From Lutraria lutraria (taxonomy: Eukaryota; Mollusca; Bivalvia; Venerida; Mactridae), in the NCBI GenBank assembly GCA_964023205.1, contig OZ026836.1:3789501-3853500 (forward strand): DNA of 64,000 nucleotides, read 5' to 3'. The notes beneath the pieces were generated by a model, which made no database searches, was not told the origin of the DNA, and saw only the letters and a program-made list of their open reading frames with translations. Below are positions 1-64,000 of the stretch, one piece after another. Positions within the stretch are counted from its first letter, which is position 1. The number at the start of each line of letters is the position of its first letter. Position numbers and translations under genes: made by a program.

Positions 1-75
1 ATATATACCCGACTGGCACACGGCTGTTCTACCAATTCCACCAAGTCTCACACAGCGACCTCCTACGGCACGTAT
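1..75 (-). CDS. Last exon (partial) of secreted cysteine-peptide gene, minus strand
   Basis: Read on the minus strand, an acceptor CAG (rc of 76-78) is followed by an open phase-0 exon that runs off the left edge of the window. It contains GGRCVRLGG and ends VCQSG, matching the last exon of the plus-strand gene at 8385-8516, which has GRCTQLGG and YICQSG. The two are therefore paralogous terminal exons. It most likely belongs to the same transcript as the signal-peptide exon at 1474-1602, since both use phase 0. A middle exon equivalent to 5726-5926 was not recognised between them. Function unknown; the conserved core G-R-C-x2-L-G-G-x-G is the only signature seen. Confidence 0.6.
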   Translation of the reverse strand, partial: MRAVGGRCVRLGGIGRTAVCQSGIY

Positions 76-1012
76 CTGAAATACAATACATGTATTAAGT
101 CAAAGTTAGGTTCATATAGTAACCATCTCAGTGCATTTTAGAGTCTACGTCTTAGCGTCTTCTTATATTGCGTACATGTTTGTAGTAGCCACCAATCGCA
201 CAAATACTTTGAGTGTTTTATATGTACAACATGAATTAAATGACAGCGATTTAAGCATGCTTTATTCATCCGTATTAACATATGTAGCAATGAATCTTTT
301 TTGCGTCCTAGCCTTTAAAAACATCGATTTATTTATATATCTATAATTAATTTGGAAGCTACGGAATACTAGTACATGTACTTGCTCCTTGACTACATCC
401 AACCCTTTACCATCTGCTTTGACAGATCCTGGCGCACGCGGACGTGTTTTTTAACGCGTATGAAATTGTGGTACAAGCGAATTTTCACGGTTATTTATGA
501 ATCTTTAAGGTATGGATCATTTAATAAACATGTAGTTTTACTTGAAACATAATATTATAAGACAGCGTCATGTTTTTCTACAATCAAGTACTGTACATTT
601 ATCCTGAGGACGGTTAAAATTGAGGTGAAATATTCAGTTTGTGATTATGAGTATAATGCACAAACGTAACTTTATTATTACATTGATGAAATGTTTCATA
701 GCGTGATATCAAATATATTATCCTGCCAGAGGTCGCTGTATAATTTTCTTGATACTCTTTCGTGCCAGGTTTTTATCTGTTACGTTAAGAACTTTCAACT
801 TGTACTAGGAAGCTATGTTCTTGTGGTTTATATATTTATCATATACGATATTAAACAAAAAACAAACAAAGAGTGTTGATTATAAAATAGAAAGAGTGCA
901 TTCATAATTGTTCATGTACATGTAAAGAAAGCCTTGGTTACATAAGACAAAATATGAACCTACTACTTCGTATTCAATTTGACAATCCACTTCACTCTCA
1001 GTCGGTACGGCG

Positions 1013-1019
1013 GGTATAA
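1013..1019 (+). promoter_or_regulatory. TATA box
   Basis: TATAAAG sits in a locally GC-rich patch (GGCGGGTATAAAGGCCG), unusual in this AT-rich stretch and typical of a core promoter. A start site is expected near 1043. The first ATG downstream is at 1121. Confidence 0.5.
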
Positions 1020-1120
1020 AGGCCGACATATCCCGTGCACTTCCCATTGTAGCAGTATTCGAGCGATCAATTTGTGATAACCAACTCTAGAAAAAACACG
1101 TGGCATATCAGACAGAGATA

Positions 1121-1270
1121 ATGACAGAATTACAAATATACATACTTTACAACACTGTCTCCTTTTTGTTCACTGTAGGATTCGTTTTATTTAACTTATT
1201 TTATAAAACAAAATGTAAAAGTATGTATGTCTTCAGCCATTTAAAGCTAGTTCATGACAACAAAATTTAA
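1121..1270 (+). CDS. Small membrane-anchored ORF (49 aa) downstream of a TATA box
   Basis: ATG at 1121 opens a 49-codon frame ending TAA at 1268-1270. Residues about 8-27 are strongly hydrophobic (ILYNTVSFLFTVGFVLFNLF), followed by basic KTKCK, giving a short N-terminal anchor like the first exons of the MIEAP-like genes at 12389, 47430 and 62026. The good TATA box 100 bp upstream supports transcription. It could instead be the first exon of a longer spliced gene, but the GT sites in it are not in phase 2 as they are in the MIEAP-like first exons. No family recognised. Confidence 0.3.
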   Translation: MTELQIYILYNTVSFLFTVGFVLFNLFYKTKCKSMYVFSHLKLVHDNKI

Positions 1271-1473
1271 TGACAATGGTGTAAATAAATAATATAAAAG
1301 TCTACATTTAAAATAGAGCTCTAATCATGGAACTAGTATTATTTTTTATTTTCGCTGGAAATAAATAAATTGAATATAACAATTTCTGACATTAATTGTT
1401 GACATTATTGTTTGTAACTAAATGCAAAAGCGTGTAAACTGGAAAATCAACAATTATCAAAATTTTGTCTTAC

Positions 1474-1602
1474 CGGCATTCTAGAACGATGTCGTCTGCG
1501 GTCAGCATTCCTCTTGGAGCGTGCATTGGTGTCGTGAGCACTAATCGAGTACACTAATAAAGCGTACGTCAGAATTAACGCCATCGTCAATTCTTGTGAC
1601 AT
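1474..1602 (-). CDS. Signal-peptide exon of secreted peptide gene, minus strand
   Basis: Minus-strand ATG at 1602-1600 opens 43 codons that end exactly at a donor (CCG|GTAAGAC, donor at 1473-1471), phase 0. Residues 1-22 form a signal peptide with a hydrophobic core (MALILTYALLVYSISA), followed by a strongly basic stretch with RSKR and RRRHR, which could be proprotein-convertase sites. The plus-strand paralogue's first exon (3100-3234) has the same design: signal peptide, basic stretch, phase-0 donor. The last exon of this gene is probably at 1-75. Secreted; function unknown. Confidence 0.6.
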
Positions 1603-3099
1603 TTTACTGAAAATTCAAATATAGACTGATGTAGCATTTAACAATATAAATGTATAAAAGACCAATTTACGCATGGCTGACTATATTGTATTTGATCCAG
1701 TAAAATAGAAAGATAGACGAATATCATTGTGCAATTTTATTAAACTGCCAAAGATGGACAATTTCCCGGTCAAGGCTTGCATTTATTTTTAGGTTCGGTG
1801 AGATTCGGTGACTTTCGTTAGTAACATGATAATTTACTTTACACCGGTTGTCGAATGTACAACCATGCTCTTAATGATGCACTACCTAATATTATATAAA
1901 CATGATAAATGGGACATCCTTAAACGGTAATATAAACGAAAACTGACGAATGTGGTACGAAGCTAAAAATAATCGCATTCAGCGATCGTGTAATTATTCA
2001 GCTTTGACAGTTCAATAAAATCGCCCTATCACCACGCGTTTCGCTTTGAATAAGTTTTGAAATAATAAAAAGACAACTTGCCTCAGCTATTCAGTCCTGG
2101 TGAAGCTTATAAATCCTAAGTTAAATTCTCCAGAAAAAAACGCCACTTAAATATTCAGGATCGACCAGTTCTGTAGTTATAAGGATCGATGAATTATATT
2201 TTTCGTACTTCCCGCTGTCTGAAAACCAAATAATAGAAACTATTTTTTTCCGCAGACAAAATATGTATCTATCGATGTCCATCAATTGGAAGACTCGTAT
2301 GACCTAATTGGTCGAAATGGATTACATCTGACCTATCGGAGCAAAGCTAAGTGAGTCACTTCGTGTGAGTTCATTGACACGTTGTCTGATTTGGTGGGAA
2401 CTATTTGGAACAACATATTAAAGCTTTTATCAATTAAATTCTACATAAAAACTGACCATTCTGTTGATCAATAATTACGACGTAGAAAACACGAAAACAG
2501 CAACAAACGTACGTAGGACTAAACTACAAGCACATTTTTAGGATTAAAGACTCGTGCAGGAAAGGTGCCACTCCGAGTAACTTGCAAATCTCGCATTCGT
2601 GGATGAATATATTTGTTGCCACACAAAAGCGACGTAAAAGATAAAAAAGTTAAGTGTTTATTTTTTACATTGATGTCCACTTCAGTACATCGTACATTTT
2701 CAATTTTTGATTTCGAAGAATCATCACAAATCACGAACAGACACATTCATAAACATTTGCCAAAGAAAAATGCACGAAAGATAAGCGCAAGTTTATAAAA
2801 AGTCCATAACAACAATATTGCCAAGAATTATCTTCGCTCTGTTCTAATAATTTTTGATGTTTCACTTATCTAATCAAGCCGACTTTTTGCAAAGTGTGCT
2901 TTCATCTTTAATAATATGCTGCAATGTGGTGCACTCAATGCATTATTCAATATACCAAGCATTATCTATTTACGTCTTATATTTAACAACGTTTCAAGAA
3001 TTTTGTAGGTTCATTTAACTAAAACACGCGCACTTTGTTCTTTCATTATTTACACAGTACATTGGAGTAACTGGAAATAATTCTAAAAACTCTCAGAAA
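1603..3099. other. Intergenic region between divergent secreted-peptide genes
   Basis: About 1.5 kb separates the ATGs of the two divergent paralogues, so it should contain both promoters. It is AT-rich. I found no clear TATA box close to either ATG and no coding signal that I trust. Confidence 0.4.
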
Positions 3100-6000
3100 A
3101 TGTTCAAAGTACGAAAGTCGGATTTTTTCGCATTACTGTGCATAGTTTGTGTCATGTTGCATCTCAAAGGATGTGTGGCACAAATGCGACGATCACACCA
3201 CGGTTCGCAAAGAAGACACAATCAAAATAGTCAGGTAAGAAAATTAAATTTGAAGATCGAAACTATCTTGTGAATAGTTGTCTAAATTGCTTCGAATTCT
3301 CTAGATCTAACGCCCTCATTTTCGAAAATTTCGCCCCACTTTATTATCCAATCAGTGACGAGGATTTAATAAAAAACTTTTGGCTTTCTTGTCTTAATAG
3401 AATTTAAAACGGAGTTCTAACTTCTAAGTTTCGAACAATGTCTAAGAACACACTGCGCATGCAGCGGAATAAGACGGTTTGAATTCATATTTGTGTGTTC
3501 TTCGTAAAAAAGAAAGCATCTTTTCGCTTTCTTAAGAACACCCAAATATGCGCTCTAACCTATACTAGTACTGAATTCATGTTGAAATATGATTACTTTT
3601 CTGTCTCTGTGTATTTCTGCTTTCAGCATTAAACTTTGGCATATGCCCTGGTTTCAGACATCATTTTTGGTGCGAAAGCTCCTATAGCTATACACCACTT
3701 TTCAGCATACAATTAAATGACGCTCTTACATGTGCAGCCGCGTTGAAATATAGCACCGCTTGTTATATAAATAAAAATTGTAGACTTTGCAATTTTGATC
3801 ATGGTAGGAGATGTATATTGCAGGATTATGATGATTTTGAAAGCATGGGGAACATTTTGGCAGTTTAAACTTTAAAACTAACGATTATAATAATTGAGTA
3901 TTCATCCGCACAAAAGTTTCATTCATAAACTTGTTCCATTCAGTAAAGTAGTTCTGGAACACTATGTTGTCTCTGAGAGTAGTGAGATTACTTAATGACA
4001 CAATGAGACGGCATCTTCTCAACATAAACAATGACTAGAAAATCAACATTTTTATCAAATTTTCATAGAAGGGTATGATCTGCCTCGACCAAGATTCAAG
4101 CTCAGATCGCCGAGTTATAAGTCCAGTGAGATCGCCGAGTTACGAGTCCAGTGAGATCGCTGAGTTACGAGTCCAGTGAGATCGCCGAGTTACGAGTCCA
4201 GTGCACTGACCACTAACCACAGTCGAAGCCCTTAAGATATCAACAAACGAAAGGGGAAGATACAAATATTGCCATTATATACATTTGTGTCTTAAATGCA
4301 GGCTCGACAAATTGTTATTGATGTTCGGAAATGGTGGTTAGGTTAAATATTGAAACATTCAAATATTATATATTAACAATGAATAATGACTGATTGTACT
4401 TCATTGTGTTATAAAATAATGTCGTTTACCAAGCGAGTTCACGAAGGTCCATAATTACTTGTCTAATCGGCTCGTGTCCATATAATAGTCTTGCCTTTTT
4501 AAAAAATTACTTTATAATACTAATTACAAATATTTTTATTCAACATCATACATGCATTTCTTTTATTCTAACACGAAATAAATTTGTGCAGTTTTATATT
4601 GAGTATATCCTATTTGCTATAAAGTTTAAAATTACGCAAAGAGTAAAGAAAATACTCAGAATGCTCCCATTTACCCAATATCGTGTAGCCAATACATTTT
4701 GCATATTTTGAAACCAAATTTGCCTGTATTTTGCTCTCATAAGTATAAAAAAAAATCACACTAACTAACCAAGTGCTCACTTTCGTTTCGTGTTAGTATA
4801 CATACAACAATTATTGTTTCGGTCCACATATGGTATGGTATATAAAAGCTACAAGAAGAGTTCTGTTGATAAATACATTTGTATGGCTTTCCTGTTGAGG
4901 AAGGTTGCTATTTGATAACACCACGTGCTTTGTCTGCGTTTCGTTTCGGCAAACCTCCATTCAGATCGCTTGAATTTCGGAATCATTTTTCGTATCAGAC
5001 AAATATATAACTCATACTCCACGTCATATTTATCTTAGACAGCTATTTGAATAATTATTTTGGATAATACAACAAAGTTGATTTAAGTAATGTCTTATAT
5101 CATAATCCAGACATGGTCTCATAAAGCACGAGGCATTTGATCTGGTTTTATTCCCTAATTTGGTTGACTGCGGCGGTACAGTTAGATGATTCATCCCGGA
5201 AAGCAACAATCAATAGATCTCCTGCCTCAAGCCATACAACAGAAATATTTTACGAACCGTCAATATTCATCTACTAAACAGAACGCGGCCGCACTAAACT
5301 CATTTATTTCTATATAAGCAATTGCTTGTGGTGAATTTCTGACCGCCAAGATAACAATATTACAATGTAGTTTCTTGAACATTCGCGTGTGTTTCCAGCG
5401 TAACATTTAAGACGATTTATTTAATTTGATAGAATGAAGTCTGAGAATGAGTTCAGATTAGTTTCGAACAGAATTGGTACAAACAGTTTCTTTAGTGGTA
5501 TGCCTAATGTATCTTTAATCATGCCACAGTATTGAAATTGTTACACAGTATGGATACAAATGTATTATTCTGCAATTATGTTTATCATTATTTTTATACA
5601 ATTGTATAAAGTCGAGATGTTGTGGAATCTTTTGACTGTCCTACTCTACGCTATGCCATTTTTAGTCATATTTATACTGTAATTTGATCGCTTGCTGACG
5701 AAAACACTGCGTATTTATGTTTTAGGCAAATGGCCCCGAAAATGGTCTGCCTATTGGGTTGCGTGAGCGATATTTGAATGCTGTGGATGAGCAACAGTCA
5801 CAACAGCACCTACCCACCGCCACTGAAGCTACCCATGGTCCTGATCGAAGAAGAGCAAGTTGGAATCGTTTTACTCCAAGCATACCGACACCCATGGATT
5901 CTGACTGCTTCGTAAATGTTTGTCACGTAAGTAAAAGGTGTAGACATAATGTCAGTCACAAGTTATAAGTTCTAGGAATTTTTTAACAGTTCCTCTGCAA

Positions 6001-8516
6001 TTCATAGGAATATGGCTGTATTTGTATTTCTTTTTTTTTCGTTATTGTTTATGTTATTGATATTGAATGTCTTATTAGTATTACTTATCTAGAAAAAATT
6101 CATAGTATACTTTGTTCAATGTACATGTACAGTAATATAATTCTATTTTAATTATACATGTATTGTAAACTGTTGGGCTTAATGTCTTAGGTTTGGAATA
6201 TATATATATGTATATTTAAGTAATTCATTATTATTTCATACTGTCAAAAGTAAAACCCAATTTACATACACAAAATGCAAGTTAATAAGATTGATATTTT
6301 GTTTATATTTGTATTGGATTGAAAACTTTAGTGCGCATCGCTACAAGTTCTGCGCAAGTATAAAACTACCAACTATAGTTATTTTTACAGGGAATTGTGT
6401 TTTCGCCGGCCTTAGAATACGCGAGCATTGTATCCCGCGCTAGTTTAGGCAATAATTCAAGAAAAATATGCATTTAATGTATTAATTCACATCCATAACT
6501 GTGTATTAGATAATATAATGTGAAATAACAATGAATTAGTCAAGAAAACTGTGTTTGATTTATATTTTATAAGGGATGTTTGTTGAAATGCCTGATTTTT
6601 GTGTACTTTGACTCATATGGTCAATTTTGATAACGAGTATTAAAAAGTACCAAGGATACACATCATACCTTTTTAAGTTGTTCAGTACTATATATATTGT
6701 GCTGTTATTTGAAGTTTAAAAAACTCTGTCCGTTGAAAAATGTTTATGGATGTTATTTTCTTCAATCTTATGTTGGATTGTTTCCGTTTTAGACGGATTT
6801 TAGTAATTAGTTGATTTATTTTTCCAAATAGATTTTTGTCCTTTAAACAATATTTGTACTTTCTTCCAATCAAAAAGGTGTAAAGAAATTGACTGTGGCT
6901 TAAGAAATACAATTGTACCAACCATTTTTAAGAAATACATGATTTTTCATAATTCACACAAAATGATCTTATAGCGGGGATCAAACAACTGACCATAACT
7001 CGCAAACGAGCATGGAGACCTATATTTTTCTATTTGCTTTTGTTTTAGGAATAATCTTCATATATGCAAAGTTTTAACAAAATCTATCCGTTACAGTTTA
7101 TTGTGATAAACGTCCTTAATTCACTGCTGAATTTTATGTCTTCTAAAAACCTGCTTCTACTGTTGATTATTTTTACATTTTTATTTATGTAAACATTTAT
7201 ATCGTGTTTTTATTTATGTAAACATTTATATCGTGTTTTTATTTATGTAAACATCTATATCGTGTATTTATTTATGTAAACATTTATATCGTGTTTTTAT
7301 TTATGTAAACATTTAGATCGTGTTTTTATTTATGTAAACATTTAGATCGTGTTTTTATTTATGTAAACATTTAGATCGTGTTTTTATTTATGTAAACATT
7401 TATATCGTGTTTTTATTTATGTAAACATTTAGATCGTGTTTTTATTTATGTAAACATTTAGATCGTGTTTTTATTTATGTAAACAATTAGATCGTGTTTT
7501 TATTTATGTAAACATTTATATCGTGTTTTTATTTATGTAAACATTTATATCGTGTTTTTATTTATGTAAACATTTATATCGTGTTTTTTACGTATGGACT
7601 TCATGGTATCTTACAACAATAACCCTACAAGTAAACAAGTACACATTTTTATAGAAAATACTGAAAACTTGAGAGAAAACTAAATGTTCGTAATACATGT
7701 ATATGAAATAAAATGTCAAGATACATTTCTGTGGTCAAGCATCGAAGCATCGTAGTCGGTAGTTATGGTCACTGAATTTTTTCGTTGGAGGCCGCTAACA
7801 CAGATTTGACTGGATTACAAGATTTAAAGCCAACAAAGTATACCCGCTGAATAGTTCAAGAAATTCATCTGAAATATGGGCTATAATTGCATGCACTCAT
7901 CGAGAATCAATTTGGTACACATACTCGTATAATATAAATACACCATACTAAGACAATGGCGAACAAATAACCAAGTCTTTATTGAAGGTGATCTTTGATT
8001 GTACGAATATCTGTCTTTACAAGCATGTGGTACAAGTTAACAGTTTCATGGGGTAAAGCGCTACTTTCAATCATAAACTTCGGTTCATCTAACTAGTGTT
8101 CCTAGTCTGTATTCTAACCACTAGTACATTCATTAATGAGCCAGCAACTTCTCAACGTCTGTCAAATATTTATAGAATGCTAGGATCTGTCGCATCTGGG
8201 ATTCAAACCCGTATCAATAATGATCAATAACGGTCTTTAATTGAATGGTCTATATTCACAGAATGGCTTTTATTAGGAGGTGACCGCTAACACAGGTTTG
8301 ATAGTTATAATTATTATCGTATTACAGCATATGAGATACCAAAACTGTCTTATATTATTATTTGTGATTTATTTGTTATTCCAGACACAACGTGGTAGAT
8401 GTACACAGTTAGGAGGGAGGGGCATTAACAGGCCGTACATATGCCAAAGCGGTGATCAATTTGAATTTCAACGGGAATGTGAATTGATAGTATTTCACCG
8501 ACATTATAATGATTAG
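3100..8516 (+). CDS. Secreted cysteine-containing peptide gene, three exons (155 aa)
   Basis: Exons 3100-3234, 5726-5926 and 8385-8516 are all phase 0 with good sites (CAG|GTAAGA; TTTTAG|GCA; CAC|GTAAGT; TTCCAG|ACA). Joined they encode 155 residues. Residues 1-28 are a signal peptide (hydrophobic FFALLCIVCVMLHL, ending near CVAQ), followed by a basic RRSHHGSQRRH stretch. The middle exon is polar and Q/T-rich and ends DCFVNVCH. The last exon carries GRCTQLGG and YICQSG and ends at TAG 8514-8516. Five cysteines remain after the signal peptide, an odd number, so a free cysteine or a dimer is possible. An AATAAA lies near 8880. Paralogue of the minus-strand gene at 1-1602. Role unknown; an extracellular peptide is the inference. 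Confidence 0.55.
3629..3868 (+). other. Cysteine-rich orphan exon candidate
   Basis: An open frame of 79 codons after TTTCAG (acceptor at 3625-3626) ends TAA at 3866-3868. Its translation is dense in cysteine (ICPGF, WCESS, LTCAAA, ACYINKNCRLC, RCIL; eight Cys), which is improbable for random AT-rich DNA. With acceptor use at 3627 it would need a phase-1 upstream donor, whereas exon 3100-3234 ends in phase 0, so it does not join that exon. It may be the terminal exon of another secreted gene or a decayed exon. Confidence 0.35.
3869..5725 (+). other. Intron 2-side non-coding stretch of the secreted-peptide gene
   Basis: AT-rich sequence between exons 3234 and 5726 of the plus-strand gene. Apart from the SINE near 3940-4225 no element or exon is recognised. 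Confidence 0.35.
3940..4225 (-). repeat. tRNA-derived SINE with a 4 x 25-bp expansion
   Basis: The minus strand carries a box A-like TGGTTAGTGG (near 4210) and a box B-like GAGCTTGAATCTTGG (near 4092-4103), a tRNA-type RNA polymerase III promoter. Between them the segment GAGATCGCCGAGTTACGAG and following TCCAGT is repeated four times at an exact 25-bp period (4103-4202), so the anticodon-arm region of the SINE head has been amplified. The body is related to copies at about 8060-8215 and 15690-15920. Confidence 0.5.
7178..7583. repeat. 29-bp minisatellite, 14 copies
   Basis: The unit (starting TTTTTATTTATGTAAACATT, then TATATCGTG) repeats at an exact 29-bp period; 406 bp = 14 x 29. Copies differ mainly at one position (TTTATATCG versus TTTAGATCG), so the array expanded recently. 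It lies in an intron and is not coding. Confidence 0.9.
8060..8215 (-). repeat. SINE fragment (tRNA-derived family)
   Basis: Body motifs TCTGTATTCTAACCA, GAGCCAGCAACTTCTCAAC and a box B-like GGGATTCAAACCCG match the better-preserved SINE at 15690-15920. Tail and head are diverged. Confidence 0.5.
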
Positions 8517-8943
8517 GAAATTAAACTTGCAAAGACTGCTCTGAATATTTAACACTCAGCTTAGAGATACGAAAAACGCATTTGTATGTGAGCATTACAT
8601 AAAATGATTTTGTGACATTGTTGTCGTGACAAAATATTAAAACATAATGAAAGTGTGATACATGAACATATAAATGTGTTTTATTCAGTTTCCTTGACCG
8701 CTAATGTTATTAGAAAACTTAAATGTAAAAAAGACTGTACTATTGCGAAATTATAGATAATTTTATTGTTGTGCTAAAATCTATGTTTGCACTTAAAGAA
8801 TACGATAGGTAATCCATGCTTTCATTTAAAAATACATCTATGTTATGATTTTATACTAGAATGATATTTTACAGGAATGAAATAAAAAAGAAATAAAGAA
8901 ACATTGAACGGCTAATAAAGCGTTTCTCATATTTTTTTAACAA

Positions 8944-9099
8944 CAGTCAAACCTGTAAATAAAGGCCAAAGTTGGGAAAGACAAAACATGACCTTTATTG
9001 ACATTTTATCCTAAATAATCAATGATGATATTAAAAAGAACGACATGCATTCACAAGGTGGCCATCATTTGGAAGTAGCTGCTAACAAAGGTTCGACCA
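8944..9099. mobile_element. Short MITE, CAGTCAAACCTG termini
   Basis: Begins CAGTCAAACCTGTAA and ends with an imperfect reverse complement (AACAAAGGTTCGACCAT). The same termini bound short elements at 12667-12772 and 61472-61630. The family resembles small non-autonomous DNA transposons; its superfamily is not established. Confidence 0.45.
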
Positions 9100-9118
9100 T
9101 ATAGTGTTACCTCTCCAG

Positions 9119-9352
9119 ACGGCCTCTATTTTGAGCAATAATCCCCTTCAACAACAGCATGTTTATTTCTCAAATGTACCATTCAACTATATTAATGTAA
9201 CCTCTCTAGAGCAACAACCTCTTGACAGAGATATAATTTTGCTTTTCCCAAATGGTGTTGCTTTGTACAGATTTGACTGTAACAACATTACACCTGTAAA
9301 TGTGAGTAGTCGCAAGGATCGTGTTTCGTTTGTCAGTTTGGACAGCTCTTGA
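9119..9352 (+). other. Possible extra terminal exon, N-glycosylation-rich
   Basis: A good acceptor (CTCTCCAG|ACG) opens a phase-0 frame of 77 codons ending TGA 9350-9352, matching the phase-0 donor at 5926/5927. The translation has three N-x-S/T sites (NVT, NIT, NVS) and one cysteine, in keeping with an extracellular protein. It could be an alternative last exon of the secreted-peptide gene or chance. It does not resemble exon 8385-8516. Confidence 0.25.
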
Positions 9353-12090
9353 ACCAGAACACAGGACTGGTCCCGAGGTTATTAAACTTAAAAACAGTCT
9401 CTCAGCTCACATCTCCATTATATTTTCAGAGTATTACAATTGAAAACAGAGCTGAATAACGTCTGACTACATTTTAGACATGTTATGCCGTCAGACTGAT
9501 GTATCAATGTAACACAGGTCTCATCGATTAACAGGCCCGAGGTTATAAAACATTACATTGTTTACCGAGCTTTAAGCTTATATGTTGTATTTTAAAAGAC
9601 AACGTGTCAGATGAGAGCTCGGAAACCGCGATGTAAACAATTAACAATAATAAAACATAAATGAACTTATTGTACTTAACGTTATCTCTCCTGGAATTAT
9701 TTATCTAAAGAATCATAACTTGATGCCAACAAATACATACATTGGTATGTTGTAAACATGGGGGGGGGGGGGTTCAAACAGAACGACTTTGAACATATAC
9801 ATCGAGATTGACACGGTATAATTCATTAACATTTATTTCTAATTATTTGCTGTAAGTGAGTCAAAGGTCGTCTGTAAAGACCGTTCGTTAGTCGAAATTA
9901 CTAAATCTGGCCAGTAAAATCCCTTGTACCCTATATTCCGGAAGTGTTTGCAATCATTACTTGGAGGAATATCGACAGTTTTATTGCCACTGTTACAAAA
10001 CAACTGAGCAGATTAACAGGCCCGAGGTTATAAAACTTAACATTGGGGATATATATAAATACTTCCTATTCTCACAAAAGATATGTTTAGACAAAAGATA
10101 ACTATATCAAAGATGAATATTTAAGCCTTAGCAAATATCTGATATCTTCGCGCACCATGCATGGTTTATAACATTTTAGTTATTAGTTTGTCAAAAAAAC
10201 ACGGAAATGAGTGTACATTTGAGAATTGATATTTGAGTGTAACATTTGCGAGTTGATATTAGAAGTTGATATTTGAGTGTTTTATATTTGAGAGTTGAGA
10301 CAAATTAGGTTTGCGGACCCTGAGTTTAGACAAAAAGATTTTGAAATAGATATACTATGATGAAAAACATACTGTATTCTGGATTTTACAATCGATGATA
10401 TTTGTCTGTTTATGACTTGATCCCAAATGACCAATTTGTGATTGACAACTTAAATTAACACGTACTACAAGTGCTGAAATTTGTAGAATACACTGCAGTC
10501 TTTGAATAATTACTTTCAGTCACACCCAATAATTCTTAACATTATAGTCCCTAGAGTATTTTTGTTATCAAATCACTGATATAGCGACCATTATATACTA
10601 GTATAGTGATAAACACACATTATATGTAATCCTTTATCTACACTACCCGGGTTTACGCGACCATTTATGTTTATCTAGATCCAGGAAGTTAATTAAGACA
10701 TGAAAACAGAAATACCCTGAACATTTACACTTTATTGTCGGATTCTCGGAAATTTTCCAGGCTTTCTAGAAGAGATCACTTAAAGCATTTATCGGAGAAG
10801 TCAAAATATTTAACATATATTTTCGGAAAGACGGAGACAACAAATCAATAAAAATATCAAGGTAAGAACGTTTGTTTGTTTGACTTTACCCCCCCCCCCC
10901 CCTTTCAACAGTTAGGGTCACATGAGGCAGCCAATTCATCTAACCATCGTTCCTACTAGGCTCCTATCCTCCGTAAGCAACTGTCTACTTTCTCATATAA
11001 AGAGACATGGTCAGTATCTCTTACAGTGATTTGACGTCAGCCACCTTAACCACGAGGGCGGGTCAAGGTAAGAACGTCAGAGTAGCCATATTATTTGATA
11101 TTCTCGGCATATTGTATATTTGTATGTGTGTTGTTTAATATGCATAAGGGTAGGCGTATCAAAATGTACATATACGCAAGCAGTGACATTATTGGTTACA
11201 TTGTGTGAGTTGCAATAACTTATTAAATAAATACGTAATTCTGCAATATTCAAGACAACATCAACAACATAAGTAGAACACACACTTGACATTCTGTCAG
11301 GTGACATGACGTACTATAAAATGCAAGATGGCGACAGCAGACGGACAGGATTGGAATCCAAATGTCTTTTAATTAATCGTCCCCGAAGCTGATTTCCCTT
11401 TCAAAGTTTTTATTGTCTCAACCAATCGTGTTTAGATTTCTTCGTTGTGTAACTGATTTTTCCCAAACATTGATCAGACGACTCGATACTACCCGAAGAG
11501 TATTAGATTTAATAATGCATTTTCAGAAAATGTGTCATTTCGCAAAAAAATCGGTTTCGTCAGTAAAAATAGCTTTCGCACTTTTGAAGTAATTGAGAGA
11601 AATAAACGTTGCTTTACTTATTTGGGTAATACATTTCATCATATTTGGATAGTTATAGCGTTAGTTTATATTTTGCTGTTGTATTGTTATTGAAATTATG
11701 TAAACATTTAGTGAAAATTATATAAACTGATGTATCAACCTATACAAAATTATACAACACAAGAGACAAATCAACGTTTACCAAATTAAAGAAACACGGA
11801 AGTAATAACGAGGACATGTTAATGTACACATATAAATGAGAACACGCACGATCCCGGTGATGTGTAATAACTTTGTATGACGTTAATTTCTTCCTTTGGA
11901 TATATAGATATAGCATAAACACTGTTATAATTGAAACAAATAAGTAAATACCGTTTGTTATACACGCAACACTAATTAATATAAAATTGATTCATTAAGA
12001 CGAAATCATTAAAGTAACAATTCTCCAATCCGAACAAGTAGTTTATGGGTCTCTTTGGTTTGATAGACACAAAGGGACCCACATATTACT
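9353..12090. other. Non-coding stretch
   Basis: No supported gene. It holds a short dispersed repeat (CCCGAGGTTATAAAAC and variants near 9370, 9530 and 10020), homopolymer G and C runs near 9762 and 10892, and AT-rich filler. Confidence 0.4.
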
Positions 12091-12105
12091 ACTACTACTA
12101 CTACT

Positions 12106-12181
<76 letters not shown>

Positions 12182-12221
12182 GCAGCAGCAGCAGCAACAG
12201 CAACAACAACAACAACAACAT
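12091..12221. repeat. Trinucleotide microsatellite
   Basis: (ACT)n, then long (AAC)n, then (AGC)n and (AAC)n. The poly-leucine reading frame on the minus strand is a by-product, not a gene. Confidence 0.95.
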
Positions 12222-12388
12222 AATCTACATATTATGAAGAAGTTGCACAATAATTCACTCGCACTCACCTGTTCTTTTTAACCCATTTACTAATGGTATG
12301 CTTAATAACAAGTGATTAAATATCACCGACACTGATACATGGCATCACAGATAAACTATTTTCATGTTTGAAAATTTAATACTTGTAG

Positions 12389-15300
12389 ATGATTTCATCC
12401 TCACAAAACTTGGATATGTTTGCCATGTTTGGTATAGCGGTAATTAGTATTGTAGGCCTACTTCTGATCATATACATGTATACAAGAGGCCGAGAAGGGT
12501 ATGTTTTTTATTATATATTCTGTATCACCAGTTATCAAACGGTTGCATTTTCTATTTATTTATAACTTGTTTATACATTGAACAATTTAATTCTTTCAAA
12601 TAAAGTGATTTGTTTTCCATAAATTGAAATCAAAGACAACTATTTTATTGCGGACGAGTTTATTTATACAGTCAAACCTGTGTTGCAGTGGTCACCTCCG
12701 AATAAAGGCCACCTATCAATAAAGTTCACATTTTGTCTTTCCTAATGATGGCCTTTTTCACAGGTTTTGCTGTATATTCATTTTCTTGTTTTCTCGACAT
12801 TTACCGTTGTCTAATAAATACGAAGGTATACAAACATGTAGTAAGCCCTAATTACATGTACACTGTATCATACTCGTAAAGAAACTTTAATGTATAACTT
12901 ACACATTTATGTGTCATATATGAATATTATTTTCTGGTCATAAAATTATCTATATAAAAACTGTTATCAGATAATTTGGGACACCCTGTATATACGCTAC
13001 TGATGTATAAGTTCACTCTATTTCCCCCAGATTCTTCCTACTCCGGACATCCTCGAACAACACTGAAGAAGAAGAAAACGAAGAAGAAGATGAAGAAGAA
13101 AATGAAACCGATGAACGGTAGTTAATATATTGCTGAACATATAATATCCATTTAATATGTGTACCTATAATAATGTTTTCTTGTTTGAGTTAGTCAGTTA
13201 AAATAATTAACTAAAATTCATTTAGTATTATCATTTTACATAATGTAAGACCATTTATTACCGGTAATAATAATAAAAAATATTGTTTGACTTTAATTAT
13301 ATTCTCCAATTTGGTTTTCTAATGTCGCTATCAAATTGGTATTTTCACAAAACAGATAGTGTTCATGCATAAATGAGACAAGAATAAAGAAATAACAGTG
13401 TAAAAGTCTGCGACTATACATAACCGTTATGTAAAATCCCTGTCAAAATAAAAAAGAAAAACAAGTTATTATATCTCATATTTTTTCAGAGTTAGGGCGT
13501 TACAAATAGAATTACAGAATTATAAAGCTGGTCTGCAGGAAAAAGAAGAAAAACTGAAAAACATTGGTGTGCAAAACAAACAATCTAGTCAAAAGTAAAT
13601 GCATTTACGATATCACCGTCGTTGTTAAGCAATTTGAAAATTATAGACATTTTTTCGAAGATAAATACAGAATTTCGACATGAAAATAAAAATCATATTT
13701 ATTCAATAAAATCATTGTATAATACATAATGATTCTGGAGGTATATTGGACATATTTTGGTAAGCATATGGCAATCTGAGTAGAATTATTGCAGTGACTT
13801 ATATAAAGGAGGGTTCCTATGCAGATGCTTAGAGTTTTAATGTTAGCATATTCGGTGATTTAAACAAGACTAAAAGGTTAGAGATTGAATGGGGCGGGCA
13901 TGGAGAGTAAATAGACATGATACGTACTAGTATACTGATGGGTAATGATACTCAGACGGAAGAGAGAGGACAAAGAGACTGAAGGGGGGGGGGATGCTGG
14001 AGGAGCATGAATCTATTCATATTACGTGTCATTTTTTGCAAAGTTTATTTACATACATTTGTATATATAAGTCCTCGGAGATAAATACTTATGTTTCGTT
14101 AAGACGTTGTTCCAAGCAAAACATAATGAATATTAGAAGAAAAGCCTCCGCCACAGAAAATAAAACAATTAGAAAAAAGTGGAAAATAGCTAAAGATACA
14201 AACTAATGGTAAAATATGAATGTATGCGTATTTGGTGAACATACATATGTATTATTTCTTTGCAAGGCTTCGGGAACGAGATGAAGAGATTAAAAGAAAG
14301 CGTAAAGAAAATGATGACCTACTGGCAAGGTGAACAATAAAAAATCTCAGATTCACTCCGTTAATGTTATTTGTAACAGTAAATATTCAGGATTCAACTT
14401 ATATCAGCAACATTTTATACTGTAAGAGTTACATGATTATGTTTTGTTAAGACTGGGTTTCATGCTACTTCATAGACAAGGAAGAAAACATCAAGGTCAA
14501 TTTTTTGTATGCTGTATACGTTGTATTCTTGTAATTTAATGTTCTCCATATTGCTTCCATACAAATTCATGTTACAAAAAAATCATATCGCATATTTTAT
14601 TACATAATGGACTAAATTTCTATTCAAGGCTTCAGCAACAAGATAGTGAGGTAAAACGATATCGTGAAGAAAATGTTGACCTACATGGACGGTATATTTG
14701 ATTAATACAAATTGAACAACAAAAACTAGCACATTTATAACAATATAATTTTTGGACAAATCATTACACTTCATACAACTAAATATGCTTTATGTGTACA
14801 ATATAATCGACAAAAAATGTATGCATTCATTCTTATTACACTAAAGACCATACTTATTGTTTCTTTTTAAGTCTTAGCGGTAAAGACGATGAACTTCATA
14901 GAAAAAGCAAAGAACACGATGACCTACTTAGAGGGCATATTTGATTAATACAAACCTATGTATACTTTAAATGATAAACGTAATAGATAAATATATAAAT
15001 ATATAAATAAATATGTCACTATAGATCATAGTTAGGTATGCTTTATAATTGCAATGAATATGTACACATATATTGGCATAATGGACTAAAATAAGGATTT
15101 CTTTTTAAGGCTGCAGAATCAAGACAAAGAAATACAAAGACATATTGCTGAAAATAATGACTTACGTAGAAGGTATACTTTTTATACAGATTATTTTATC
15201 TCAAGGTTTGAATAGTACAGGAAAACGCATATTTGAAGTATATAAGATAAAATGATGGACATAAACAGATCTTATACATACTTTATATATACTTATGAAT

Positions 15301-18247
15301 TATTTCTTATGGTTCTTAAATGCGTTATTAACGATTTCCTATCTAAACTTTGCTATTTTCTTACAAGTTTGAGTGAACAAAAATCTCAGAGAGAAACTAT
15401 ACAAAGGAGTCTAGAAAAAGAACGCGAAGATAAAGAAGAAGCGTTAAGAAGGTATTCACTTATGTTATTATTGTTGCATTCGTGTATAATGTAATAATAT
15501 GAAATGTGAAGTAAATATTACGGGAAAGGATGGATGGGAAGTTACTCTGTACTAAACATTTATACTCGATAGTATATATTCCTCAGTTGAGCACCTTGTT
15601 CACATTCTGTATTCCAATATAACAGGGTATGATTCAGTTGATGTAAGTTTTAACCAACCTTGTTTTCGTTTCAGTGGCTTTAAGGCAGTTTTTTTTCAAC
15701 AATATTTCAGTTATATACGGCGGTCGCTTCACATGACCAGTTTTCTTGATTGTAATCCAACCAGTATTAACCTACCCCTCAACAAGGAGCCGACAACCTC
15801 TTAACATATGAATAGAAATCGACATTTTCAATGAAACAGTATGTCCTGCCGTGACCGGGATTCGAACCCGGATCACGGGCTTACAGGATCAGTGCCACTT
15901 ACCACTGGACCACGGCTGCAGTCCAATACTTATAAGAGTATTTTGTAAATACAGTCTATACAAGAAAAGAATTTTTTTTCAACACAAACATTGGGAAATG
16001 ATTTGGAGAGTTCATATAAAAGTAACATAACGGTAACCTAATGGGTGTTTTGAAGACAGTAAAAATGTCATTTTGTAAGCTGTAATGTGATTCGTATAAA
16101 TGGTTCATTTTTGGAACCAACAAATAAGGACAATATGTTTTATAAACCGTTATCAAACAACTACAGGTTGAGTGCTATAATGTCAAGTCGTTTAAAAGAT
16201 GGCAATCCAAATGTTGTTGATTTAAATGATCAAAATCGACCAACTAAAATTGGTGAGAAGTATTCAGAACTATATGACAATGAATGGACAGATGCGTATG
16301 GTGAATTAGAATCGATGTTGGGCGACAATGAACAGCAAATTATAGATATACTCAGATTTATTCTAGAGGTAAAATGTAAATTTTCTTTATTCATTTCGTC
16401 CTATTTTTAATTCGTCACACGTTGTAAAAGTAGAAGTTTTGAATATTTGACAACAAAAACCCTATAAGTAAGATATATTTAATTAGTGCGATGCGTTTAA
16501 GGGCATATTTTCTAAAGCAATTCGGCAATAGCAAAATATGTGTATTTTCTATATTCTAAAATGAAATTACCATCATTTTTCAAATTAAACTTTAAATGAA
16601 AGTTCACACTATTTTTCTAAGGCCATCGTTTCAAATGTTCTTATTGCTCTGGTGGTCATTTTCAGCAATGTTTCGGTAAGTGTGTGGATAATGCAACTGC
16701 ACAACTTGACAATTTCCGCCAAGGCATTGAAACTGTTGCCGGTTCTATTGCTGCAGTATGTATAATTAATATGTCAGTTATTTAAGAAATTAAGTAAATT
16801 TATTGTAAGCAAAGATTGCATTAAACGCTTTTGACACATAAACACATTATTAATAATTAATAGTGGTATACGTAAATGGCTGCCATATGCATTCAGTGGC
16901 ATACATACACAGTAACAGCATCGCTCTCAATGATATAAACCACATTGCGGAAGTCTTGAACGGTATACTTATTTATAGGAGAGTTTGGCTTCATCTATGA
17001 ACTTTATTTGTTTGTTGACATTTGGCAAAAGTATGTCAAACATGTCTGAAGTGATTCTTCTAGGTGTAACTGTACTTTACACTTGCATCAAATATTCATA
17101 GTGTATTACTTTACATGAATATGAAATGTTAGAGGACAAATTCTTATTATTGTTTAAAGTCATAATAAATTCTGGCTGCATGAACTAAGTGGTAGTTGTC
17201 AGCCTTTTTCATGAAACTTCAAAATCCTCGTTATTATGTAAGTTGTAATTATCTCTCCATGTTTGTATGTAGTGTATGTTCGAACTAATTCACATGCCAA
17301 TTCCCTATCAATGACTACAGAAATCTAAGACACTGACAAACGACATGATGCAGAGACTGAAGGAAGAAAGGAAAGCCTTCGCAACAGACTGTCAACCTAA
17401 TGTTCAATCTGTAAGTACCTGACTGTGAAGTGTAGTATGACCTCACGTGTGAACGTTGTCATAGGTATCAGTCATCTGCCTTATGGGGTGATTAGTTAAA
17501 GTAATTATTTGCTGTTAAACAAAACAATCTACAAGTTATTTACTCTAACATGTATAAATGAAGAACTAATCATTGGCATGAACCGTCTAACTTCGTGACA
17601 GTATGGAATCTGTAAACAAAATGAAGTATGTAACTACAAGGTAAATGATACATCAAATCTAGAAGTCAGAAAGCAGCTGTTCTAAATAACTGCGACTGGA
17701 ACTGCTCGAGTGTCAATAATGCAGGAATATTAACCACAGAAATCATTGTTTTAATCTAAAACAAGTGTACGTAATGAGGTTCAAACATCCAAAGTTTCAT
17801 TTGATCCTCCCTTATTCTTGAACTCAAACTACATGAAATGCTCGCAGTGTATGTTCCAGAAATGACCTTAGTGTGTGGTGCGTCTCAGGTCCCGTGAACT
17901 CATTTCATGCGAACTAAATCAGTTATTTTCTATTATACGTATATTTGAAGGTTGGACAAGCAATAGCACAGTCACTGGCAGTACATGTTGATTCATTAGA
18001 ATTTCTGCAACATCCATGCCTACAAGCTTATATAGAGCAATGTGTCAGACTGTGTTGGTTTATGGTGATACAAGACCCACCAATGGTTCTCATATCTAAC
18101 CCGAGAGAGAATCCAAGTCATTTCTTCAGATCATACTTACACAATGGGCCATACTTAAAGTTTGTGGTGTGGCCAGCTCTGCTGTTATCTGATCAAGGGT
18201 CGTTGGTGATGAAAGGAACGGCTGAATTCATAAAACAAGAACAATAA
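12389..18247 (+). CDS. MIEAP-like gene 1: membrane-anchored, 12 exons (438 aa)
   Basis: Exons 12389-12498, 13031-13117, 13490-13594, 14267-14329, 14629-14691, 14872-14934, 15110-15172, 15368-15451, 16167-16368, 16666-16755, 17321-17410 and 17951-18247 join in one frame (1317 nt). Junctions 1-8 are phase 2, the rest phase 0. Exon 1 encodes a membrane segment (FGIAVISIVGLLLIIYMY); exon 2 is acidic EEE-rich; exons 3-8 encode a charged coiled coil with four 63-nt modules ending near DDL. Exons 9-12 encode a C-terminal domain with VRLCWFMVIQDPPMVL and FVVWPALLL, which I recognise as the mitochondria-eating protein (MIEAP/SPATA18) C-terminal domain. That family acts in mitochondrial quality control; the anchor suggests a membrane-tethered variant (inference). 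The donor after exon 6 is GC, not GT. TAA at 18245-18247, AATAAA at 18444. Exon 1 could have upstream exons. Confidence 0.75.
12667..12772. mobile_element. 106-bp MITE in intron 1 of MIEAP-like gene 1
   Basis: Starts CAGTCAAACCTGTG and ends CACAGGTTTTGCTG, a near-perfect inverted repeat, flanked by TA on both sides (12665-12666 and 12773-12774), a candidate 2-bp TSD. Same family as 8944-9099 and 61472-61630. Confidence 0.65.
15690..15920 (-). repeat. tRNA-derived SINE in intron 8 of MIEAP-like gene 1
   Basis: Minus-strand SINE whose head (15848-15916) is tRNA-like: complementary ends GCCGTGG/TCACGGC, box A TGGTCCAGTGG, box B GGTTCGAATCCC inside a perfect T-arm (CCGGG/CCCGG). The anticodon arm does not pair properly, so it is a SINE head and not a working tRNA gene. 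The body runs leftward to about 15690. The same insertion sits at the matching place in gene 2 (55310-55910), so it predates the gene duplication. Confidence 0.65.
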
Positions 18248-19434
18248 TTAAGCGTGGTTACTTACTATCCAACACTTAAGACTGACGTTTTGGTCTCATA
18301 TATTCATTGAACGATTTCATAAGCATACTCTCATGTGACATACATTTGTACTTTGTTTTCTAAACTTGTTTTTTTGACATGCATCATATCTTAGTGTTGA
18401 TATATGGGTAGATTAGATTCATGACAGTAACATTCATTTATGAAATAAATGCGCTTTCATGTTTGTTACATGATTCAGATACCATAAGTCTATTCTTTAT
18501 CACAGTACGGGGGCTTTGTATAAAACCCTTTAGAATGTTTTGTTTAGATGTAAAATATTTTATTGGTGCCCGAGTCGACGAAACACACATTTAAAAAAAA
18601 ACAACAGCAAACGACAGTAATGTGTGAGTACATAATTATGATTCGTTTCTTTCTTGTTTCTAAAATAAAAATACGAAAGCACGTGGTCATCTAAAAATCT
18701 GATGCCCAATGTTATAGTTATGATGCATCTAAAACACGTGTTTACAAACAATAGGTAGGCTGATGTGAAATGATATTCAATGGTTATTGTCTGGAAGACA
18801 TTATGATCTCTCGAAATAGATATAGATGTATGGAAAACATACAGAGGGAAGTTTACTTACATGATTATCACAGTGTAAAGCAAAGGTTTTTCTCAGATAT
18901 GCGCATTGACAAACTTTGAATTGAATTATTAATTATACACACACATTAGTATGTACTTTCGTATTTATCAATGTTCTAATACTACCATAAACTGAATATA
19001 TACAATCATTGCCCTTTTATATATGCTTTATTCATGTGTTATGTTTATCTATATATCATTTATAAACAGTTAATAAAGTGTATTTATTGTCTGTTAAACC
19101 TTGACTAAGTGATATTTTACAACATGGTAGCATATGTTGTCTGACTTTTTCCTTCTCAGTCTTGATGATCGACCGACTGATCACGGGATTGCTGAAGCAC
19201 ACCGAGATGGTTCACGTCGATATCCTATACACACACCGTTCGACAGTTGTTTGATGGCATCGTAGTTACAAATATATCCGATTGCGATTTGAATGATATT
19301 TGTCCTTAGTTCTGAATAATCCTGGAACGTTCTACTCAGTAACAATTGACAACTCCGTCTTTGACATCCACATACCTGCACCATTATGAGTACAGGGCAC
19401 ATGTCAATGAATCAAAACACACGTGTATTAGTTA
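18248..19434. repeat. 3' flank of MIEAP-like gene 1, duplicated at about 59260-60430
   Basis: Holds the polyadenylation signal AATAAA at 18444-18449. Blocks such as AAGCGTGGTT and ACTTACTATCCAACACTT, TGATCTCTCGAAATAGA and CGACCGACTGATCACGGGAT recur in the same order downstream of gene 2, so the tandem duplication unit extended past the gene. No coding sequence is supported. Confidence 0.65.
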
Positions 19435-19440
19435 ACTGTA
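19435..19440. repeat. Left target-site duplication of the Polinton (ACTGTA)
   Basis: ACTGTA directly before the left TIR, identical to 36629-36634 directly after the right TIR. A 6-bp duplication is the Polinton/Maverick hallmark. Confidence 0.95.
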
Positions 19441-19692
19441 AGTAGTAATAGGCGGTACCCTGGTACCATGGTCATATAGAATATAGAGGGGGTTGGTACC
19501 AGAAGTAAACAAAAATTGGGACAAATTGGAAATCAATGTTGTACCCCAAAATAGTATGAATTGAATTTTCGGAATGTTCTGGTACCATTATTTTGTGTGT
19601 GTGTATAGACTTAGACAATGAGAGAATTTTCTTTCGAAAAGACATGGTGGCCCTGAAAAGGGCCGTTGGTGGTCCTGAAAAGGACCGTTGGT
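19441..19692. repeat. Left TIR of the Polinton (252 bp)
   Basis: Inverted match to 36367-36628. It includes two histone-type stem-loops and the downstream purine tract, so it doubles as the 3' end of the leftmost minus-strand gene. It lacks one copy of an 11-bp unit (GGGACAAATTG) that is doubled in the right TIR. Confidence 0.95.
19649..19686 (-). terminator. Tandem histone-type 3' stem-loops, left TIR
   Basis: On the minus strand two 16-nt hairpins follow the stop codon of the 157-aa gene: GGTCCTTTTCAGGACC (19686-19671), then GGCCCTTTTCAGGGCC (19664-19649). Each has a 6-bp stem, the UUUC loop, CCAAC before and ACC after, as in metazoan replication-dependent histone mRNAs. A purine-rich CGAAAGAAAA follows about 14 nt later, in the place of the U7 snRNA-binding downstream element. 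No AATAAA follows this gene. The first stem begins 13 nt after the stop. Confidence 0.75.
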
Positions 19693-19698
19693 GGTTTT

Positions 19699-20172
19699 TT
19701 AAACCGTGTTTGCTGACTGATCTGGTTGGGTACATAGTTCGCATTGGCAGTCTGGTGGGGGATAGCAGAGCCTGCATGTTGAATCCCCACAGGACCATTC
19801 CTGTTCTGGTACTGGTGGTTGTTCCGTGTACTCAACTTGAGCGGTAGTGATGATACGCCAATGCTCTTCTTCTTGTTGTTGTTCCCGTTGTCTATTCACC
19901 GTTCGTTCCCGAGCATCTCGCTGCCTTTCTCTGACTTGATCTCGAAATTGAGATAATTCTTCTCTATGATGAAATCGATTGGTTTCAATGGTATTCAAAG
20001 TCTCACCAATGAATTGAAGATCACGTTCCCTTTTTCTAACAATGCTAGCCGCTAAGCGACTGATTGAACGCCATACCCTGCTCTGTTTTTCAGTCAGTTG
20101 TTTTGCTGTTTTGAGTTCATTGAATAAAGCCTCCATCTTGAGTGTTTGAGTTCTCAGAATGAAATGAGGCAT
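19699..20172 (-). CDS. Leftmost Polinton gene: coiled-coil protein with Cys-rich tail (157 aa)
   Basis: Start chosen at the first ATG (20172-20170); the frame is open further upstream but only from a GTG. The central part is highly charged and helical (RERQRDARERTVNRQREQQQ), probably a coiled coil. The C-terminus holds CGDSTCRLC and CQCELC, a candidate metal-binding cysteine cluster. No family recognised. It reads outward into the left TIR and ends at the tandem histone-type stem-loops. Upstream lie three ATF/CREB-like sites (20229-20276). A regulatory or early role is possible but unproven. Codon and base use match the rest of the element. Confidence 0.65.
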   Translation of the reverse strand: MPHFILRTQTLKMEALFNELKTAKQLTEKQSRVWRSISRLAASIVRKRERDLQFIGETLNTIETNRFHHREELSQFRDQVRERQRDARERTVNRQREQQQEEEHWRIITTAQVEYTEQPPVPEQEWSCGDSTCRLCYPPPDCQCELCTQPDQSANTV

Positions 20173-20228
20173 TGTATTGTAAGACGGAGTATTTTTCTGT
20201 TGAAGCGCCGCCCACTCTCGTGGTTGGA

Positions 20229-20276
20229 TGACGTCATATCGCTTGGATGACGTCACCCTAGGGTTGGATGGCGTCA
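20229..20276 (-). promoter_or_regulatory. Triple ATF/CREB-like sites upstream of the 157-aa gene
   Basis: TGACGTCA at 20229-20236 and 20248-20255 and TGGCGTCA at 20269-20276, each preceded by TTGGA, at 19- and 21-bp spacing. TGACGTCA is the palindromic CRE bound by CREB/ATF proteins. They lie 57-107 bp upstream of the ATG of the 157-aa gene and just beyond the start of its longer GTG-led frame. Confidence 0.6.
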
Positions 20277-20363
20277 CGCGCCAATGTACCGCACAGACAT
20301 GTGCTTGATTTTTATGAACTTAGAAAAAAGATAACAGACACCTAGTTTCAGTTTTTCTAAACT

Positions 20364-20369
20364 TTTATT
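20364..20369 (-). terminator. Polyadenylation signal of the left minus-strand gene cluster
   Basis: AATAAA on the minus strand (TTTATT on plus), 44 nt after the protease stop codon. It is the ordinary 3' end for the 20.4-28.3 kb cluster, in contrast to the stem-loop ends of the outer genes. Confidence 0.7.
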
Positions 20370-20412
20370 TTTGTAACAAGAAAACAGTAACAACATGAAA
20401 CAGTAACATTGT

Positions 20413-21003
20413 TTAATGATCACCATAAAGAGTTGTATTTCTATGTGTGATACTATGATACAAACGGTTGTGACCTTCTGGTCTAGAGTTACGTTGAGCA
20501 CAACACTTTTGTCCACACTTGTTCACATATTGAGCATGCATGTAATAAGTACCATAATATTGTTGAAACCAATGCGTCACATAAGTGTCATTTTTTCCAT
20601 ACATGTCCGGTTTGAATCGGGTTAACAGTATCTGGTTCAAGTCACATTCACGTGAGATAAAATCCAAAGCGAATAGACAATACACACCACACACCGGTAA
20701 CATATCGCCTTGTATTCTCATGGCATTCCACAGATAAGTTTTGTTGGCATGTTTTTTCACAAAGGTTAGAATCTCTTCGAAAGGAGGTAATCCGTAGGAA
20801 TCAAAGTACACTGCTTTATTGTCTTTTAAATAAAGAGCCACCCAGTGTTCTCCACGTTGATTCCCGTTATGGGTATTCACAATATAGGCTTTCACGTCAT
20901 GCGGTTTCTCTGAAGGTAATTGATCTTTGGCACAAACACGAGCATGTAGTGGTTTTAATAACGGTGAATGATCTAATAGGTATTGTAGTTCATTCGTCTC
21001 CAT
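20413..21003 (-). CDS. PRO: Adenain-like cysteine protease (PRO, 196 aa)
   Basis: Maturation protease of the adenovirus endopeptidase (C5) family, expected to cleave capsid and core precursors inside particles. Counting from the ATG at 21003, the triad is seen as His53 (GEHWVALYL), Asp68 (AVYFDSYGLPP) and Cys105 (LPVCGVYC), with oxyanion-hole Gln98. All are intact. The frame is open back to a GTG at 21039, but the ATG at 21003 overlaps the upstream 154-aa gene by only 14 nt and starts just where adenain-type proteins do, so it is preferred. Length fits the family. It is the last gene of the left minus-strand cluster and is followed by AATAAA. Confidence 0.92.
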   Translation of the reverse strand: METNELQYLLDHSPLLKPLHARVCAKDQLPSEKPHDVKAYIVNTHNGNQRGEHWVALYLKDNKAVYFDSYGLPPFEEILTFVKKHANKTYLWNAMRIQGDMLPVCGVYCLFALDFISRECDLNQILLTRFKPDMYGKNDTYVTHWFQQYYGTYYMHAQYVNKCGQKCCAQRNSRPEGHNRLYHSITHRNTTLYGDH

Positions 21004-21454
21004 AATGCCAATTTCTGTTGACACGTTCAGCCCAAACACTGATCCATTGATCTATGAACTGATTCTGAGTGAGTTCTTCTTTAAATTGAATCCATAATCG
21101 ACACGCGTCTCCTTTTTCACTATCGGTCAAGGTCACTAATTCAGGATACCACTTTTCCATGACCTTGAACACGTCCAAACGTTGAATCGCTTTTTGAATG
21201 TAAAGTTCTGTCCACTCTTCCGTATTCGTGTATAAGCAGAGTACATGTTGTACTTGACTAGGATGATTCACTCGACAACCATAACAGTCTTTATGCACTT
21301 GATTATAAATTAAAGATTGGAGTGCTTCTGTGACGTGATGATTCAAGCACTCTTGTAAAAAGTCCGTCCTTGAACTTGTACAACAAGGATACGCCAATAA
21401 CTTCATTTCGTAATCTTGTCCTTTTTCCAGGTGTTCAATATCCATGTCTTCCAT
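20990..21454 (-). CDS. Polinton protein of unknown function (154 aa)
   Basis: ATG at 21454, stop overlapping the protease start by 14 nt. The protein is soluble, with scattered cysteines (YPCCTSS, CYGC, VLC) and a helical C-terminal half rich in Trp (WYPEL, WIQF, WISVWAERVNRNW). It begins 1 nt after the major capsid gene ends, so the two are likely to be expressed together. No family recognised; no membrane segment. Its position between capsid and protease suggests a virion or assembly role (inference). Confidence 0.65.
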   Translation of the reverse strand: MEDMDIEHLEKGQDYEMKLLAYPCCTSSRTDFLQECLNHHVTEALQSLIYNQVHKDCYGCRVNHPSQVQHVLCLYTNTEEWTELYIQKAIQRLDVFKVMEKWYPELVTLTDSEKGDACRLWIQFKEELTQNQFIDQWISVWAERVNRNWHYGDE

Positions 21455-21455
21455 C

Positions 21456-22754
21456 TTAATAATCTAGAAGCACTTCTCTGAATTGATTGATTTCAATTTG
21501 ATTGTCGTATTCCGCAAATACAATCACGTTGATGGCTTGTGCAAGTGCTGTTCCAAAGTGAAATTCCAATCTCAGATTGCCCGTTTTTATAGGATGGAGT
21601 TGACCTTCCTCGCAACCTTGATCTGCTGTCAAGTCCAACCCCCAGAGTGTGTATCCGTTCCGATAATCATTCATGCTCAATCCAAATGAACGATTGAGAC
21701 CAAGAGCTCCTGTCGCTTGATAGAGTGACATGTAGGATCTTAGAACTTCTCCCGTTTCAAAATTGGGTTGAAACGCTTTGTTATGAATACTTTTTCCGTC
21801 AATGCTGACTTCTAGATGATTCAGTGTAAAATGACGGAAATCAAAGGGGTTGGTAGCCATGTCTCCATTCATGTCTCCATTTCTTACCATACCGATGATA
21901 AGACGTTTTGGCAATTGACCTTGAAATAAATGATCTTCAATCTTGGATCGTTGACCGTTAGGAATCGTAAATGTTTTTACTTCAGTTCGTCGGATGGGGA
22001 TTTTCATGTTATGTTGAGCAATCTGTTGATTGAGTTGATTGGCTACCACTGGCAGTAAATCTACTGTTCTTACATTAAATCCTGCTTCTAGAAACTTGAT
22101 TTTAGCCGGTGCGGCACCCATGAGACAGAATTGAGGTGACGCTTTGTTTAGTCTTAAGCGTATTTCCATACCATTGGGTAAATATTTATCTTGCATCATC
22201 AGATCCAAATGAAGTCGTCCACATAGTTCCACCACACGACTTTGAAGGACACGAGCACGTCTCTCAATATAGCCCAGGTTACCCCCGTCATGTGCGTGGG
22301 TGTTCATATGACCAGGGGTGTCTTCACCCCATAACTCTAGCGCCTGAAGTTGAGTGTCTTTACAGCTTGAGGTGAAGGAGAGTAAATTTTCTATGTATGC
22401 CCGATAGGCATACGTGTCCGCATTGCTGGTGATCAGTTTATTATTCAGGTACACATCAATGCTTGAGAACATACTGTGAAAGAAATTGTTGACGGTAGCA
22501 ATTTCACTGTCGGCCGCTAGGTCTGTACCATCTGCCTGTATAATTTTTAGTTTTAGGTACAGGTAAGATTGATTCAGATCTGTCCATTTTTCTGTCTGTG
22601 CAGGAATCACAAATTCAATCGGAGCATTATTGTCCAGAGCAGAAATGGGATAATGCTCAGTCCATTGACCTTCTTGCATGGCTGTCATGGTAGGTGGCAC
22701 AACAGACACATCCAACTCTGTCTTACTACATTCACAGGAACCGTGTTGCATCAT
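21456..22754 (-). CDS. MCP: Major capsid protein (double jelly-roll, 432 aa)
   Basis: Predicted hexon-like major capsid protein of the Polinton/adintovirus type. It has the family layout: an N-terminal strand-rich region (PIEFVIPAQTEKWTDLN, SYLYLKLKI), a long central part with NNFFHSMFSSIDVYLNN, and a C-terminal half ending in strands (LRLEFHFGTALAQAINVIVF, then AEYDNQIEI). No signal peptide or membrane segment. The length fits animal Polinton capsids. The double jelly-roll fold is inferred from these family-typical motifs; a structure prediction would confirm it. It directly precedes the 154-aa gene and follows the pX-like core gene by 2 nt, in a capsid-protein block with the 280-aa minor capsid protein. 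The frame is uninterrupted. Confidence 0.85.
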   Translation of the reverse strand: MMQHGSCECSKTELDVSVVPPTMTAMQEGQWTEHYPISALDNNAPIEFVIPAQTEKWTDLNQSYLYLKLKIIQADGTDLAADSEIATVNNFFHSMFSSIDVYLNNKLITSNADTYAYRAYIENLLSFTSSCKDTQLQALELWGEDTPGHMNTHAHDGGNLGYIERRARVLQSRVVELCGRLHLDLMMQDKYLPNGMEIRLRLNKASPQFCLMGAAPAKIKFLEAGFNVRTVDLLPVVANQLNQQIAQHNMKIPIRRTEVKTFTIPNGQRSKIEDHLFQGQLPKRLIIGMVRNGDMNGDMATNPFDFRHFTLNHLEVSIDGKSIHNKAFQPNFETGEVLRSYMSLYQATGALGLNRSFGLSMNDYRNGYTLWGLDLTADQGCEEGQLHPIKTGNLRLEFHFGTALAQAINVIVFAEYDNQIEINQFREVLLDY

Positions 22755-22756
22755 GA

Positions 22757-23122
22757 TTAATCGAAAATATCAAGAGGTCTGGCCTGCTTAACTCGGCGAT
22801 GATGAAGTTTCGAATGAGGTCTTTTCTTGACTGGTTTGCTCTTTATACGTCTTTTAGGGCTGGCCACGGCATGTAGCAAGGATTCACCCACATCTTTTAA
22901 TACAGAGGCTCCACGTTTTCGTATTACTTGTTTAGCGTTTGATCCTGTCAAGATATCTTTGATAGCGGCTTTTCCTTGCTGGAGTCCTTCTTTTTTCAAG
23001 GTGCGAACTCCAGATTTCACAAATGGATTCAGTAAAGGTATAATTCTTTTCATGGCTTTCTTAAACATGGATCCAAGTCCGTGTCCATATTGTCGAGGTT
23101 GACCTTGGTAAGTAGGTATCAT
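22757..23122 (-). CDS. Basic pX/pVI-like core or minor virion protein (121 aa)
   Basis: Strongly basic (RRIKSKPVKKRPHSK, LHHRRVK) with an N-terminal Gly-rich start followed by an amphipathic stretch (GLGSMFKKAMKRIIPLL) like the small core or membrane-lytic proteins of adenovirus-type virions. A possible protease site is the small-residue run near its N-terminus (YGHGLG). It sits between the minor and major capsid genes, overlapping the former by 4 nt. Nucleic-acid binding or membrane disruption is inferred from composition only. Confidence 0.7.
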   Translation of the reverse strand: MIPTYQGQPRQYGHGLGSMFKKAMKRIIPLLNPFVKSGVRTLKKEGLQQGKAAIKDILTGSNAKQVIRKRGASVLKDVGESLLHAVASPKRRIKSKPVKKRPHSKLHHRRVKQARPLDIFD

Positions 23123-23961
23123 TGTCTTTGACGTAGGTGTAGTTTCACCATAGACTTCCCATGAATAAACTGAATAGACTGGCCAGTGTCACCCCTTATA
23201 TGGATAGTGATGGTGTCAAAGTCGGCTTTAGCCAGTGGTACATAGTGTAAATTCAAGAACTCGAAATGAATATGGGGGTTAGTTCCTGCTTTCGTTCTCG
23301 GATCAAATGGAGCTACACGTAAGATGGGGGCTTCTATGTTTCCCAAATAGGTATAAGCCGCGAGGTCAGAATAAACAAACAAATGATTATGACCCATGTT
23401 AATATCTACGCCATGAGGAAACGGATCTGGAGTGTCTTTTAAAAAGATGGTAGGAGAACTATCAGGGGCTCCACCCAGTTTAATAAACATGTGAGGATGA
23501 AACTGAATGCCTAGTTGATCCGAACTGTCCAGTTTTGCGCGTTTACTTTGTCCTGAAAAACCCATGGTAAATCGAAGGCCTTTCTGTCTAAATATTTTAC
23601 CCAGATTATCTTTTACGGTAAAGTCAATCGTCTCGATCAAATGTTGGGGTGTGACATAAGTTCCTACAGGAATACAAAGTCGTACACCTTTTTCTTCTTT
23701 ATTGGGGAGAGTGCAATAGGAAATTAAGGATTCAAAGGCCTTACCCAGGACAGGATCGTGTGTGACAATGCAGAAATGTCGCTCTTCTTCAGTGACATTA
23801 ATGACCTGACTAGGAACAATCATTTCCACTAAGGCAATTTCCCAGTCTTGTTTATTGAGATGGATGGGTTTTGTCAGTTTGGTACGAAAACAACATTGCG
23901 TATTGTCTGGGAATAAATCCATAGAGCTATCACTCATGAGTGTTATGTAAAACGAACTCAT
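23119..23961 (-). CDS. Minor capsid protein (penton-like, single jelly-roll, 280 aa)
   Basis: The N-terminus follows the pattern seen in Polinton and adintovirus pentons: FYITLMSDSSMDLFPDNT, then FRTKLTKPIHL, then WEIALVEMIVP. The rest is strand-rich, as expected for a vertex jelly-roll. Length of 250-300 residues is usual for the family. ATG at 23961, overlapping the end of the upstream 81-aa membrane-protein gene by 4 nt; its own end overlaps the pX-like gene by 4 nt. Intact. The role, vertex capsomer partnering the major capsid protein, comes from family knowledge. Confidence 0.82.
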   Translation of the reverse strand: MSSFYITLMSDSSMDLFPDNTQCCFRTKLTKPIHLNKQDWEIALVEMIVPSQVINVTEEERHFCIVTHDPVLGKAFESLISYCTLPNKEEKGVRLCIPVGTYVTPQHLIETIDFTVKDNLGKIFRQKGLRFTMGFSGQSKRAKLDSSDQLGIQFHPHMFIKLGGAPDSSPTIFLKDTPDPFPHGVDINMGHNHLFVYSDLAAYTYLGNIEAPILRVAPFDPRTKAGTNPHIHFEFLNLHYVPLAKADFDTITIHIRGDTGQSIQFIHGKSMVKLHLRQRQ

Positions 23962-24203
23962 GTTGATTTAGGTTTATTGAATTTCAAGGAGGGATTCGGT
24001 AGAATATAACCTAGAGAACTACTTAAAAGCAGAAGCCACAATTCTCGATCGGGTCGTTGAAAACACAAATTAAATAGCGATACGGTAATAATAATAAATA
24101 CCACTACAATTTGTGCAAAAAAAGTGACCTTATTTTTGGGTTCACACAATTTGGCTTGCTCTGAGGCAGTCACTACCACACTGGCCGTATCAGCTTGAGA
24201 CAT
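23958..24203 (-). CDS. Small double-spanning membrane protein (81 aa)
   Basis: First ATG at 24203; the open frame extends upstream only from a TTG. Two hydrophobic segments (TFFAQIVVVFIIITVSLFNL and LWLLLLSSSLGYIL) are joined by a short loop with basic and acidic residues, ending YILPNPSLKF. Small proteins with this ending are common in animal Polintons next to the minor capsid gene. It starts 21 nt inside the integrase coding end and overlaps the minor capsid start by 4 nt. A virion or host-membrane role is inferred. Confidence 0.7.
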   Translation of the reverse strand: MSQADTASVVVTASEQAKLCEPKNKVTFFAQIVVVFIIITVSLFNLCFQRPDRELWLLLLSSSLGYILPNPSLKFNKPKST

Positions 24204-24223
24204 GATGTATTTATTAACAAACT

Positions 24224-25297
24224 TCAAACGAGATGGGATTCGGGAATCCAACTGTCAAATTTCGAAGGATAGCCTTTCCAATGCACTTTAATTTCTCGTC
24301 TTCCGTCTACCTTACTCTGGCGATGGGCGAGCACTGATTCAATTTCATAGATAGCATCATCTTTTATAACCTGTACTTCAGAGAAATAAAACGAACCCAG
24401 TATGGGTTCTCCGTCTAAATCAGTCAATTTCACAGTAGCAGGAGAGGTCTTTTTGACTTGGATCACTTTAAACAGTTCAGTGGTCCAGTTGGGTAGATAA
24501 CCTTTATCAAATGTACGTTTTGTTTTATTGATACGAACAATATCTCCCACATGAAGGGTCGTCGACGCTTTCTTTCTTGATTTTCCATACAAGGTCAAGG
24601 CCACTTGAGATTCGTTATTCTCATTTACGGATACGGGTGCCATTTGTATACTACGATGAACACGATGATTATAGGCATGCACGAGATCAGGCAATACCTG
24701 AATATACCTTCGTGTTTTATGATGCGTAAAGTATTTCCACATGCGTGATTTTAAGGTCCGTTGAAAACGTTCCACTATACTAGCCTTCGTTTCTGGGTTT
24801 TCAGTCGTAAAATAATGAATCCCTACTTTGTCTAAAAACTGTTGAAACCTTTGATTCTTGAATTCTGTTCCTTTATCGGTTTGCAACGCTTTAGGTTGTC
24901 TCGTTTTAAGAATAGAGCGAAACGCTTCCACCAATGTGAGCCCCGTTTTATCCTTGAGGGGAACGACCCAAGCATATTTTGAAAACACGTCAATGACACA
25001 CAACAAATATCGATAAGGGGTGTTGTACTGAGCCAAGGATTGCATGTCTGCCAAATCAGCTTGCCATTGATGATCAATACCACCCACAATCGTTTTCCGT
25101 CTCGAGAATACCCTACGGATAGGTTTGTGCAGGGTATAGGTCTTTTGTCCCTTCAACCAGGATCGCACTTGACTTGGTGTAATGGATTTCAGTTGAGTTC
25201 GAGCTGCTGTAGTAAGACGTTCTACCCCACCAAAACCAGCCGGATGATGGGGATCATAATAAATCTGATGTAACAGACTGTCTACCTTTTTGTTCAT
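24224..25297 (-). CDS. INT: Retroviral-type integrase with chromodomain (INT, 357 aa)
   Basis: RVE-family integrase expected to cut and join the element ends, giving the 6-bp duplication seen. Counted from ATG 25297, the core D,D34E triad is Asp81 (QADLADM), Asp141 (QTDKGTEF) and Glu176 (ASIVERFQR). An SH3-like domain follows (HVGDIVRINKTK), then a C-terminal chromodomain of about 42 residues (YEIESVLAHR, VHWKGYPSKFDSWIPE), which in this family can direct insertion to modified histones. The frame is open upstream to a GTG at 25318, but the ATG at 25297 avoids overlap with the 249-aa gene. All catalytic residues are present. Confidence 0.95.
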   Translation of the reverse strand: MNKKVDSLLHQIYYDPHHPAGFGGVERLTTAARTQLKSITPSQVRSWLKGQKTYTLHKPIRRVFSRRKTIVGGIDHQWQADLADMQSLAQYNTPYRYLLCVIDVFSKYAWVVPLKDKTGLTLVEAFRSILKTRQPKALQTDKGTEFKNQRFQQFLDKVGIHYFTTENPETKASIVERFQRTLKSRMWKYFTHHKTRRYIQVLPDLVHAYNHRVHRSIQMAPVSVNENNESQVALTLYGKSRKKASTTLHVGDIVRINKTKRTFDKGYLPNWTTELFKVIQVKKTSPATVKLTDLDGEPILGSFYFSEVQVIKDDAIYEIESVLAHRQSKVDGRREIKVHWKGYPSKFDSWIPESHLV

Positions 25298-25302
25298 GTT
25301 GT

Positions 25303-26052
25303 CTAGTAGGCTTCCCACTTAGGTTCTGCTTTCATCTGTTTGACAGGTTTACTTATAGGTTCTGCTTTCATCTGTTTGGCAGGTTTACTTATAGGTGAAG
25401 GAGGCTCAACAAAACTATCAAAGAATTCATCATCTTCCTCCGAATCGTCTGCTTTTTGCATCCATGACCATCTCCGTTTATTTCCTATCGCTTCTTGTGG
25501 TACATTGACATCTCTTAGTCCACTAGAAAACTGTTCCCATCCTCTAGGCTCCGACCCTTTTCTATGACGTATGACATCATTGACCAAATCAATAATGTTG
25601 GATCCTTGTATTGGTTTTCCATGGTATTCCAACATCCCTTGATCATTCCATGACATGTGGGGATGATTTTGTAGAAAGTGTAATAAAAGCTGAGTTTTTC
25701 GACGCATAGTAGTAGGAACACTTTCAAGAATCCGATCCGTCAATGTAGCAGGAGCCGCTTGTGCACCTTGAGCAGCTGGAACAACCGGTGCAGCCGGTGC
25801 AACTGGTGCAGCCAGAGTAGCCGGTTCACGTGCTTTTTGATGAGACAGTTGAAACTTTTGCAAGACTTGCCCATAGTGTTGTGCTTTTTCTGATTCAGAC
25901 AACGATTCATTTTGTAATACGTCTCCCATTTGTTTCTGTAAATCGGATGTTTGACTGACTTGCGGGGGAGGAGGTAAACGTGGTCGTTGTTCTGTTTTCC
26001 ATCGATTCATCTCTTCTAACATTTTGAACGGGACGATAGCCATTTTCTTCAT
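25303..26052 (-). CDS. Conserved Polinton protein (249 aa), possible protease substrate
   Basis: Starts MKKMAIVPFKMLEEMNRW, a start common to animal Polinton proteins of this size. A Pro/Ala linker (about residues 78-103) splits a helical N-part from a conserved domain with SVPTTMRRKTQLLLHFL, GKPIQGSNIIDLVND and NVPQEAIGNKRRW. The tail is acidic (DDSEEDDEFFDSF) and ends in two copies of ISKPxKQMKAEP. I recognise the conserved domain from Polintons and know no function. ATG overlaps the end of the 123-aa gene by 4 nt. A structural or maturation role is a guess from context. Confidence 0.75.
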   Translation of the reverse strand: MKKMAIVPFKMLEEMNRWKTEQRPRLPPPPQVSQTSDLQKQMGDVLQNESLSESEKAQHYGQVLQKFQLSHQKAREPATLAAPVAPAAPVVPAAQGAQAAPATLTDRILESVPTTMRRKTQLLLHFLQNHPHMSWNDQGMLEYHGKPIQGSNIIDLVNDVIRHRKGSEPRGWEQFSSGLRDVNVPQEAIGNKRRWSWMQKADDSEEDDEFFDSFVEPPSPISKPAKQMKAEPISKPVKQMKAEPKWEAY

Positions 26053-26420
26053 AGCTTTTTCACCAGTGTGGCAACACCTCCACTGAGTGCTCCTGCAGCA
26101 ACAGCTTTAGCAATGATTGGAGCAAGAGCCAGTAATGGAAATAATCCTCCTTTTTGATTCAACACACGTTTCTTTTTTTGAATGGATACTCTTTTATCTG
26201 CTAAAGTGCGGAGATGTTGACGCTTGGACTTCAACCTTTGCTTTTGAGAGGGGGATAAGGCAACATTGCCTTTTAAAACATTCTGACAGCATTCTGACAC
26301 ACATTGAATCATTTCTTTAGATGCTCCATGTATCATCTTTCTTCTTAACCCATCTGGGGCTTGAGTTAAACCCAAAACCAGATGTCCGTATTTATGCAGG
26401 AGTGGTCTCTTTGGTGCCAT
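26049..26420 (-). CDS. Small basic virion-type protein (123 aa), paralogue of the 375-aa core protein
   Basis: A helical, basic N-part (LKGNVALSPSQKQRLKSKR, then KRVSIQKKKRVLNQKGG) is followed by a hydrophobic C-terminus (LFPLLALAPIIAKAVAAGAL). The order of features matches the first 95 residues of the adjacent 375-aa protein (SGLKEM / GASKEM; ILKKKIVLPKQTQ / VLKGNVALSPSQK; a Gly-rich turn followed by hydrophobics), so the two look like an old tandem duplication. A TATA box lies 36-43 nt upstream (26456-26463). Likely a minor virion protein; function inferred only from composition and context. Confidence 0.7.
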   Translation of the reverse strand: MAPKRPLLHKYGHLVLGLTQAPDGLRRKMIHGASKEMIQCVSECCQNVLKGNVALSPSQKQRLKSKRQHLRTLADKRVSIQKKKRVLNQKGGLFPLLALAPIIAKAVAAGALSGGVATLVKKL

Positions 26421-26455
26421 TATGTCAAATAATACCTGTTTTTACTTCTTTACAG

Positions 26456-26463
26456 CTTTTATA
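26456..26463 (-). promoter_or_regulatory. TATA box of the 123-aa gene
   Basis: TATAAAAG on the minus strand, 36-43 nt upstream of the ATG at 26420, partly inside the end of the 375-aa gene. The spacing predicts a very short 5' leader. Confidence 0.55.
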
Positions 26464-27586
26464 CTAAAGCATCAAAGGCTTGTCTTGAAGCTGGATTCAT
26501 AGGGCCCTGTCTCATCAGGTGAATACGATGTCTCAAAAGGGGTTTCAAGACAGCCTGTCTTGATAAGGTAGATAAGGATAGGGGTGAAAAACGGCACAAT
26601 GGAGTGTCTGGTGAACTTCTTGAACTGGGAGATGATCTACTAGATGATCTGCTGGATGAACTCCTAGGTGTGCTAAAACTACTTGACCCACTGGTTGAAT
26701 AACTGCTTGGCCCACTGCTTGAATAACTACTTGGCGAACTGAAGCTGCTTGGTCCACTTCTAGATGAACTGCTTGGCCCACTGCTTGAATAACTCAAACT
26801 GCTTGGTCCACTTCTTGATAAACTTCTTGAACTTCTAGGTGTGCTAAAACTACTTGGTCCACTTCTAGATGAACTGCTTGGCCCACTGCTTGAATAACTC
26901 AAACTGCTTGGTCCACTTCTTGATAAACTTCTTGAACTTCTAGATGAACTACTTGGTCCACTTCTAGATAAACTTCTAGATGAACTTTTAGATAAACTGT
27001 TTGATCCACTTCTAGAAGAATTTCTTAAGCTTCTAGATGAGCTAAAGTTCAAACTACTCACAGGACTGATAGGAGACCATTGTAACTTACTGATTGGAGT
27101 TACAGCCATAGAGGGTGTTGAAGTGGTTTGCTTTCGACGACGGAGAGTAATAAAACGTTCATTGATCTTGGCAGGCGATTTTCTAGCTTTTTTAGCTGGT
27201 GCTTTTCTAGGTTTTCTAGCAGGCGATTTTCTTTTAGCTGGAGATTTTACAAATTTACGAATCGTCTTTTGACCATTCCATCGGAGTAAACTTCGTATCA
27301 TGACTCCACCAAGAAATCCACCTCCTCCTGGTTTCAATATGAGTTGACGTTTAGTATCCATGTCCACTTGATCATCTCCCAGCTGCTCTAATTCATGCTG
27401 ATGTTTTTGCATAAAGTTTTGTGTTTGTTTAGGTAGCACAATTTTCTTTTTTAAAATCACCTTTGCTGCTAAGGTGAACCACTTGAGCATTTCTTTTAAT
27501 CCAGACCGTAGCATTTGCTCCCGTACAGTAGGGTCTCGTTCCTGACCCAAATGTTCTAACGATTGAGCTATGGCTGTGGCTGACAT
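26459..27586 (-). CDS. Core protein with histone-H1-like SPAK repeats and Ser/Arg-rich domain (375 aa)
   Basis: Residues 1-95 resemble the 123-aa neighbour. Residues about 110-140 are a run of SPAK/SPAR/APAK motifs (KSPAKRKSPARKPRKAPAKK), the A/T-rich minor-groove-binding type found in histone H1 tails. Residues about 174-340 are a long Ser-rich domain built from repeats such as SRSLSRSGPSS and SYSSSGPSS, coded by imperfect tandem DNA repeats at 26630-27000. A globular-looking C-terminal tail follows. I infer a phosphorylatable DNA-condensing core protein, an analogue of adenovirus core proteins, not a homologue. A TATA box lies at 27621-27629. Confidence 0.75.
   Translation of the reverse strand: MSATAIAQSLEHLGQERDPTVREQMLRSGLKEMLKWFTLAAKVILKKKIVLPKQTQNFMQKHQHELEQLGDDQVDMDTKRQLILKPGGGGFLGGVMIRSLLRWNGQKTIRKFVKSPAKRKSPARKPRKAPAKKARKSPAKINERFITLRRRKQTTSTPSMAVTPISKLQWSPISPVSSLNFSSSRSLRNSSRSGSNSLSKSSSRSLSRSGPSSSSRSSRSLSRSGPSSLSYSSSGPSSSSRSGPSSFSTPRSSRSLSRSGPSSLSYSSSGPSSSSRSGPSSFSSPSSYSSSGPSSYSTSGSSSFSTPRSSSSRSSSRSSPSSRSSPDTPLCRFSPLSLSTLSRQAVLKPLLRHRIHLMRQGPMNPASRQAFDALV
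26630..27000. repeat. Imperfect tandem repeats coding the Ser-rich domain
   Basis: Units such as ACTGCTTGGCCCACTGCTTG and CTTGGTCCACTTCTAGATGA recur many times, including a duplicated block of roughly 110 bp (26755-26830 versus 26875-26950). The repeats keep the frame and encode SGPSS/SSRS motifs. Confidence 0.75.
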
Positions 27587-27620
27587 GATGACTGAATGAT
27601 CTTATATGAGTAAACGATGT

Positions 27621-27629
27621 TTATATATA
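27621..27629 (-). promoter_or_regulatory. TATA box of the 375-aa core gene
   Basis: TATATATAA on the minus strand, 35-43 nt upstream of the ATG at 27586, overlapping the end of the ATPase gene. Confidence 0.5.
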
Positions 27630-28268
27630 CACAACTGGCCCACGTTTTTCTCCAGTGATCCAGTGATGAAAAATATCTGTTCTTAACCGATAACTGTCTG
27701 GTGTTTGAGGGTGAAAGTCAATCACTAAATACCCATGAGGTGTAGAGATAGCATCTTGATAAGCGGGTAACAAGTGTGGCAATTGAATTTGATTCGCCAA
27801 CACTTTGATTTGTCCTTTATCTCTTGTGTTTTGAAATAAGATCATGTAATGTGCATTTAAACTCAGGGTACGACTGGCTTTCGATTGTTGAAACATGTTT
27901 TGTGTAATGTAGATCACACTAGCATTACGATGGTGACCTTTTCGTGTAAACCATAATTTGATTTTCTCTTCATCTTTATCACCAAGCATGTCATCAAATA
28001 TAATTAAATGAGGAATGGATGTATCCTCTACTATCTCTTCATCCTCGTCAGGTATCCCCTGTATGAACCGAATACTAGGTTCTTGTTCTTGTAATTGTGC
28101 ATAGGCTACTTGCCATTCTTTGTAACACCATACAATACGCTCAGGTACTACTTGAAACAAATCTGATTTGTATTCCAACACCTTTTTTACGAATTGTGTT
28201 TTACCAGAGCCACTAGGGCCTGCGATAAACATATTGCAAGGATGCTTAAAAAGTAAACTGGACTCCAT
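27621..28268 (-). CDS. ATP: Genome-packaging ATPase (A32/FtsK-HerA type, 215 aa)
   Basis: Walker A GPSGSGKT at residues 17-24 and Walker B HLIIFDDM at about 87-94, followed by a sensor-like stretch (ASVIYITQNMF), all intact. This is the packaging ATPase shared by Polintons, virophages and large DNA viruses, which pumps genome into capsids (family knowledge). ATG at 28268. It is the first gene of the 20.4-28.3 kb cluster; the preceding cluster's AATAAA signals lie 40-50 bp upstream. Length is usual for the family. Confidence 0.93.
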   Translation of the reverse strand: MESSLLFKHPCNMFIAGPSGSGKTQFVKKVLEYKSDLFQVVPERIVWCYKEWQVAYAQLQEQEPSIRFIQGIPDEDEEIVEDTSIPHLIIFDDMLGDKDEEKIKLWFTRKGHHRNASVIYITQNMFQQSKASRTLSLNAHYMILFQNTRDKGQIKVLANQIQLPHLLPAYQDAISTPHGYLVIDFHPQTPDSYRLRTDIFHHWITGEKRGPVVYI

Positions 28269-28308
28269 GACGTGAAAATCACAACTAACACTATTGGAAG
28301 AAAAACAT

Positions 28309-28318
28309 TTTATTTATT
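28309..28318 (-). terminator. Double polyadenylation signal of the polymerase cluster
   Basis: Overlapping AATAAATAAA on the minus strand, 40-50 nt after the stop of the 120-aa gene. It ends the 28.4-33.4 kb transcription unit and separates it from the ATPase/capsid cluster. Confidence 0.7.
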
Positions 28319-28357
28319 TGTATAACCAGATAAAACATGATTGAGTTCTTTACAAGT

Positions 28358-28720
28358 TTATGTATGAGTACAAGAATAATCACAACAAGAACAACACATG
28401 TCATGTAAGGGTAACAACAGTTTGTCAGAAAATTCAAACACACATTCTGAATGTCCAGATTGACTCAGAAATGTTAACACAGAGTCATTGTTCACCACCT
28501 GTTTGAACCAATCCGTTTCACTCAAGTCCATGGGTACTGATTGTTTATAAAATGAATTCATCACATGAAGTCCATGTTTCATTTCTTCAAACATGTCTGG
28601 TGTACTCAACTGTTGTCGAATCCATTCCAGAGAATGATGACCTTCAGGTATCTTCATACGATAAGCAAATACCAATGCTTTTCTCAACAGGCTATGGTTC
28701 ATAATATCAAACTGTTCCAT
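28358..28720 (-). CDS. Unknown Polinton protein with Cys-rich tail (120 aa)
   Basis: ATG at 28720; overlaps the end of the 95-aa gene by 22 nt. Mostly helical, with a C-terminal cluster MCCSCCDYSCTHT that could bind metal. No family recognised. It is the last gene before a double AATAAA. Grouped with two other unknown genes between the polymerase and the ATPase, a place where Polintons often carry lineage-specific genes. Confidence 0.6.
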   Translation of the reverse strand: MEQFDIMNHSLLRKALVFAYRMKIPEGHHSLEWIRQQLSTPDMFEEMKHGLHVMNSFYKQSVPMDLSETDWFKQVVNNDSVLTFLSQSGHSECVFEFSDKLLLPLHDMCCSCCDYSCTHT

Positions 28721-28986
28721 TCTTGAATCGTGTGAATCACTCTATCGTTACATACATAAGTATTCCAATCGTCTCGATGGATAGCTTTCAAGTCTAAGTG
28801 TGCACTGATCATAGCATCACGAATCATCTGTCTAAATAGTTCAAACGTGTGAGGGTTCAGAATCCACGCGCGAATGTCCTTGACCTTGACAAGGTCATCT
28901 TGTACAATACTGTATAACGTATCCGTATACAGCTCAAAATCCAAAATGTAATATAAACTTATAAATCGTCTAGATGGTTTAACCAT
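28699..28986 (-). CDS. Unknown Polinton protein (95 aa)
   Basis: First ATG at 28986 (the frame is open further upstream only from a TTG). Overlaps the 222-aa gene end by 28 nt and the 120-aa gene start by 22 nt. Contains FISLYYILDFELYTDTLY and FELFRQMIRDAMIS; no membrane segment or zinc ligands. The two overlaps suggest a compact genuine gene rather than a shadow frame, since no alternative gene occupies this space. Function unknown. Confidence 0.5.
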   Translation of the reverse strand: MVKPSRRFISLYYILDFELYTDTLYSIVQDDLVKVKDIRAWILNPHTFELFRQMIRDAMISAHLDLKAIHRDDWNTYVCNDRVIHTIQEWNSLIL

Positions 28987-29627
28987 AATTGAATATTTCC
29001 TGAACAAATCACTATTCTAGGTCGATTCGCATGAACGGCTTCAATCTCGTCTTTGACTTCTCTTAAGCGATGCCTTAATTTATAGAACACGGCACGATAC
29101 TGTAGAATATGAATAACATGAGTGAACGGTACCTGTCTCTTAAATACCATGATACCACGTATTTTAAACTGTGAATACGGACGCCATCCGGGGTGAGATC
29201 TCCCATTGTCCTCCTCAGCCATACTGAACCATACCACATTGGGGGTAGAACGAAAATTGTTAGCTAAGGCAGATACGTCGCTCAAATTAGCATCGTGGAT
29301 TAAAAAATCCCATGTCGTAGATAACATACGATCTAAGCTTTGTTGTACCACATTCAGTTTTCGTAGAATCGGTAATTTTTGGTTGAATGACAAGTCCTGG
29401 CGATCACCTACATCCTTCAACAGTCTCTCTATCCGTCGATGATTTGTATGTTGTAAGCTATGTATAGCATTATGAGTAGCCCATGTGTGCACTAACTCCA
29501 TCTTCCATGTTTTAGCGTTAGCCCATATGACATAACGATAAATTTTAAGTCTCAGCTCTATCGGTAGTAAGGGTATCCAATCCATGTCTTTATGAATAAT
29601 GAATTTTAGATGACTTGTTCTAGTCAT
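28959..29627 (-). CDS. Unknown Polinton protein with F-box-like N-terminus (222 aa)
   Basis: ATG at 29627, 18 nt after the polymerase stop. Residues about 17-34 (WIPLLPIELRLKIYRYVI) fit the start of an F-box: Leu-Pro, then Glu-Leu, then a K-I-x2-Y-V helix. The remainder is helical and basic and ends SGNIQLWLNHLDDL. If it is an F-box it would recruit SKP1-cullin ubiquitin ligase, as several viral proteins do; this is inference from a short motif. A TCAAGGTCA site lies 12-20 bp upstream (29639-29647). Confidence 0.6.
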   Translation of the reverse strand: MTRTSHLKFIIHKDMDWIPLLPIELRLKIYRYVIWANAKTWKMELVHTWATHNAIHSLQHTNHRRIERLLKDVGDRQDLSFNQKLPILRKLNVVQQSLDRMLSTTWDFLIHDANLSDVSALANNFRSTPNVVWFSMAEEDNGRSHPGWRPYSQFKIRGIMVFKRQVPFTHVIHILQYRAVFYKLRHRLREVKDEIEAVHANRPRIVICSGNIQLWLNHLDDL

Positions 29628-29644
29628 TACCTAAAAGGTCAAGG

Positions 29645-32600
29645 TCAGTCATGTAGATAACCATAAGGCACAGTCATATGATTCTCGACCACAATACGTT
29701 TGGTATACACCGAACGAAATGTTTTGACTTGTTTCTCACTGGTCACGGTTCTGTCCTTATGACGTTTAATCCGAGAAGCATATTCAACTACGGTCGAATA
29801 ATGATGTCTGTCTTTCACACAATCCACCATCGTATTGAAATTCACTTGTTGAGTGGCATTGTAGTCTAACGTAATGCCTTTCACTTTGCATTTTTGATGG
29901 AGTTCACCGTTTTCAATGTATTCATAGCCATAGTTCTTTGGACCTAAAGCGACATATCTCACAATACGACCCTTTGGTACCTCATCTGTCCATTTTCCCA
30001 ATCGACTGGAGATAATAGGAACATTATAGCCATCAGGGTCATGAATGTACATACAACTGTCTGTGTCAAAATACAGTACTCTCTTTCCTAGAGGTTCAAG
30101 CACTTTGTACAGTTCTAATCGAGCATAAGCCGTCACAAATGAAGCCACCACAGGATTGGCTGATGAATGAGGGTCTGCTTTGTCCGATTCATCAGTGTAA
30201 TTCATTAACACGAATTCATCATGATCAAAACACTCTGCATATTTCACAGACTTTTTAGGATCGTTCAGTATTCCGTAGAACTGGTCCAATCGATGAACAT
30301 ACTCTGTTTTAGGCAAGAGGTTAGTTTGAGCATTTTTACCCCAGAGACAATTCAGCATGGTTTTGGCAAAAGCTCGTTTTCCTGGATTTTTCTCCACCTG
30401 TTGCAAACGAATTCCTTCTGCTTCAAAATAATCTTGTTTAAATTTATCTTGAGCCTCTTCCGTATCCACCCCTGGAGGATATCCACTAGCCTCTTGTTTC
30501 ATTTTCAAGTATTTGTCAATGTATTGCCGATAGACGTCCGTACTCCATTCATCCCAGTGCCATACATGATACACTTTTGATACTTGATAGCCTAAAGCAA
30601 TAGCTTTAGCCAATTCAACATGAGTCCATGTGCCATACAAGAATCGTTCATACGGGGAATGTGTACAATAATCCATCTCCTTCTCAGCACAGGTACGGCA
30701 TAGCGTAAACACCATTTTACTATTACAGTGTATGGGTAAGACAGGCATCCATAAATCTTGCGGGGGTAGAACACGGCATTTAATCAGTCCTTTGTATTTC
30801 TCAATATGCTGTTGATCAATTTGTTCTTGACTCATGATCACTGGATGACCTATCGGATAAGCCCTGTACTTGTTCACATACGGATAGAGAGAACAAATAT
30901 CCACATATTTGATTTCTTGATCGTTGTCTACTTCATGATACAGTCGGACGGCATTCGTACGACCTCCGAACAAAGCTTCCCTGGGTTGTATCGGTTCTTG
31001 ACCATGATAGAATCGTTCCACTCTTGTCTTATAGGTAGGATCCTTTTGACAACGCTGATCAAATTCACATTCCCACATGACCACAACAGGGTACCCCTGT
31101 TCTTTCAAAGACTCCAGTCGTTTATACGTATCGTGATAGGCCTGTTGCATGCTTCTCAAAGTATACGGATTGATGGTACTTCGGTTAGGAAAACAGGTGG
31201 GGCACCCATGATACCAACATCCCATGAATTCATACACGGTGTTGGTCTCTTGACAATAGCCATCCACGTAATAAGGTCCAATTTTGACTTCGCCTTTGTT
31301 ATTCAAGGCATGTCGAATATGTATCTCTTCGGTGACAGCCATCATTTGTAGCCAACGTATGCCTTTCATGGAATACCGGGTTTTATTGGGATACCCGGCA
31401 TCCGAAATCACGGCTAAACTATGAGGTGGCATGGAATTTTTGCGCCAGGCTTTGTTACACACTTGAGCTAATGTGGTAGCTTCAGTAAATGGATCTATTT
31501 GATCACTTTCCAATAATTGTTGACGAAATTCTCCACACCCGCGTCTTAAAATGTCCACATCCGATTGACAGTATTTCTCCATTTCCTTTTGAAAATCAAA
31601 TACGTCACCTTTTCTTTCATTGTACCAGGTTAAAAACTCTTCACGTCGCTCTGGTTTCATACTATCCGGTTTGTAAAAGTGTAGCGGTAAATAAGGTCCC
31701 ACATAATCTTGATACGCCAAGGTGTTTGCATAGAATGGAAACCATCCTTTGGCTAACTCGGTCAGTCCAAATGTATTGGGAAAATAGGAGAGAGGCATAC
31801 TCAGGAAACTGAGGGAGTCAATCATGCGTATTCCATGCACTCTCAATTGAATGATTTTACTACCATTCATAATCAACTGGGGTTTCGCCGTCCCCTGAGT
31901 AACCACATATCTAAGAATAAACTGAGCGTCATAGCCTTGAGCATTGTGGGCTATCACTGTCGATCCTCGATGGGTAGGGAGGAATAGCCAAGTACAGAAT
32001 TGTTGTAACGTATTTTCACCACGGAATGTCATTTGTCTGGCTTCATTCACCTCTTCACAATACTCACATGGAGTTTTCACTGACTTACACATACAGTCAC
32101 CACAAGCACGTTGAGCCACACAAAAATTAGGGATATGTTCTCCAGAATCAAAACGACATTCAAAATCAAAAAAGATGAATGGTACTTCTGGTTGTTTTCT
32201 ATTGGGTGGTTCATACGTTGGAATGTAACAGTCATGATCTGGTCCTACTATGGCTTTACAACACCTACATTTCTTTGTCCCTGGGCAAACGTGACTCCGT
32301 TTCGTTTCAATCACCTTTTGTCCACATTTCTTACAATTCCATACGGATTCACAAATGGTTTTACGTTGTTTTCCCGTTTTTGTTTTATGATTGTCAAAAC
32401 ATGCCTGACTCTGGAATAGGCGACGGCAATCCGGACATCTTATAGATTGTCCTGCTGGGCACAGGGTGTGAGCATAACACTGACAAATATGGCTACACTG
32501 GTGTCCTTCACGGTGATCATAACCGACATCACACCATTCACAATAATAACTCCGCCCGAGAAATCCGGTAATGGATACAATACAGTCATAATGATTATCA

Positions 32601-33436
32601 TGGTGAAAGATATGAATCACACGACTTTTTTCAGTCATAGCGGGTGGTTTGAATAACAATTCACTTCCATAATGTTGTGGATGGATTTTAATCACATAGC
32701 TGGGATAGATATAGTCCTGTAGTTTTTGGTATTCTTCTATACCACACGACTGATCCGATGAAATACCCACTTGCTTTAATAATGCTTCAGCTTCGTATTT
32801 TTGAAGATTTTTCTTAGACTGACGTATAAGACCCCATCGTTTTTTCCATTCCGGGGTTTGATTTTCATCCACTTTGCACCGTCCTACCACAATCGATCTA
32901 GCTAAACACATAGAGTCCTTACTATTGTCAATACACACAACACTTGTCTTTGACTTCCGCATACTGGATAAGTTTGGTGCTTTAAACGTTTTCTTTCCGG
33001 ATCCCTGTGGCATAGCAATATGCGTAATTTCCATCTGTGCCGCCCCATCATGAATTTTAAATTGACGGTTACTCTGTGCCACACGTTCAATTTCATCCAA
33101 TAATGTATCTCCACTAATACGAGATGCCCTATTAAACGGAACATGTATTCCAAAGTCCAAATCAGGATGTAGAATAGATACTCGAACTCGATCATTTGAT
33201 CTCACTTCACATCTCTTGTAGAGTTGATCCATCATATCATTAAACAACCTGTTTGTAAATTCAAACGATTGATTATACGGCTGAAATGTCACATCATATA
33301 CTTTGGATTGAGTCTTGAATTTTCTTGACTTTCTTTCCATGCGTGACTGTATGTCATAATAGTCGCGCACAGGCTCAACCTTACTTCGTTTAGTTGGAGG
33401 TTCATCCTCACCACTAGTACTGTCGGTATCTGACAT
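29645..33436 (-). CDS. POLB: Protein-primed DNA polymerase B (POLB, 1263 aa)
   Basis: Replicates the element by protein priming. Counted from ATG 33436: a zinc-binding region with many Cys/His pairs at about 299-404 (CEWC, CPDC, CKKC, CRCC); exonuclease motifs FFDFE (about 422-426), HNAQGYD (about 497-503) and YCQSDVD (about 622-628); polymerase motif A DICSLYP (about 846-852), B KTMLNCLWG (about 1025-1033) and C YFDTDS (about 1122-1127). All catalytic acids are present and the frame is unbroken. The frame is open to 33502 (GTG) with another ATG at 33490, but a TATA box at 33464-33472 places the start of transcription just before 33436, so that ATG is chosen. It opens an acidic, then basic tail (SGEDEPPTKRSK) that may be a nuclear signal. 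Confidence 0.97.
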   Translation of the reverse strand: MSDTDSTSGEDEPPTKRSKVEPVRDYYDIQSRMERKSRKFKTQSKVYDVTFQPYNQSFEFTNRLFNDMMDQLYKRCEVRSNDRVRVSILHPDLDFGIHVPFNRASRISGDTLLDEIERVAQSNRQFKIHDGAAQMEITHIAMPQGSGKKTFKAPNLSSMRKSKTSVVCIDNSKDSMCLARSIVVGRCKVDENQTPEWKKRWGLIRQSKKNLQKYEAEALLKQVGISSDQSCGIEEYQKLQDYIYPSYVIKIHPQHYGSELLFKPPAMTEKSRVIHIFHHDNHYDCIVSITGFLGRSYYCEWCDVGYDHREGHQCSHICQCYAHTLCPAGQSIRCPDCRRLFQSQACFDNHKTKTGKQRKTICESVWNCKKCGQKVIETKRSHVCPGTKKCRCCKAIVGPDHDCYIPTYEPPNRKQPEVPFIFFDFECRFDSGEHIPNFCVAQRACGDCMCKSVKTPCEYCEEVNEARQMTFRGENTLQQFCTWLFLPTHRGSTVIAHNAQGYDAQFILRYVVTQGTAKPQLIMNGSKIIQLRVHGIRMIDSLSFLSMPLSYFPNTFGLTELAKGWFPFYANTLAYQDYVGPYLPLHFYKPDSMKPERREEFLTWYNERKGDVFDFQKEMEKYCQSDVDILRRGCGEFRQQLLESDQIDPFTEATTLAQVCNKAWRKNSMPPHSLAVISDAGYPNKTRYSMKGIRWLQMMAVTEEIHIRHALNNKGEVKIGPYYVDGYCQETNTVYEFMGCWYHGCPTCFPNRSTINPYTLRSMQQAYHDTYKRLESLKEQGYPVVVMWECEFDQRCQKDPTYKTRVERFYHGQEPIQPREALFGGRTNAVRLYHEVDNDQEIKYVDICSLYPYVNKYRAYPIGHPVIMSQEQIDQQHIEKYKGLIKCRVLPPQDLWMPVLPIHCNSKMVFTLCRTCAEKEMDYCTHSPYERFLYGTWTHVELAKAIALGYQVSKVYHVWHWDEWSTDVYRQYIDKYLKMKQEASGYPPGVDTEEAQDKFKQDYFEAEGIRLQQVEKNPGKRAFAKTMLNCLWGKNAQTNLLPKTEYVHRLDQFYGILNDPKKSVKYAECFDHDEFVLMNYTDESDKADPHSSANPVVASFVTAYARLELYKVLEPLGKRVLYFDTDSCMYIHDPDGYNVPIISSRLGKWTDEVPKGRIVRYVALGPKNYGYEYIENGELHQKCKVKGITLDYNATQQVNFNTMVDCVKDRHHYSTVVEYASRIKRHKDRTVTSEKQVKTFRSVYTKRIVVENHMTVPYGYLHD

Positions 33437-33463
33437 GATTATGATCTTAAAACTTCTCCGCCG

Positions 33464-33472
33464 TTTTTTATA
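33464..33472 (-). promoter_or_regulatory. TATA box of the polymerase gene
   Basis: TATAAAAAA on the minus strand, 28-36 nt upstream of the ATG at 33436, followed by CGGCGGAG. It decides the polymerase start codon. Confidence 0.6.
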
Positions 33473-33504
33473 GTTCGGGTTCAAGGTCATAACGCGTGAC
33501 ACTC

Positions 33505-33512
33505 TATAAAAG
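33505..33512 (+). promoter_or_regulatory. TATA box of the zinc-knuckle gene
   Basis: TATAAAAG on the plus strand, 34-41 nt before the ATG at 33546. With the minus-strand box at 33464-33472 it forms a compact divergent promoter; a TCAAGGTCA site lies between them (33481-33489). Confidence 0.65.
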
Positions 33513-33545
33513 ACGTACGCTCCGTCCGTTTTTTATCATTTCAAC

Positions 33546-33896
33546 ATGAGCGATCCTAAAATGAACCAAGTTGAAGAGAACCGAGATCAAACTTTGATGT
33601 ATTCATTAAAGAAGAAAATTAAAGAGCTTAACAACTTAGCGGATCAGCTCTGTGGACAGAAAAATGTAACATGGGATCATATCAAGTGTTATCGTTGTGG
33701 AAAGAAAGGACATTATTCTACAAGCTGTACGGAACCCTTCAACAATGAATGCTTTTATTGTCATGAACAAGGACATTTCATCGCAGACTGTCCTAAGAAA
33801 CAAGGTGAACAGGTCGATCTACAGGACGCAGAACAGAGTAAGAAAAAACGTAAATACAAAAAGAATCCAACAAAAACTGTGAGTGACTTTGTGTAA
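33546..33896 (+). CDS. Nucleocapsid-like protein with two CCHC zinc knuckles (116 aa)
   Basis: Two perfect C-x2-C-x4-H-x4-C knuckles: CYRCGKKGHYSTSC (residues 49-62) and CFYCHEQGHFIADC (about 70-83), the type in retroviral nucleocapsid and cellular single-strand nucleic-acid-binding proteins. The N-terminus is a short charged helix, the C-terminus Lys-rich (KKKRKYKKNPTK). It is divergent to the polymerase from a shared promoter and ends at AATAAA (34001). Binding of single-stranded DNA or RNA during replication or packaging is inferred. It could have been captured from a host CNBP-like gene or a retroelement. Confidence 0.85.
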   Translation: MSDPKMNQVEENRDQTLMYSLKKKIKELNNLADQLCGQKNVTWDHIKCYRCGKKGHYSTSCTEPFNNECFYCHEQGHFIADCPKKQGEQVDLQDAEQSKKKRKYKKNPTKTVSDFV

Positions 33897-34000
33897 TCCA
33901 GACAATGTGTTGGACAATGTGTTGGACAATTGTGTATAAATTGGAGACTAAGTGAGTTGTATTGTGTTGTACTTTGTTGTACTTTATAAATGTTTTCAAA

Positions 34001-34006
34001 AATAAA
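34001..34006 (+). terminator. Polyadenylation signal of the zinc-knuckle gene
   Basis: AATAAA 105 nt after the stop codon, followed by a TG-rich stretch (ATATGCTTTTGTCTTTG). This is the only plus-strand gene of the element with an ordinary polyadenylation signal. Confidence 0.65.
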
Positions 34007-34071
34007 ATGATAGACAATGTAATATGCTTTTGTCTTTGCTTGAGATATAAAACGAATCTAACACATATGGT

Positions 34072-34087
34072 GGCCCTAATAAGGGCC
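34072..34087 (-). terminator. Histone-type 3' stem-loop of the 74-aa gene
   Basis: Minus-strand GGCCCTTATTAGGGCC, 10 nt after the stop codon, preceded by CCAAC and followed by ACC, as in the other copies. The 6-bp stem is perfect; the loop is UAUU rather than UUUC. A purine-rich CAAGCAAAGACAAAAGC follows about 30 nt later. Confidence 0.6.
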
Positions 34088-34097
34088 GTTGGGTAAT

Positions 34098-34322
34098 TCA
34101 TTGCATTTCTGCAAGAAATAGGTATCGCCAATAGTTGGCTCTCAAATCCTCATCATAAAAGATGGCAAGGTCAGGGTATAAATTACCCATCTTGATATCC
34201 ATCTTCACTTCTACACATGCATCTTGGAATTCAGACAAGTCTGGGTACAAATTGCCCATCTTGACCACCCAAACATCTTCTTGTTCAGGTTCATCAGAAG
34301 AACTTTTCAAGCAGTTGCCCAT
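34098..34322 (-). CDS. N-acylated protein with two LYPDL late-domain motifs (74 aa)
   Basis: Starts MGNCLKSSS: Gly2 is a myristoylation site, Cys4 a palmitoylation site and Ser at position 7 fits the N-myristoyltransferase consensus, so membrane attachment is likely. Two repeats follow, KMGNLYPDLSEF and KMGNLYPDLAIF. LYPDL fits the LYPxL motif that binds ALIX and recruits ESCRT-III for budding in retroviruses and other viruses (family knowledge). The protein is small, acidic and without a membrane segment. It is divergent to the 107-aa gene across a CCAAT array and ends at a histone-type stem-loop. A matrix-like egress factor is the inference. Confidence 0.7.
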   Translation of the reverse strand: MGNCLKSSSDEPEQEDVWVVKMGNLYPDLSEFQDACVEVKMDIKMGNLYPDLAIFYDEDLRANYWRYLFLAEMQ

Positions 34323-34382
34323 GTTGAATCATGAAACATAAATGAGCTATGGAACATGAGAAAAACACTGACCTAGAACAGA

Positions 34383-34459
34383 CCAATGAAATGCCAGTAA
34401 AATAGACCAATGAAATACCGTTAAAATGGACCAATGAAATACTGTTAAAATGGACCAAT
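34383..34459. promoter_or_regulatory. Four CCAAT boxes at exact 24-bp spacing, divergent promoter
   Basis: GACCAATGAAAT at 34381, 34405 and 34429, then GACCAATCAGAG at 34453: CCAAT starts at 34383, 34407, 34431 and 34455. Each matches an NF-Y site. The array lies between the divergent 74-aa and 107-aa genes, both ending at histone-type stem-loops. No clear TATA box is seen for either gene. Confidence 0.7.
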
Positions 34460-34523
34460 CAGAGTCCTTGTATCATATGAGAGCCAGTGACCTTACCTTG
34501 ATCTAATTTCATTCTGTATCAAG

Positions 34524-34847
34524 ATGTCGCAACGCACGCTTAACATTATTAAGAGAAAGTATACAACCTTAGGGTTGTATATTGAACAACTGGAGATGCA
34601 GTTAGAAGAGTTGAGGTTGGAGGTGAAGACCCTAAGAGAGGGGAAACAGTTCGCGGAGGAGGTTGTGGTCAGCTCTGGGGAAGAGGACTGGGGGGATACC
34701 CCTCAAGAATCAACCCCAGAGAACTGGGAAGATGAACTGGTAGAGGTTCCGTCGAACCTCTACCAACCTACACCGGACCCGAAGGATGTCCAGAAATGGG
34801 ACAAGTGGTGTCCTGCTTGTATGGGGAGATGCGGTCAACGCCATTAA
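34524..34847 (+). CDS. Coiled-coil acidic protein with Cys/His tail (107 aa)
   Basis: ATG at 34524. Residues about 15-45 form a coiled coil (LYIEQLEMQLEELRLEVKTL); the centre is acidic (VVSSGEEDWGD, ENWEDEL); the C-terminus is WDKWCPACMGRCGQRH, a possible zinc-binding tail recalling the Cys-rich end of the 157-aa protein. No family recognised. It is followed 20 nt downstream by tandem histone-type stem-loops and is transcribed from the CCAAT-array promoter. A 13-bp inverted repeat spans its stop codon. Plausibly a regulatory dimer; unproven. Confidence 0.65.
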   Translation: MSQRTLNIIKRKYTTLGLYIEQLEMQLEELRLEVKTLREGKQFAEEVVVSSGEEDWGDTPQESTPENWEDELVEVPSNLYQPTPDPKDVQKWDKWCPACMGRCGQRH

Positions 34848-34860
34848 TCCCCATACAAGC
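34815..34860 (+). repeat. 13-bp inverted repeat spanning the stop codon
   Basis: GCTTGTATGGGGA (34815-34827) and its perfect complement TCCCCATACAAGC (34848-34860), with a 20-nt loop that contains the end of the 107-aa gene. It lies 7 bp before the histone-type stem-loops and would form a strong hairpin in the mRNA. Confidence 0.7.
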
Positions 34861-34866
34861 ACCAAC

Positions 34867-34904
34867 GGTCCTTTTCAGGACCACCAACGGCCCTTTTCAG
34901 GGCC
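34867..34904 (+). terminator. Tandem histone-type 3' stem-loops of the 107-aa gene
   Basis: GGTCCTTTTCAGGACC (34867-34882) and GGCCCTTTTCAGGGCC (34889-34904), each preceded by CCAAC. CAGAAAGAAT (34918-34927) follows 14 nt after the second stem, at the expected place and with the expected purine composition of a U7-binding element. No AATAAA follows in the next 150 bp. Confidence 0.75.
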
Positions 34905-35150
34905 CCCCATACAATTCAGAAAGAATCACTCTCATATTGTCAATATTACTAGTATATTTACATTCCTATCTGATAACACCAAATACAAATAGACGGTGTG
35001 AGGTAAGTTAAACATTTCCTACACATATAAGTGATAGTATGATGTGTACAATCATTTTCAACAAATATAAGTGCTGTGATTGTACAAAGTATTTCCCCCA
35101 CAAATATAAGTGTTAGTATGTGATGTACAATCATTTTCAACAAATGTCTG

Positions 35151-35417
35151 CAAATTGCTGTGATAGTATAATGTGTACAGTGTTCAAATTGCTGTGATAG
35201 TATAATGTGTACAGTATTCAAATTGCTGTGATAGTATTAAGTGTACAGTCTGCAAAGTGCTGTGATAGTATTAAGTGTACAGTCTGCAAAGTGCTGTGAT
35301 AGTATAATGTGTACAGTGTTCAAAGTGCTGTGATAGTATAATGTGTACAGTCTGCAAAGTGCTGTGATAGTATTAAGTGTACAGTATTCAAATTGCTGTG
35401 ATTGTATAATGTGTACA
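35151..35417. repeat. 34-bp direct repeats, 8 copies
   Basis: Units starting CAAATTGCTGTGATAGTATA and ending in GTGTACAG plus four variable bases repeat at exactly 34 bp from 35151; the eighth is partial. Diverged copies reach back to about 35025. It lies between the 107-aa and 241-aa genes, upstream of the 241-aa promoter. Function unknown; an enhancer or a replication/packaging site are options. Confidence 0.85.
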
Positions 35418-35577
35418 AAGCATATCTACAATATAACCTTGACCTTGACGTGTCAAACACTTGTTAAAAAAACTTGAAGTGTCACACTTGTAAAAACTTG
35501 AAGTGTCACACGTATTCAAAAAAACTTCTCACAATTGACCTTGACCTAATAGAACACTGGCGCGTGCAGGCAAAAAG

Positions 35578-35585
35578 TATAAATA
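35578..35585 (+). promoter_or_regulatory. TATA box of the 241-aa gene
   Basis: TATAAATA, 36-43 nt before the ATG at 35621. TCAAGGTCA sites (minus orientation) lie upstream at 35440-35448 and 35536-35544. Confidence 0.7.
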
Positions 35586-35620
35586 CCCCCGGCGCAGACA
35601 CTATTTTTTCATTATCTAGC

Positions 35621-36346
35621 ATGGAGTCCTTCAACATGCCATACGATATATTGAGAGAAGCACTAGAATCATCTGAGTTGATAGACCCGAATGCGGGTAT
35701 GCATTACAACCAGCCGAAGTACAACCAGCCAAAGTACGGTCAACTACAGTATAGGCAGCCACAGTACAGCCAATACAGTCAACCACTGTACAGCCAATAC
35801 AGTCAACAGTCCATGGTAGATGTACAGCCTATGGTAGATGTACAGCCGATACAACCCATGGTAGATGTACAACCCACTATGACGAATACACAACCCATGG
35901 TAGATGTACAACCCACTATGACGAATACACAGCCTATACAACCTATGACGAATACACAGCCTATGGTAGATGTACAACCCACTATGACGAATACACAGCC
36001 CTCTATGGCGAATACACAGCTTATGACGGATAAACAGTCTAATACAATTACAAAGCCTACAACGGGATTGTCTGTTCTACAAGGTATCAAGGAAGAAATG
36101 GTACAGATGAATCAAGTCATGCAAGAGATGGTCAGACTCATGAAAAATCAAGAAGTACGGTTTAAGCCACAAGAAATGATTGTACCTGTACAGTTTATGT
36201 ATGATTCAAAGAAACGAAAACATGAGCATGAGAAAAAGAAACCGGAGCATGACAAAAAGAAACCGGAGATGACAGAAACGAAGAAACGAAAACATGATCT
36301 TGAGAAACAACCTCGGGGCAAGTATGGTAAAGAAATAAAGAAATGA
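35621..36346 (+). CDS. Low-complexity Gln/Tyr-rich repeat protein with coiled coil and basic tail (241 aa)
   Basis: ATG at 35621 is set by the TATA box; the longer frame from 35474 begins with TTG upstream of that box. Residues about 30-70 are a Tyr/Gln-rich, prion-like tract (YNQPKYNQPKYGQ, YSQYSQPLYSQYSQ). Next come tandem repeats of PMVDVQPTMTNTQ, coded by in-frame DNA repeats (35815-36030). A short coiled coil (IKEEMVQMNQVMQEMVRLM) and a very basic tail with KKRKHEHEKKK follow, a likely nuclear signal. It reads into the right TIR and ends at its stem-loops. It may phase-separate or bind nucleic acid (inference). Confidence 0.7.
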   Translation: MESFNMPYDILREALESSELIDPNAGMHYNQPKYNQPKYGQLQYRQPQYSQYSQPLYSQYSQQSMVDVQPMVDVQPIQPMVDVQPTMTNTQPMVDVQPTMTNTQPIQPMTNTQPMVDVQPTMTNTQPSMANTQLMTDKQSNTITKPTTGLSVLQGIKEEMVQMNQVMQEMVRLMKNQEVRFKPQEMIVPVQFMYDSKKRKHEHEKKKPEHDKKKPEMTETKKRKHDLEKQPRGKYGKEIKK

Positions 36347-36366
36347 AGATCCGACTAACAGTCACA

Positions 36367-36628
36367 ACCAACGGTCCTTTTCAGGACCACCAACGGCCCT
36401 TTTCAGGGCCACCATGTCTTTTCGAAAGAAAATTCTCTCATTGTCTAAGTCTATACACACACACAAAATAATGGTACCAGAACATTCCGAAAATTCAATT
36501 CATACTATTTTGGGGTACAACATTGATTTCCAATTTGTCCCAATTTGTCCCAATTTTTGTTTACTTCTGGTACCAACCCCCTCTATATTCTATATGACCA
36601 TGGTACCAGGGTACCGCCTATTACTACT
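36367..36628. repeat. Right TIR of the Polinton (262 bp)
   Basis: Inverted match to 19441-19692. It differs chiefly by an extra 11-bp copy of CAATTTGTCCC near 36534-36550. It carries the stem-loops that end the 241-aa gene. Confidence 0.95.
36373..36410 (+). terminator. Tandem histone-type 3' stem-loops, right TIR
   Basis: GGTCCTTTTCAGGACC (36373-36388) and GGCCCTTTTCAGGGCC (36395-36410), 26 nt after the stop of the 241-aa gene; flanks CCAAC and ACCAT, then CGAAAGAAAA near 36423. Mirror image of the left TIR set. Confidence 0.75.
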
Positions 36629-36634
36629 ACTGTA
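36629..36634. repeat. Right target-site duplication of the Polinton (ACTGTA)
   Basis: Identical to 19435-19440. Confidence 0.95.
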
Positions 36635-37230
36635 CGTGAGTAGAATATTCCTGACGTATCAGCGTATTTTAATTAAGTGATATATATTTTATGATAATGA
36701 GCAGTTTGAAGTTTATAACTTACATGCAGCTTACGAAGCCAACCGGACTTGAACCATTTTAGAGTTATTTTGTACTTTACTTGTTTGCATAAATTAATGG
36801 TGGATATGTTGACTTATAGATTTAATTGTCCACAGTTGTATATATTTTACACATATCGATTTTGACTTACATGTTTGTATTCATTACATATTGTTTTAAC
36901 CATGTCTTAATCGTGATTGTACAGCACTTTTGAACGTGTAATTACATGAAAAAAGGGTTTTATAAATATGGTATAATAATAATAATAATAATTACTTAAA
37001 TAATTTCTAAAGGATTACACAATTCATTGACCATGACAATTGATCATTCTTAAAGGTATCCGTCAACTAATTTATTCTAGTTCCCAATGAAAATCAAGTA
37101 ATTTATATTGATTTTGTTTTCTCTTTTTTATGATACATTAAAACAAAATTACTCACTAAAATTTACGATCTAGGAAGGTTAATGGCATTGAAGTAGTTGT
37201 TAGGGATTCATATTCTTGCATTGTTATGAC
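36635..37230. other. Non-coding stretch right of the Polinton
   Basis: AT-rich host DNA with a short (AAT)n run near 36973. No gene or element recognised. Confidence 0.4.
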
Positions 37231-37522
37231 GACATCACTGTGTGGTAGCACTGTACGCAAAAAATCAACGGTGTTTACAAGATGGCGGACGGATAAATGT
37301 TGTGAGGTAAGTGTCGTTTGTTTTTGGTTCAAACTTTTTAAATACGACGTCCTCTACACAATAGTATACATCAAATGAAAGGACTTTAAAACGGCAATCG
37401 GCGGCTAATAATAGTTTTTTTTATAAAATCACGCCGTTTTAAAACACACAGAAACAAGCTATTCATTGACTGCTCCGTTGGGTACAGATTTCTGACTAAA
37501 ATTGTAGCTCCGTTGCGTACAG

Positions 37523-37972
37523 AAATTGTTTTCTCCGTTGCGTACAGTACAATGTTTACACTTAGCACCGTTGCGTACAGTGGGTAAAATTTAAAAGCTT
37601 TAAAACATCTACTACAAGGGATTTTGATGAGGAAATAATGGATATACGTGAGGAGCTTTACATTCTCCATACACGTGGACAAGTATTTTTGTCGAATCAT
37701 TCATTTTTACGGAATAATCGTCGGTTTTGTTCAGTTTCCTCGCTTCGTTTTTCAAAAAAAACTCAACACGTGATGTTCAGACACTGATTTTGTGAAAACG
37801 GCGTGGTTTTATAAAAACCGATTATTAGCCGCATATTGCCGTTTTAAAGTTCTTTCATTTGATGTATACTATTGTGTAAAGGACGTTGTATTTAAAAAGT
37901 TTGAACCAAAAACAAACGACACCTACCTCACAACATTTATCCGTCCGCCATCTTGTTAACACCGTTGATTTT
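37523..37972 (+). repeat. 450-bp segment duplicated on the other side of the Ngaro insertion
   Basis: Nearly identical, in direct orientation, to 44743-45191 (one base shorter in an A run). It is the internal part and most of the right TIR of the DNA transposon. Confidence 0.9.
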
Positions 37973-38404
37973 ATATTTAGATGGGTATATAAGGAGCAGA
38001 TTGGAGCTAAAACAGTCTTTTCATTCCTTGACTTCGAAGAGATCAGTCGTAAGTTGATTAATTTTTTTGCATAATTTTGCATAACATGGTCCACGTGCTG
38101 TTCATTTCGAATTTGCACTAGGTTTAATTCATTTTATTGTGAATTCTGAGTAAAATAATTTGCGTTAATTATATAAAACCGAGTTTAAACACACGGGCTG
38201 GGTGTATGGTTAAGCGCCAGGTTAGACGTGAGGTTTAAAAAAATTTAAAGCAATTTGTAGATCTTGAGTGTTGAACGTCATAATTATTGACGTCAGTACT
38301 AGTATTTGTATAGATCTTGTGTATTGGTTTAATATTTTTATCTTTAGATTGTTTATTTCGTTAGGTTAATTATTTGCTTCTGTTTTTGTTCCATACATTG
38401 ACAA

Positions 38405-39345
38405 CATGCCAAAATGGAACATGCGCTCGGACCAGCCAAGCAAGAAGGGAAAACAAAAACGCCAAGCTGTGGATGTTTTTGGACCCGCGTGTGGTTGCTG
38501 GTGAGCAAGTGGTGGAATCCTCCAGTAATACATCTACATCAGGTGATAATTAAACCAATTGACCTTAATTTGAATAATCTGACGCCCACGTGTTCAGCAT
38601 TCAGGCTGTCGGCACACATTCCGTTGCCTATCAAAGAGAAAATATAGGCTGATAACAGATTTATTGAATTTAATTGTTTATTACGCCATAAATAGGCGGA
38701 GGCTAAACAAAAAATACAATTACTTTAGTCAATGGGGAACTTGTGGTGACGGAACAAGATATATCAGTTAAGGTAGCGGAGAGGGTCGAACTTTGGTCAG
38801 ATGCATTTATTGTGTCCATATCTGTTTATATTGAAATACATCCTGGTGAAACACTTGGTTTATTACAATACATGTCGAATATAAGGCTTGCATCCACAAA
38901 ATTTAATGGTTGGTTGCTTTATGATAAACAGTTTGGCTTAAAAAAGTAGATGTTTGATCATATGTCATGGCATATTGTTGATTCAGAATTGTGGATGTTA
39001 TGTATGCAGCCTATGCATACCCAAGATACCTCGGCTGGTTACAAGTAGTGCCAGTAATATTACATCTGTTAACAAGACTTGTTTTACTTTTAACCAGAAT
39101 GGTTTCTGTGTAGACAAAACGTATAAATATATGCATTATTGTGTAAAATGTCAAGGTCAGCACTCTGCGGTTGTTTGTACCAATATTTTTGGTGCTGCTG
39201 GTATTCGTTTTCAGCGTCCTCAGTCTGCTCAAAGGAGCATGGGTCAGCACAATTTGAGACCGCGTTATCCTGGTATACGTTTCAGGTCTCAACACTCAAG
39301 CGCCTTCGACTTTTCCTCAGTAGTGGGTTCCAAAAGGCCAGATTT
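38405..39345 (+). pseudogene. Ngaro ORF1 (gag-like) remnant
   Basis: ATG at 38405 starts a basic peptide (RSDQPSKKGKQKRQAVDVFG) that stops early. Further segments typical of DIRS gag follow in other frames: ELWSDAFIVSISVYIEIHP and LASTKFNGWLLYDKQF (about 38785-38940), then a Cys/His segment (NGFCVDKTYKYMHYCVKCQG, near 39095-39155). Several frame changes and stops break it. Confidence 0.6.
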
Positions 39346-39757
39346 ATGGGCACATGGGAACAACACCTATATTAATCTTCAAACGTTATGTTTGTACTTA
39401 GAGAATTATCCGAATGCAGAAGATGCAAACGTTTTACTGCTTTGTTTTAGTGAAGGTTTCAAACTCCTTCAATATCATAGACTTTGTCTTAAAATCACAA
39501 AGAATATAATAATAGAGGCATGTATGGTTGATTTATACATAGAGTTTAGAATTTGAAACATTATAAATCAAGTCTGAACACAAATAGTAAGCTAACTTCG
39601 CTTATAGTCACCCTTTTATTTCACTACAAAAAACAATTGGCGGTCACACTTCCTTCCACAAAATTCAAAATGGCCTTCTATGACGAAACCAATGTGACGT
39701 CATCAATGATAAATGTTTGGCAGATACAGTCAAGTTATTTGGAGCTTTAAAAATATG

Positions 39758-41086
39758 AAAAAAACAAAAGGGTCGGTATTACACAGGGGTCGGAATTACC
39801 CTACTTTGCTCTATAATGGTTCAAGACTGCGGATTAGGTCTAATAATTTAATATCTGCAAGACAGAATAGCACAATTCTGAACACAAAATTATTCGAGTA
39901 TAGAGCATTAGATAGAGTTATTGGGCCATTTTGTGTTCCAAAAAGTTGTGGGGGTTGGCGTATAACTACAAATTTGTCGTTTCCTAACGGTTTGAGTGTA
40001 AATGATTTTGTTGAGCCGAGCTATTGTAGAGTACAATATTCAAAGTTTGATAGCGAGGTTAATATTGTGCAACGCATTGGATGTCAAGCTTACATGGCAA
40101 TTTAAAGGCGGACATTGAATCAACTTTTAATCTTTGTCCGATTTGGCCCAGTGATTGTGATTTGTTAGGTATTCAGACTGATGCTGGTTATTGGATCCAA
40201 AAAATGCTTCCGATGGGGGCTTCTTGCTTGTGTTTTACTTTCAAAAAATGTTCTACTTTTATTCAGAGGATAGTGTCTCGAGAATCCTTATCTCACAATA
40301 TTGACCATTTATTAGATGATTTCTTTATGGCAGGTGCCTGGGGAATGCTTCCACATAGTTAGCACATTTGAATCTGTTTGTTCCTCTTTAGGAGTTCGTC
40401 TTAGTAAAGCCAAAAAAAAAGAAGGACCGATCACAAAATTAACGTTTTTGGGTCTAGAACTGGACTCGGTTAATCAGAAAATCAGTATCCCAGAAGATAA
40501 GATACACAAAGCCCGTGAAGCATTAACCAGTTTAATTGGTAGTAAAACACTTAGGTTAAAACAATCTTTTGTTGGTTTGATTAATTTTATTTGCAAAGAT
40601 ATTCTCGCGGGCAGAGCGTTTAATCGCAGAATTTATTATGCTATGGCTAAAGTTAAGAAACCACACCATTTTGTTAGAGTTAATGAAGGTCTAATGGAAG
40701 ATGCTAAAGTATGGTTGATTTTCATAACGCATTTTAATGGTTCGTGTACTTTTAATGAACTGAATTGGTCTGAAGATAATGATTTAGATTTTTACACTGA
40801 TGCGTCCGGGAATAGAAAGTTGGGATGTGGCTGATTATTTAAAGGCCATTGGTGTGGTTTCAGCTGGCCAGATATGTGGGATGATACGGTATTTAAGGAT
40901 ATAACATATTTAGAGCTGCTGCCGATATGTTTAGAATTTTGTATTTGGCGCCATGAATTGTCTTATAAAAAGATAGTTCTGAGATCAGATAACCAATCTT
41001 TGGTCGAAATAATAAACCAAAAATCATCTAAGAACAAAAGAGTAAAGCAATATATAAGATTCCAAGTATTAATGACTGGTCAATAA
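39758..41086 (+). pseudogene. Ngaro reverse transcriptase-RNase H remnant
   Basis: RT segments RALDRVIGPFCVPKS, GGWRITTNLSFPNGLSVNDF, the catalytic-loop region HNIDHLLDDFFMAGAW and TKLTFLGLELDS are followed by an RNase H start DLDFYTDASGNRKLG and a later segment ELLPICLEFCIWRHE with LRSDNQSLVEIIN. They occupy at least four frames with stops near 40103, 40360 and 40832. Similarity is to DIRS-order RT; the sequence cannot encode an active enzyme. Confidence 0.75.
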
Positions 41087-41277
41087 TACACAAGTCAAAA
41101 TGTGCATATTTTGGGTAAGAAAAGATTTGTGATGGTATTAGTCAATTTCAGTGAACACGTGTTTCCGGGCACTTCAGGTACATGCTTCAAAGCAGCCAAT
41201 TCCATTTTCAACCTGAGGTAGACAGATTATAACAGTCTTCACTAGCGGAAAGTAAAATTCAGAAGTATAATCATGAA

Positions 41278-41649
41278 ATGTCTGCATTTGAACAATTTTG
41301 TAGGGAAAATGGGCTCGGGGTAAAATGGGCGCCGTCCAGTGCTATGATTTCGGATTACATTGCTTTTATGTCGCTTAATAAATACTCATATTGTTTTGTA
41401 AGTGGTCATGTAACAGCCATATGTTGTACATGTAAAATAAGTGGTTGTAGAGATAATACCAAACAGTTTTTAATTAAATAATTACTGAAAGGGGTGCACA
41501 GAACAAGATGCACACAGTATTCTAGATGCCCTATTACTTGGGATATACTGTTGACCTTACTGCAAGCACTCCCCAAAGCTTGCCGTTCTCAATTTAAGAC
41601 AATGCTGTTTTCAGCGGCTTTTTCCCTAGCCCATGTTACTAAGCTTTGT
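41278..41649 (+). pseudogene. Ngaro tyrosine recombinase remnant
   Basis: The core-binding part (SAFEQFCRENGLGVKWAPSS, ISDYIAFMSLNKYS) is followed in the same frame, past a TAA at 41479-41481, by RCPITWDILLTLLQALPKAC and MLFSAAFSLAHVTKLC, the usual start of the catalytic domain in DIRS elements. The conserved R-H-R-Y catalytic positions beyond that are missing. Confidence 0.6.
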
Positions 41650-41809
41650 TAAGGTTATCTGAATTCACAGTGGGGAAAAGAGCTCAACCAAGTCAGTACT
41701 TTGGTATGAAAACTACCTGATTAAAGTTATGTTGGAAAAAAGCGTGATTTATTCCTAAATTATTGTAAGCATGGTTATTTTGCTAATCAAACATGCGGTA
41801 TCTGACTAA

Positions 41810-42035
41810 ATTTGAAAAGCATGTGGTATCATGCAAATAATTTCATTGAAAAAGCATGTGGTATCTTGCTAAATTTGAAAAGCATGTGGTATCATGCAAA
41901 TAATTTCATTGGAAAAGCATGCGGTATGTTGATAAATGTGAAAAGCATGTGGTATCATGCAATAATTTCATTGGAAAAGCATGCGGTATCTTGATAAATT
42001 TGAAAAGCATGCGGTATCATGCAATTAATTTCAAA
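41810..42035 (+). repeat. About 63-bp tandem repeats inside the Ngaro element
   Basis: AAAAGCATGTGGTATCATGC and TAAATTTGAAAAGCATG alternate in three to four imperfect units. A second, two-copy repeat of about 120 bp with GGCCGGCGATCCGA follows at 42140-42420. Confidence 0.65.
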
Positions 42036-42844
42036 GAATGTGGAATTTATTGCTTCTCATTTATACATTTTAAGTAATTTATGTTCTTTTTAATGAGTGA
42101 GATATTTAATTAAAATTTAATTGTTTTAGAAATAGGATATAAATTTAAAAGTTTGTATAGGATTTGCCATAATGCCTTTTTAGGCCGGCGATCCGATTTT
42201 AGTAGCTAAATTAAAAAGTATTGTTATTTCCACATGGAGACCGTTACCGGGTCCGTGTGAAGAAGTAGGACAACATTTTCAAATTTGTATAGGATTAGCC
42301 ATATTGCCATGATCAAATTATTAGGCCGGCGATCCGAATTTGGCTTTTAATGTTCAGTCAGTATTAATTTCCCATGGAATCCGTTGTCGGGTCCATGTGG
42401 TTTGAAGGGGAAATAAGCGGTAGGTGAAAACCGTTTTTAGCCACCACACTGTGTAATATGTGCACATGGAATCAGTTTAAATAAGGATAGTTTGGTGTGT
42501 GGTGAGATACATAAGTACACTGTAAATATGTGTGCGTTTATTGAACGTATTTGGTTGATGTTGCAATTGATTGGTTGAGCTCAGTGGTTTTTCACCTTCT
42601 ATAACAGAAGCCTTTAAAAGGCCTCTTCCCAATTGAAAATTTCTTTAAAATCATGCAGTTTTCCGAAAAATCCAAACTTACTCCAGTTATTTTGTTTCCC
42701 AAATCAACAATTTTAGCAGTAATTCTTCCCAAAATCAACAGGTTAAGGCCTCTTCCCAATGCAGAGAGAAAAAAACACTGGTCAGCTGTTAGAGTTTGTA
42801 TTAGTCAATTTTGTTGTACTTGTAACTAATACACGGCTAGCTTC

Positions 42845-43397
42845 ATGATCGACAGTATGGATCATTGGTTCGTCCAATTTGTCAGGGTCCTTGGTTTAGG
42901 GAAATTTGGGGTAGATACATTTTGGAATTACAAAAGTGGTATGAAATTAGTTCATGTTTTGGAGTCATTAGACTATATGACGGTGTTATACCCAGTACTT
43001 GATCTTATAATAATTTTTGTGGTGGTAATGATATAGGTCTTAAACCTATGGTTGAGGTGACTTGGGAATTCGATACCCTTTTGAAGGAAATTAAGTCCAT
43101 ATTTCCCCATTCCCTGATTGCCTGGTCCCAAATTTTTACCCAGGCAATATTGGAGTTATGTTCCATTAAATACTGTGGCAGACAAAATTCGAAAACGTAT
43201 TAATAGTTGTCTCAGCTCTTTTGTAATTAAAAATGGTGGCCGTGCCATTAAATACCCAGACATATGCCCGGATCCAAGATTTATCCAGGACGATGGGGTC
43301 CAATTATCCTCCGTCCTGGGTTGTGCTATAATGCTTAACACGTTGTCCGGGGCTACATTGACTTTTAAGGAAAGCGGAAATGTTTTTTTTTTTTTTC
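42845..43397 (+). pseudogene. Ngaro ORF3 (SGNH-hydrolase-like) remnant
   Basis: Segments FVQFVRVLGLGKFGVDTFW, NYKSGMKLVHVLESL, then in another frame RKRINSCLSSFVIKNGG, IKYPDI and DGVQLSSVLG match the SGNH/GDSL-type ORF that Ngaro elements carry after the recombinase. A GND-like triplet (GGNDIG, near 43015-43030) fits the block III motif. Broken by at least two frame changes. Confidence 0.6.
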
Positions 43398-44742
43398 CTA
43401 ATTAGAACTGTGTTATGATATACATGGTACATGTCTTGTTGACTATTTTAAAGTTTATTACATTTGTAAAAGTATGAAAATATACTCATTTGTTCATTTA
43501 TAGAAACACACACGACTGGTTTTATTTCGGTTTGTTAACTATCATGAAAATACATCAAATGGAATTACCACACTTAAGTTTTACATTTTGGCCGCAGGTA
43601 TCATGTATTTCATTGGATTGTACAGGTACTTTCATTAATTTTGTCAGGACACAATGAAATAATACCTCACAAACATTGGGGAAGATACAGAGTGCGCGTT
43701 TTTGAACGGACTGAGTATACATTGGGTATAAATTCATGGTGGTTGTTATGGAAGCAGTCACTGTGGATTTATAACTTAATTAGCATTGGTAATTTGGTAT
43801 ACATTTGTTCATGGCTGGTTAGGAGTTATGATAGACCGCTTGTGGCGGAAGGTCCATTCTCTCCGCTCTGCTTCGTTCACGTCCCTTTTTGGCATATTCT
43901 ATCATAACAGTGGTGACCGATGACGGAACATACTGTACTTGACATTTAAAAGAATATGCTTATTGTTTATTTATACATGTATGTTTATACAATTCCAGCC
44001 ATGACAAATATATTGCCATACCTTAAATTAAAATAAATGAATGGAACTTATTACATAGTTGTAGTTTCTGTGGTAAGACAATGTAAAGTTTATTAGCTCG
44101 AGAATAAACCATTTGTCTTACCCAGAAACGTTATAAATCAATAACGCTCAGCGATTGGTTAATCCAGAGGCTATATTTAGATGGGTATATAAGGAGCAGA
44201 TTGGAGCTAAAACAGTCTTTTCATTCCTTGACTTCGAAGAGATCAGTCGTAAGTTGATTAATTTCCGCTCCCTCCCACCCAACGGTTTATATATACAATT
44301 TTGCTGCTGAGTATTTTTGTATTTTGCAGATCAACAATCTTGGAAATAGATGAAAAGCGTCTATTGTGTAGGATTCGTCATGGCTGGTCAAAAAGACACT
44401 GTTACCAAGGTGTCGGGTACATTCTATCCAATGATTGAAGACGTTTGTAGTGTTTTATACAATAGGACTTATCAGCGACCGTTGTCGGGAGCTGAACAAA
44501 ATGTTTGTCTTACATCTTGGTTAATTTAAGTGAAGTTTATGATATACTTTGCTGGCATATTCTATCATAACAGTGGTGACCGATGACGGAACATACTGTA
44601 CTTGACATTTAAAAGAATATGCTTATTGTTTATTTATACATGTATGTTTATACAATTCCAGCCATGACAAATATATTGCCATACCTTAAATTAAAATAAA
44701 TGAATGGAACTTATTACATAGTTGTAGTTTCTGTGGTAAGAC

Positions 44743-45191
44743 AAATTGTTTTCTCCGTTGCGTACAGTACAATGTTTACACTTAGCACCGTTGCGTACAG
44801 TGGGTAAAATTTAAAAGCTTTAAAACATCTACTACAAGGGATTTTGATGAGGAAATAATGGATATACGTGAGGAGCTTTACATTCTCCATACACGTGGAC
44901 AAGTATTTTTGTCGAATCATTCATTTTTACGGAATAATCGTCGGTTTTGTTCAGTTTCCTCGCTTCGTTTTTCAAAAAAACTCAACACGTGATGTTCAGA
45001 CACTGATTTTGTGAAAACGGCGTGGTTTTATAAAAACCGATTATTAGCCGCATATTGCCGTTTTAAAGTTCTTTCATTTGATGTATACTATTGTGTAGAG
45101 GACGTTGTATTTAAAAAGTTTGAACCAAAAACAAACGACACCTACCTCACAACATTTATCCGTCCGCCATCTTGTTAACACCGTTGATTTT
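44743..45191 (+). repeat. Second copy of the 450-bp segment
   Basis: Direct repeat of 37523-37972, directly abutting repeat B2 of the Ngaro element; it continues into the true right end of the transposon. Confidence 0.9.
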
Positions 45192-45221
45192 TTGCGTACA
45201 GTGCTACCACACAGTGGACAT

Positions 45222-47429
45222 AGCGTGTGAATTTAACTGTTTAAAAGCATACACGAGGAATGTACATTTTAAACATTTGTTGGGAATGGGTTGGCATTTC
45301 ATTTAAATTCTAAATAGTTTGTAAAACAGGGCAACAGCCTTCAACGTGCTAGCCCCCTATTGTTGCAGTGGTTAGAACTTACACACCTCCTTCTTTGTTT
45401 ATGAGAGGTCCATATAGTTTGGATAGACCTGTACAAACAAAAGAGTATCGCGCGTGGGTCTGTTTTATGCACGTGACCGGGTCTATATTCGAAAAAAGCT
45501 TGGCCTGCCTACATGCAAAAATATTTATGTGTGGATTTGTATAAACATTGTGTATGTCCTACAGTGTCACAAAATCGATTTGATAGTGATGTTAGCATTT
45601 AAAAATAGATGAAGATACAGTCGATTTAAAGATGCATGCTAACTTAGTGAGGGACTAGTCTCGATCCGATATTTAGGTGTAACAGGTAAACACGGTAATC
45701 GTTAGATAAAGATTTATATGTAAATGTATAGAAAACATAATTACGATTGCCTCAGTTTAGTGTAAGGGAAATGCTTTCTTTTTAGCGAGAAATGACAAGT
45801 TTGGTGACACCGTTACGAGACACAAACTTAAAACAATATGACGTCGAAAGGAGACGTCAAGGTTGGTACAACGATCCAGTTCTGTAAGGCCTTAAGAAAA
45901 CACACCAGCAAACATACAGTATGGTACAAAATGCCTGAACTTTGAAGGAATGTTGTCGAACGTTAGTGATTAAATGATGTAACTAATTTAAAGACTGTAA
46001 TGCATCTGTAGAAGATGAAACACACTACAGACGACCAGCGAAACTAGTTGACGATTTAGCTGGATGTTAGAGAATTGTTAGCAGAGGATCGGCGATTAAT
46101 CTTTCGCCCTTTTTCATCGCAATTGGGAAATCAAAATCATATATTTATCATATTCTAAAATAAAACAAAGGCTGATTCGTCCGTCTGGAAAACACAGAGA
46201 ACCTCACCTCTGAAGAAGGCCAGAATGTCCAAATCATTCGGAAAACAACTTGTATTTTATGGACGCCGAGGCATGCTGCTATATTACCAGGCGGACAGAA
46301 AGTAAATGCAGCGAACTACAGCAAAATAGCCTATTGACAAATTAATGCTAAAGTTAAACATTTATTCATAAATATTAGTACTTTTGTTTTGAAAATATAA
46401 GAAAAATATAAACAATACGATTTTACACATCAATACGTTTTAACACATCCCTGTTGTTTCAAGTCTCACAGAAGATCTACATGGTAGGAGATTCGAAAGC
46501 ACGCAATATTTGGTGCCAGAAACAATGAAGATTGTGTCTTCATTCGATTAGATATATAGTACATATTAAACTTCTCAGGTAAATGGATTTCCTGACAAAG
46601 GGAATGTGTTTTTTCGGGCGGTGCCAACATAGACAAAGTTTAGGATGAAAGTTTGACCTGACGTCAAAGTGACGTTTAGAGACATTATGCCGTGCGCCGG
46701 GTATGTGTTAGTGATGAAATTAAACACAATGTAACTTTATTTATTTTCTTTGTATCATAATCAAATTTGCACCACTCCTCAAAAAAGATTTAAATTATAC
46801 ATCACAGAAATTGCGTTACAAAATATTTAAAAATAGCCGAGTTATGAGAAAAGTCTACATACTTAAAGCACAAGCATCGTAGTGTAATTTTTCATGGTTT
46901 AAACGTGTTGATATTTAATGTGTGGTTGTATTGATGTTTTTTTGGTCTTTTATTATTGCATCATTTTCAGAGGCAGTAAAACAAATGATAATGGTGTCTG
47001 CCCTAAATATTTGTAACAAAATAGCCTTCAGCTGAAGATTTTGTATCTAACAATTCCATTGGTTACAAATGTAGGTCAAAAGCCGAAAAAAGTCATACCC
47101 TTTACCCCTGAGCCATGGCGAGCTACGGTAGCGTTCTGTTTATGTATTACAATATGAAGTCCTTTCAACCGGTAAATAACCTGATCTACCTTGGAAAAAT
47201 GCAAATGTTTACACATGAAACAAGTTTTAATACGACAATATAGGATTGATCGTAAAACACCACACTCCTATACTTAATAAAAACCAGGAAGTAAATCAAA
47301 CAGAAAGGCGCGTCATATAAGCTTACGTTTCTGAGAATATTTTGGTAAAAAACTTGTTTAAGTGAGAACTAATTCAACACATTCTGTACAATCTTCAACA
47401 TTTTCGCTCAGTAACGTTTAAGTTTTAAT
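45222..47429. other. Upstream region of MIEAP-like gene 2
   Basis: No gene supported. The last 150 bp (from about 47280) resemble 61830-62025 upstream of gene 3, including CATATAAGC-type TATA-like sequence and the GTAACGTTTAAGTT leader, and so are probably the promoter. Confidence 0.45.
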
Positions 47430-48766
47430 ATGGCTATCGAAGTTATCCTTTTAGGCATTGCATTGGGTATTTGTGTACTTATTATCATCGGAATATGTGT
47501 TTGCTGTTTAAATGGGTGAGTAAATTATTTACATTGTATTCACAATTGCTTTATATTTCAATTATGTAAGAACTTTTTTTTTTAGTATATATATATAGCT
47601 ATTCATTAATTTGGTACACTGTCTTACACAAACAGACACATTTCGGAAAATCAAAAAGTGTCCTTTGTAGACAGATGTTAAATGTTCGCAGGTGTGATGA
47701 AGTAGAGCATAAAATACATTTAACTCTTTGAAGTTTGACATTTGTTGACTGTTTCTCGGCATGCTAATCAGTAAATACAAAATAAGCATACGTACACATA
47801 CACGTTATTTCCCGGAAAAAATACAAAACAAACCATGATATTTCTATATTTTATCATTCAATAAAAAATATACAGAATGCTTTAAAGAATAAGTCTTGGA
47901 AATCCAGAACTTCGTGCAAAGGCTGCTAAGTAGGTTAAAAAGCATAACAAATCCAGCCTTACTTCTTCACTAGACATATACCTTGAAAAATTATATATCC
48001 GAATATGTAATATCCGAAGTTGGTATACTGTTGTATGTTTCTTGTTGTAATGAATTGATATTTTTTATTCATAGGGGTACTAATTCACTTGAAATTATGT
48101 TTATTGTTCACAGACAGCTGCCAATCGTGACAACGGTTGTTACTCTGAGTTTATGAGCAACCGTTCGAACTTTAGGCTTTTTGGCGTGGATACTTCTATA
48201 TAGAAAGGCATTGAAATAAATGAATTTAAAAAAGAGAGATCAGATGTGACTCGTAGGCCAAATGGTAGAATACCTTTCTGGCGTTCGTTGTTTAAGGTCA
48301 TAATGCCGATTCGAGATTTACCGCAGTTGGCGTGTGTCCGCTAAATACGGAAAGGGGGATTAAAGTGTCCGTTGTTCACCTGTGTAAACACAGGTAGTTA
48401 TGTATCTCGGAATTGAAATGTGATCTGTTTTAAATGTAAATAATTATAAGGTACGAGCCAAAAACGATACTTGATACTTACCCATATAAATATACTTACA
48501 ACATGATTGTGCAGATGATAAACAATTTTACAATTACTGACATTCAATCAGAGCCAGAAAAAAATAGAATAAACCAATCATGATTATAGTAGTAATAAAG
48601 TGGTGCATACGGGAAACAAATTATAAGACAATAATGATAAAGTATCAAATGATAACATACATTGGATTCAGGATATGCATAATATATTATATCTATCTAT
48701 CGCATATAGGTGGATTTATTTTCAAACATAGTAAAGATTTCGACTTATTTCCCATTTACAAAAAAC

Positions 48767-49948
48767 TAGGGCTGGGAACGAATATGGTTTATGATATTCG
48801 AATATTCGAATATATTCGAATATTCGTTTTCATAGCTAGTTTGTTCTTAACCGATGAAGGTGTCTGTTCCTGATACATCGTGTCCGAAATATGTTGCGTC
48901 CGAATACTATGCATGTTTCAGAAGAGATTAACTATGAACTTAATTTTTTATTGAAAACTAATTACAGCGGTATTGTTTATCTTTTTTATTGAGTCTAGAT
49001 GTTATGAATATTTCTGTCGACATTACACTTGATAGAAAAAACGTACATGTGTTTGTGTTCCGTTGGTTGTTTATATGTACAAGTAATGAAGGGAGGTAAC
49101 TATAACGAGTTGCGAGTAACGTGTTTATATTTATCAACAGAAATTATGAGTCAAAACATTTCTTTTTAAAACATCTACATTTGCAAGAATTAATGGTTTC
49201 CAAGTTGAGTTTTTAACTTCCATTGAGTTAAAACGAGCAAAACATGTCGTTATATAAATATGTCAATTTGATGATGACGCGTACGTATTGGGCACAATGT
49301 TACAACTTGCACGGGTTATTTACTGAAACAAAAGGTCTCCAAAATTGGGCTAAAGAATGTCGACGTTCTTAATATCTTTTATACCGACTTTTAAAACAAC
49401 TTGCTGCCATTGATTAAACCGAAATGATACTTAAATGAAAAAATAATTGACAGCGTGTAATTTGCGTACGGACTGACGTTTGAAGTCCTTAACTCGTAAC
49501 ATAATTTGTCATTAACATGCAGTGATTCATATTTTTAATTGATATGCTGTAAGCACACCATTTAACGCAAAAGACCAGTGCATTAAGTTTTATTCTTGTC
49601 TACCACGTGTTTGGACTAATTACTGACTATTGACATCAGTTGATCGGATTAACAAATTATCGCTCCAGGCTATTGATTATCTTGACGTGTTATGGGGGTA
49701 TTGAGAATGGCGCGAACAACAAACAGTTGGTTTGTGACATTTTGCACGTACTTACCAATTTTCGACCGACTTTTATGGGATTTATTTACCTTTTATGGAC
49801 CGTTTTTTAAACATTTTTTTGCTACTCAAACTGGCTCGAGACGTTGAAATTTCATATTATTTTTTTCGAATATTCGAATTCGTTTTTCATGTTCGAATAT
49901 TCGTCGAAGTTCCGAATATTCTAATATTCGAATAAATTCCCAGCCCTA
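48767..49948. mobile_element. hAT-type non-autonomous element (1182 bp)
   Basis: Termini TAGGGCTGGGAACGAAT and ATTCCCAGCCCTA are inverted and flanked by the 8-bp duplication CAAAAAAC (48759-48766, 49949-49956), as in hAT elements. Subterminal regions hold clustered TTCGAATATTCGAA-type palindromes at both ends. No transposase is encoded. It lies in intron 1 of gene 2. Confidence 0.8.
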
Positions 49949-50639
49949 CAAAAAACAGAAATTATCTACTAACAGAATAAAAACACAGAAAGCAACATAC
50001 ATGTGCTTACAAATAAATGATAAATTTTCTTCAAATATTCATATTGACTGAAGCAAATCTTGCCTCACTTCATGTTATTTATTTTATGTAGACATGATAT
50101 AGATGTTGTTTCACAAGGATTACAGTCAAACCGGCCTCAAGTTAAACCGTCATCTAACCAAACCGGCCACAAAAAAGTTAAAGCGGCCTCACATTTTGGT
50201 CAAACCGGCCACACTATATTTTTATTCAGTCAAACCGGCCACAAAATGGTCATACCGGCCATACACAAAATAGAATTACCACCGAAAATGAATATACACT
50301 CGTACATTTATCATATGTTTTAATAAAATATGTTATTAATGCATGAAATCATTGTTCAAAACAATGTCCAATTCAAATTAAACATTTTTTTTTGATAATT
50401 GTGTTAAAAATATTGTTGGAACCCATTCATTAAAAGTTGCAAATAGTGTTGTTTTAACACGTACACGTGCAATCGTTTGAAAAAAGGGCGTTAATCCTGT
50501 TGATTATATTGTTGGATACAGTAATTACAAAGTTCAAACAGGTTTGTTTTAACACATGCATGTGCAAATGTTTGTAATTAATGTTGTGAATCCTTTGAAG
50601 TCATTGTCTGGCATCTTAAATTAAGGTTGTAAAAAATTC

Positions 50640-51175
50640 CAGCTATTTTATGGAGAACGATAATTTGTAAGAATTCTGATTCTGTTCATCCGTTACGAAT
50701 ACAAACTGGTAGATTTGCTAATGACAACAAACCTCGAAATGAAAGACACTGTATTTATTGTAATTCTAATGATATTGAAGACGAGTATCATTTTATGTGT
50801 ATATGTCCTTGTTATTCTGAAATCAGGCATAAATATATCCAAAAAAATATATTATGTTAAACCTTCTGTACAGAAATATTTACAATTGTTAAGCAATGTT
50901 GATAAATCAGAGTTAATTAATATATCATTGTATGTTAAAATGGCATTAAAAATTCGTTCTAATATTACTTATGTTGAAAGATAAATTATGTTCATCTCCA
51001 TTACCTATATATATTTGTGCAACTTGTGTATGATTCTTTGTTTAAAAAAGTTATGTCCAATTTTGTTCATTTTATCGTTTAATTGTAAATTACGTTGACA
51101 GTTTATGTTTGTATATATGTATGTAGATGATGTACCATGTACAAGTCTAAATAAAAATATCTGTCTGTCTGTCTG
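50640..51175 (+). mobile_element. LINE 3' end fragment
   Basis: Translation has HPLRIQTGRFAN and CIYCNSNDIEDEYHFMCICP, the C-terminal C-x2-C...EDEYHF segment of a LINE reverse-transcriptase protein also seen at 63123-63332 and 52380-52440. It ends with AATAAA (51150) and a (CTGT)n tail (51161-51174), a typical LINE 3' end. Confidence 0.7.
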
Positions 51176-51394
51176 ATATTTCATAATATTTTCACGTTAC
51201 TGCATATACATTGGTCTCAGCGTTTATTATTTTGTCGTTATTATAAATGTGAAATTATTGGATATTATCTTTAAGTGTGTTCACGGATTTGATTGTAATC
51301 TAATACTTTTGTGTTTTGAGAATATTTTTTTATCCAGACATTTGTTAGTGTAATAATTTTGTGAGTGTTTTGGATTATTTCTGTGTTTTTGACA

Positions 51395-51498
51395 ATGACA
51401 GACACCTGTATAGAATGCGGTCTTCAGGTTTGTGAGCAACAGCGAGCAGTCACCTGTGACACTTGCGATAAATGGCAACATCACACGTGCAACACGGG
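51395..51498 (+). other. PHD/zinc-finger-like exon
   Basis: ATG at 51395 encodes CIECGLQVC and CDTCDKWQHHTCNTG before a GTAGGA donor. This Cys/His pattern with WQH is seen at the N-terminus of some transposase-like proteins of molluscs and cnidarians. It may be what is left of the transposon's own gene; no downstream exon was recognised. Confidence 0.45.
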
Positions 51499-51559
51499 TA
51501 GGACAATGTTAATTTATTTAATGTTTCCCTGCTTAAAAAATGCTATTGCAAGACGATTA

Positions 51560-52460
51560 ATATATTATTTTGGTATCATTTTAATATCAGTTGTCCGGAA
51601 TACTATTATTTACGTAAATCATATCACGTAAAACGTATTTCTTTGAATAGTTTTTACGATTCACATTGTATGCTGGACAGATAAATATAAAAAGCAATTC
51701 ATCTTCTAGATATCTACTATTACATATTAAACAATATCATGATTTTGACCAATTCTGTTCTTTCCATAACGTCCAGTTTCAATTCTCAAATCATGCGCTG
51801 ATAGTCTTAATTGTGAAAAAGTTTTACGAAATTTACTGGGAATTCTATCTAGTATATAGTGTTCAAAAGAAAATGTTATTGTGAATTATGAAAACTCCTA
51901 AATCATTGGTCTAAAAACTTTTTAATCAACGTGATGAATTCGGAGGGTACATTTTCAGAGCTTAGAGAATTACGTAAATTAGAAACGTATGGTTTATAGA
52001 GTATGAAAAATATTTGAGTTGCATTAAGAATGATTGTCATAGAATTGAACTATCCAGATTTAGATGTTCTGCACATATTCATATATAATACATTATCAAG
52101 GTCAGAAATAATTAAAAGAATGAATAAACCACTCATATACTTGACAAACAGAATGTAAATACAATATCATTTTACATATTTTATATTATCTCTGGTTGTT
52201 TATCATATTTGTACGTATATTAGTTGCAATTTTGCAGTATAGAGCTAAATTAAACATTACATTTTTGTCACAATTCTTCATTAAACCGATAAATTTAAAC
52301 ATACTAGGTCTATTATATTAAAATTCATTAATATAAGATTTACGTATTTGAGATTATACAGGACAAAATTAATGGCGATAAAATGATACTCATCCTCTGT
52401 ATCACGTGTATTACAAATTTGACAATATCTTTCCATGTCTAACTAGCATTTGTTTCAAAT
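51560..52460 (-). mobile_element. LINE fragment, minus strand
   Basis: Minus-strand translation at 52380-52440 gives RYCQICNTRDTEDEYHFI, the same LINE C-terminal motif as above. Surroundings are too decayed to extend a frame with confidence. Confidence 0.45.
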
Positions 52461-55325
52461 AGTATATCCAATTAAATCACGCAAAGATTGATTATAAACA
52501 TAACTACCGGTATATATTACTCAACAACTTCCATAAATCTATAAATAATTACGAATAAACATGCTTTAAAAAATGTGGCCGGTTTGACCAAAAAAAAAGT
52601 TTAAGTGTGGCCGGTTTGACTTTTTTGTGGCCGGTTTGGTTAGATGACGGTTTGACTTGAGGCCGGTTTGACTTGTACCCGTTTCACAATAGTGCAGATG
52701 ATTAAAATTTTACAAATTGTTACATACATAGGACAATTTCACTGACACAACGTCACGAATATGAGCACTTTCCAATACTTACTAAAAACGGAGGAGATAA
52801 TCAACAGATGGACATACTTATTTCACAACTTAGTCAGTTACAAGCACAACTTGAAGACGAAAAACGAGAGAAAGAAGATACATTGAAAAGGTATAAAGAT
52901 GTTGTGTAGTTAGAACTACCTTCTCCATAGACCTTTAGAGTTTAGCATGCCCAATGAATGGGGAATTAATGAAAGTGCTATGTTCCGCTACCTTTTCCAA
53001 GTTATTGTCTCGTGCTTGTCATTATTTTAAGTTTAAATGGACCATCAGTACAATAATAATGTAAAGATATACATGTAAAAATGTACTACTTTCTATCATA
53101 TCTATAGTTATATTTTTACAACTGAAACTTTGACATAAGTATATTATCTCAGACAAATCGTATACGTTTCAAACTAAACCTACAAACACTTTGATCTCGT
53201 TCACTGTCTGTGATTCAATCATTTTATTCCTCAAATCCAGATTAAGCAGAATAATGTCAAGTCGTATCAGAGATGGTAATCCAAATGTCGTCGATTTGAG
53301 TGACCAGGATCGTCCTGCTAAACTTGGTGAATTAGTACAAACAAAGCACAATGGACTAATAACTTATAATTTCTTTTCAAGGCTTCAGTATAAAGAATGT
53401 GAAGGACAAGGATATCTTAAAGAAAAGGACAACCTACTTAAGATGTATTGTTGATTAATACACACTTATGTACTCATATACCAGTACATTTGTATTTGAA
53501 TGAGTCATTATACTTCATACAACTAAATATGCTTTATGTGTACAATAGATTCGACGCACAATGTACACATTTTGATAACACTATTGACCATACTTATGAT
53601 TTCTTTTTTAGGCTTCGCGATCAAGACAATAATTTAGATAGAAAAAGCAAAGAACATGATGATCTACTTAGAAGGTATTTATACAAACCTATGTAAATTT
53701 TAAATGATAAACTTAATAATATATATATATATAAATGAATATGTAACTATAGAAGACACTGGAAGTGATATACCTATCTGCAATGAATCTAACGCACGAT
53801 GTACACATATATTGGCACAATGGACTAAATTTCTTTTTAAGGCTACAGAATCAACACTACAAAGAAATGTTGCAGAAAATGATGATTTACTTAGAATGTA
53901 TACTTTTTGTACAGATGATTTAATCACAAGGTTTGATTAGTGCAGAAAGACGCATATTTTCAGACAGAAATTACAAATGTATAACAGATAAAATGGTTGA
54001 CGTTAAACAACCATTTTACATATGAATTATTTCTTATGGTTCTTAAATTCGTATTAACGATTTCTAGTCTAAACTTGGCTATTTTCTTTCAAGTTTGAGT
54101 GAACAAAAATGTCAGAGTGAAAGAATACAACAGTGTCTCGAAAAAGAACGCGAAGATAAAGAAGAAGCGTTAAGAAGGTATCTACTTACATTGTATGTTA
54201 TTTTTGTTGCATTCGCGAATAATGTTATACAATAAAATGTGATGAATTAAGGGCGCTTTTGTTTGCAACAAACCAGGTTTGGTTTCCAACTGGTTTGTCA
54301 AACTGTCCGTTTGTTTAGTAAAACTGGTTTGAAACGAAAAAGAGTTTTGTCATTTGTTTGAAGAAATCTCGAACCGGAATGTCAAACCTTCCAAACTACC
54401 CACAGAGGCGGTTTGGTCGGTTTGATGCGTCAGAAATACATGCAGTTGAGCTCGGAAAATTGGCCGACCATGTTGACAAATACTAACCAGTTACATACAC
54501 AGTGTCTTATCTTGAAATCTTATCTGATCTGATTAGCTACAGTCAGATTTCTACCTTATAATTATCTAAAGACATTTGTTAATCTGACGTGTTTCATCTT
54601 TTTACTGTAAAGAGTGCAATTTCAACCATATATAACTCTACCCAGCCAAATCTGAAGATGAAAGAATATATCAACCAAATTTCCAAATATGACGTCCCAA
54701 ATAGTCTATACCTTTCTGATTCATGTACTTTAGTTTTCCTAGTTTTATTTTAACATATATTTTACAGTGTCCCTTTTATGATCGAGTGTCAACTTGCAGT
54801 TACAGGACTTGATTGACATGACTTAGCGTGGTTTTACCATAATTTCCACTGCAAGACAATATTATTCTAATCAGGGAATAACAAAAGATATAATAACTTT
54901 TCAAAATTATTTTTCATTATGTGCGTGTGTTCCTGTTAATATATTAAGAACATAATACTGAAGTGTGGAAAGCTAAACGTCGCCATGGAGTTTAAAATAC
55001 TTCTTCAAATTACCCGTTTGTTTACCACCCTGTTTTAATCGAAACTAGTTTTAGTTTACTGTCCAATGTGTAACAACACCTAAAACCTAAACTGAAACCG
55101 GATATTTTCAATGTGCCTAAAGTATTACGATAAAAGAAGGGAAGTTACTATGTACTAAACATTTATATTAGATATTTTGTATTCCTCAGTTGAGCACCTT
55201 GTTCACATGCTGTATTCCAATATAACAGGGAATGGTTCAGTTGATGGAATTTTATAACCAAACAATACTTCTTGTTTTCGCTTTAATCAACGATATTTAT
55301 GTTATATATGACGACCGGTTCACCT

Positions 55326-55850
55326 AACCAGTGTACCTGGACTATATTCTAACCAGTGTACCTGGACTATATTCTAACCAGCGTACCTGGACTATATTCT
55401 AACCAGTGTACCTGGACTATATTCTAACCAGCGTACCTGGACTATATTCTAACCAGCGTACCTGGACTATATTCTAACCAGCGTACCTGGACTATATTCT
55501 AACCAGCGTACCTGGACTATATTCTAACCAGCGTACCTGGACTATATTCTAACCAGTGTACCTGAACTATATTCTAACCAGTGTACCTGGACTATATTCT
55601 AACCAGTGTACCTGGACTATATTCTAACCAGTGTACCTGAACTATATTCTAACCAGCGTACCTGGACTATATTCTAACCAGTGTACCTGGACTATATTCT
55701 AACCAGCGTACCTGGACTATATTCTAACCAGTGTACCTGGACTATATTCTAACCAGTGTACCTGAACTATATTCTAACCAGTGTACCTGGACTATATTCT
55801 AACCAGTGTACCTGGACTATATTCTAACCAGTGTACCTGGACTATATTCT
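55326..55850. repeat. 25-bp minisatellite, 21 copies, arisen inside a SINE
   Basis: AACCAGTGTACCTGGACTAT plus ATTCT repeats at exactly 25 bp for 525 bp. The unit is the SINE body segment (CTAACCAGT...TATTCTAACCA). The SINE copy at the same intron position in gene 1 (15690-15920) has only two such units, so expansion followed the gene duplication. Variants GCGTACC and CCTGAAC are interspersed. Confidence 0.9.
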
Positions 55851-58174
55851 AACCAGTACTAGCTTACTCATCCACAAGAAGCCGACAACTTCTACATATA
55901 TGGACAAACAATAAGAAATACATTGGAGAGTTCATATAGAACACGTTAACATGATGGGTGATTTGAAGAAAGTAAACAATATTTTTGTAAGATGTAATGT
56001 GATTCGTATAAAAGGTTCATTTTTGGAACCGACAAATATGGACAAAATGTTAAATAAACCGTTATTTTATCAAACAACTACAGATTGAGTGCTATAATGT
56101 CAAGTCGTTTGAAAGATGGCAATCCAAATATTGTTGATTTAAATGATCAAAATCGACCAACTAAAATTGGTGAGAAGTATTCAGAACTGTATGACAATGA
56201 ATGGACAGACGCGTATGGTGATTTAGAATCGATCTTTGATCACAATGAACAACAAATTATAGAAATACTCAGACTTATACTAGAGGTAAATATCAATTAT
56301 AAATTAATTTCGTCCTATTTTTAATCCTTCACACGTTGTAAAAGTAAAAGTTATGTATACTTGACAAAATAAAACTATAAATAAGATATATTTAATTAGT
56401 GCGATGCATTTAAGGACTCATTTTCTAAAGCAATCCGACAATAGCAAAATGCGTGTATTTTCTATATTTCAAAATAAAAAAAAACATCATTTTTCAAATT
56501 AAACTTTAAATAAAAGGTCACATCATTTTTCTAAGCCCATCGTTTCAACTGTTCTTGATGCTATGATGGTCATTTTTTCAGCAATGTTTCGGTAAATGTA
56601 TGGATAATGCAACTGCGCAACTTGACAATTTCCGTCAAGGCATTGAAACTGTTGCCGGTTCTATTGCCTCAGTATGTATAATTACTATGTCAATTATTTA
56701 AGAAATCAAGAACATTATAAGCAAAGATTGCATTAAACGCTTTTGACACATAAGCAGTTTATAATTATCAATAGTGGTATACGTAACTGACTGTCAAAAT
56801 TATGTATTCGGTGGCATACATACAGTGACAGCGCTCTCCGTGATATAAATGACATGATGGGAAGTCTTTAACAGTAGAAGAGTTTGACCTCATTTATGAT
56901 ATCGGTTTGGTGACACTCGGCAAAAATATGCCAAACAAGTCTGAAGTGGTTCTTCGCCTATATTAAATGTTCATACTGTATTACTTTACATGAATATGAA
57001 ATTTACTGGACAAATTCATATTATTGAAAAGTCATAATCAATTCAGGTTGCATGAACTAAATGGTAGTTGTCAGCCTTTTTCGTGAAACTTCAAAATCCT
57101 TGTTATTATGCAAGTTGTAATTATCTCTCTATGTTTGTATGTACTGTATGTTCGAACTAATTCACATGACAATTCCCTATCAATGACTACAGAAATCTAA
57201 GACACTGACAAACGACATGATGCAGAGACTGAAGGAAGAAAGGAAAGTCTTCGCAGCAGACTGTCAACCTAGTGTTCAATCTGTAAGTACCTGACTGAGA
57301 AGTGTTGTATGACCTCACGTGTGAACATCATAGGTATCAGTCATCTGCCTTATGGGATGATTAGTTGAAACAACTGCTGTTAAAAAAAACAGTCTACAAG
57401 TAACACGTTATTTACTCTATCCGGTATAGATGAAAAACTAATCATTGATATGAATACGTCAAACTTCGTGGCATTATGGAATCTTTGAACAAAATTAAAG
57501 TATGTAACTACAAGGTAAATGATACATCAAATCTAGAAGTCAGAAAGCAGCTGTTCTAAATAAATGCGACTGGAACTTCTCGAGTGTCAATAATGTAGGA
57601 ATATTAACCACATAAATCATTGTTTTAATCTAAAACATGTGACACGTGATAAGGTTCAAACCTCCAAATTTAGTGAATTGATAAATATATTCATTAATAG
57701 CTTCATTTGATCCTCCCTTATTCTTGAACTCAAACTACACGAAATGATGACGCTGTATGTTCCAGAAATGACCTTAGTGTGTGATGCGTCTCAGTTCCCG
57801 TGAACTCATTTTATACGAACTAAATCAGTCATTTTCTATTATACGTATATTTGAAGGTTGGACAAGCAATAGCACAGTCATTGGCAGGTCAATTTGATTC
57901 ATTGGAATTTCTGCAACATCCACGCATACAAGCTTATATAGAGGAATGTGTCAGACTGTGTTGGTTTATGGTGATACAAAACCCACCAATGGTTCTCATC
58001 TCTAACCCAGGACAGAATCCAAGTCATTTCTTCCGATCGTACTTACACAATGGGCCATATTTTAAGTTTGTGGTTTGGCCAGCACTCCTGTTATCTGATC
58101 AAGGGTCGTTAGTGATGAAAGGAACGGCAGAGTTCTCAGAACAAGGACAACCATAATAATAATAATATTATTAA

Positions 58175-59255
58175 TCTCTCTAATTTCAGAAGGTAACTCA
58201 TTAAGATGATACATCAATATACATGAAAATACAAACAAATATAACGATGAACATCCTATTTGCTACGAGGCCTACTTTAACAAAAAAGTTTTACCATAGA
58301 AACATAAGTATATGACAGGCATAAATTAAATAAAGATTAAACATGTCAAATAATCACAAATAAGAACGATATACTACAGAGATACCTAAAACTTAAGTAT
58401 AGTACACAAAATTAAAGCATACAATAAGTCTGTTTTTAGTAGAAATTGTTTGAGATTATATTTAAAGTTGTTTATATTTGTTAAAAGTCTAATATCAACT
58501 GGTATTTTGTTCCATATTTCCATACTACAATAACTAAACGTTCTTTTAAGGTAATTGGTGTTAGGGGTTTTATGTGTTAGATTCTTATTTGATACTTACC
58601 GTAGTTTATAAACGGTATTGGTTGAGAAAGTAAGAAGCTCATTTATGTAAGTAGGTGTTAAGTGTTGAATGGATTTATAAACTAGTAGACATGTAAAATA
58701 TTTGCATCTGCTTGAAAATTAAAGTATATTGATATCATTAAGAATTTATGAGGAACACGATACTGGTTCTGCATTAGTTATGATTCTATCTGATCGTTTC
58801 TGTAGCTTAGTTATCCGATTTACATATCGTTGACTTGCCTTGTGCCATGTTATACATCAAAAATCAAATATCGGTGTAATATATGCATTGTAAAAAAGTC
58901 GTTTCATTTCAGCGGTAAGAAAATACTGAATACGTTGTAAAAGAAATAATGTTGAAACCATTTTCTTACAAGTTTTGTCAATGTGGGTTTGCCAAGATAA
59001 ATGTTTATCTATATAGACTCCTAAAGTGTCTGCGATTCTACATTGATTATTTTAGTATTTTTGATATATAGTTCAAGGTCGTTAATGTTGCGTAGTTTTT
59101 GTTTAGAACCAACAGTCATGCATGTAGTTGCAAGAGGGTTTATAGCCATGTCGTTTTTGTCACACCAGCTTAGTGTGGTAATTAAGTCTGTCTGTAGTTT
59201 TAATTGAATGACATTTATGTCATTTGCTTTATAATGTAGTATAGTTGTATTATAT
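58175..59255 (-). mobile_element. LINE reverse-transcriptase fragment in the 3' flank of gene 2
   Basis: Minus-strand translation near 59050-59180 gives TTLSWCDKNDMAINP, CMTVGSKQKLRNI and LELYIKNTKII, the thumb-side RT segment of non-LTR elements. Further segments, with stops, run to about 58400. Gene 1 lacks this insertion: its flank passes directly from the stop codon to AAGCGTGGTT, which resumes here at 59260. Confidence 0.6.
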
Positions 59256-59259
59256 TATC

Positions 59260-60430
59260 AAGCGTGGTTGCTTACTATCCAACACTTATGTAAGAACTGA
59301 CGTTTTGGTAATATATATTTATTAAGCGATTTCATACATGTTTGGGTACATATAATTTGTTTCTTTCTTGTTTCTAAAATAAAAATACGAAGGCAGTTGG
59401 TCATCCAAAAATCTGATACCCAATGTTATAGTTATGATGCACCTAAAATACGTGTTTACATACAATAGGTAGGCTTATATGAAATACTAATCAAAGGGAT
59501 ATTGTCGAGAAGACGTAATGATCTCTCGAAATAGACATAGATTCATGGAAACATACAGAGGGAAGTTTACCTACATACTTATCTGAAACTATTTCATCAA
59601 TATATAAACATACCTGTAAAACCAACGCGGGAAACTGTATACAACATAAAACAATACGAGATTGTTAGATAGTGGATGGATAGTATATACGGTTCATCGG
59701 AGGTAATGTTAAGCAAAGATTTTTCTCAGATATGTCGTATTGTCAAACTTGGAATTTAATTATTAATTATACACACTCATTAGTATGTATTTATCATTGT
59801 TCTAATAGTACCATAAACTGAATATACAATGTATATGATCATTGCACTTTTATATATGCTTTATTTACATGCTATATTTATCTATATATCATTTAATAAA
59901 CAGTTAATAAAGTGATTCAGTATGTTTATTGTCTGTTAAACCTTGATTAAGAGATATTTTGCCTGACCCTTTTCCTTCTAAGTCTTGATGATTATTAGCA
60001 TATCATTTTTATTTCTTTATATCAATCTTTCAGTTTTTCTTTTATTTATTCCATTTTTTACTTGTTATTTCTCCTTACAGTAAGGTAAAATAATATTATT
60101 CTTATTGTCTTTATCTGATTTATTTCCCGCCTTGTATTTTGTGAAATAAATTCGTTTAAACTAAGCTCAATTTGAACAATTGCCATTGGAAATCGACCGA
60201 CTGATCACGGGATTCACATCAAGGGTGTGCACGTGAATCCGGGATAGACCTTGTACTCGTCGATATCCTATACACACACCGTTCGACAGTTGTTAAATGG
60301 CATTGTAGTTACTAATATATCCGATTGCGATTTGGACGATATATTGTCCCTGGTTCTGAATAATCCTAGGACGTTCTACTCACGTATAATTGGCAAAACA
60401 TCGTTGATTTCACGAATTTCAACAAAGAAA
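59260..60430. repeat. Duplicated 3' flank of MIEAP-like gene 2
   Basis: Collinear with 18255-19400 (shared blocks include AAGCGTGGTTGCTTACTATC, GGAAGTTTAC and CCGACTGATCACGGGATT). No gene supported. Confidence 0.65.
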
Positions 60431-62025
60431 TAATGAATGTACCACATTAAACTGGACAGACAGTAATTAGAACATAGTCCATAATTATACAAACGACAAA
60501 CTCTTGCATAAAACAGATCCTTGCACGAAATTCTGATAATGTCAATTATTCCAAATTATAAGGACCCCTCACAAAGACATTGGTGTGTAAATATATCTCT
60601 TTTACAACGTACGTACAATTTTGAGTATTTTTTTTATTTCAATGTGTTTTTTCATAGTGTATAAATGCATCCTACATTTTGACCTAGTTGTCAACACATG
60701 TTACTATAAGAGTATCATGTTGGGTCATTACGTAATTTCAAATACATCTAACTGGCGATACAAATATCTTATCGCCTCTGTTTTTTCTCCAAATGTGTTA
60801 GTGGTTAAATTTTGTTTAAAAGATTGCATTTCTTCTTGTACGAAGGCGTTTGTATATCGTATATATATGTTTAAAATGCAATTCATTTTGCTAGATTTAT
60901 ACATCAGTTTATAACGCATGACAACTTGACTGTCTTCTGTTCTACCATTACAATTTTGTTTACAAAAAAATATGTAAGCTTTTGACGTGTATTTTTATTG
61001 TTTGATTTGTACCTGGGAAGTTGTTAATCTTGCAGGTTCTATGATGAGTTGAGCAGAATGTTGAAGACAATAAGTTTTTGCATTAAATTTTGTTGTTTGA
61101 AGGCCATGTTGTAATTTATGATATCATATATGCTTGTATATAATATGTCTATACATGTTACCTTCGTTAAATAAAAAATATTAGTATTATTATAACAGGA
61201 ACCATGGGTAAAGCGCCTGGAGTTCAAAGGTTCAAAACCAGCATCGGTCGAAATTTTAACGGCGGATTATTTCAAAATTCCTTAGAATAGGCCTAAGTAC
61301 CGATTAGAATTATTTGTACGTTGTTGCTAAGGAATCTGGTATTAAAAGATGTATGTGGCAGTATAAAGAAATAGGTATCAATATCAATCAAATGATAGGT
61401 TTTAATAGAAAACGGAAAGATACATTATAGATCTACTATTCATTTTGTTCGTGTCCGGAAATTCTATTAATGGAGTCAAACCTGTGAATCAATGCTATCA
61501 TTGGGAAGGGCAAATGGACAGATGGTCCGAGGAAATCTTTTCGAAATTATCTATGGCTGTTTTTAAAAGAATGGCGTTTATTTAAAGGATGACATTTATT
61601 TGGATGTGGCCGTTACACAGGTTTGACTATATATGTTACTGAATTACTGGTATTATTATGAAGTAGGTGAATGTAGGTATGAATAAAACATTGTTTTGGT
61701 CATCGAATTCATCAGTAGTACAAGTGTGGTAACCATATTTATTACACCGATGTATTCTATTTAAATGCTTAGACACAGCAAACAGGTTTCAATACGACAA
61801 TAAAATATTGATCTTGAAATACCACACTTGTACATTTCATATAAACCAGGAAGTAAATCAAACAGAAGGTCGCGTAATATAAGCTAACGTTTCAGCAAAC
61901 ATTTCGGCAAAAAAGCTTGTTTACGTGAGAACTAGTTTAACACATTCTGTACTTGAAATCGTAAAATTGTATTTCGCTCAGTAACGTTTAAGTTCCTGAT
62001 AAGTCAAATATTGTGAAGTTTTAAT
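60431..62025. other. Region upstream of MIEAP-like gene 3
   Basis: No supported coding sequence. Holds a CAGTCAAACC-type MITE (61472-61630). The last 200 bp match the region upstream of gene 2 and are probably promoter. Confidence 0.4.
61472..61630. mobile_element. Short MITE, AGTCAAACCTGTG termini
   Basis: AGTCAAACCTGTG at the left and CACAGGTTTGACT at the right form a perfect 13-bp TIR. Same family as 12667-12772. Confidence 0.6.
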
Positions 62026-62556
62026 ATGGCTATCGAAGTGATCCTTTTAGGGATTGCATTGGGTATTTGTGTACTTATTATCATCGGAATATGTGTTTGC
62101 TGTTTAAATGGGTAAGTAAATTATTTACATTGTATTCACCATTGCTTTATATTTCAATCAATATGCACATGTAAAAATTAGAATTTGTAGTTTGTAGCTA
62201 TTTATAAATTTGCTACATTGTGTTACAGAGACAGTCAAGTTTCGAAAAATCAAAAAGTGTCATTTGCATACAGGTGTTATTTGTTCGCAGGTGAAGTAGA
62301 GCATAAAATACAAAATTCTCTGAAGTATGACATTTCTTGACTGTTTCTCGGTATGCTAATCAGTATATTACAAAATAACTTAAATAAGCATACGTGTACA
62401 TGCACATTATCACTCGGAAAGATACAAAACAAACTGCATGATGTTTCTATATTCTAATATTCGATATACAGAATGCTTGATGAAGTTAGTCTTGAAAATC
62501 CAGGACTGCTTAGTACGCTCAAACGTATAACACAACAATCCAGCTTCACTTCTTAA
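62026..62556 (+). CDS. MIEAP-like gene 3, first exon, with possible short terminal exon
   Basis: ATG at 62026 opens an 86-nt exon (to 62111, donor GTAAGT, phase 2) encoding the same 28-residue membrane anchor as gene 2, ending ICVCCLNG. The remaining exons expected of a full gene lie beyond the window. At 62472 an acceptor (ATACAG|A) fits phase 2 and opens a short exon, MLDEVSLENPGLLSTLKRIT and a few more residues to TAA 62554-62556, which would give a roughly 57-residue anchored peptide. The matching place in gene 2 (47876) stops after two codons. The first exon is well supported; the second is tentative. Confidence 0.5.
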
Positions 62557-62999
62557 CTAGACATACACCATGGGCATCAACATTAAGGACACCATTATAT
62601 ATCCGAATATGTAATATCCGAAGTTGGTACGCTTTTGTATGTTTTTTTATAGTAATAAATTGATATGTTTTATTCGCAGGAACACTAATTTTATAACAGA
62701 ACATACTTGACATTATCTTTATCGTTTATAGATAGCTGACAATCATGATTGTTTATCATAATATTTCTATACGCTGGAAATTTCATAGATTGTTTGTGAT
62801 AAGGGGCGTTACTAACAAAACGTTCGGCGATTACACTGTCCGTTGTTGACAGTTGTCCCTTGTTCACGGGTATTCGTCAAAACAAAACAAAAATACAATA
62901 CAAATAAACACATGTCATGTGATAGGTTGAAAAGGCATTAATGAGAAATCATAATTAACAATATATACTAGTAATCTATTTTTTTTTTAAAAACATGTA

Positions 63000-64000
63000 C
63001 GTAAATTTTGCTAAGAGGGTGAACATATAATCAATTAAGAGTATTTAACATGGAAGTTCTAAGAGATAAAGCTTGTTTTATAAATCAACCAGTTTTTAGT
63101 AAAACAGTTTTATTTTGAGTATTTAGTAATTCAAGAAATTTAAACATAGATGTTTTTTATGATAATAGTTAGGTATAAAGTTTTTCCTTAAGTCTTTGAA
63201 TATAGGGCAAATACATATAAAATGGTACTCGTCTTCAATGTCATTTTTGCAAAGTAAACAATAACGTTGATTTTTTTCGATTTTATTTCTGTTATAACGG
63301 CCTGTTTGTATTCTTAGAGGGTGTTGGGACAATCTAAGCTTAGTAAAAAAATCTTAAATTATTAGGCAAAGTGTCAAGATAACTTTCAGACTGGAATATT
63401 GTTTTAATGTGTTTATAGTTTTCAAGCAAAGCGTTTCTTTGTATCCCCAATAACCATTCCTGAATAAAAACACCAATAACACGTTGCTTAAAATTGGAAG
63501 AAACGAAGCTACATCAATATTGTCACAATTTTCAAAAACAAATGAAAAACCATAATCGTTTAATAATTTTCTAACATTTGAAACCCAATTTATTAACCCT
63601 TTCTTACAATCTAAAAGAGCCTGTTTGTACACTGTTTTCATTATAATATTATCTGTGTTTAATAATTTACTTTGAGCAACCCCACACCTCTGAAGCATAT
63701 CCTAAAATTGATCAAACAAAGGCATCAAATAACTGGATTAATAATTTTGGTTTTAATTTATACTTTTTACAATTAATTAGTAAAATATTTAATGCCTTTA
63801 CAGCTTTTCCAGGTAGAAACTCTTGATGGAGGTTAAATTACCCGTATAATTAAACACAGTACCCTGATAGTTAAAATCGTTTACCATTTCGATTTGTTTG
63901 TTATCATATAGCCAATGTTCGTTTTGTAATAATTTTCCGCGTTTTATCGGAATTCACTCTAAGCCACCATTTATCACAATATGTTTTCAAACAATTTAAA
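63000..64000 (-). mobile_element. LINE reverse-transcriptase 3' part, truncated by the window edge
   Basis: Minus strand: near 63900-64000 LKTYCDKWWLRVNSDKTRKI (RT palm/thumb motif), 63354-63698 a stretch with LLDCKKGLINWVSNVRKLL, and 63123-63332 HPLRIQTGRYNRNKIEKNQ with CLLCKNDIEDEYHFICICP. These are consecutive parts of one LINE protein, in different frames, so probably decayed. It runs off the right edge. Confidence 0.65.

Follow-up and report, generated by a model that had tools for sequence, protein, structure and literature searches.

Histone-type stem-loops at the 3' ends of four accessory genes in a bivalve Polinton

Polintons, or Mavericks, are known to carry a DNA polymerase B, a retroviral-type integrase, an ATPase, an adenain-type protease and a double jelly-roll capsid, together with terminal inverted repeats (TIRs) and a 6-bp target duplication. 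The window, by which we mean the whole 64,000-nucleotide stretch of DNA analyzed here, contains an intact-looking Polinton of 17,188 bp at 19441-36628. It resembles Polintons/Mavericks and adintoviruses in its polymerase, chromodomain integrase and A32-type ATPase, in its 6-bp target duplication and in a TIR that begins with AG (AGTAGTAATAGG); its protease was tentatively recognized by a weak match and its capsid gene by relatives only. Left and right TIRs match except for one 10-bp length difference. The main features of the element are as follows.

19435..19440, no strand: left target-site duplication ACTGTA, 6 bp; the identical 6-mer flanks both sides of the element
19441..19695, no strand: left TIR, an inverted-repeat arm whose inner end is a hairpin doublet
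20413..21003, minus: protease gene, adenain-like by weak match (PF00770, E 0.043); AATAAA 44 nt downstream, no hairpin
21456..22754, minus: capsid gene, whose product we take to be the major capsid protein through named relatives listed as F54H12.2-like
24224..25297, minus: integrase with chromodomain (PF00665, 3.2e-12; PF00385, 1.3e-7)
27621..28268, minus: A32-like ATPase (PF04665, 2.4e-8), presumably for packaging
29645..33490, minus: DNA polymerase B (PF03175, 3.3e-38)
33546..33896, plus: zinc-knuckle (CCHC) gene (PF00098); AATAAA at 34001, no hairpin
36364..36628, no strand: right TIR, the other inverted-repeat arm
36629..36634, no strand: right target-site duplication ACTGTA, 6 bp, identical to the left one

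This element differs from described Polintons/Mavericks and adintoviruses in having histone-type 3' ends on four of its 20 genes, all accessory. Passages of PMC2781718 (2009) and PMC12775136 describe the hairpin 3' end as one that only histone mRNAs have, and Slbp as never implicated beyond histone genes. Our literature searches found no report of histone-type 3' ends in Polintons, and term look-ups showed "stem-loop" and "polyadenylat-" to be missing from the main text of two adintovirus/Polinton surveys (PMC11071296, PMC11071308). The genes concerned are listed here with the spacer between two of them.

19699..20172, minus: g157, accessory ORF, coiled-coil-like with a Cys-rich C terminus (by eye)
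34098..34322, minus: g74, accessory ORF
34383..34459, plus: four CCAAT boxes with 24-nt spacing between the divergent g74 and g107
34524..34847, plus: g107, accessory ORF with 2 database homologs
35621..36346, plus: g241, accessory, repeat-rich ORF

Pfam searches up to E 0.1 gave no match for g157 or g241, nothing above a cut-off was obtained for g74, and none of the four products has a histone Pfam match. In this the genes differ from replication-dependent histone genes: they are viral accessory genes and encode no histone. Homologs of g157 occur in 20 fetched left ends of the element. The hairpins that follow these genes are given below.

19671..19686, minus: stem-loop, first of doublet, 3' end of g157; equals the host H1 stem-loop
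19649..19664, minus: stem-loop, second of doublet, 3' end of g157; RF00032 35.8 bits
34072..34087, minus: stem-loop, 3' end of g74, loop UAUU, no purine tract; RF00032 31.0 bits, under the gathering score
34867..34882, plus: stem-loop, first of doublet, 3' end of g107; pattern match
34889..34904, plus: stem-loop, second of doublet, 3' end of g107; RF00032 34.0 bits
36373..36388, plus: stem-loop, first of doublet, 3' end of g241, right TIR; pattern match
36395..36410, plus: stem-loop, second of doublet, 3' end of g241, right TIR; RF00032 35.8 bits

All seven hairpins claimed by a first-pass annotation of this DNA were recovered at their coordinates and strands. Each is in sense orientation, and at every site in the window the first hairpin begins 10-26 nt after the stop codon. 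Six of them read GGTCCTTTTCAGGACC or GGCCCTTTTCAGGGCC as described, and the seventh (34087-34072, minus) reads GGCCCTTATTAGGGCC with the loop UAUU. The CCAAC said to precede the hairpins is present at all seven; the ACC said to follow them is found at six of seven and is replaced by CCC after 34889-34904. A strict pattern found these seven in the 17-kb element versus none in 300 dinucleotide shuffles of the element; when the whole window was shuffled 60 times, no single shuffle contained more than one match. With a looser pattern the element has eight matches, where shuffles average 0.03, and the additional match is within the capsid gene. To count the seven as separate cases is nevertheless an overstatement. 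They go back to no more than two or three independent origins, because 19649/19671 and 36373/36395 are two copies of one TIR and the internal doublet region 34867/34889 is 81% like the TIR doublets.

The hairpins had been assigned to the histone mRNA 3' element, and this identity was borne out by a scan of the element with the Rfam model RF00032 (Histone3), which gave 35.8, 35.8, 34.0 and 31.0 bits rather than background values. These scores are similar to or above those of the 3' ends of the same host's H1, H2A, H2B, H3 and H4 genes (one unit, 30.5-34.5 bits). The model has a gathering score of 34, places two window hairpins on its gathering list and reports no separate score for the first hairpin of each doublet; the 31.0-bit g74 site falls under this cut-off, as do four of the five host histone genes. 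The top score in another copy of the element is 41.6 bits. Viral hairpins share with the histone stem-loop the 6-bp stem, the U-N-U-N loop and flanks of AAC on the 5' side and, in most cases, ACC on the 3' side, as well as a position on the sense strand within 60 nt of the stop codon in the window; in the host histone genes this distance is 28-31 nt. Type-1 hairpins (the first of each doublet) are identical to the host H1 stem-loop letter for letter, and type-2 hairpins are one loop base apart from the host H3, H4, H2A and H2B stem-loops. While the host unit has single hairpins, viral g157, g107 and g241 have tandem doublets.

Purine tracts had also been claimed downstream of the hairpins, as candidate U7-binding regions. 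These are present at three of the four genes, where GAAAGA starts 14-15 nt past the last hairpin, and absent at 34072 (g74).

19618..19636, minus: purine tract CGAAAGAAAATT with CTCTCAT downstream of the two g157 hairpins, a candidate U7-binding region; GAAAGA from 14 nt past the hairpin
34917..34935, plus: purine tract CAGAAAGAAT with CTCTCAT after g107; conserved block in copies
36423..36441, plus: purine tract CGAAAGAAAA with CTCTCAT after g241

A purine tract about 14 nt downstream would be a further likeness to the histone SLBP/U7 pathway, from which g74 differs in having none. Of 6864 22-nt stretches sampled from the element, 2.8% contain such a tract, and the same pattern is found in one of the five host histone genes (H2A only). 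The motif CTCTCAT, spotted post hoc, lies 25-30 nt past the hairpin in host H4 and H1 (2/5) and also in g157, g107 and g241; it is rare elsewhere.

We detected a further histone-type hairpin in a distant Polinton, L002 (contig CALIZB010000033.1), whose capsid is 29% identical. It scores 35.8 bits with RF00032 and lies 28 nt past the stop of an 89-aa C2H2 zinc-finger ORF that is unrelated to the hairpin genes of the window. Common to both elements is a histone-type hairpin soon after the stop and then a purine tract, which in L002 is AAAAAAGAGA, starting 13 nt past the hairpin. The L002 hairpin differs in being single and in its UAUC loop.

The reported lack of AATAAA after the hairpin genes was confirmed in the window: neither AATAAA nor ATTAAA lies within 300 nt of any of the four, which is a weak sign when taken alone. 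Host histone genes likewise have AATAAA within 300 nt in 0/5 cases, with one ATTAAA located before the H2A hairpin. Counting the window and copies, the protease gene has a hairpin in 0/21 and AATAAA in 20/21, and the zinc-knuckle gene has a hairpin in 0/17 and AATAAA in 17/17. The element thus appears to split its genes into two 3'-end classes, since the accessory genes have hairpin ends and their neighbors AATAAA without a hairpin. One possible though doubtful explanation, compatible with the best one and overlapping it in its odds, is mixed use: dividing or germ cells would process the transcripts in the SLBP manner, and in other cells read-through would reach poly(A) sites downstream and yield mRNAs that have a tail as well as the hairpin. 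There is a precedent in flies, where according to a passage of PMC2781718 histone pre-mRNAs shift without Slbp to cryptic poly(A) sites and yield mRNAs of this kind. AATAAA or ATTAAA was indeed found 142-191 nt past the called stop in 4/21 copies of g157, and AATAAA about 70 nt past the L002 hairpin. However, in 18 copies each of g74, g107 and g241 the first 300 nt past the gene contain neither signal.

The hairpins are kept with few exceptions across 37 further element ends. Counts per copy, window included, are 18/18 for g107, 17/18 for g74 (L044 fails by a single mismatched base), 18/18 for g241 and 16/21 by script for g157, where the remaining five also have a hairpin close past the gene end; the g157 and g241 counts are biased because these 37 ends were picked through RF00032 matches. 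One copy (L046) no longer has a second hairpin at g107. At each of the four genes, conservation is higher in the hairpin block than over the 60 nt that follow it, and at g107 the stretch from stop to hairpin is conserved at 0.968 versus 0.962 for the hairpins; conservation partly reflects descent, because most copies are young. Compensated stem changes had been taken as proof of selection on the structure, which is too strong. One of six stem pairs does covary (C-G, U-A and U-G among 14 distinct rows), and the other five show no paired variation. The covariation score was equalled by 5/500 shuffles and the number of covarying pairs by 422/500.

The hairpins could instead be DNA-level elements of the TIRs, such as protein-binding, replication or recombination sites, their position after genes being a by-product of compact layout. 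We consider this very unlikely: four of the seven do lie inside TIRs and the internal doublet resembles them, but the g74 and g107 hairpins are placed about 1.7-2.6 kb into the element, after stop codons and in sense, the letters are those of the histone RNA element (loop, CCAAC/ACC flanks, purine tract at 3/4 genes, type 1 equal to host H1), and the distant Polinton has its hairpin after an unrelated gene. Slightly less credible still is that captured host histone 3' ends hitchhike without function while transcripts of the genes end at cryptic poly(A) sites. The identity of type 1 with host H1 would fit such capture, yet host flanks extend for only a few bases (by eye), copies retain the hairpin and the purine tract better than the 60 nt beyond them, pairing is preserved by the C-G, U-A and U-G variants, and a second, distant Polinton bears the hairpin on another gene. 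Although a G+C-rich hairpin of 6 bp downstream of a gene can stabilize RNA or terminate transcription, a generic role independent of SLBP is the least probable explanation, since it would not fix the GG...CC base, U-N-U-N loop and A/C-rich flanks at all four genes or the spaced purine tract at three.

Placement, sense orientation, purine tracts at three of four genes, persistence in copies and AATAAA-bearing neighbors together support the earlier reading of histone-type 3' ends on Polinton genes. From these sequence features, g157, g74, g107 and g241 probably end in an SLBP/U7-type, non-polyadenylated 3' element and lack a poly(A) signal. Because they end in a histone hairpin, the viral genes are probably handled by the machinery that the host uses for histone mRNAs, and probably coupled to cell division as well; we infer that their transcripts are bound by SLBP, cleaved and left without poly(A), and that they are expressed in S phase. 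Host SLBP would bind the viral hairpin, the purine tract would base-pair with U7 snRNP, and cutting by the histone cleavage complex would take place a few nt past the (second) hairpin. The product would be a non-polyadenylated mRNA that builds up during S phase or in cells otherwise rich in SLBP, for example oocytes. Since the hairpin doublet is the inner end of the TIR, a single repeated module could end both outward-facing terminal genes before transcription exits the element.

We lean towards a broader interpretation, in which Polintons of marine animals have a second, S-phase/SLBP-dependent 3'-end class for accessory genes, which arose repeatedly by gain or re-creation and which the TIRs provide at element ends, and in which the bivalve SLBP regulon extends beyond histones to viral genes and a tandem-array gene. 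If true, a virus or transposon with the stem-loop on non-histone genes would break the histone-only rule, a mobile element could link selected genes to replication of the host's DNA and evade poly(A)-based control, and nature would offer a test of what the stem-loop alone suffices for.

The same histone-type element is also carried by a conserved 109-aa gene found in tandem arrays in bivalves; this array would then be a cellular counterpart of the viral genes.

The reading of four Polinton genes in the window as having histone-type 3' ends is well supported by the sequence comparisons described here. The genes, g157, g74, g107 and g241, are small and without assigned function; 16-nt stem-loops of the histone type follow each of them, as doublets at g157, g107 and g241 and as a single hairpin at g74.

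Hairpin-ended genes of the element (window positions)
19699-20172, minus strand: g157, first hairpin 12 nt past the stop
34098-34322, minus strand: g74, hairpin 10 nt past the stop
34524-34847, plus strand: g107, first hairpin 19 nt past the stop
35621-36346, plus strand: g241, first hairpin 26 nt past the stop

All seven hairpins that the first-pass annotation had placed in the element were found at their positions, and its observation is confirmed. With RF00032 (Rfam Histone3 stem-loop), the element sites score 35.8 (twice), 34.0 and 31.0 bits at a gathering score of 34. A chance origin is rejected, since a strict hairpin pattern found seven times in the element occurred in 0 of 300 shuffles. 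The hairpins are not the seven separate cases that they had been taken for, because the terminal inverted repeat (TIR) accounts for the doublets of both g157 and g241, one copy at each, and the region around the g107 doublet resembles them at 81%. The doublet is placed at the inner TIR end, and no more than a few bases further inward the TIRs cease to match. Near the g107 end, CTTGTATGGGG has a complement, CCCCATACAAG, just past the g107 stop and another, CCCCATACAA, past the second hairpin (34816-34916), so that a longer alternative pairing is possible at this 3' end.

The assembly containing the window (G000:C5:3789501-3853500) comprises 728.5 Mb. The Polinton is intact-looking, spans 17,188 bp (19441-36628) and is flanked on both sides by a 6-bp duplication, ACTGTA. 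Its TIRs start with AGTAGTAATAGG and differ from each other by one 10-bp length change. Our ORF table gives 20 genes, the number counted previously. Pfam matches identify PolB (3.3e-38), an integrase (3.2e-12) with a chromodomain (1.3e-7), an A32-type ATPase (2.4e-8), a zinc-knuckle protein (3.9e-8) and, weakly, an adenain-type protease (0.043). For a 432-aa protein, which we take to be that of the capsid, 384 relatives were found at E <= 1e-3; the 120 listed include Mercenaria, Saccostrea, Ostrea and Crassostrea proteins, which makes a bivalve host probable. Eleven proteins tested for LxCxE-type motifs contained none. An inverted repeat with arms of 166 nt, 93% complementary and 380 nt apart, lies just outside the element (37261-37972).

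Histone genes of the same genome serve as a yardstick. A PF00125 search located a tandem histone cluster on C6, and one unit of it (L052) codes for H3, H4, H2B, H2A and H1. Each of these five genes has a single RF00032 hairpin of 30.5-34.5 bits, 28-31 nt past the stop, and none has AATAAA within 300 nt; one ATTAAA is present at H2A, upstream of the hairpin. The first hairpin of the element doublet has the same sequence as that of H1, GGTCCTTTTCAGGACC, and the second differs by one loop base from that of the core histones, GGCCCTTTTTAGGGCC. By the RF00032 model, the element sites are thus as good as those of the host histone genes. That the element had recently copied the entire 3' flank of a host histone gene was considered and rejected by eye; the flanks differ.

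U7 takes part in histone 3' processing, and downstream of the hairpins the agreement between host histones and element is partial. GAAAGA begins 14-15 nt past the hairpin at g157, g107 and g241, and the same purine pattern finds a tract in one of the five host histone genes, H2A. CTCTCAT lies 25-30 nt past the hairpin in two of the five host genes, H4 and H1, and at g157, g107 and g241; elsewhere it is absent from the 7.2-kb histone unit and occurs once in the element. When the hairpins of element copies were assigned by a rough rule, the motif was present past 29 of 36 terminal ones and 13 of 17 at g107; of ten that the rule could not assign, two had it. This likeness is only suggestive because the motif was spotted after the fact. 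Neither purine tract nor CTCTCAT was found at g74 (0 of 17).

A whole-genome RF00032 search, in which 75 of 131,090 candidates were scored and whose list lacks the C6 histones and the window sites, gave at least 44 matches at E <= 1e-3. Five lie at C12:22.877-22.915 Mb. The other 39 correspond to 37 places, all of which were fetched and proved to be Polinton ends, 20 with g157 and 17 with the right-end genes. Counting the window, a hairpin follows g107 in 18 of 18 cases, g241 in 18 of 18 and g74 in 17 of 18, the exception (L044) being a single stem mismatch. By script, 16 of 21 g157 genes are followed by a hairpin; the other five also bear one, after an earlier in-frame stop in four and a frameshift in one (L048). 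In one copy (L046), only the first of the two g107 hairpins is left. Two control genes of the element carry no hairpin and have AATAAA instead, in 17 of 17 cases for the zinc-knuckle gene and 20 of 21 for the protease gene.

The counts for g157 and g241 are biased since the ends were picked through their terminal RF00032 matches; none of these loci was retrieved by a match at g74 or g107. The right ends of four of the more divergent copies were guessed to lie ~17 kb away. In tblastn with seven element proteins, three of these stretches (L053-L055) had no match, a null that concerns the guessed stretches and not the right ends themselves. The fourth (L056), taken without an RF00032 match of its own, did match and has three hairpins, after g107 and g241; g74 was not found in it. 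The copies are mostly young, with PolB pieces mostly 91-97% identical (right ends), and descent therefore accounts for much of the hairpin persistence. Even so, the hairpin block surpasses the next 60 nt in conservation at all four genes, with 0.997 versus 0.970 at g74, 0.962 versus 0.872 at g107, 0.924 versus 0.882 at g157 and 0.947 versus 0.832 at g241; at g107 the stretch from stop to hairpin is equally conserved (0.968). Stem variants retain pairing, the third pair being C-G, U-A or U-G. Covariation, noted as compensated stem changes in the first-pass annotation, is confined to this third pair, and the shuffle control yields no fewer covarying pairs.

Searches of IMG/VR by capsid alone, capsid alignment, integrase alignment and stem-loop pattern found no relatives. 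One match to a looser pattern (L014, IMGVR_UViG_3300049032_000028) lies inside a phage coding region and looks like chance. A scan of prokaryote genome contigs gave three Polinton pieces in MAGs (L001, L002 and L003). L002, on contig CALIZB010000033.1 of a MAG labelled Bacteroidia, has a capsid gene (29% identical) together with PolB and integrase genes, the latter two named by eye from ORFs and alignment. In the stretch L002:504-842, an RF00032 match of 35.8 bits lies 28 nt past the stop of an 89-aa C2H2 zinc-finger ORF; as counted from the sequence, AAAAAAGAGA begins 13 nt past the hairpin and AATAAA lies ~70 nt past it. By Pfam, the C2H2 gene has no likeness to g157, g74, g107 or g241. This one locus is the best sign that the hairpin habit is older than the family of the window element. 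L001 and L003 gave no RF00032 match up to E 0.05, which says little because both pieces are incomplete.

In sequence terms, the 3'-end signal is a known one, and the class of genes that carries it is new. PMC2781718 and PMC12775136 describe the 3' stem-loop as a feature that only histone mRNAs have, and Slbp as never implicated beyond histone genes. In open-licence PMC text, which most subscription papers lie outside, the matches listed included no account of Polintons or other viruses with histone-type 3' ends, and no paper paired 'histone stem-loop' with 'polinton' or 'SLBP' with 'non-histone mRNA'. In the histone pathway, as outlined in PMC2781718, SLBP sits on the stem-loop and a single endonucleolytic cut between it and the purine-rich downstream element removes the latter. 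By analogy, transcripts of g157, g74, g107 and g241 would most likely be cut past the second hairpin and left without poly(A). These viral mRNAs could then be translated and degraded as histone mRNAs are, i.e. in S phase; alternatively, germ cells rich in SLBP may store them. The TIR would supply both outward-facing end genes with the same 3'-end module, which may also halt transcription near the element border. Four CCAAT boxes with 24-nt spacing lie between the divergent g74 and g107 (34383-34459), at a window average of ~0.5 expected per 200 bp; that they are compatible with cell-cycle promoters is a guess. Upstream of g241 (35034-35420), a unit resembling CTGTGATAGTATAATGTGTACAGT is repeated in tandem.

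Four of the five C12 matches fall inside two stretches, L012 (G000:C12:22875000-22884500) and L013 (22910500-22919500), of a tandem array with a ~1.5-kb unit and a 109-aa ORF. The ORF has no Pfam family above cut-off, and comparison of its product with seven element proteins gave no convincing homology. The 12 hairpins in these stretches score 28.4-31.0 bits, all below the gathering score, and the one copy aligned has a C-A stem mismatch; CAAGAAAA, CAAGGAAA or CACGAAAA follows them. If real, the array would represent a non-histone cellular gene with a histone-type 3' end. Relatives of the 109-aa gene were found in Mya arenaria and Pinctada imbricata.
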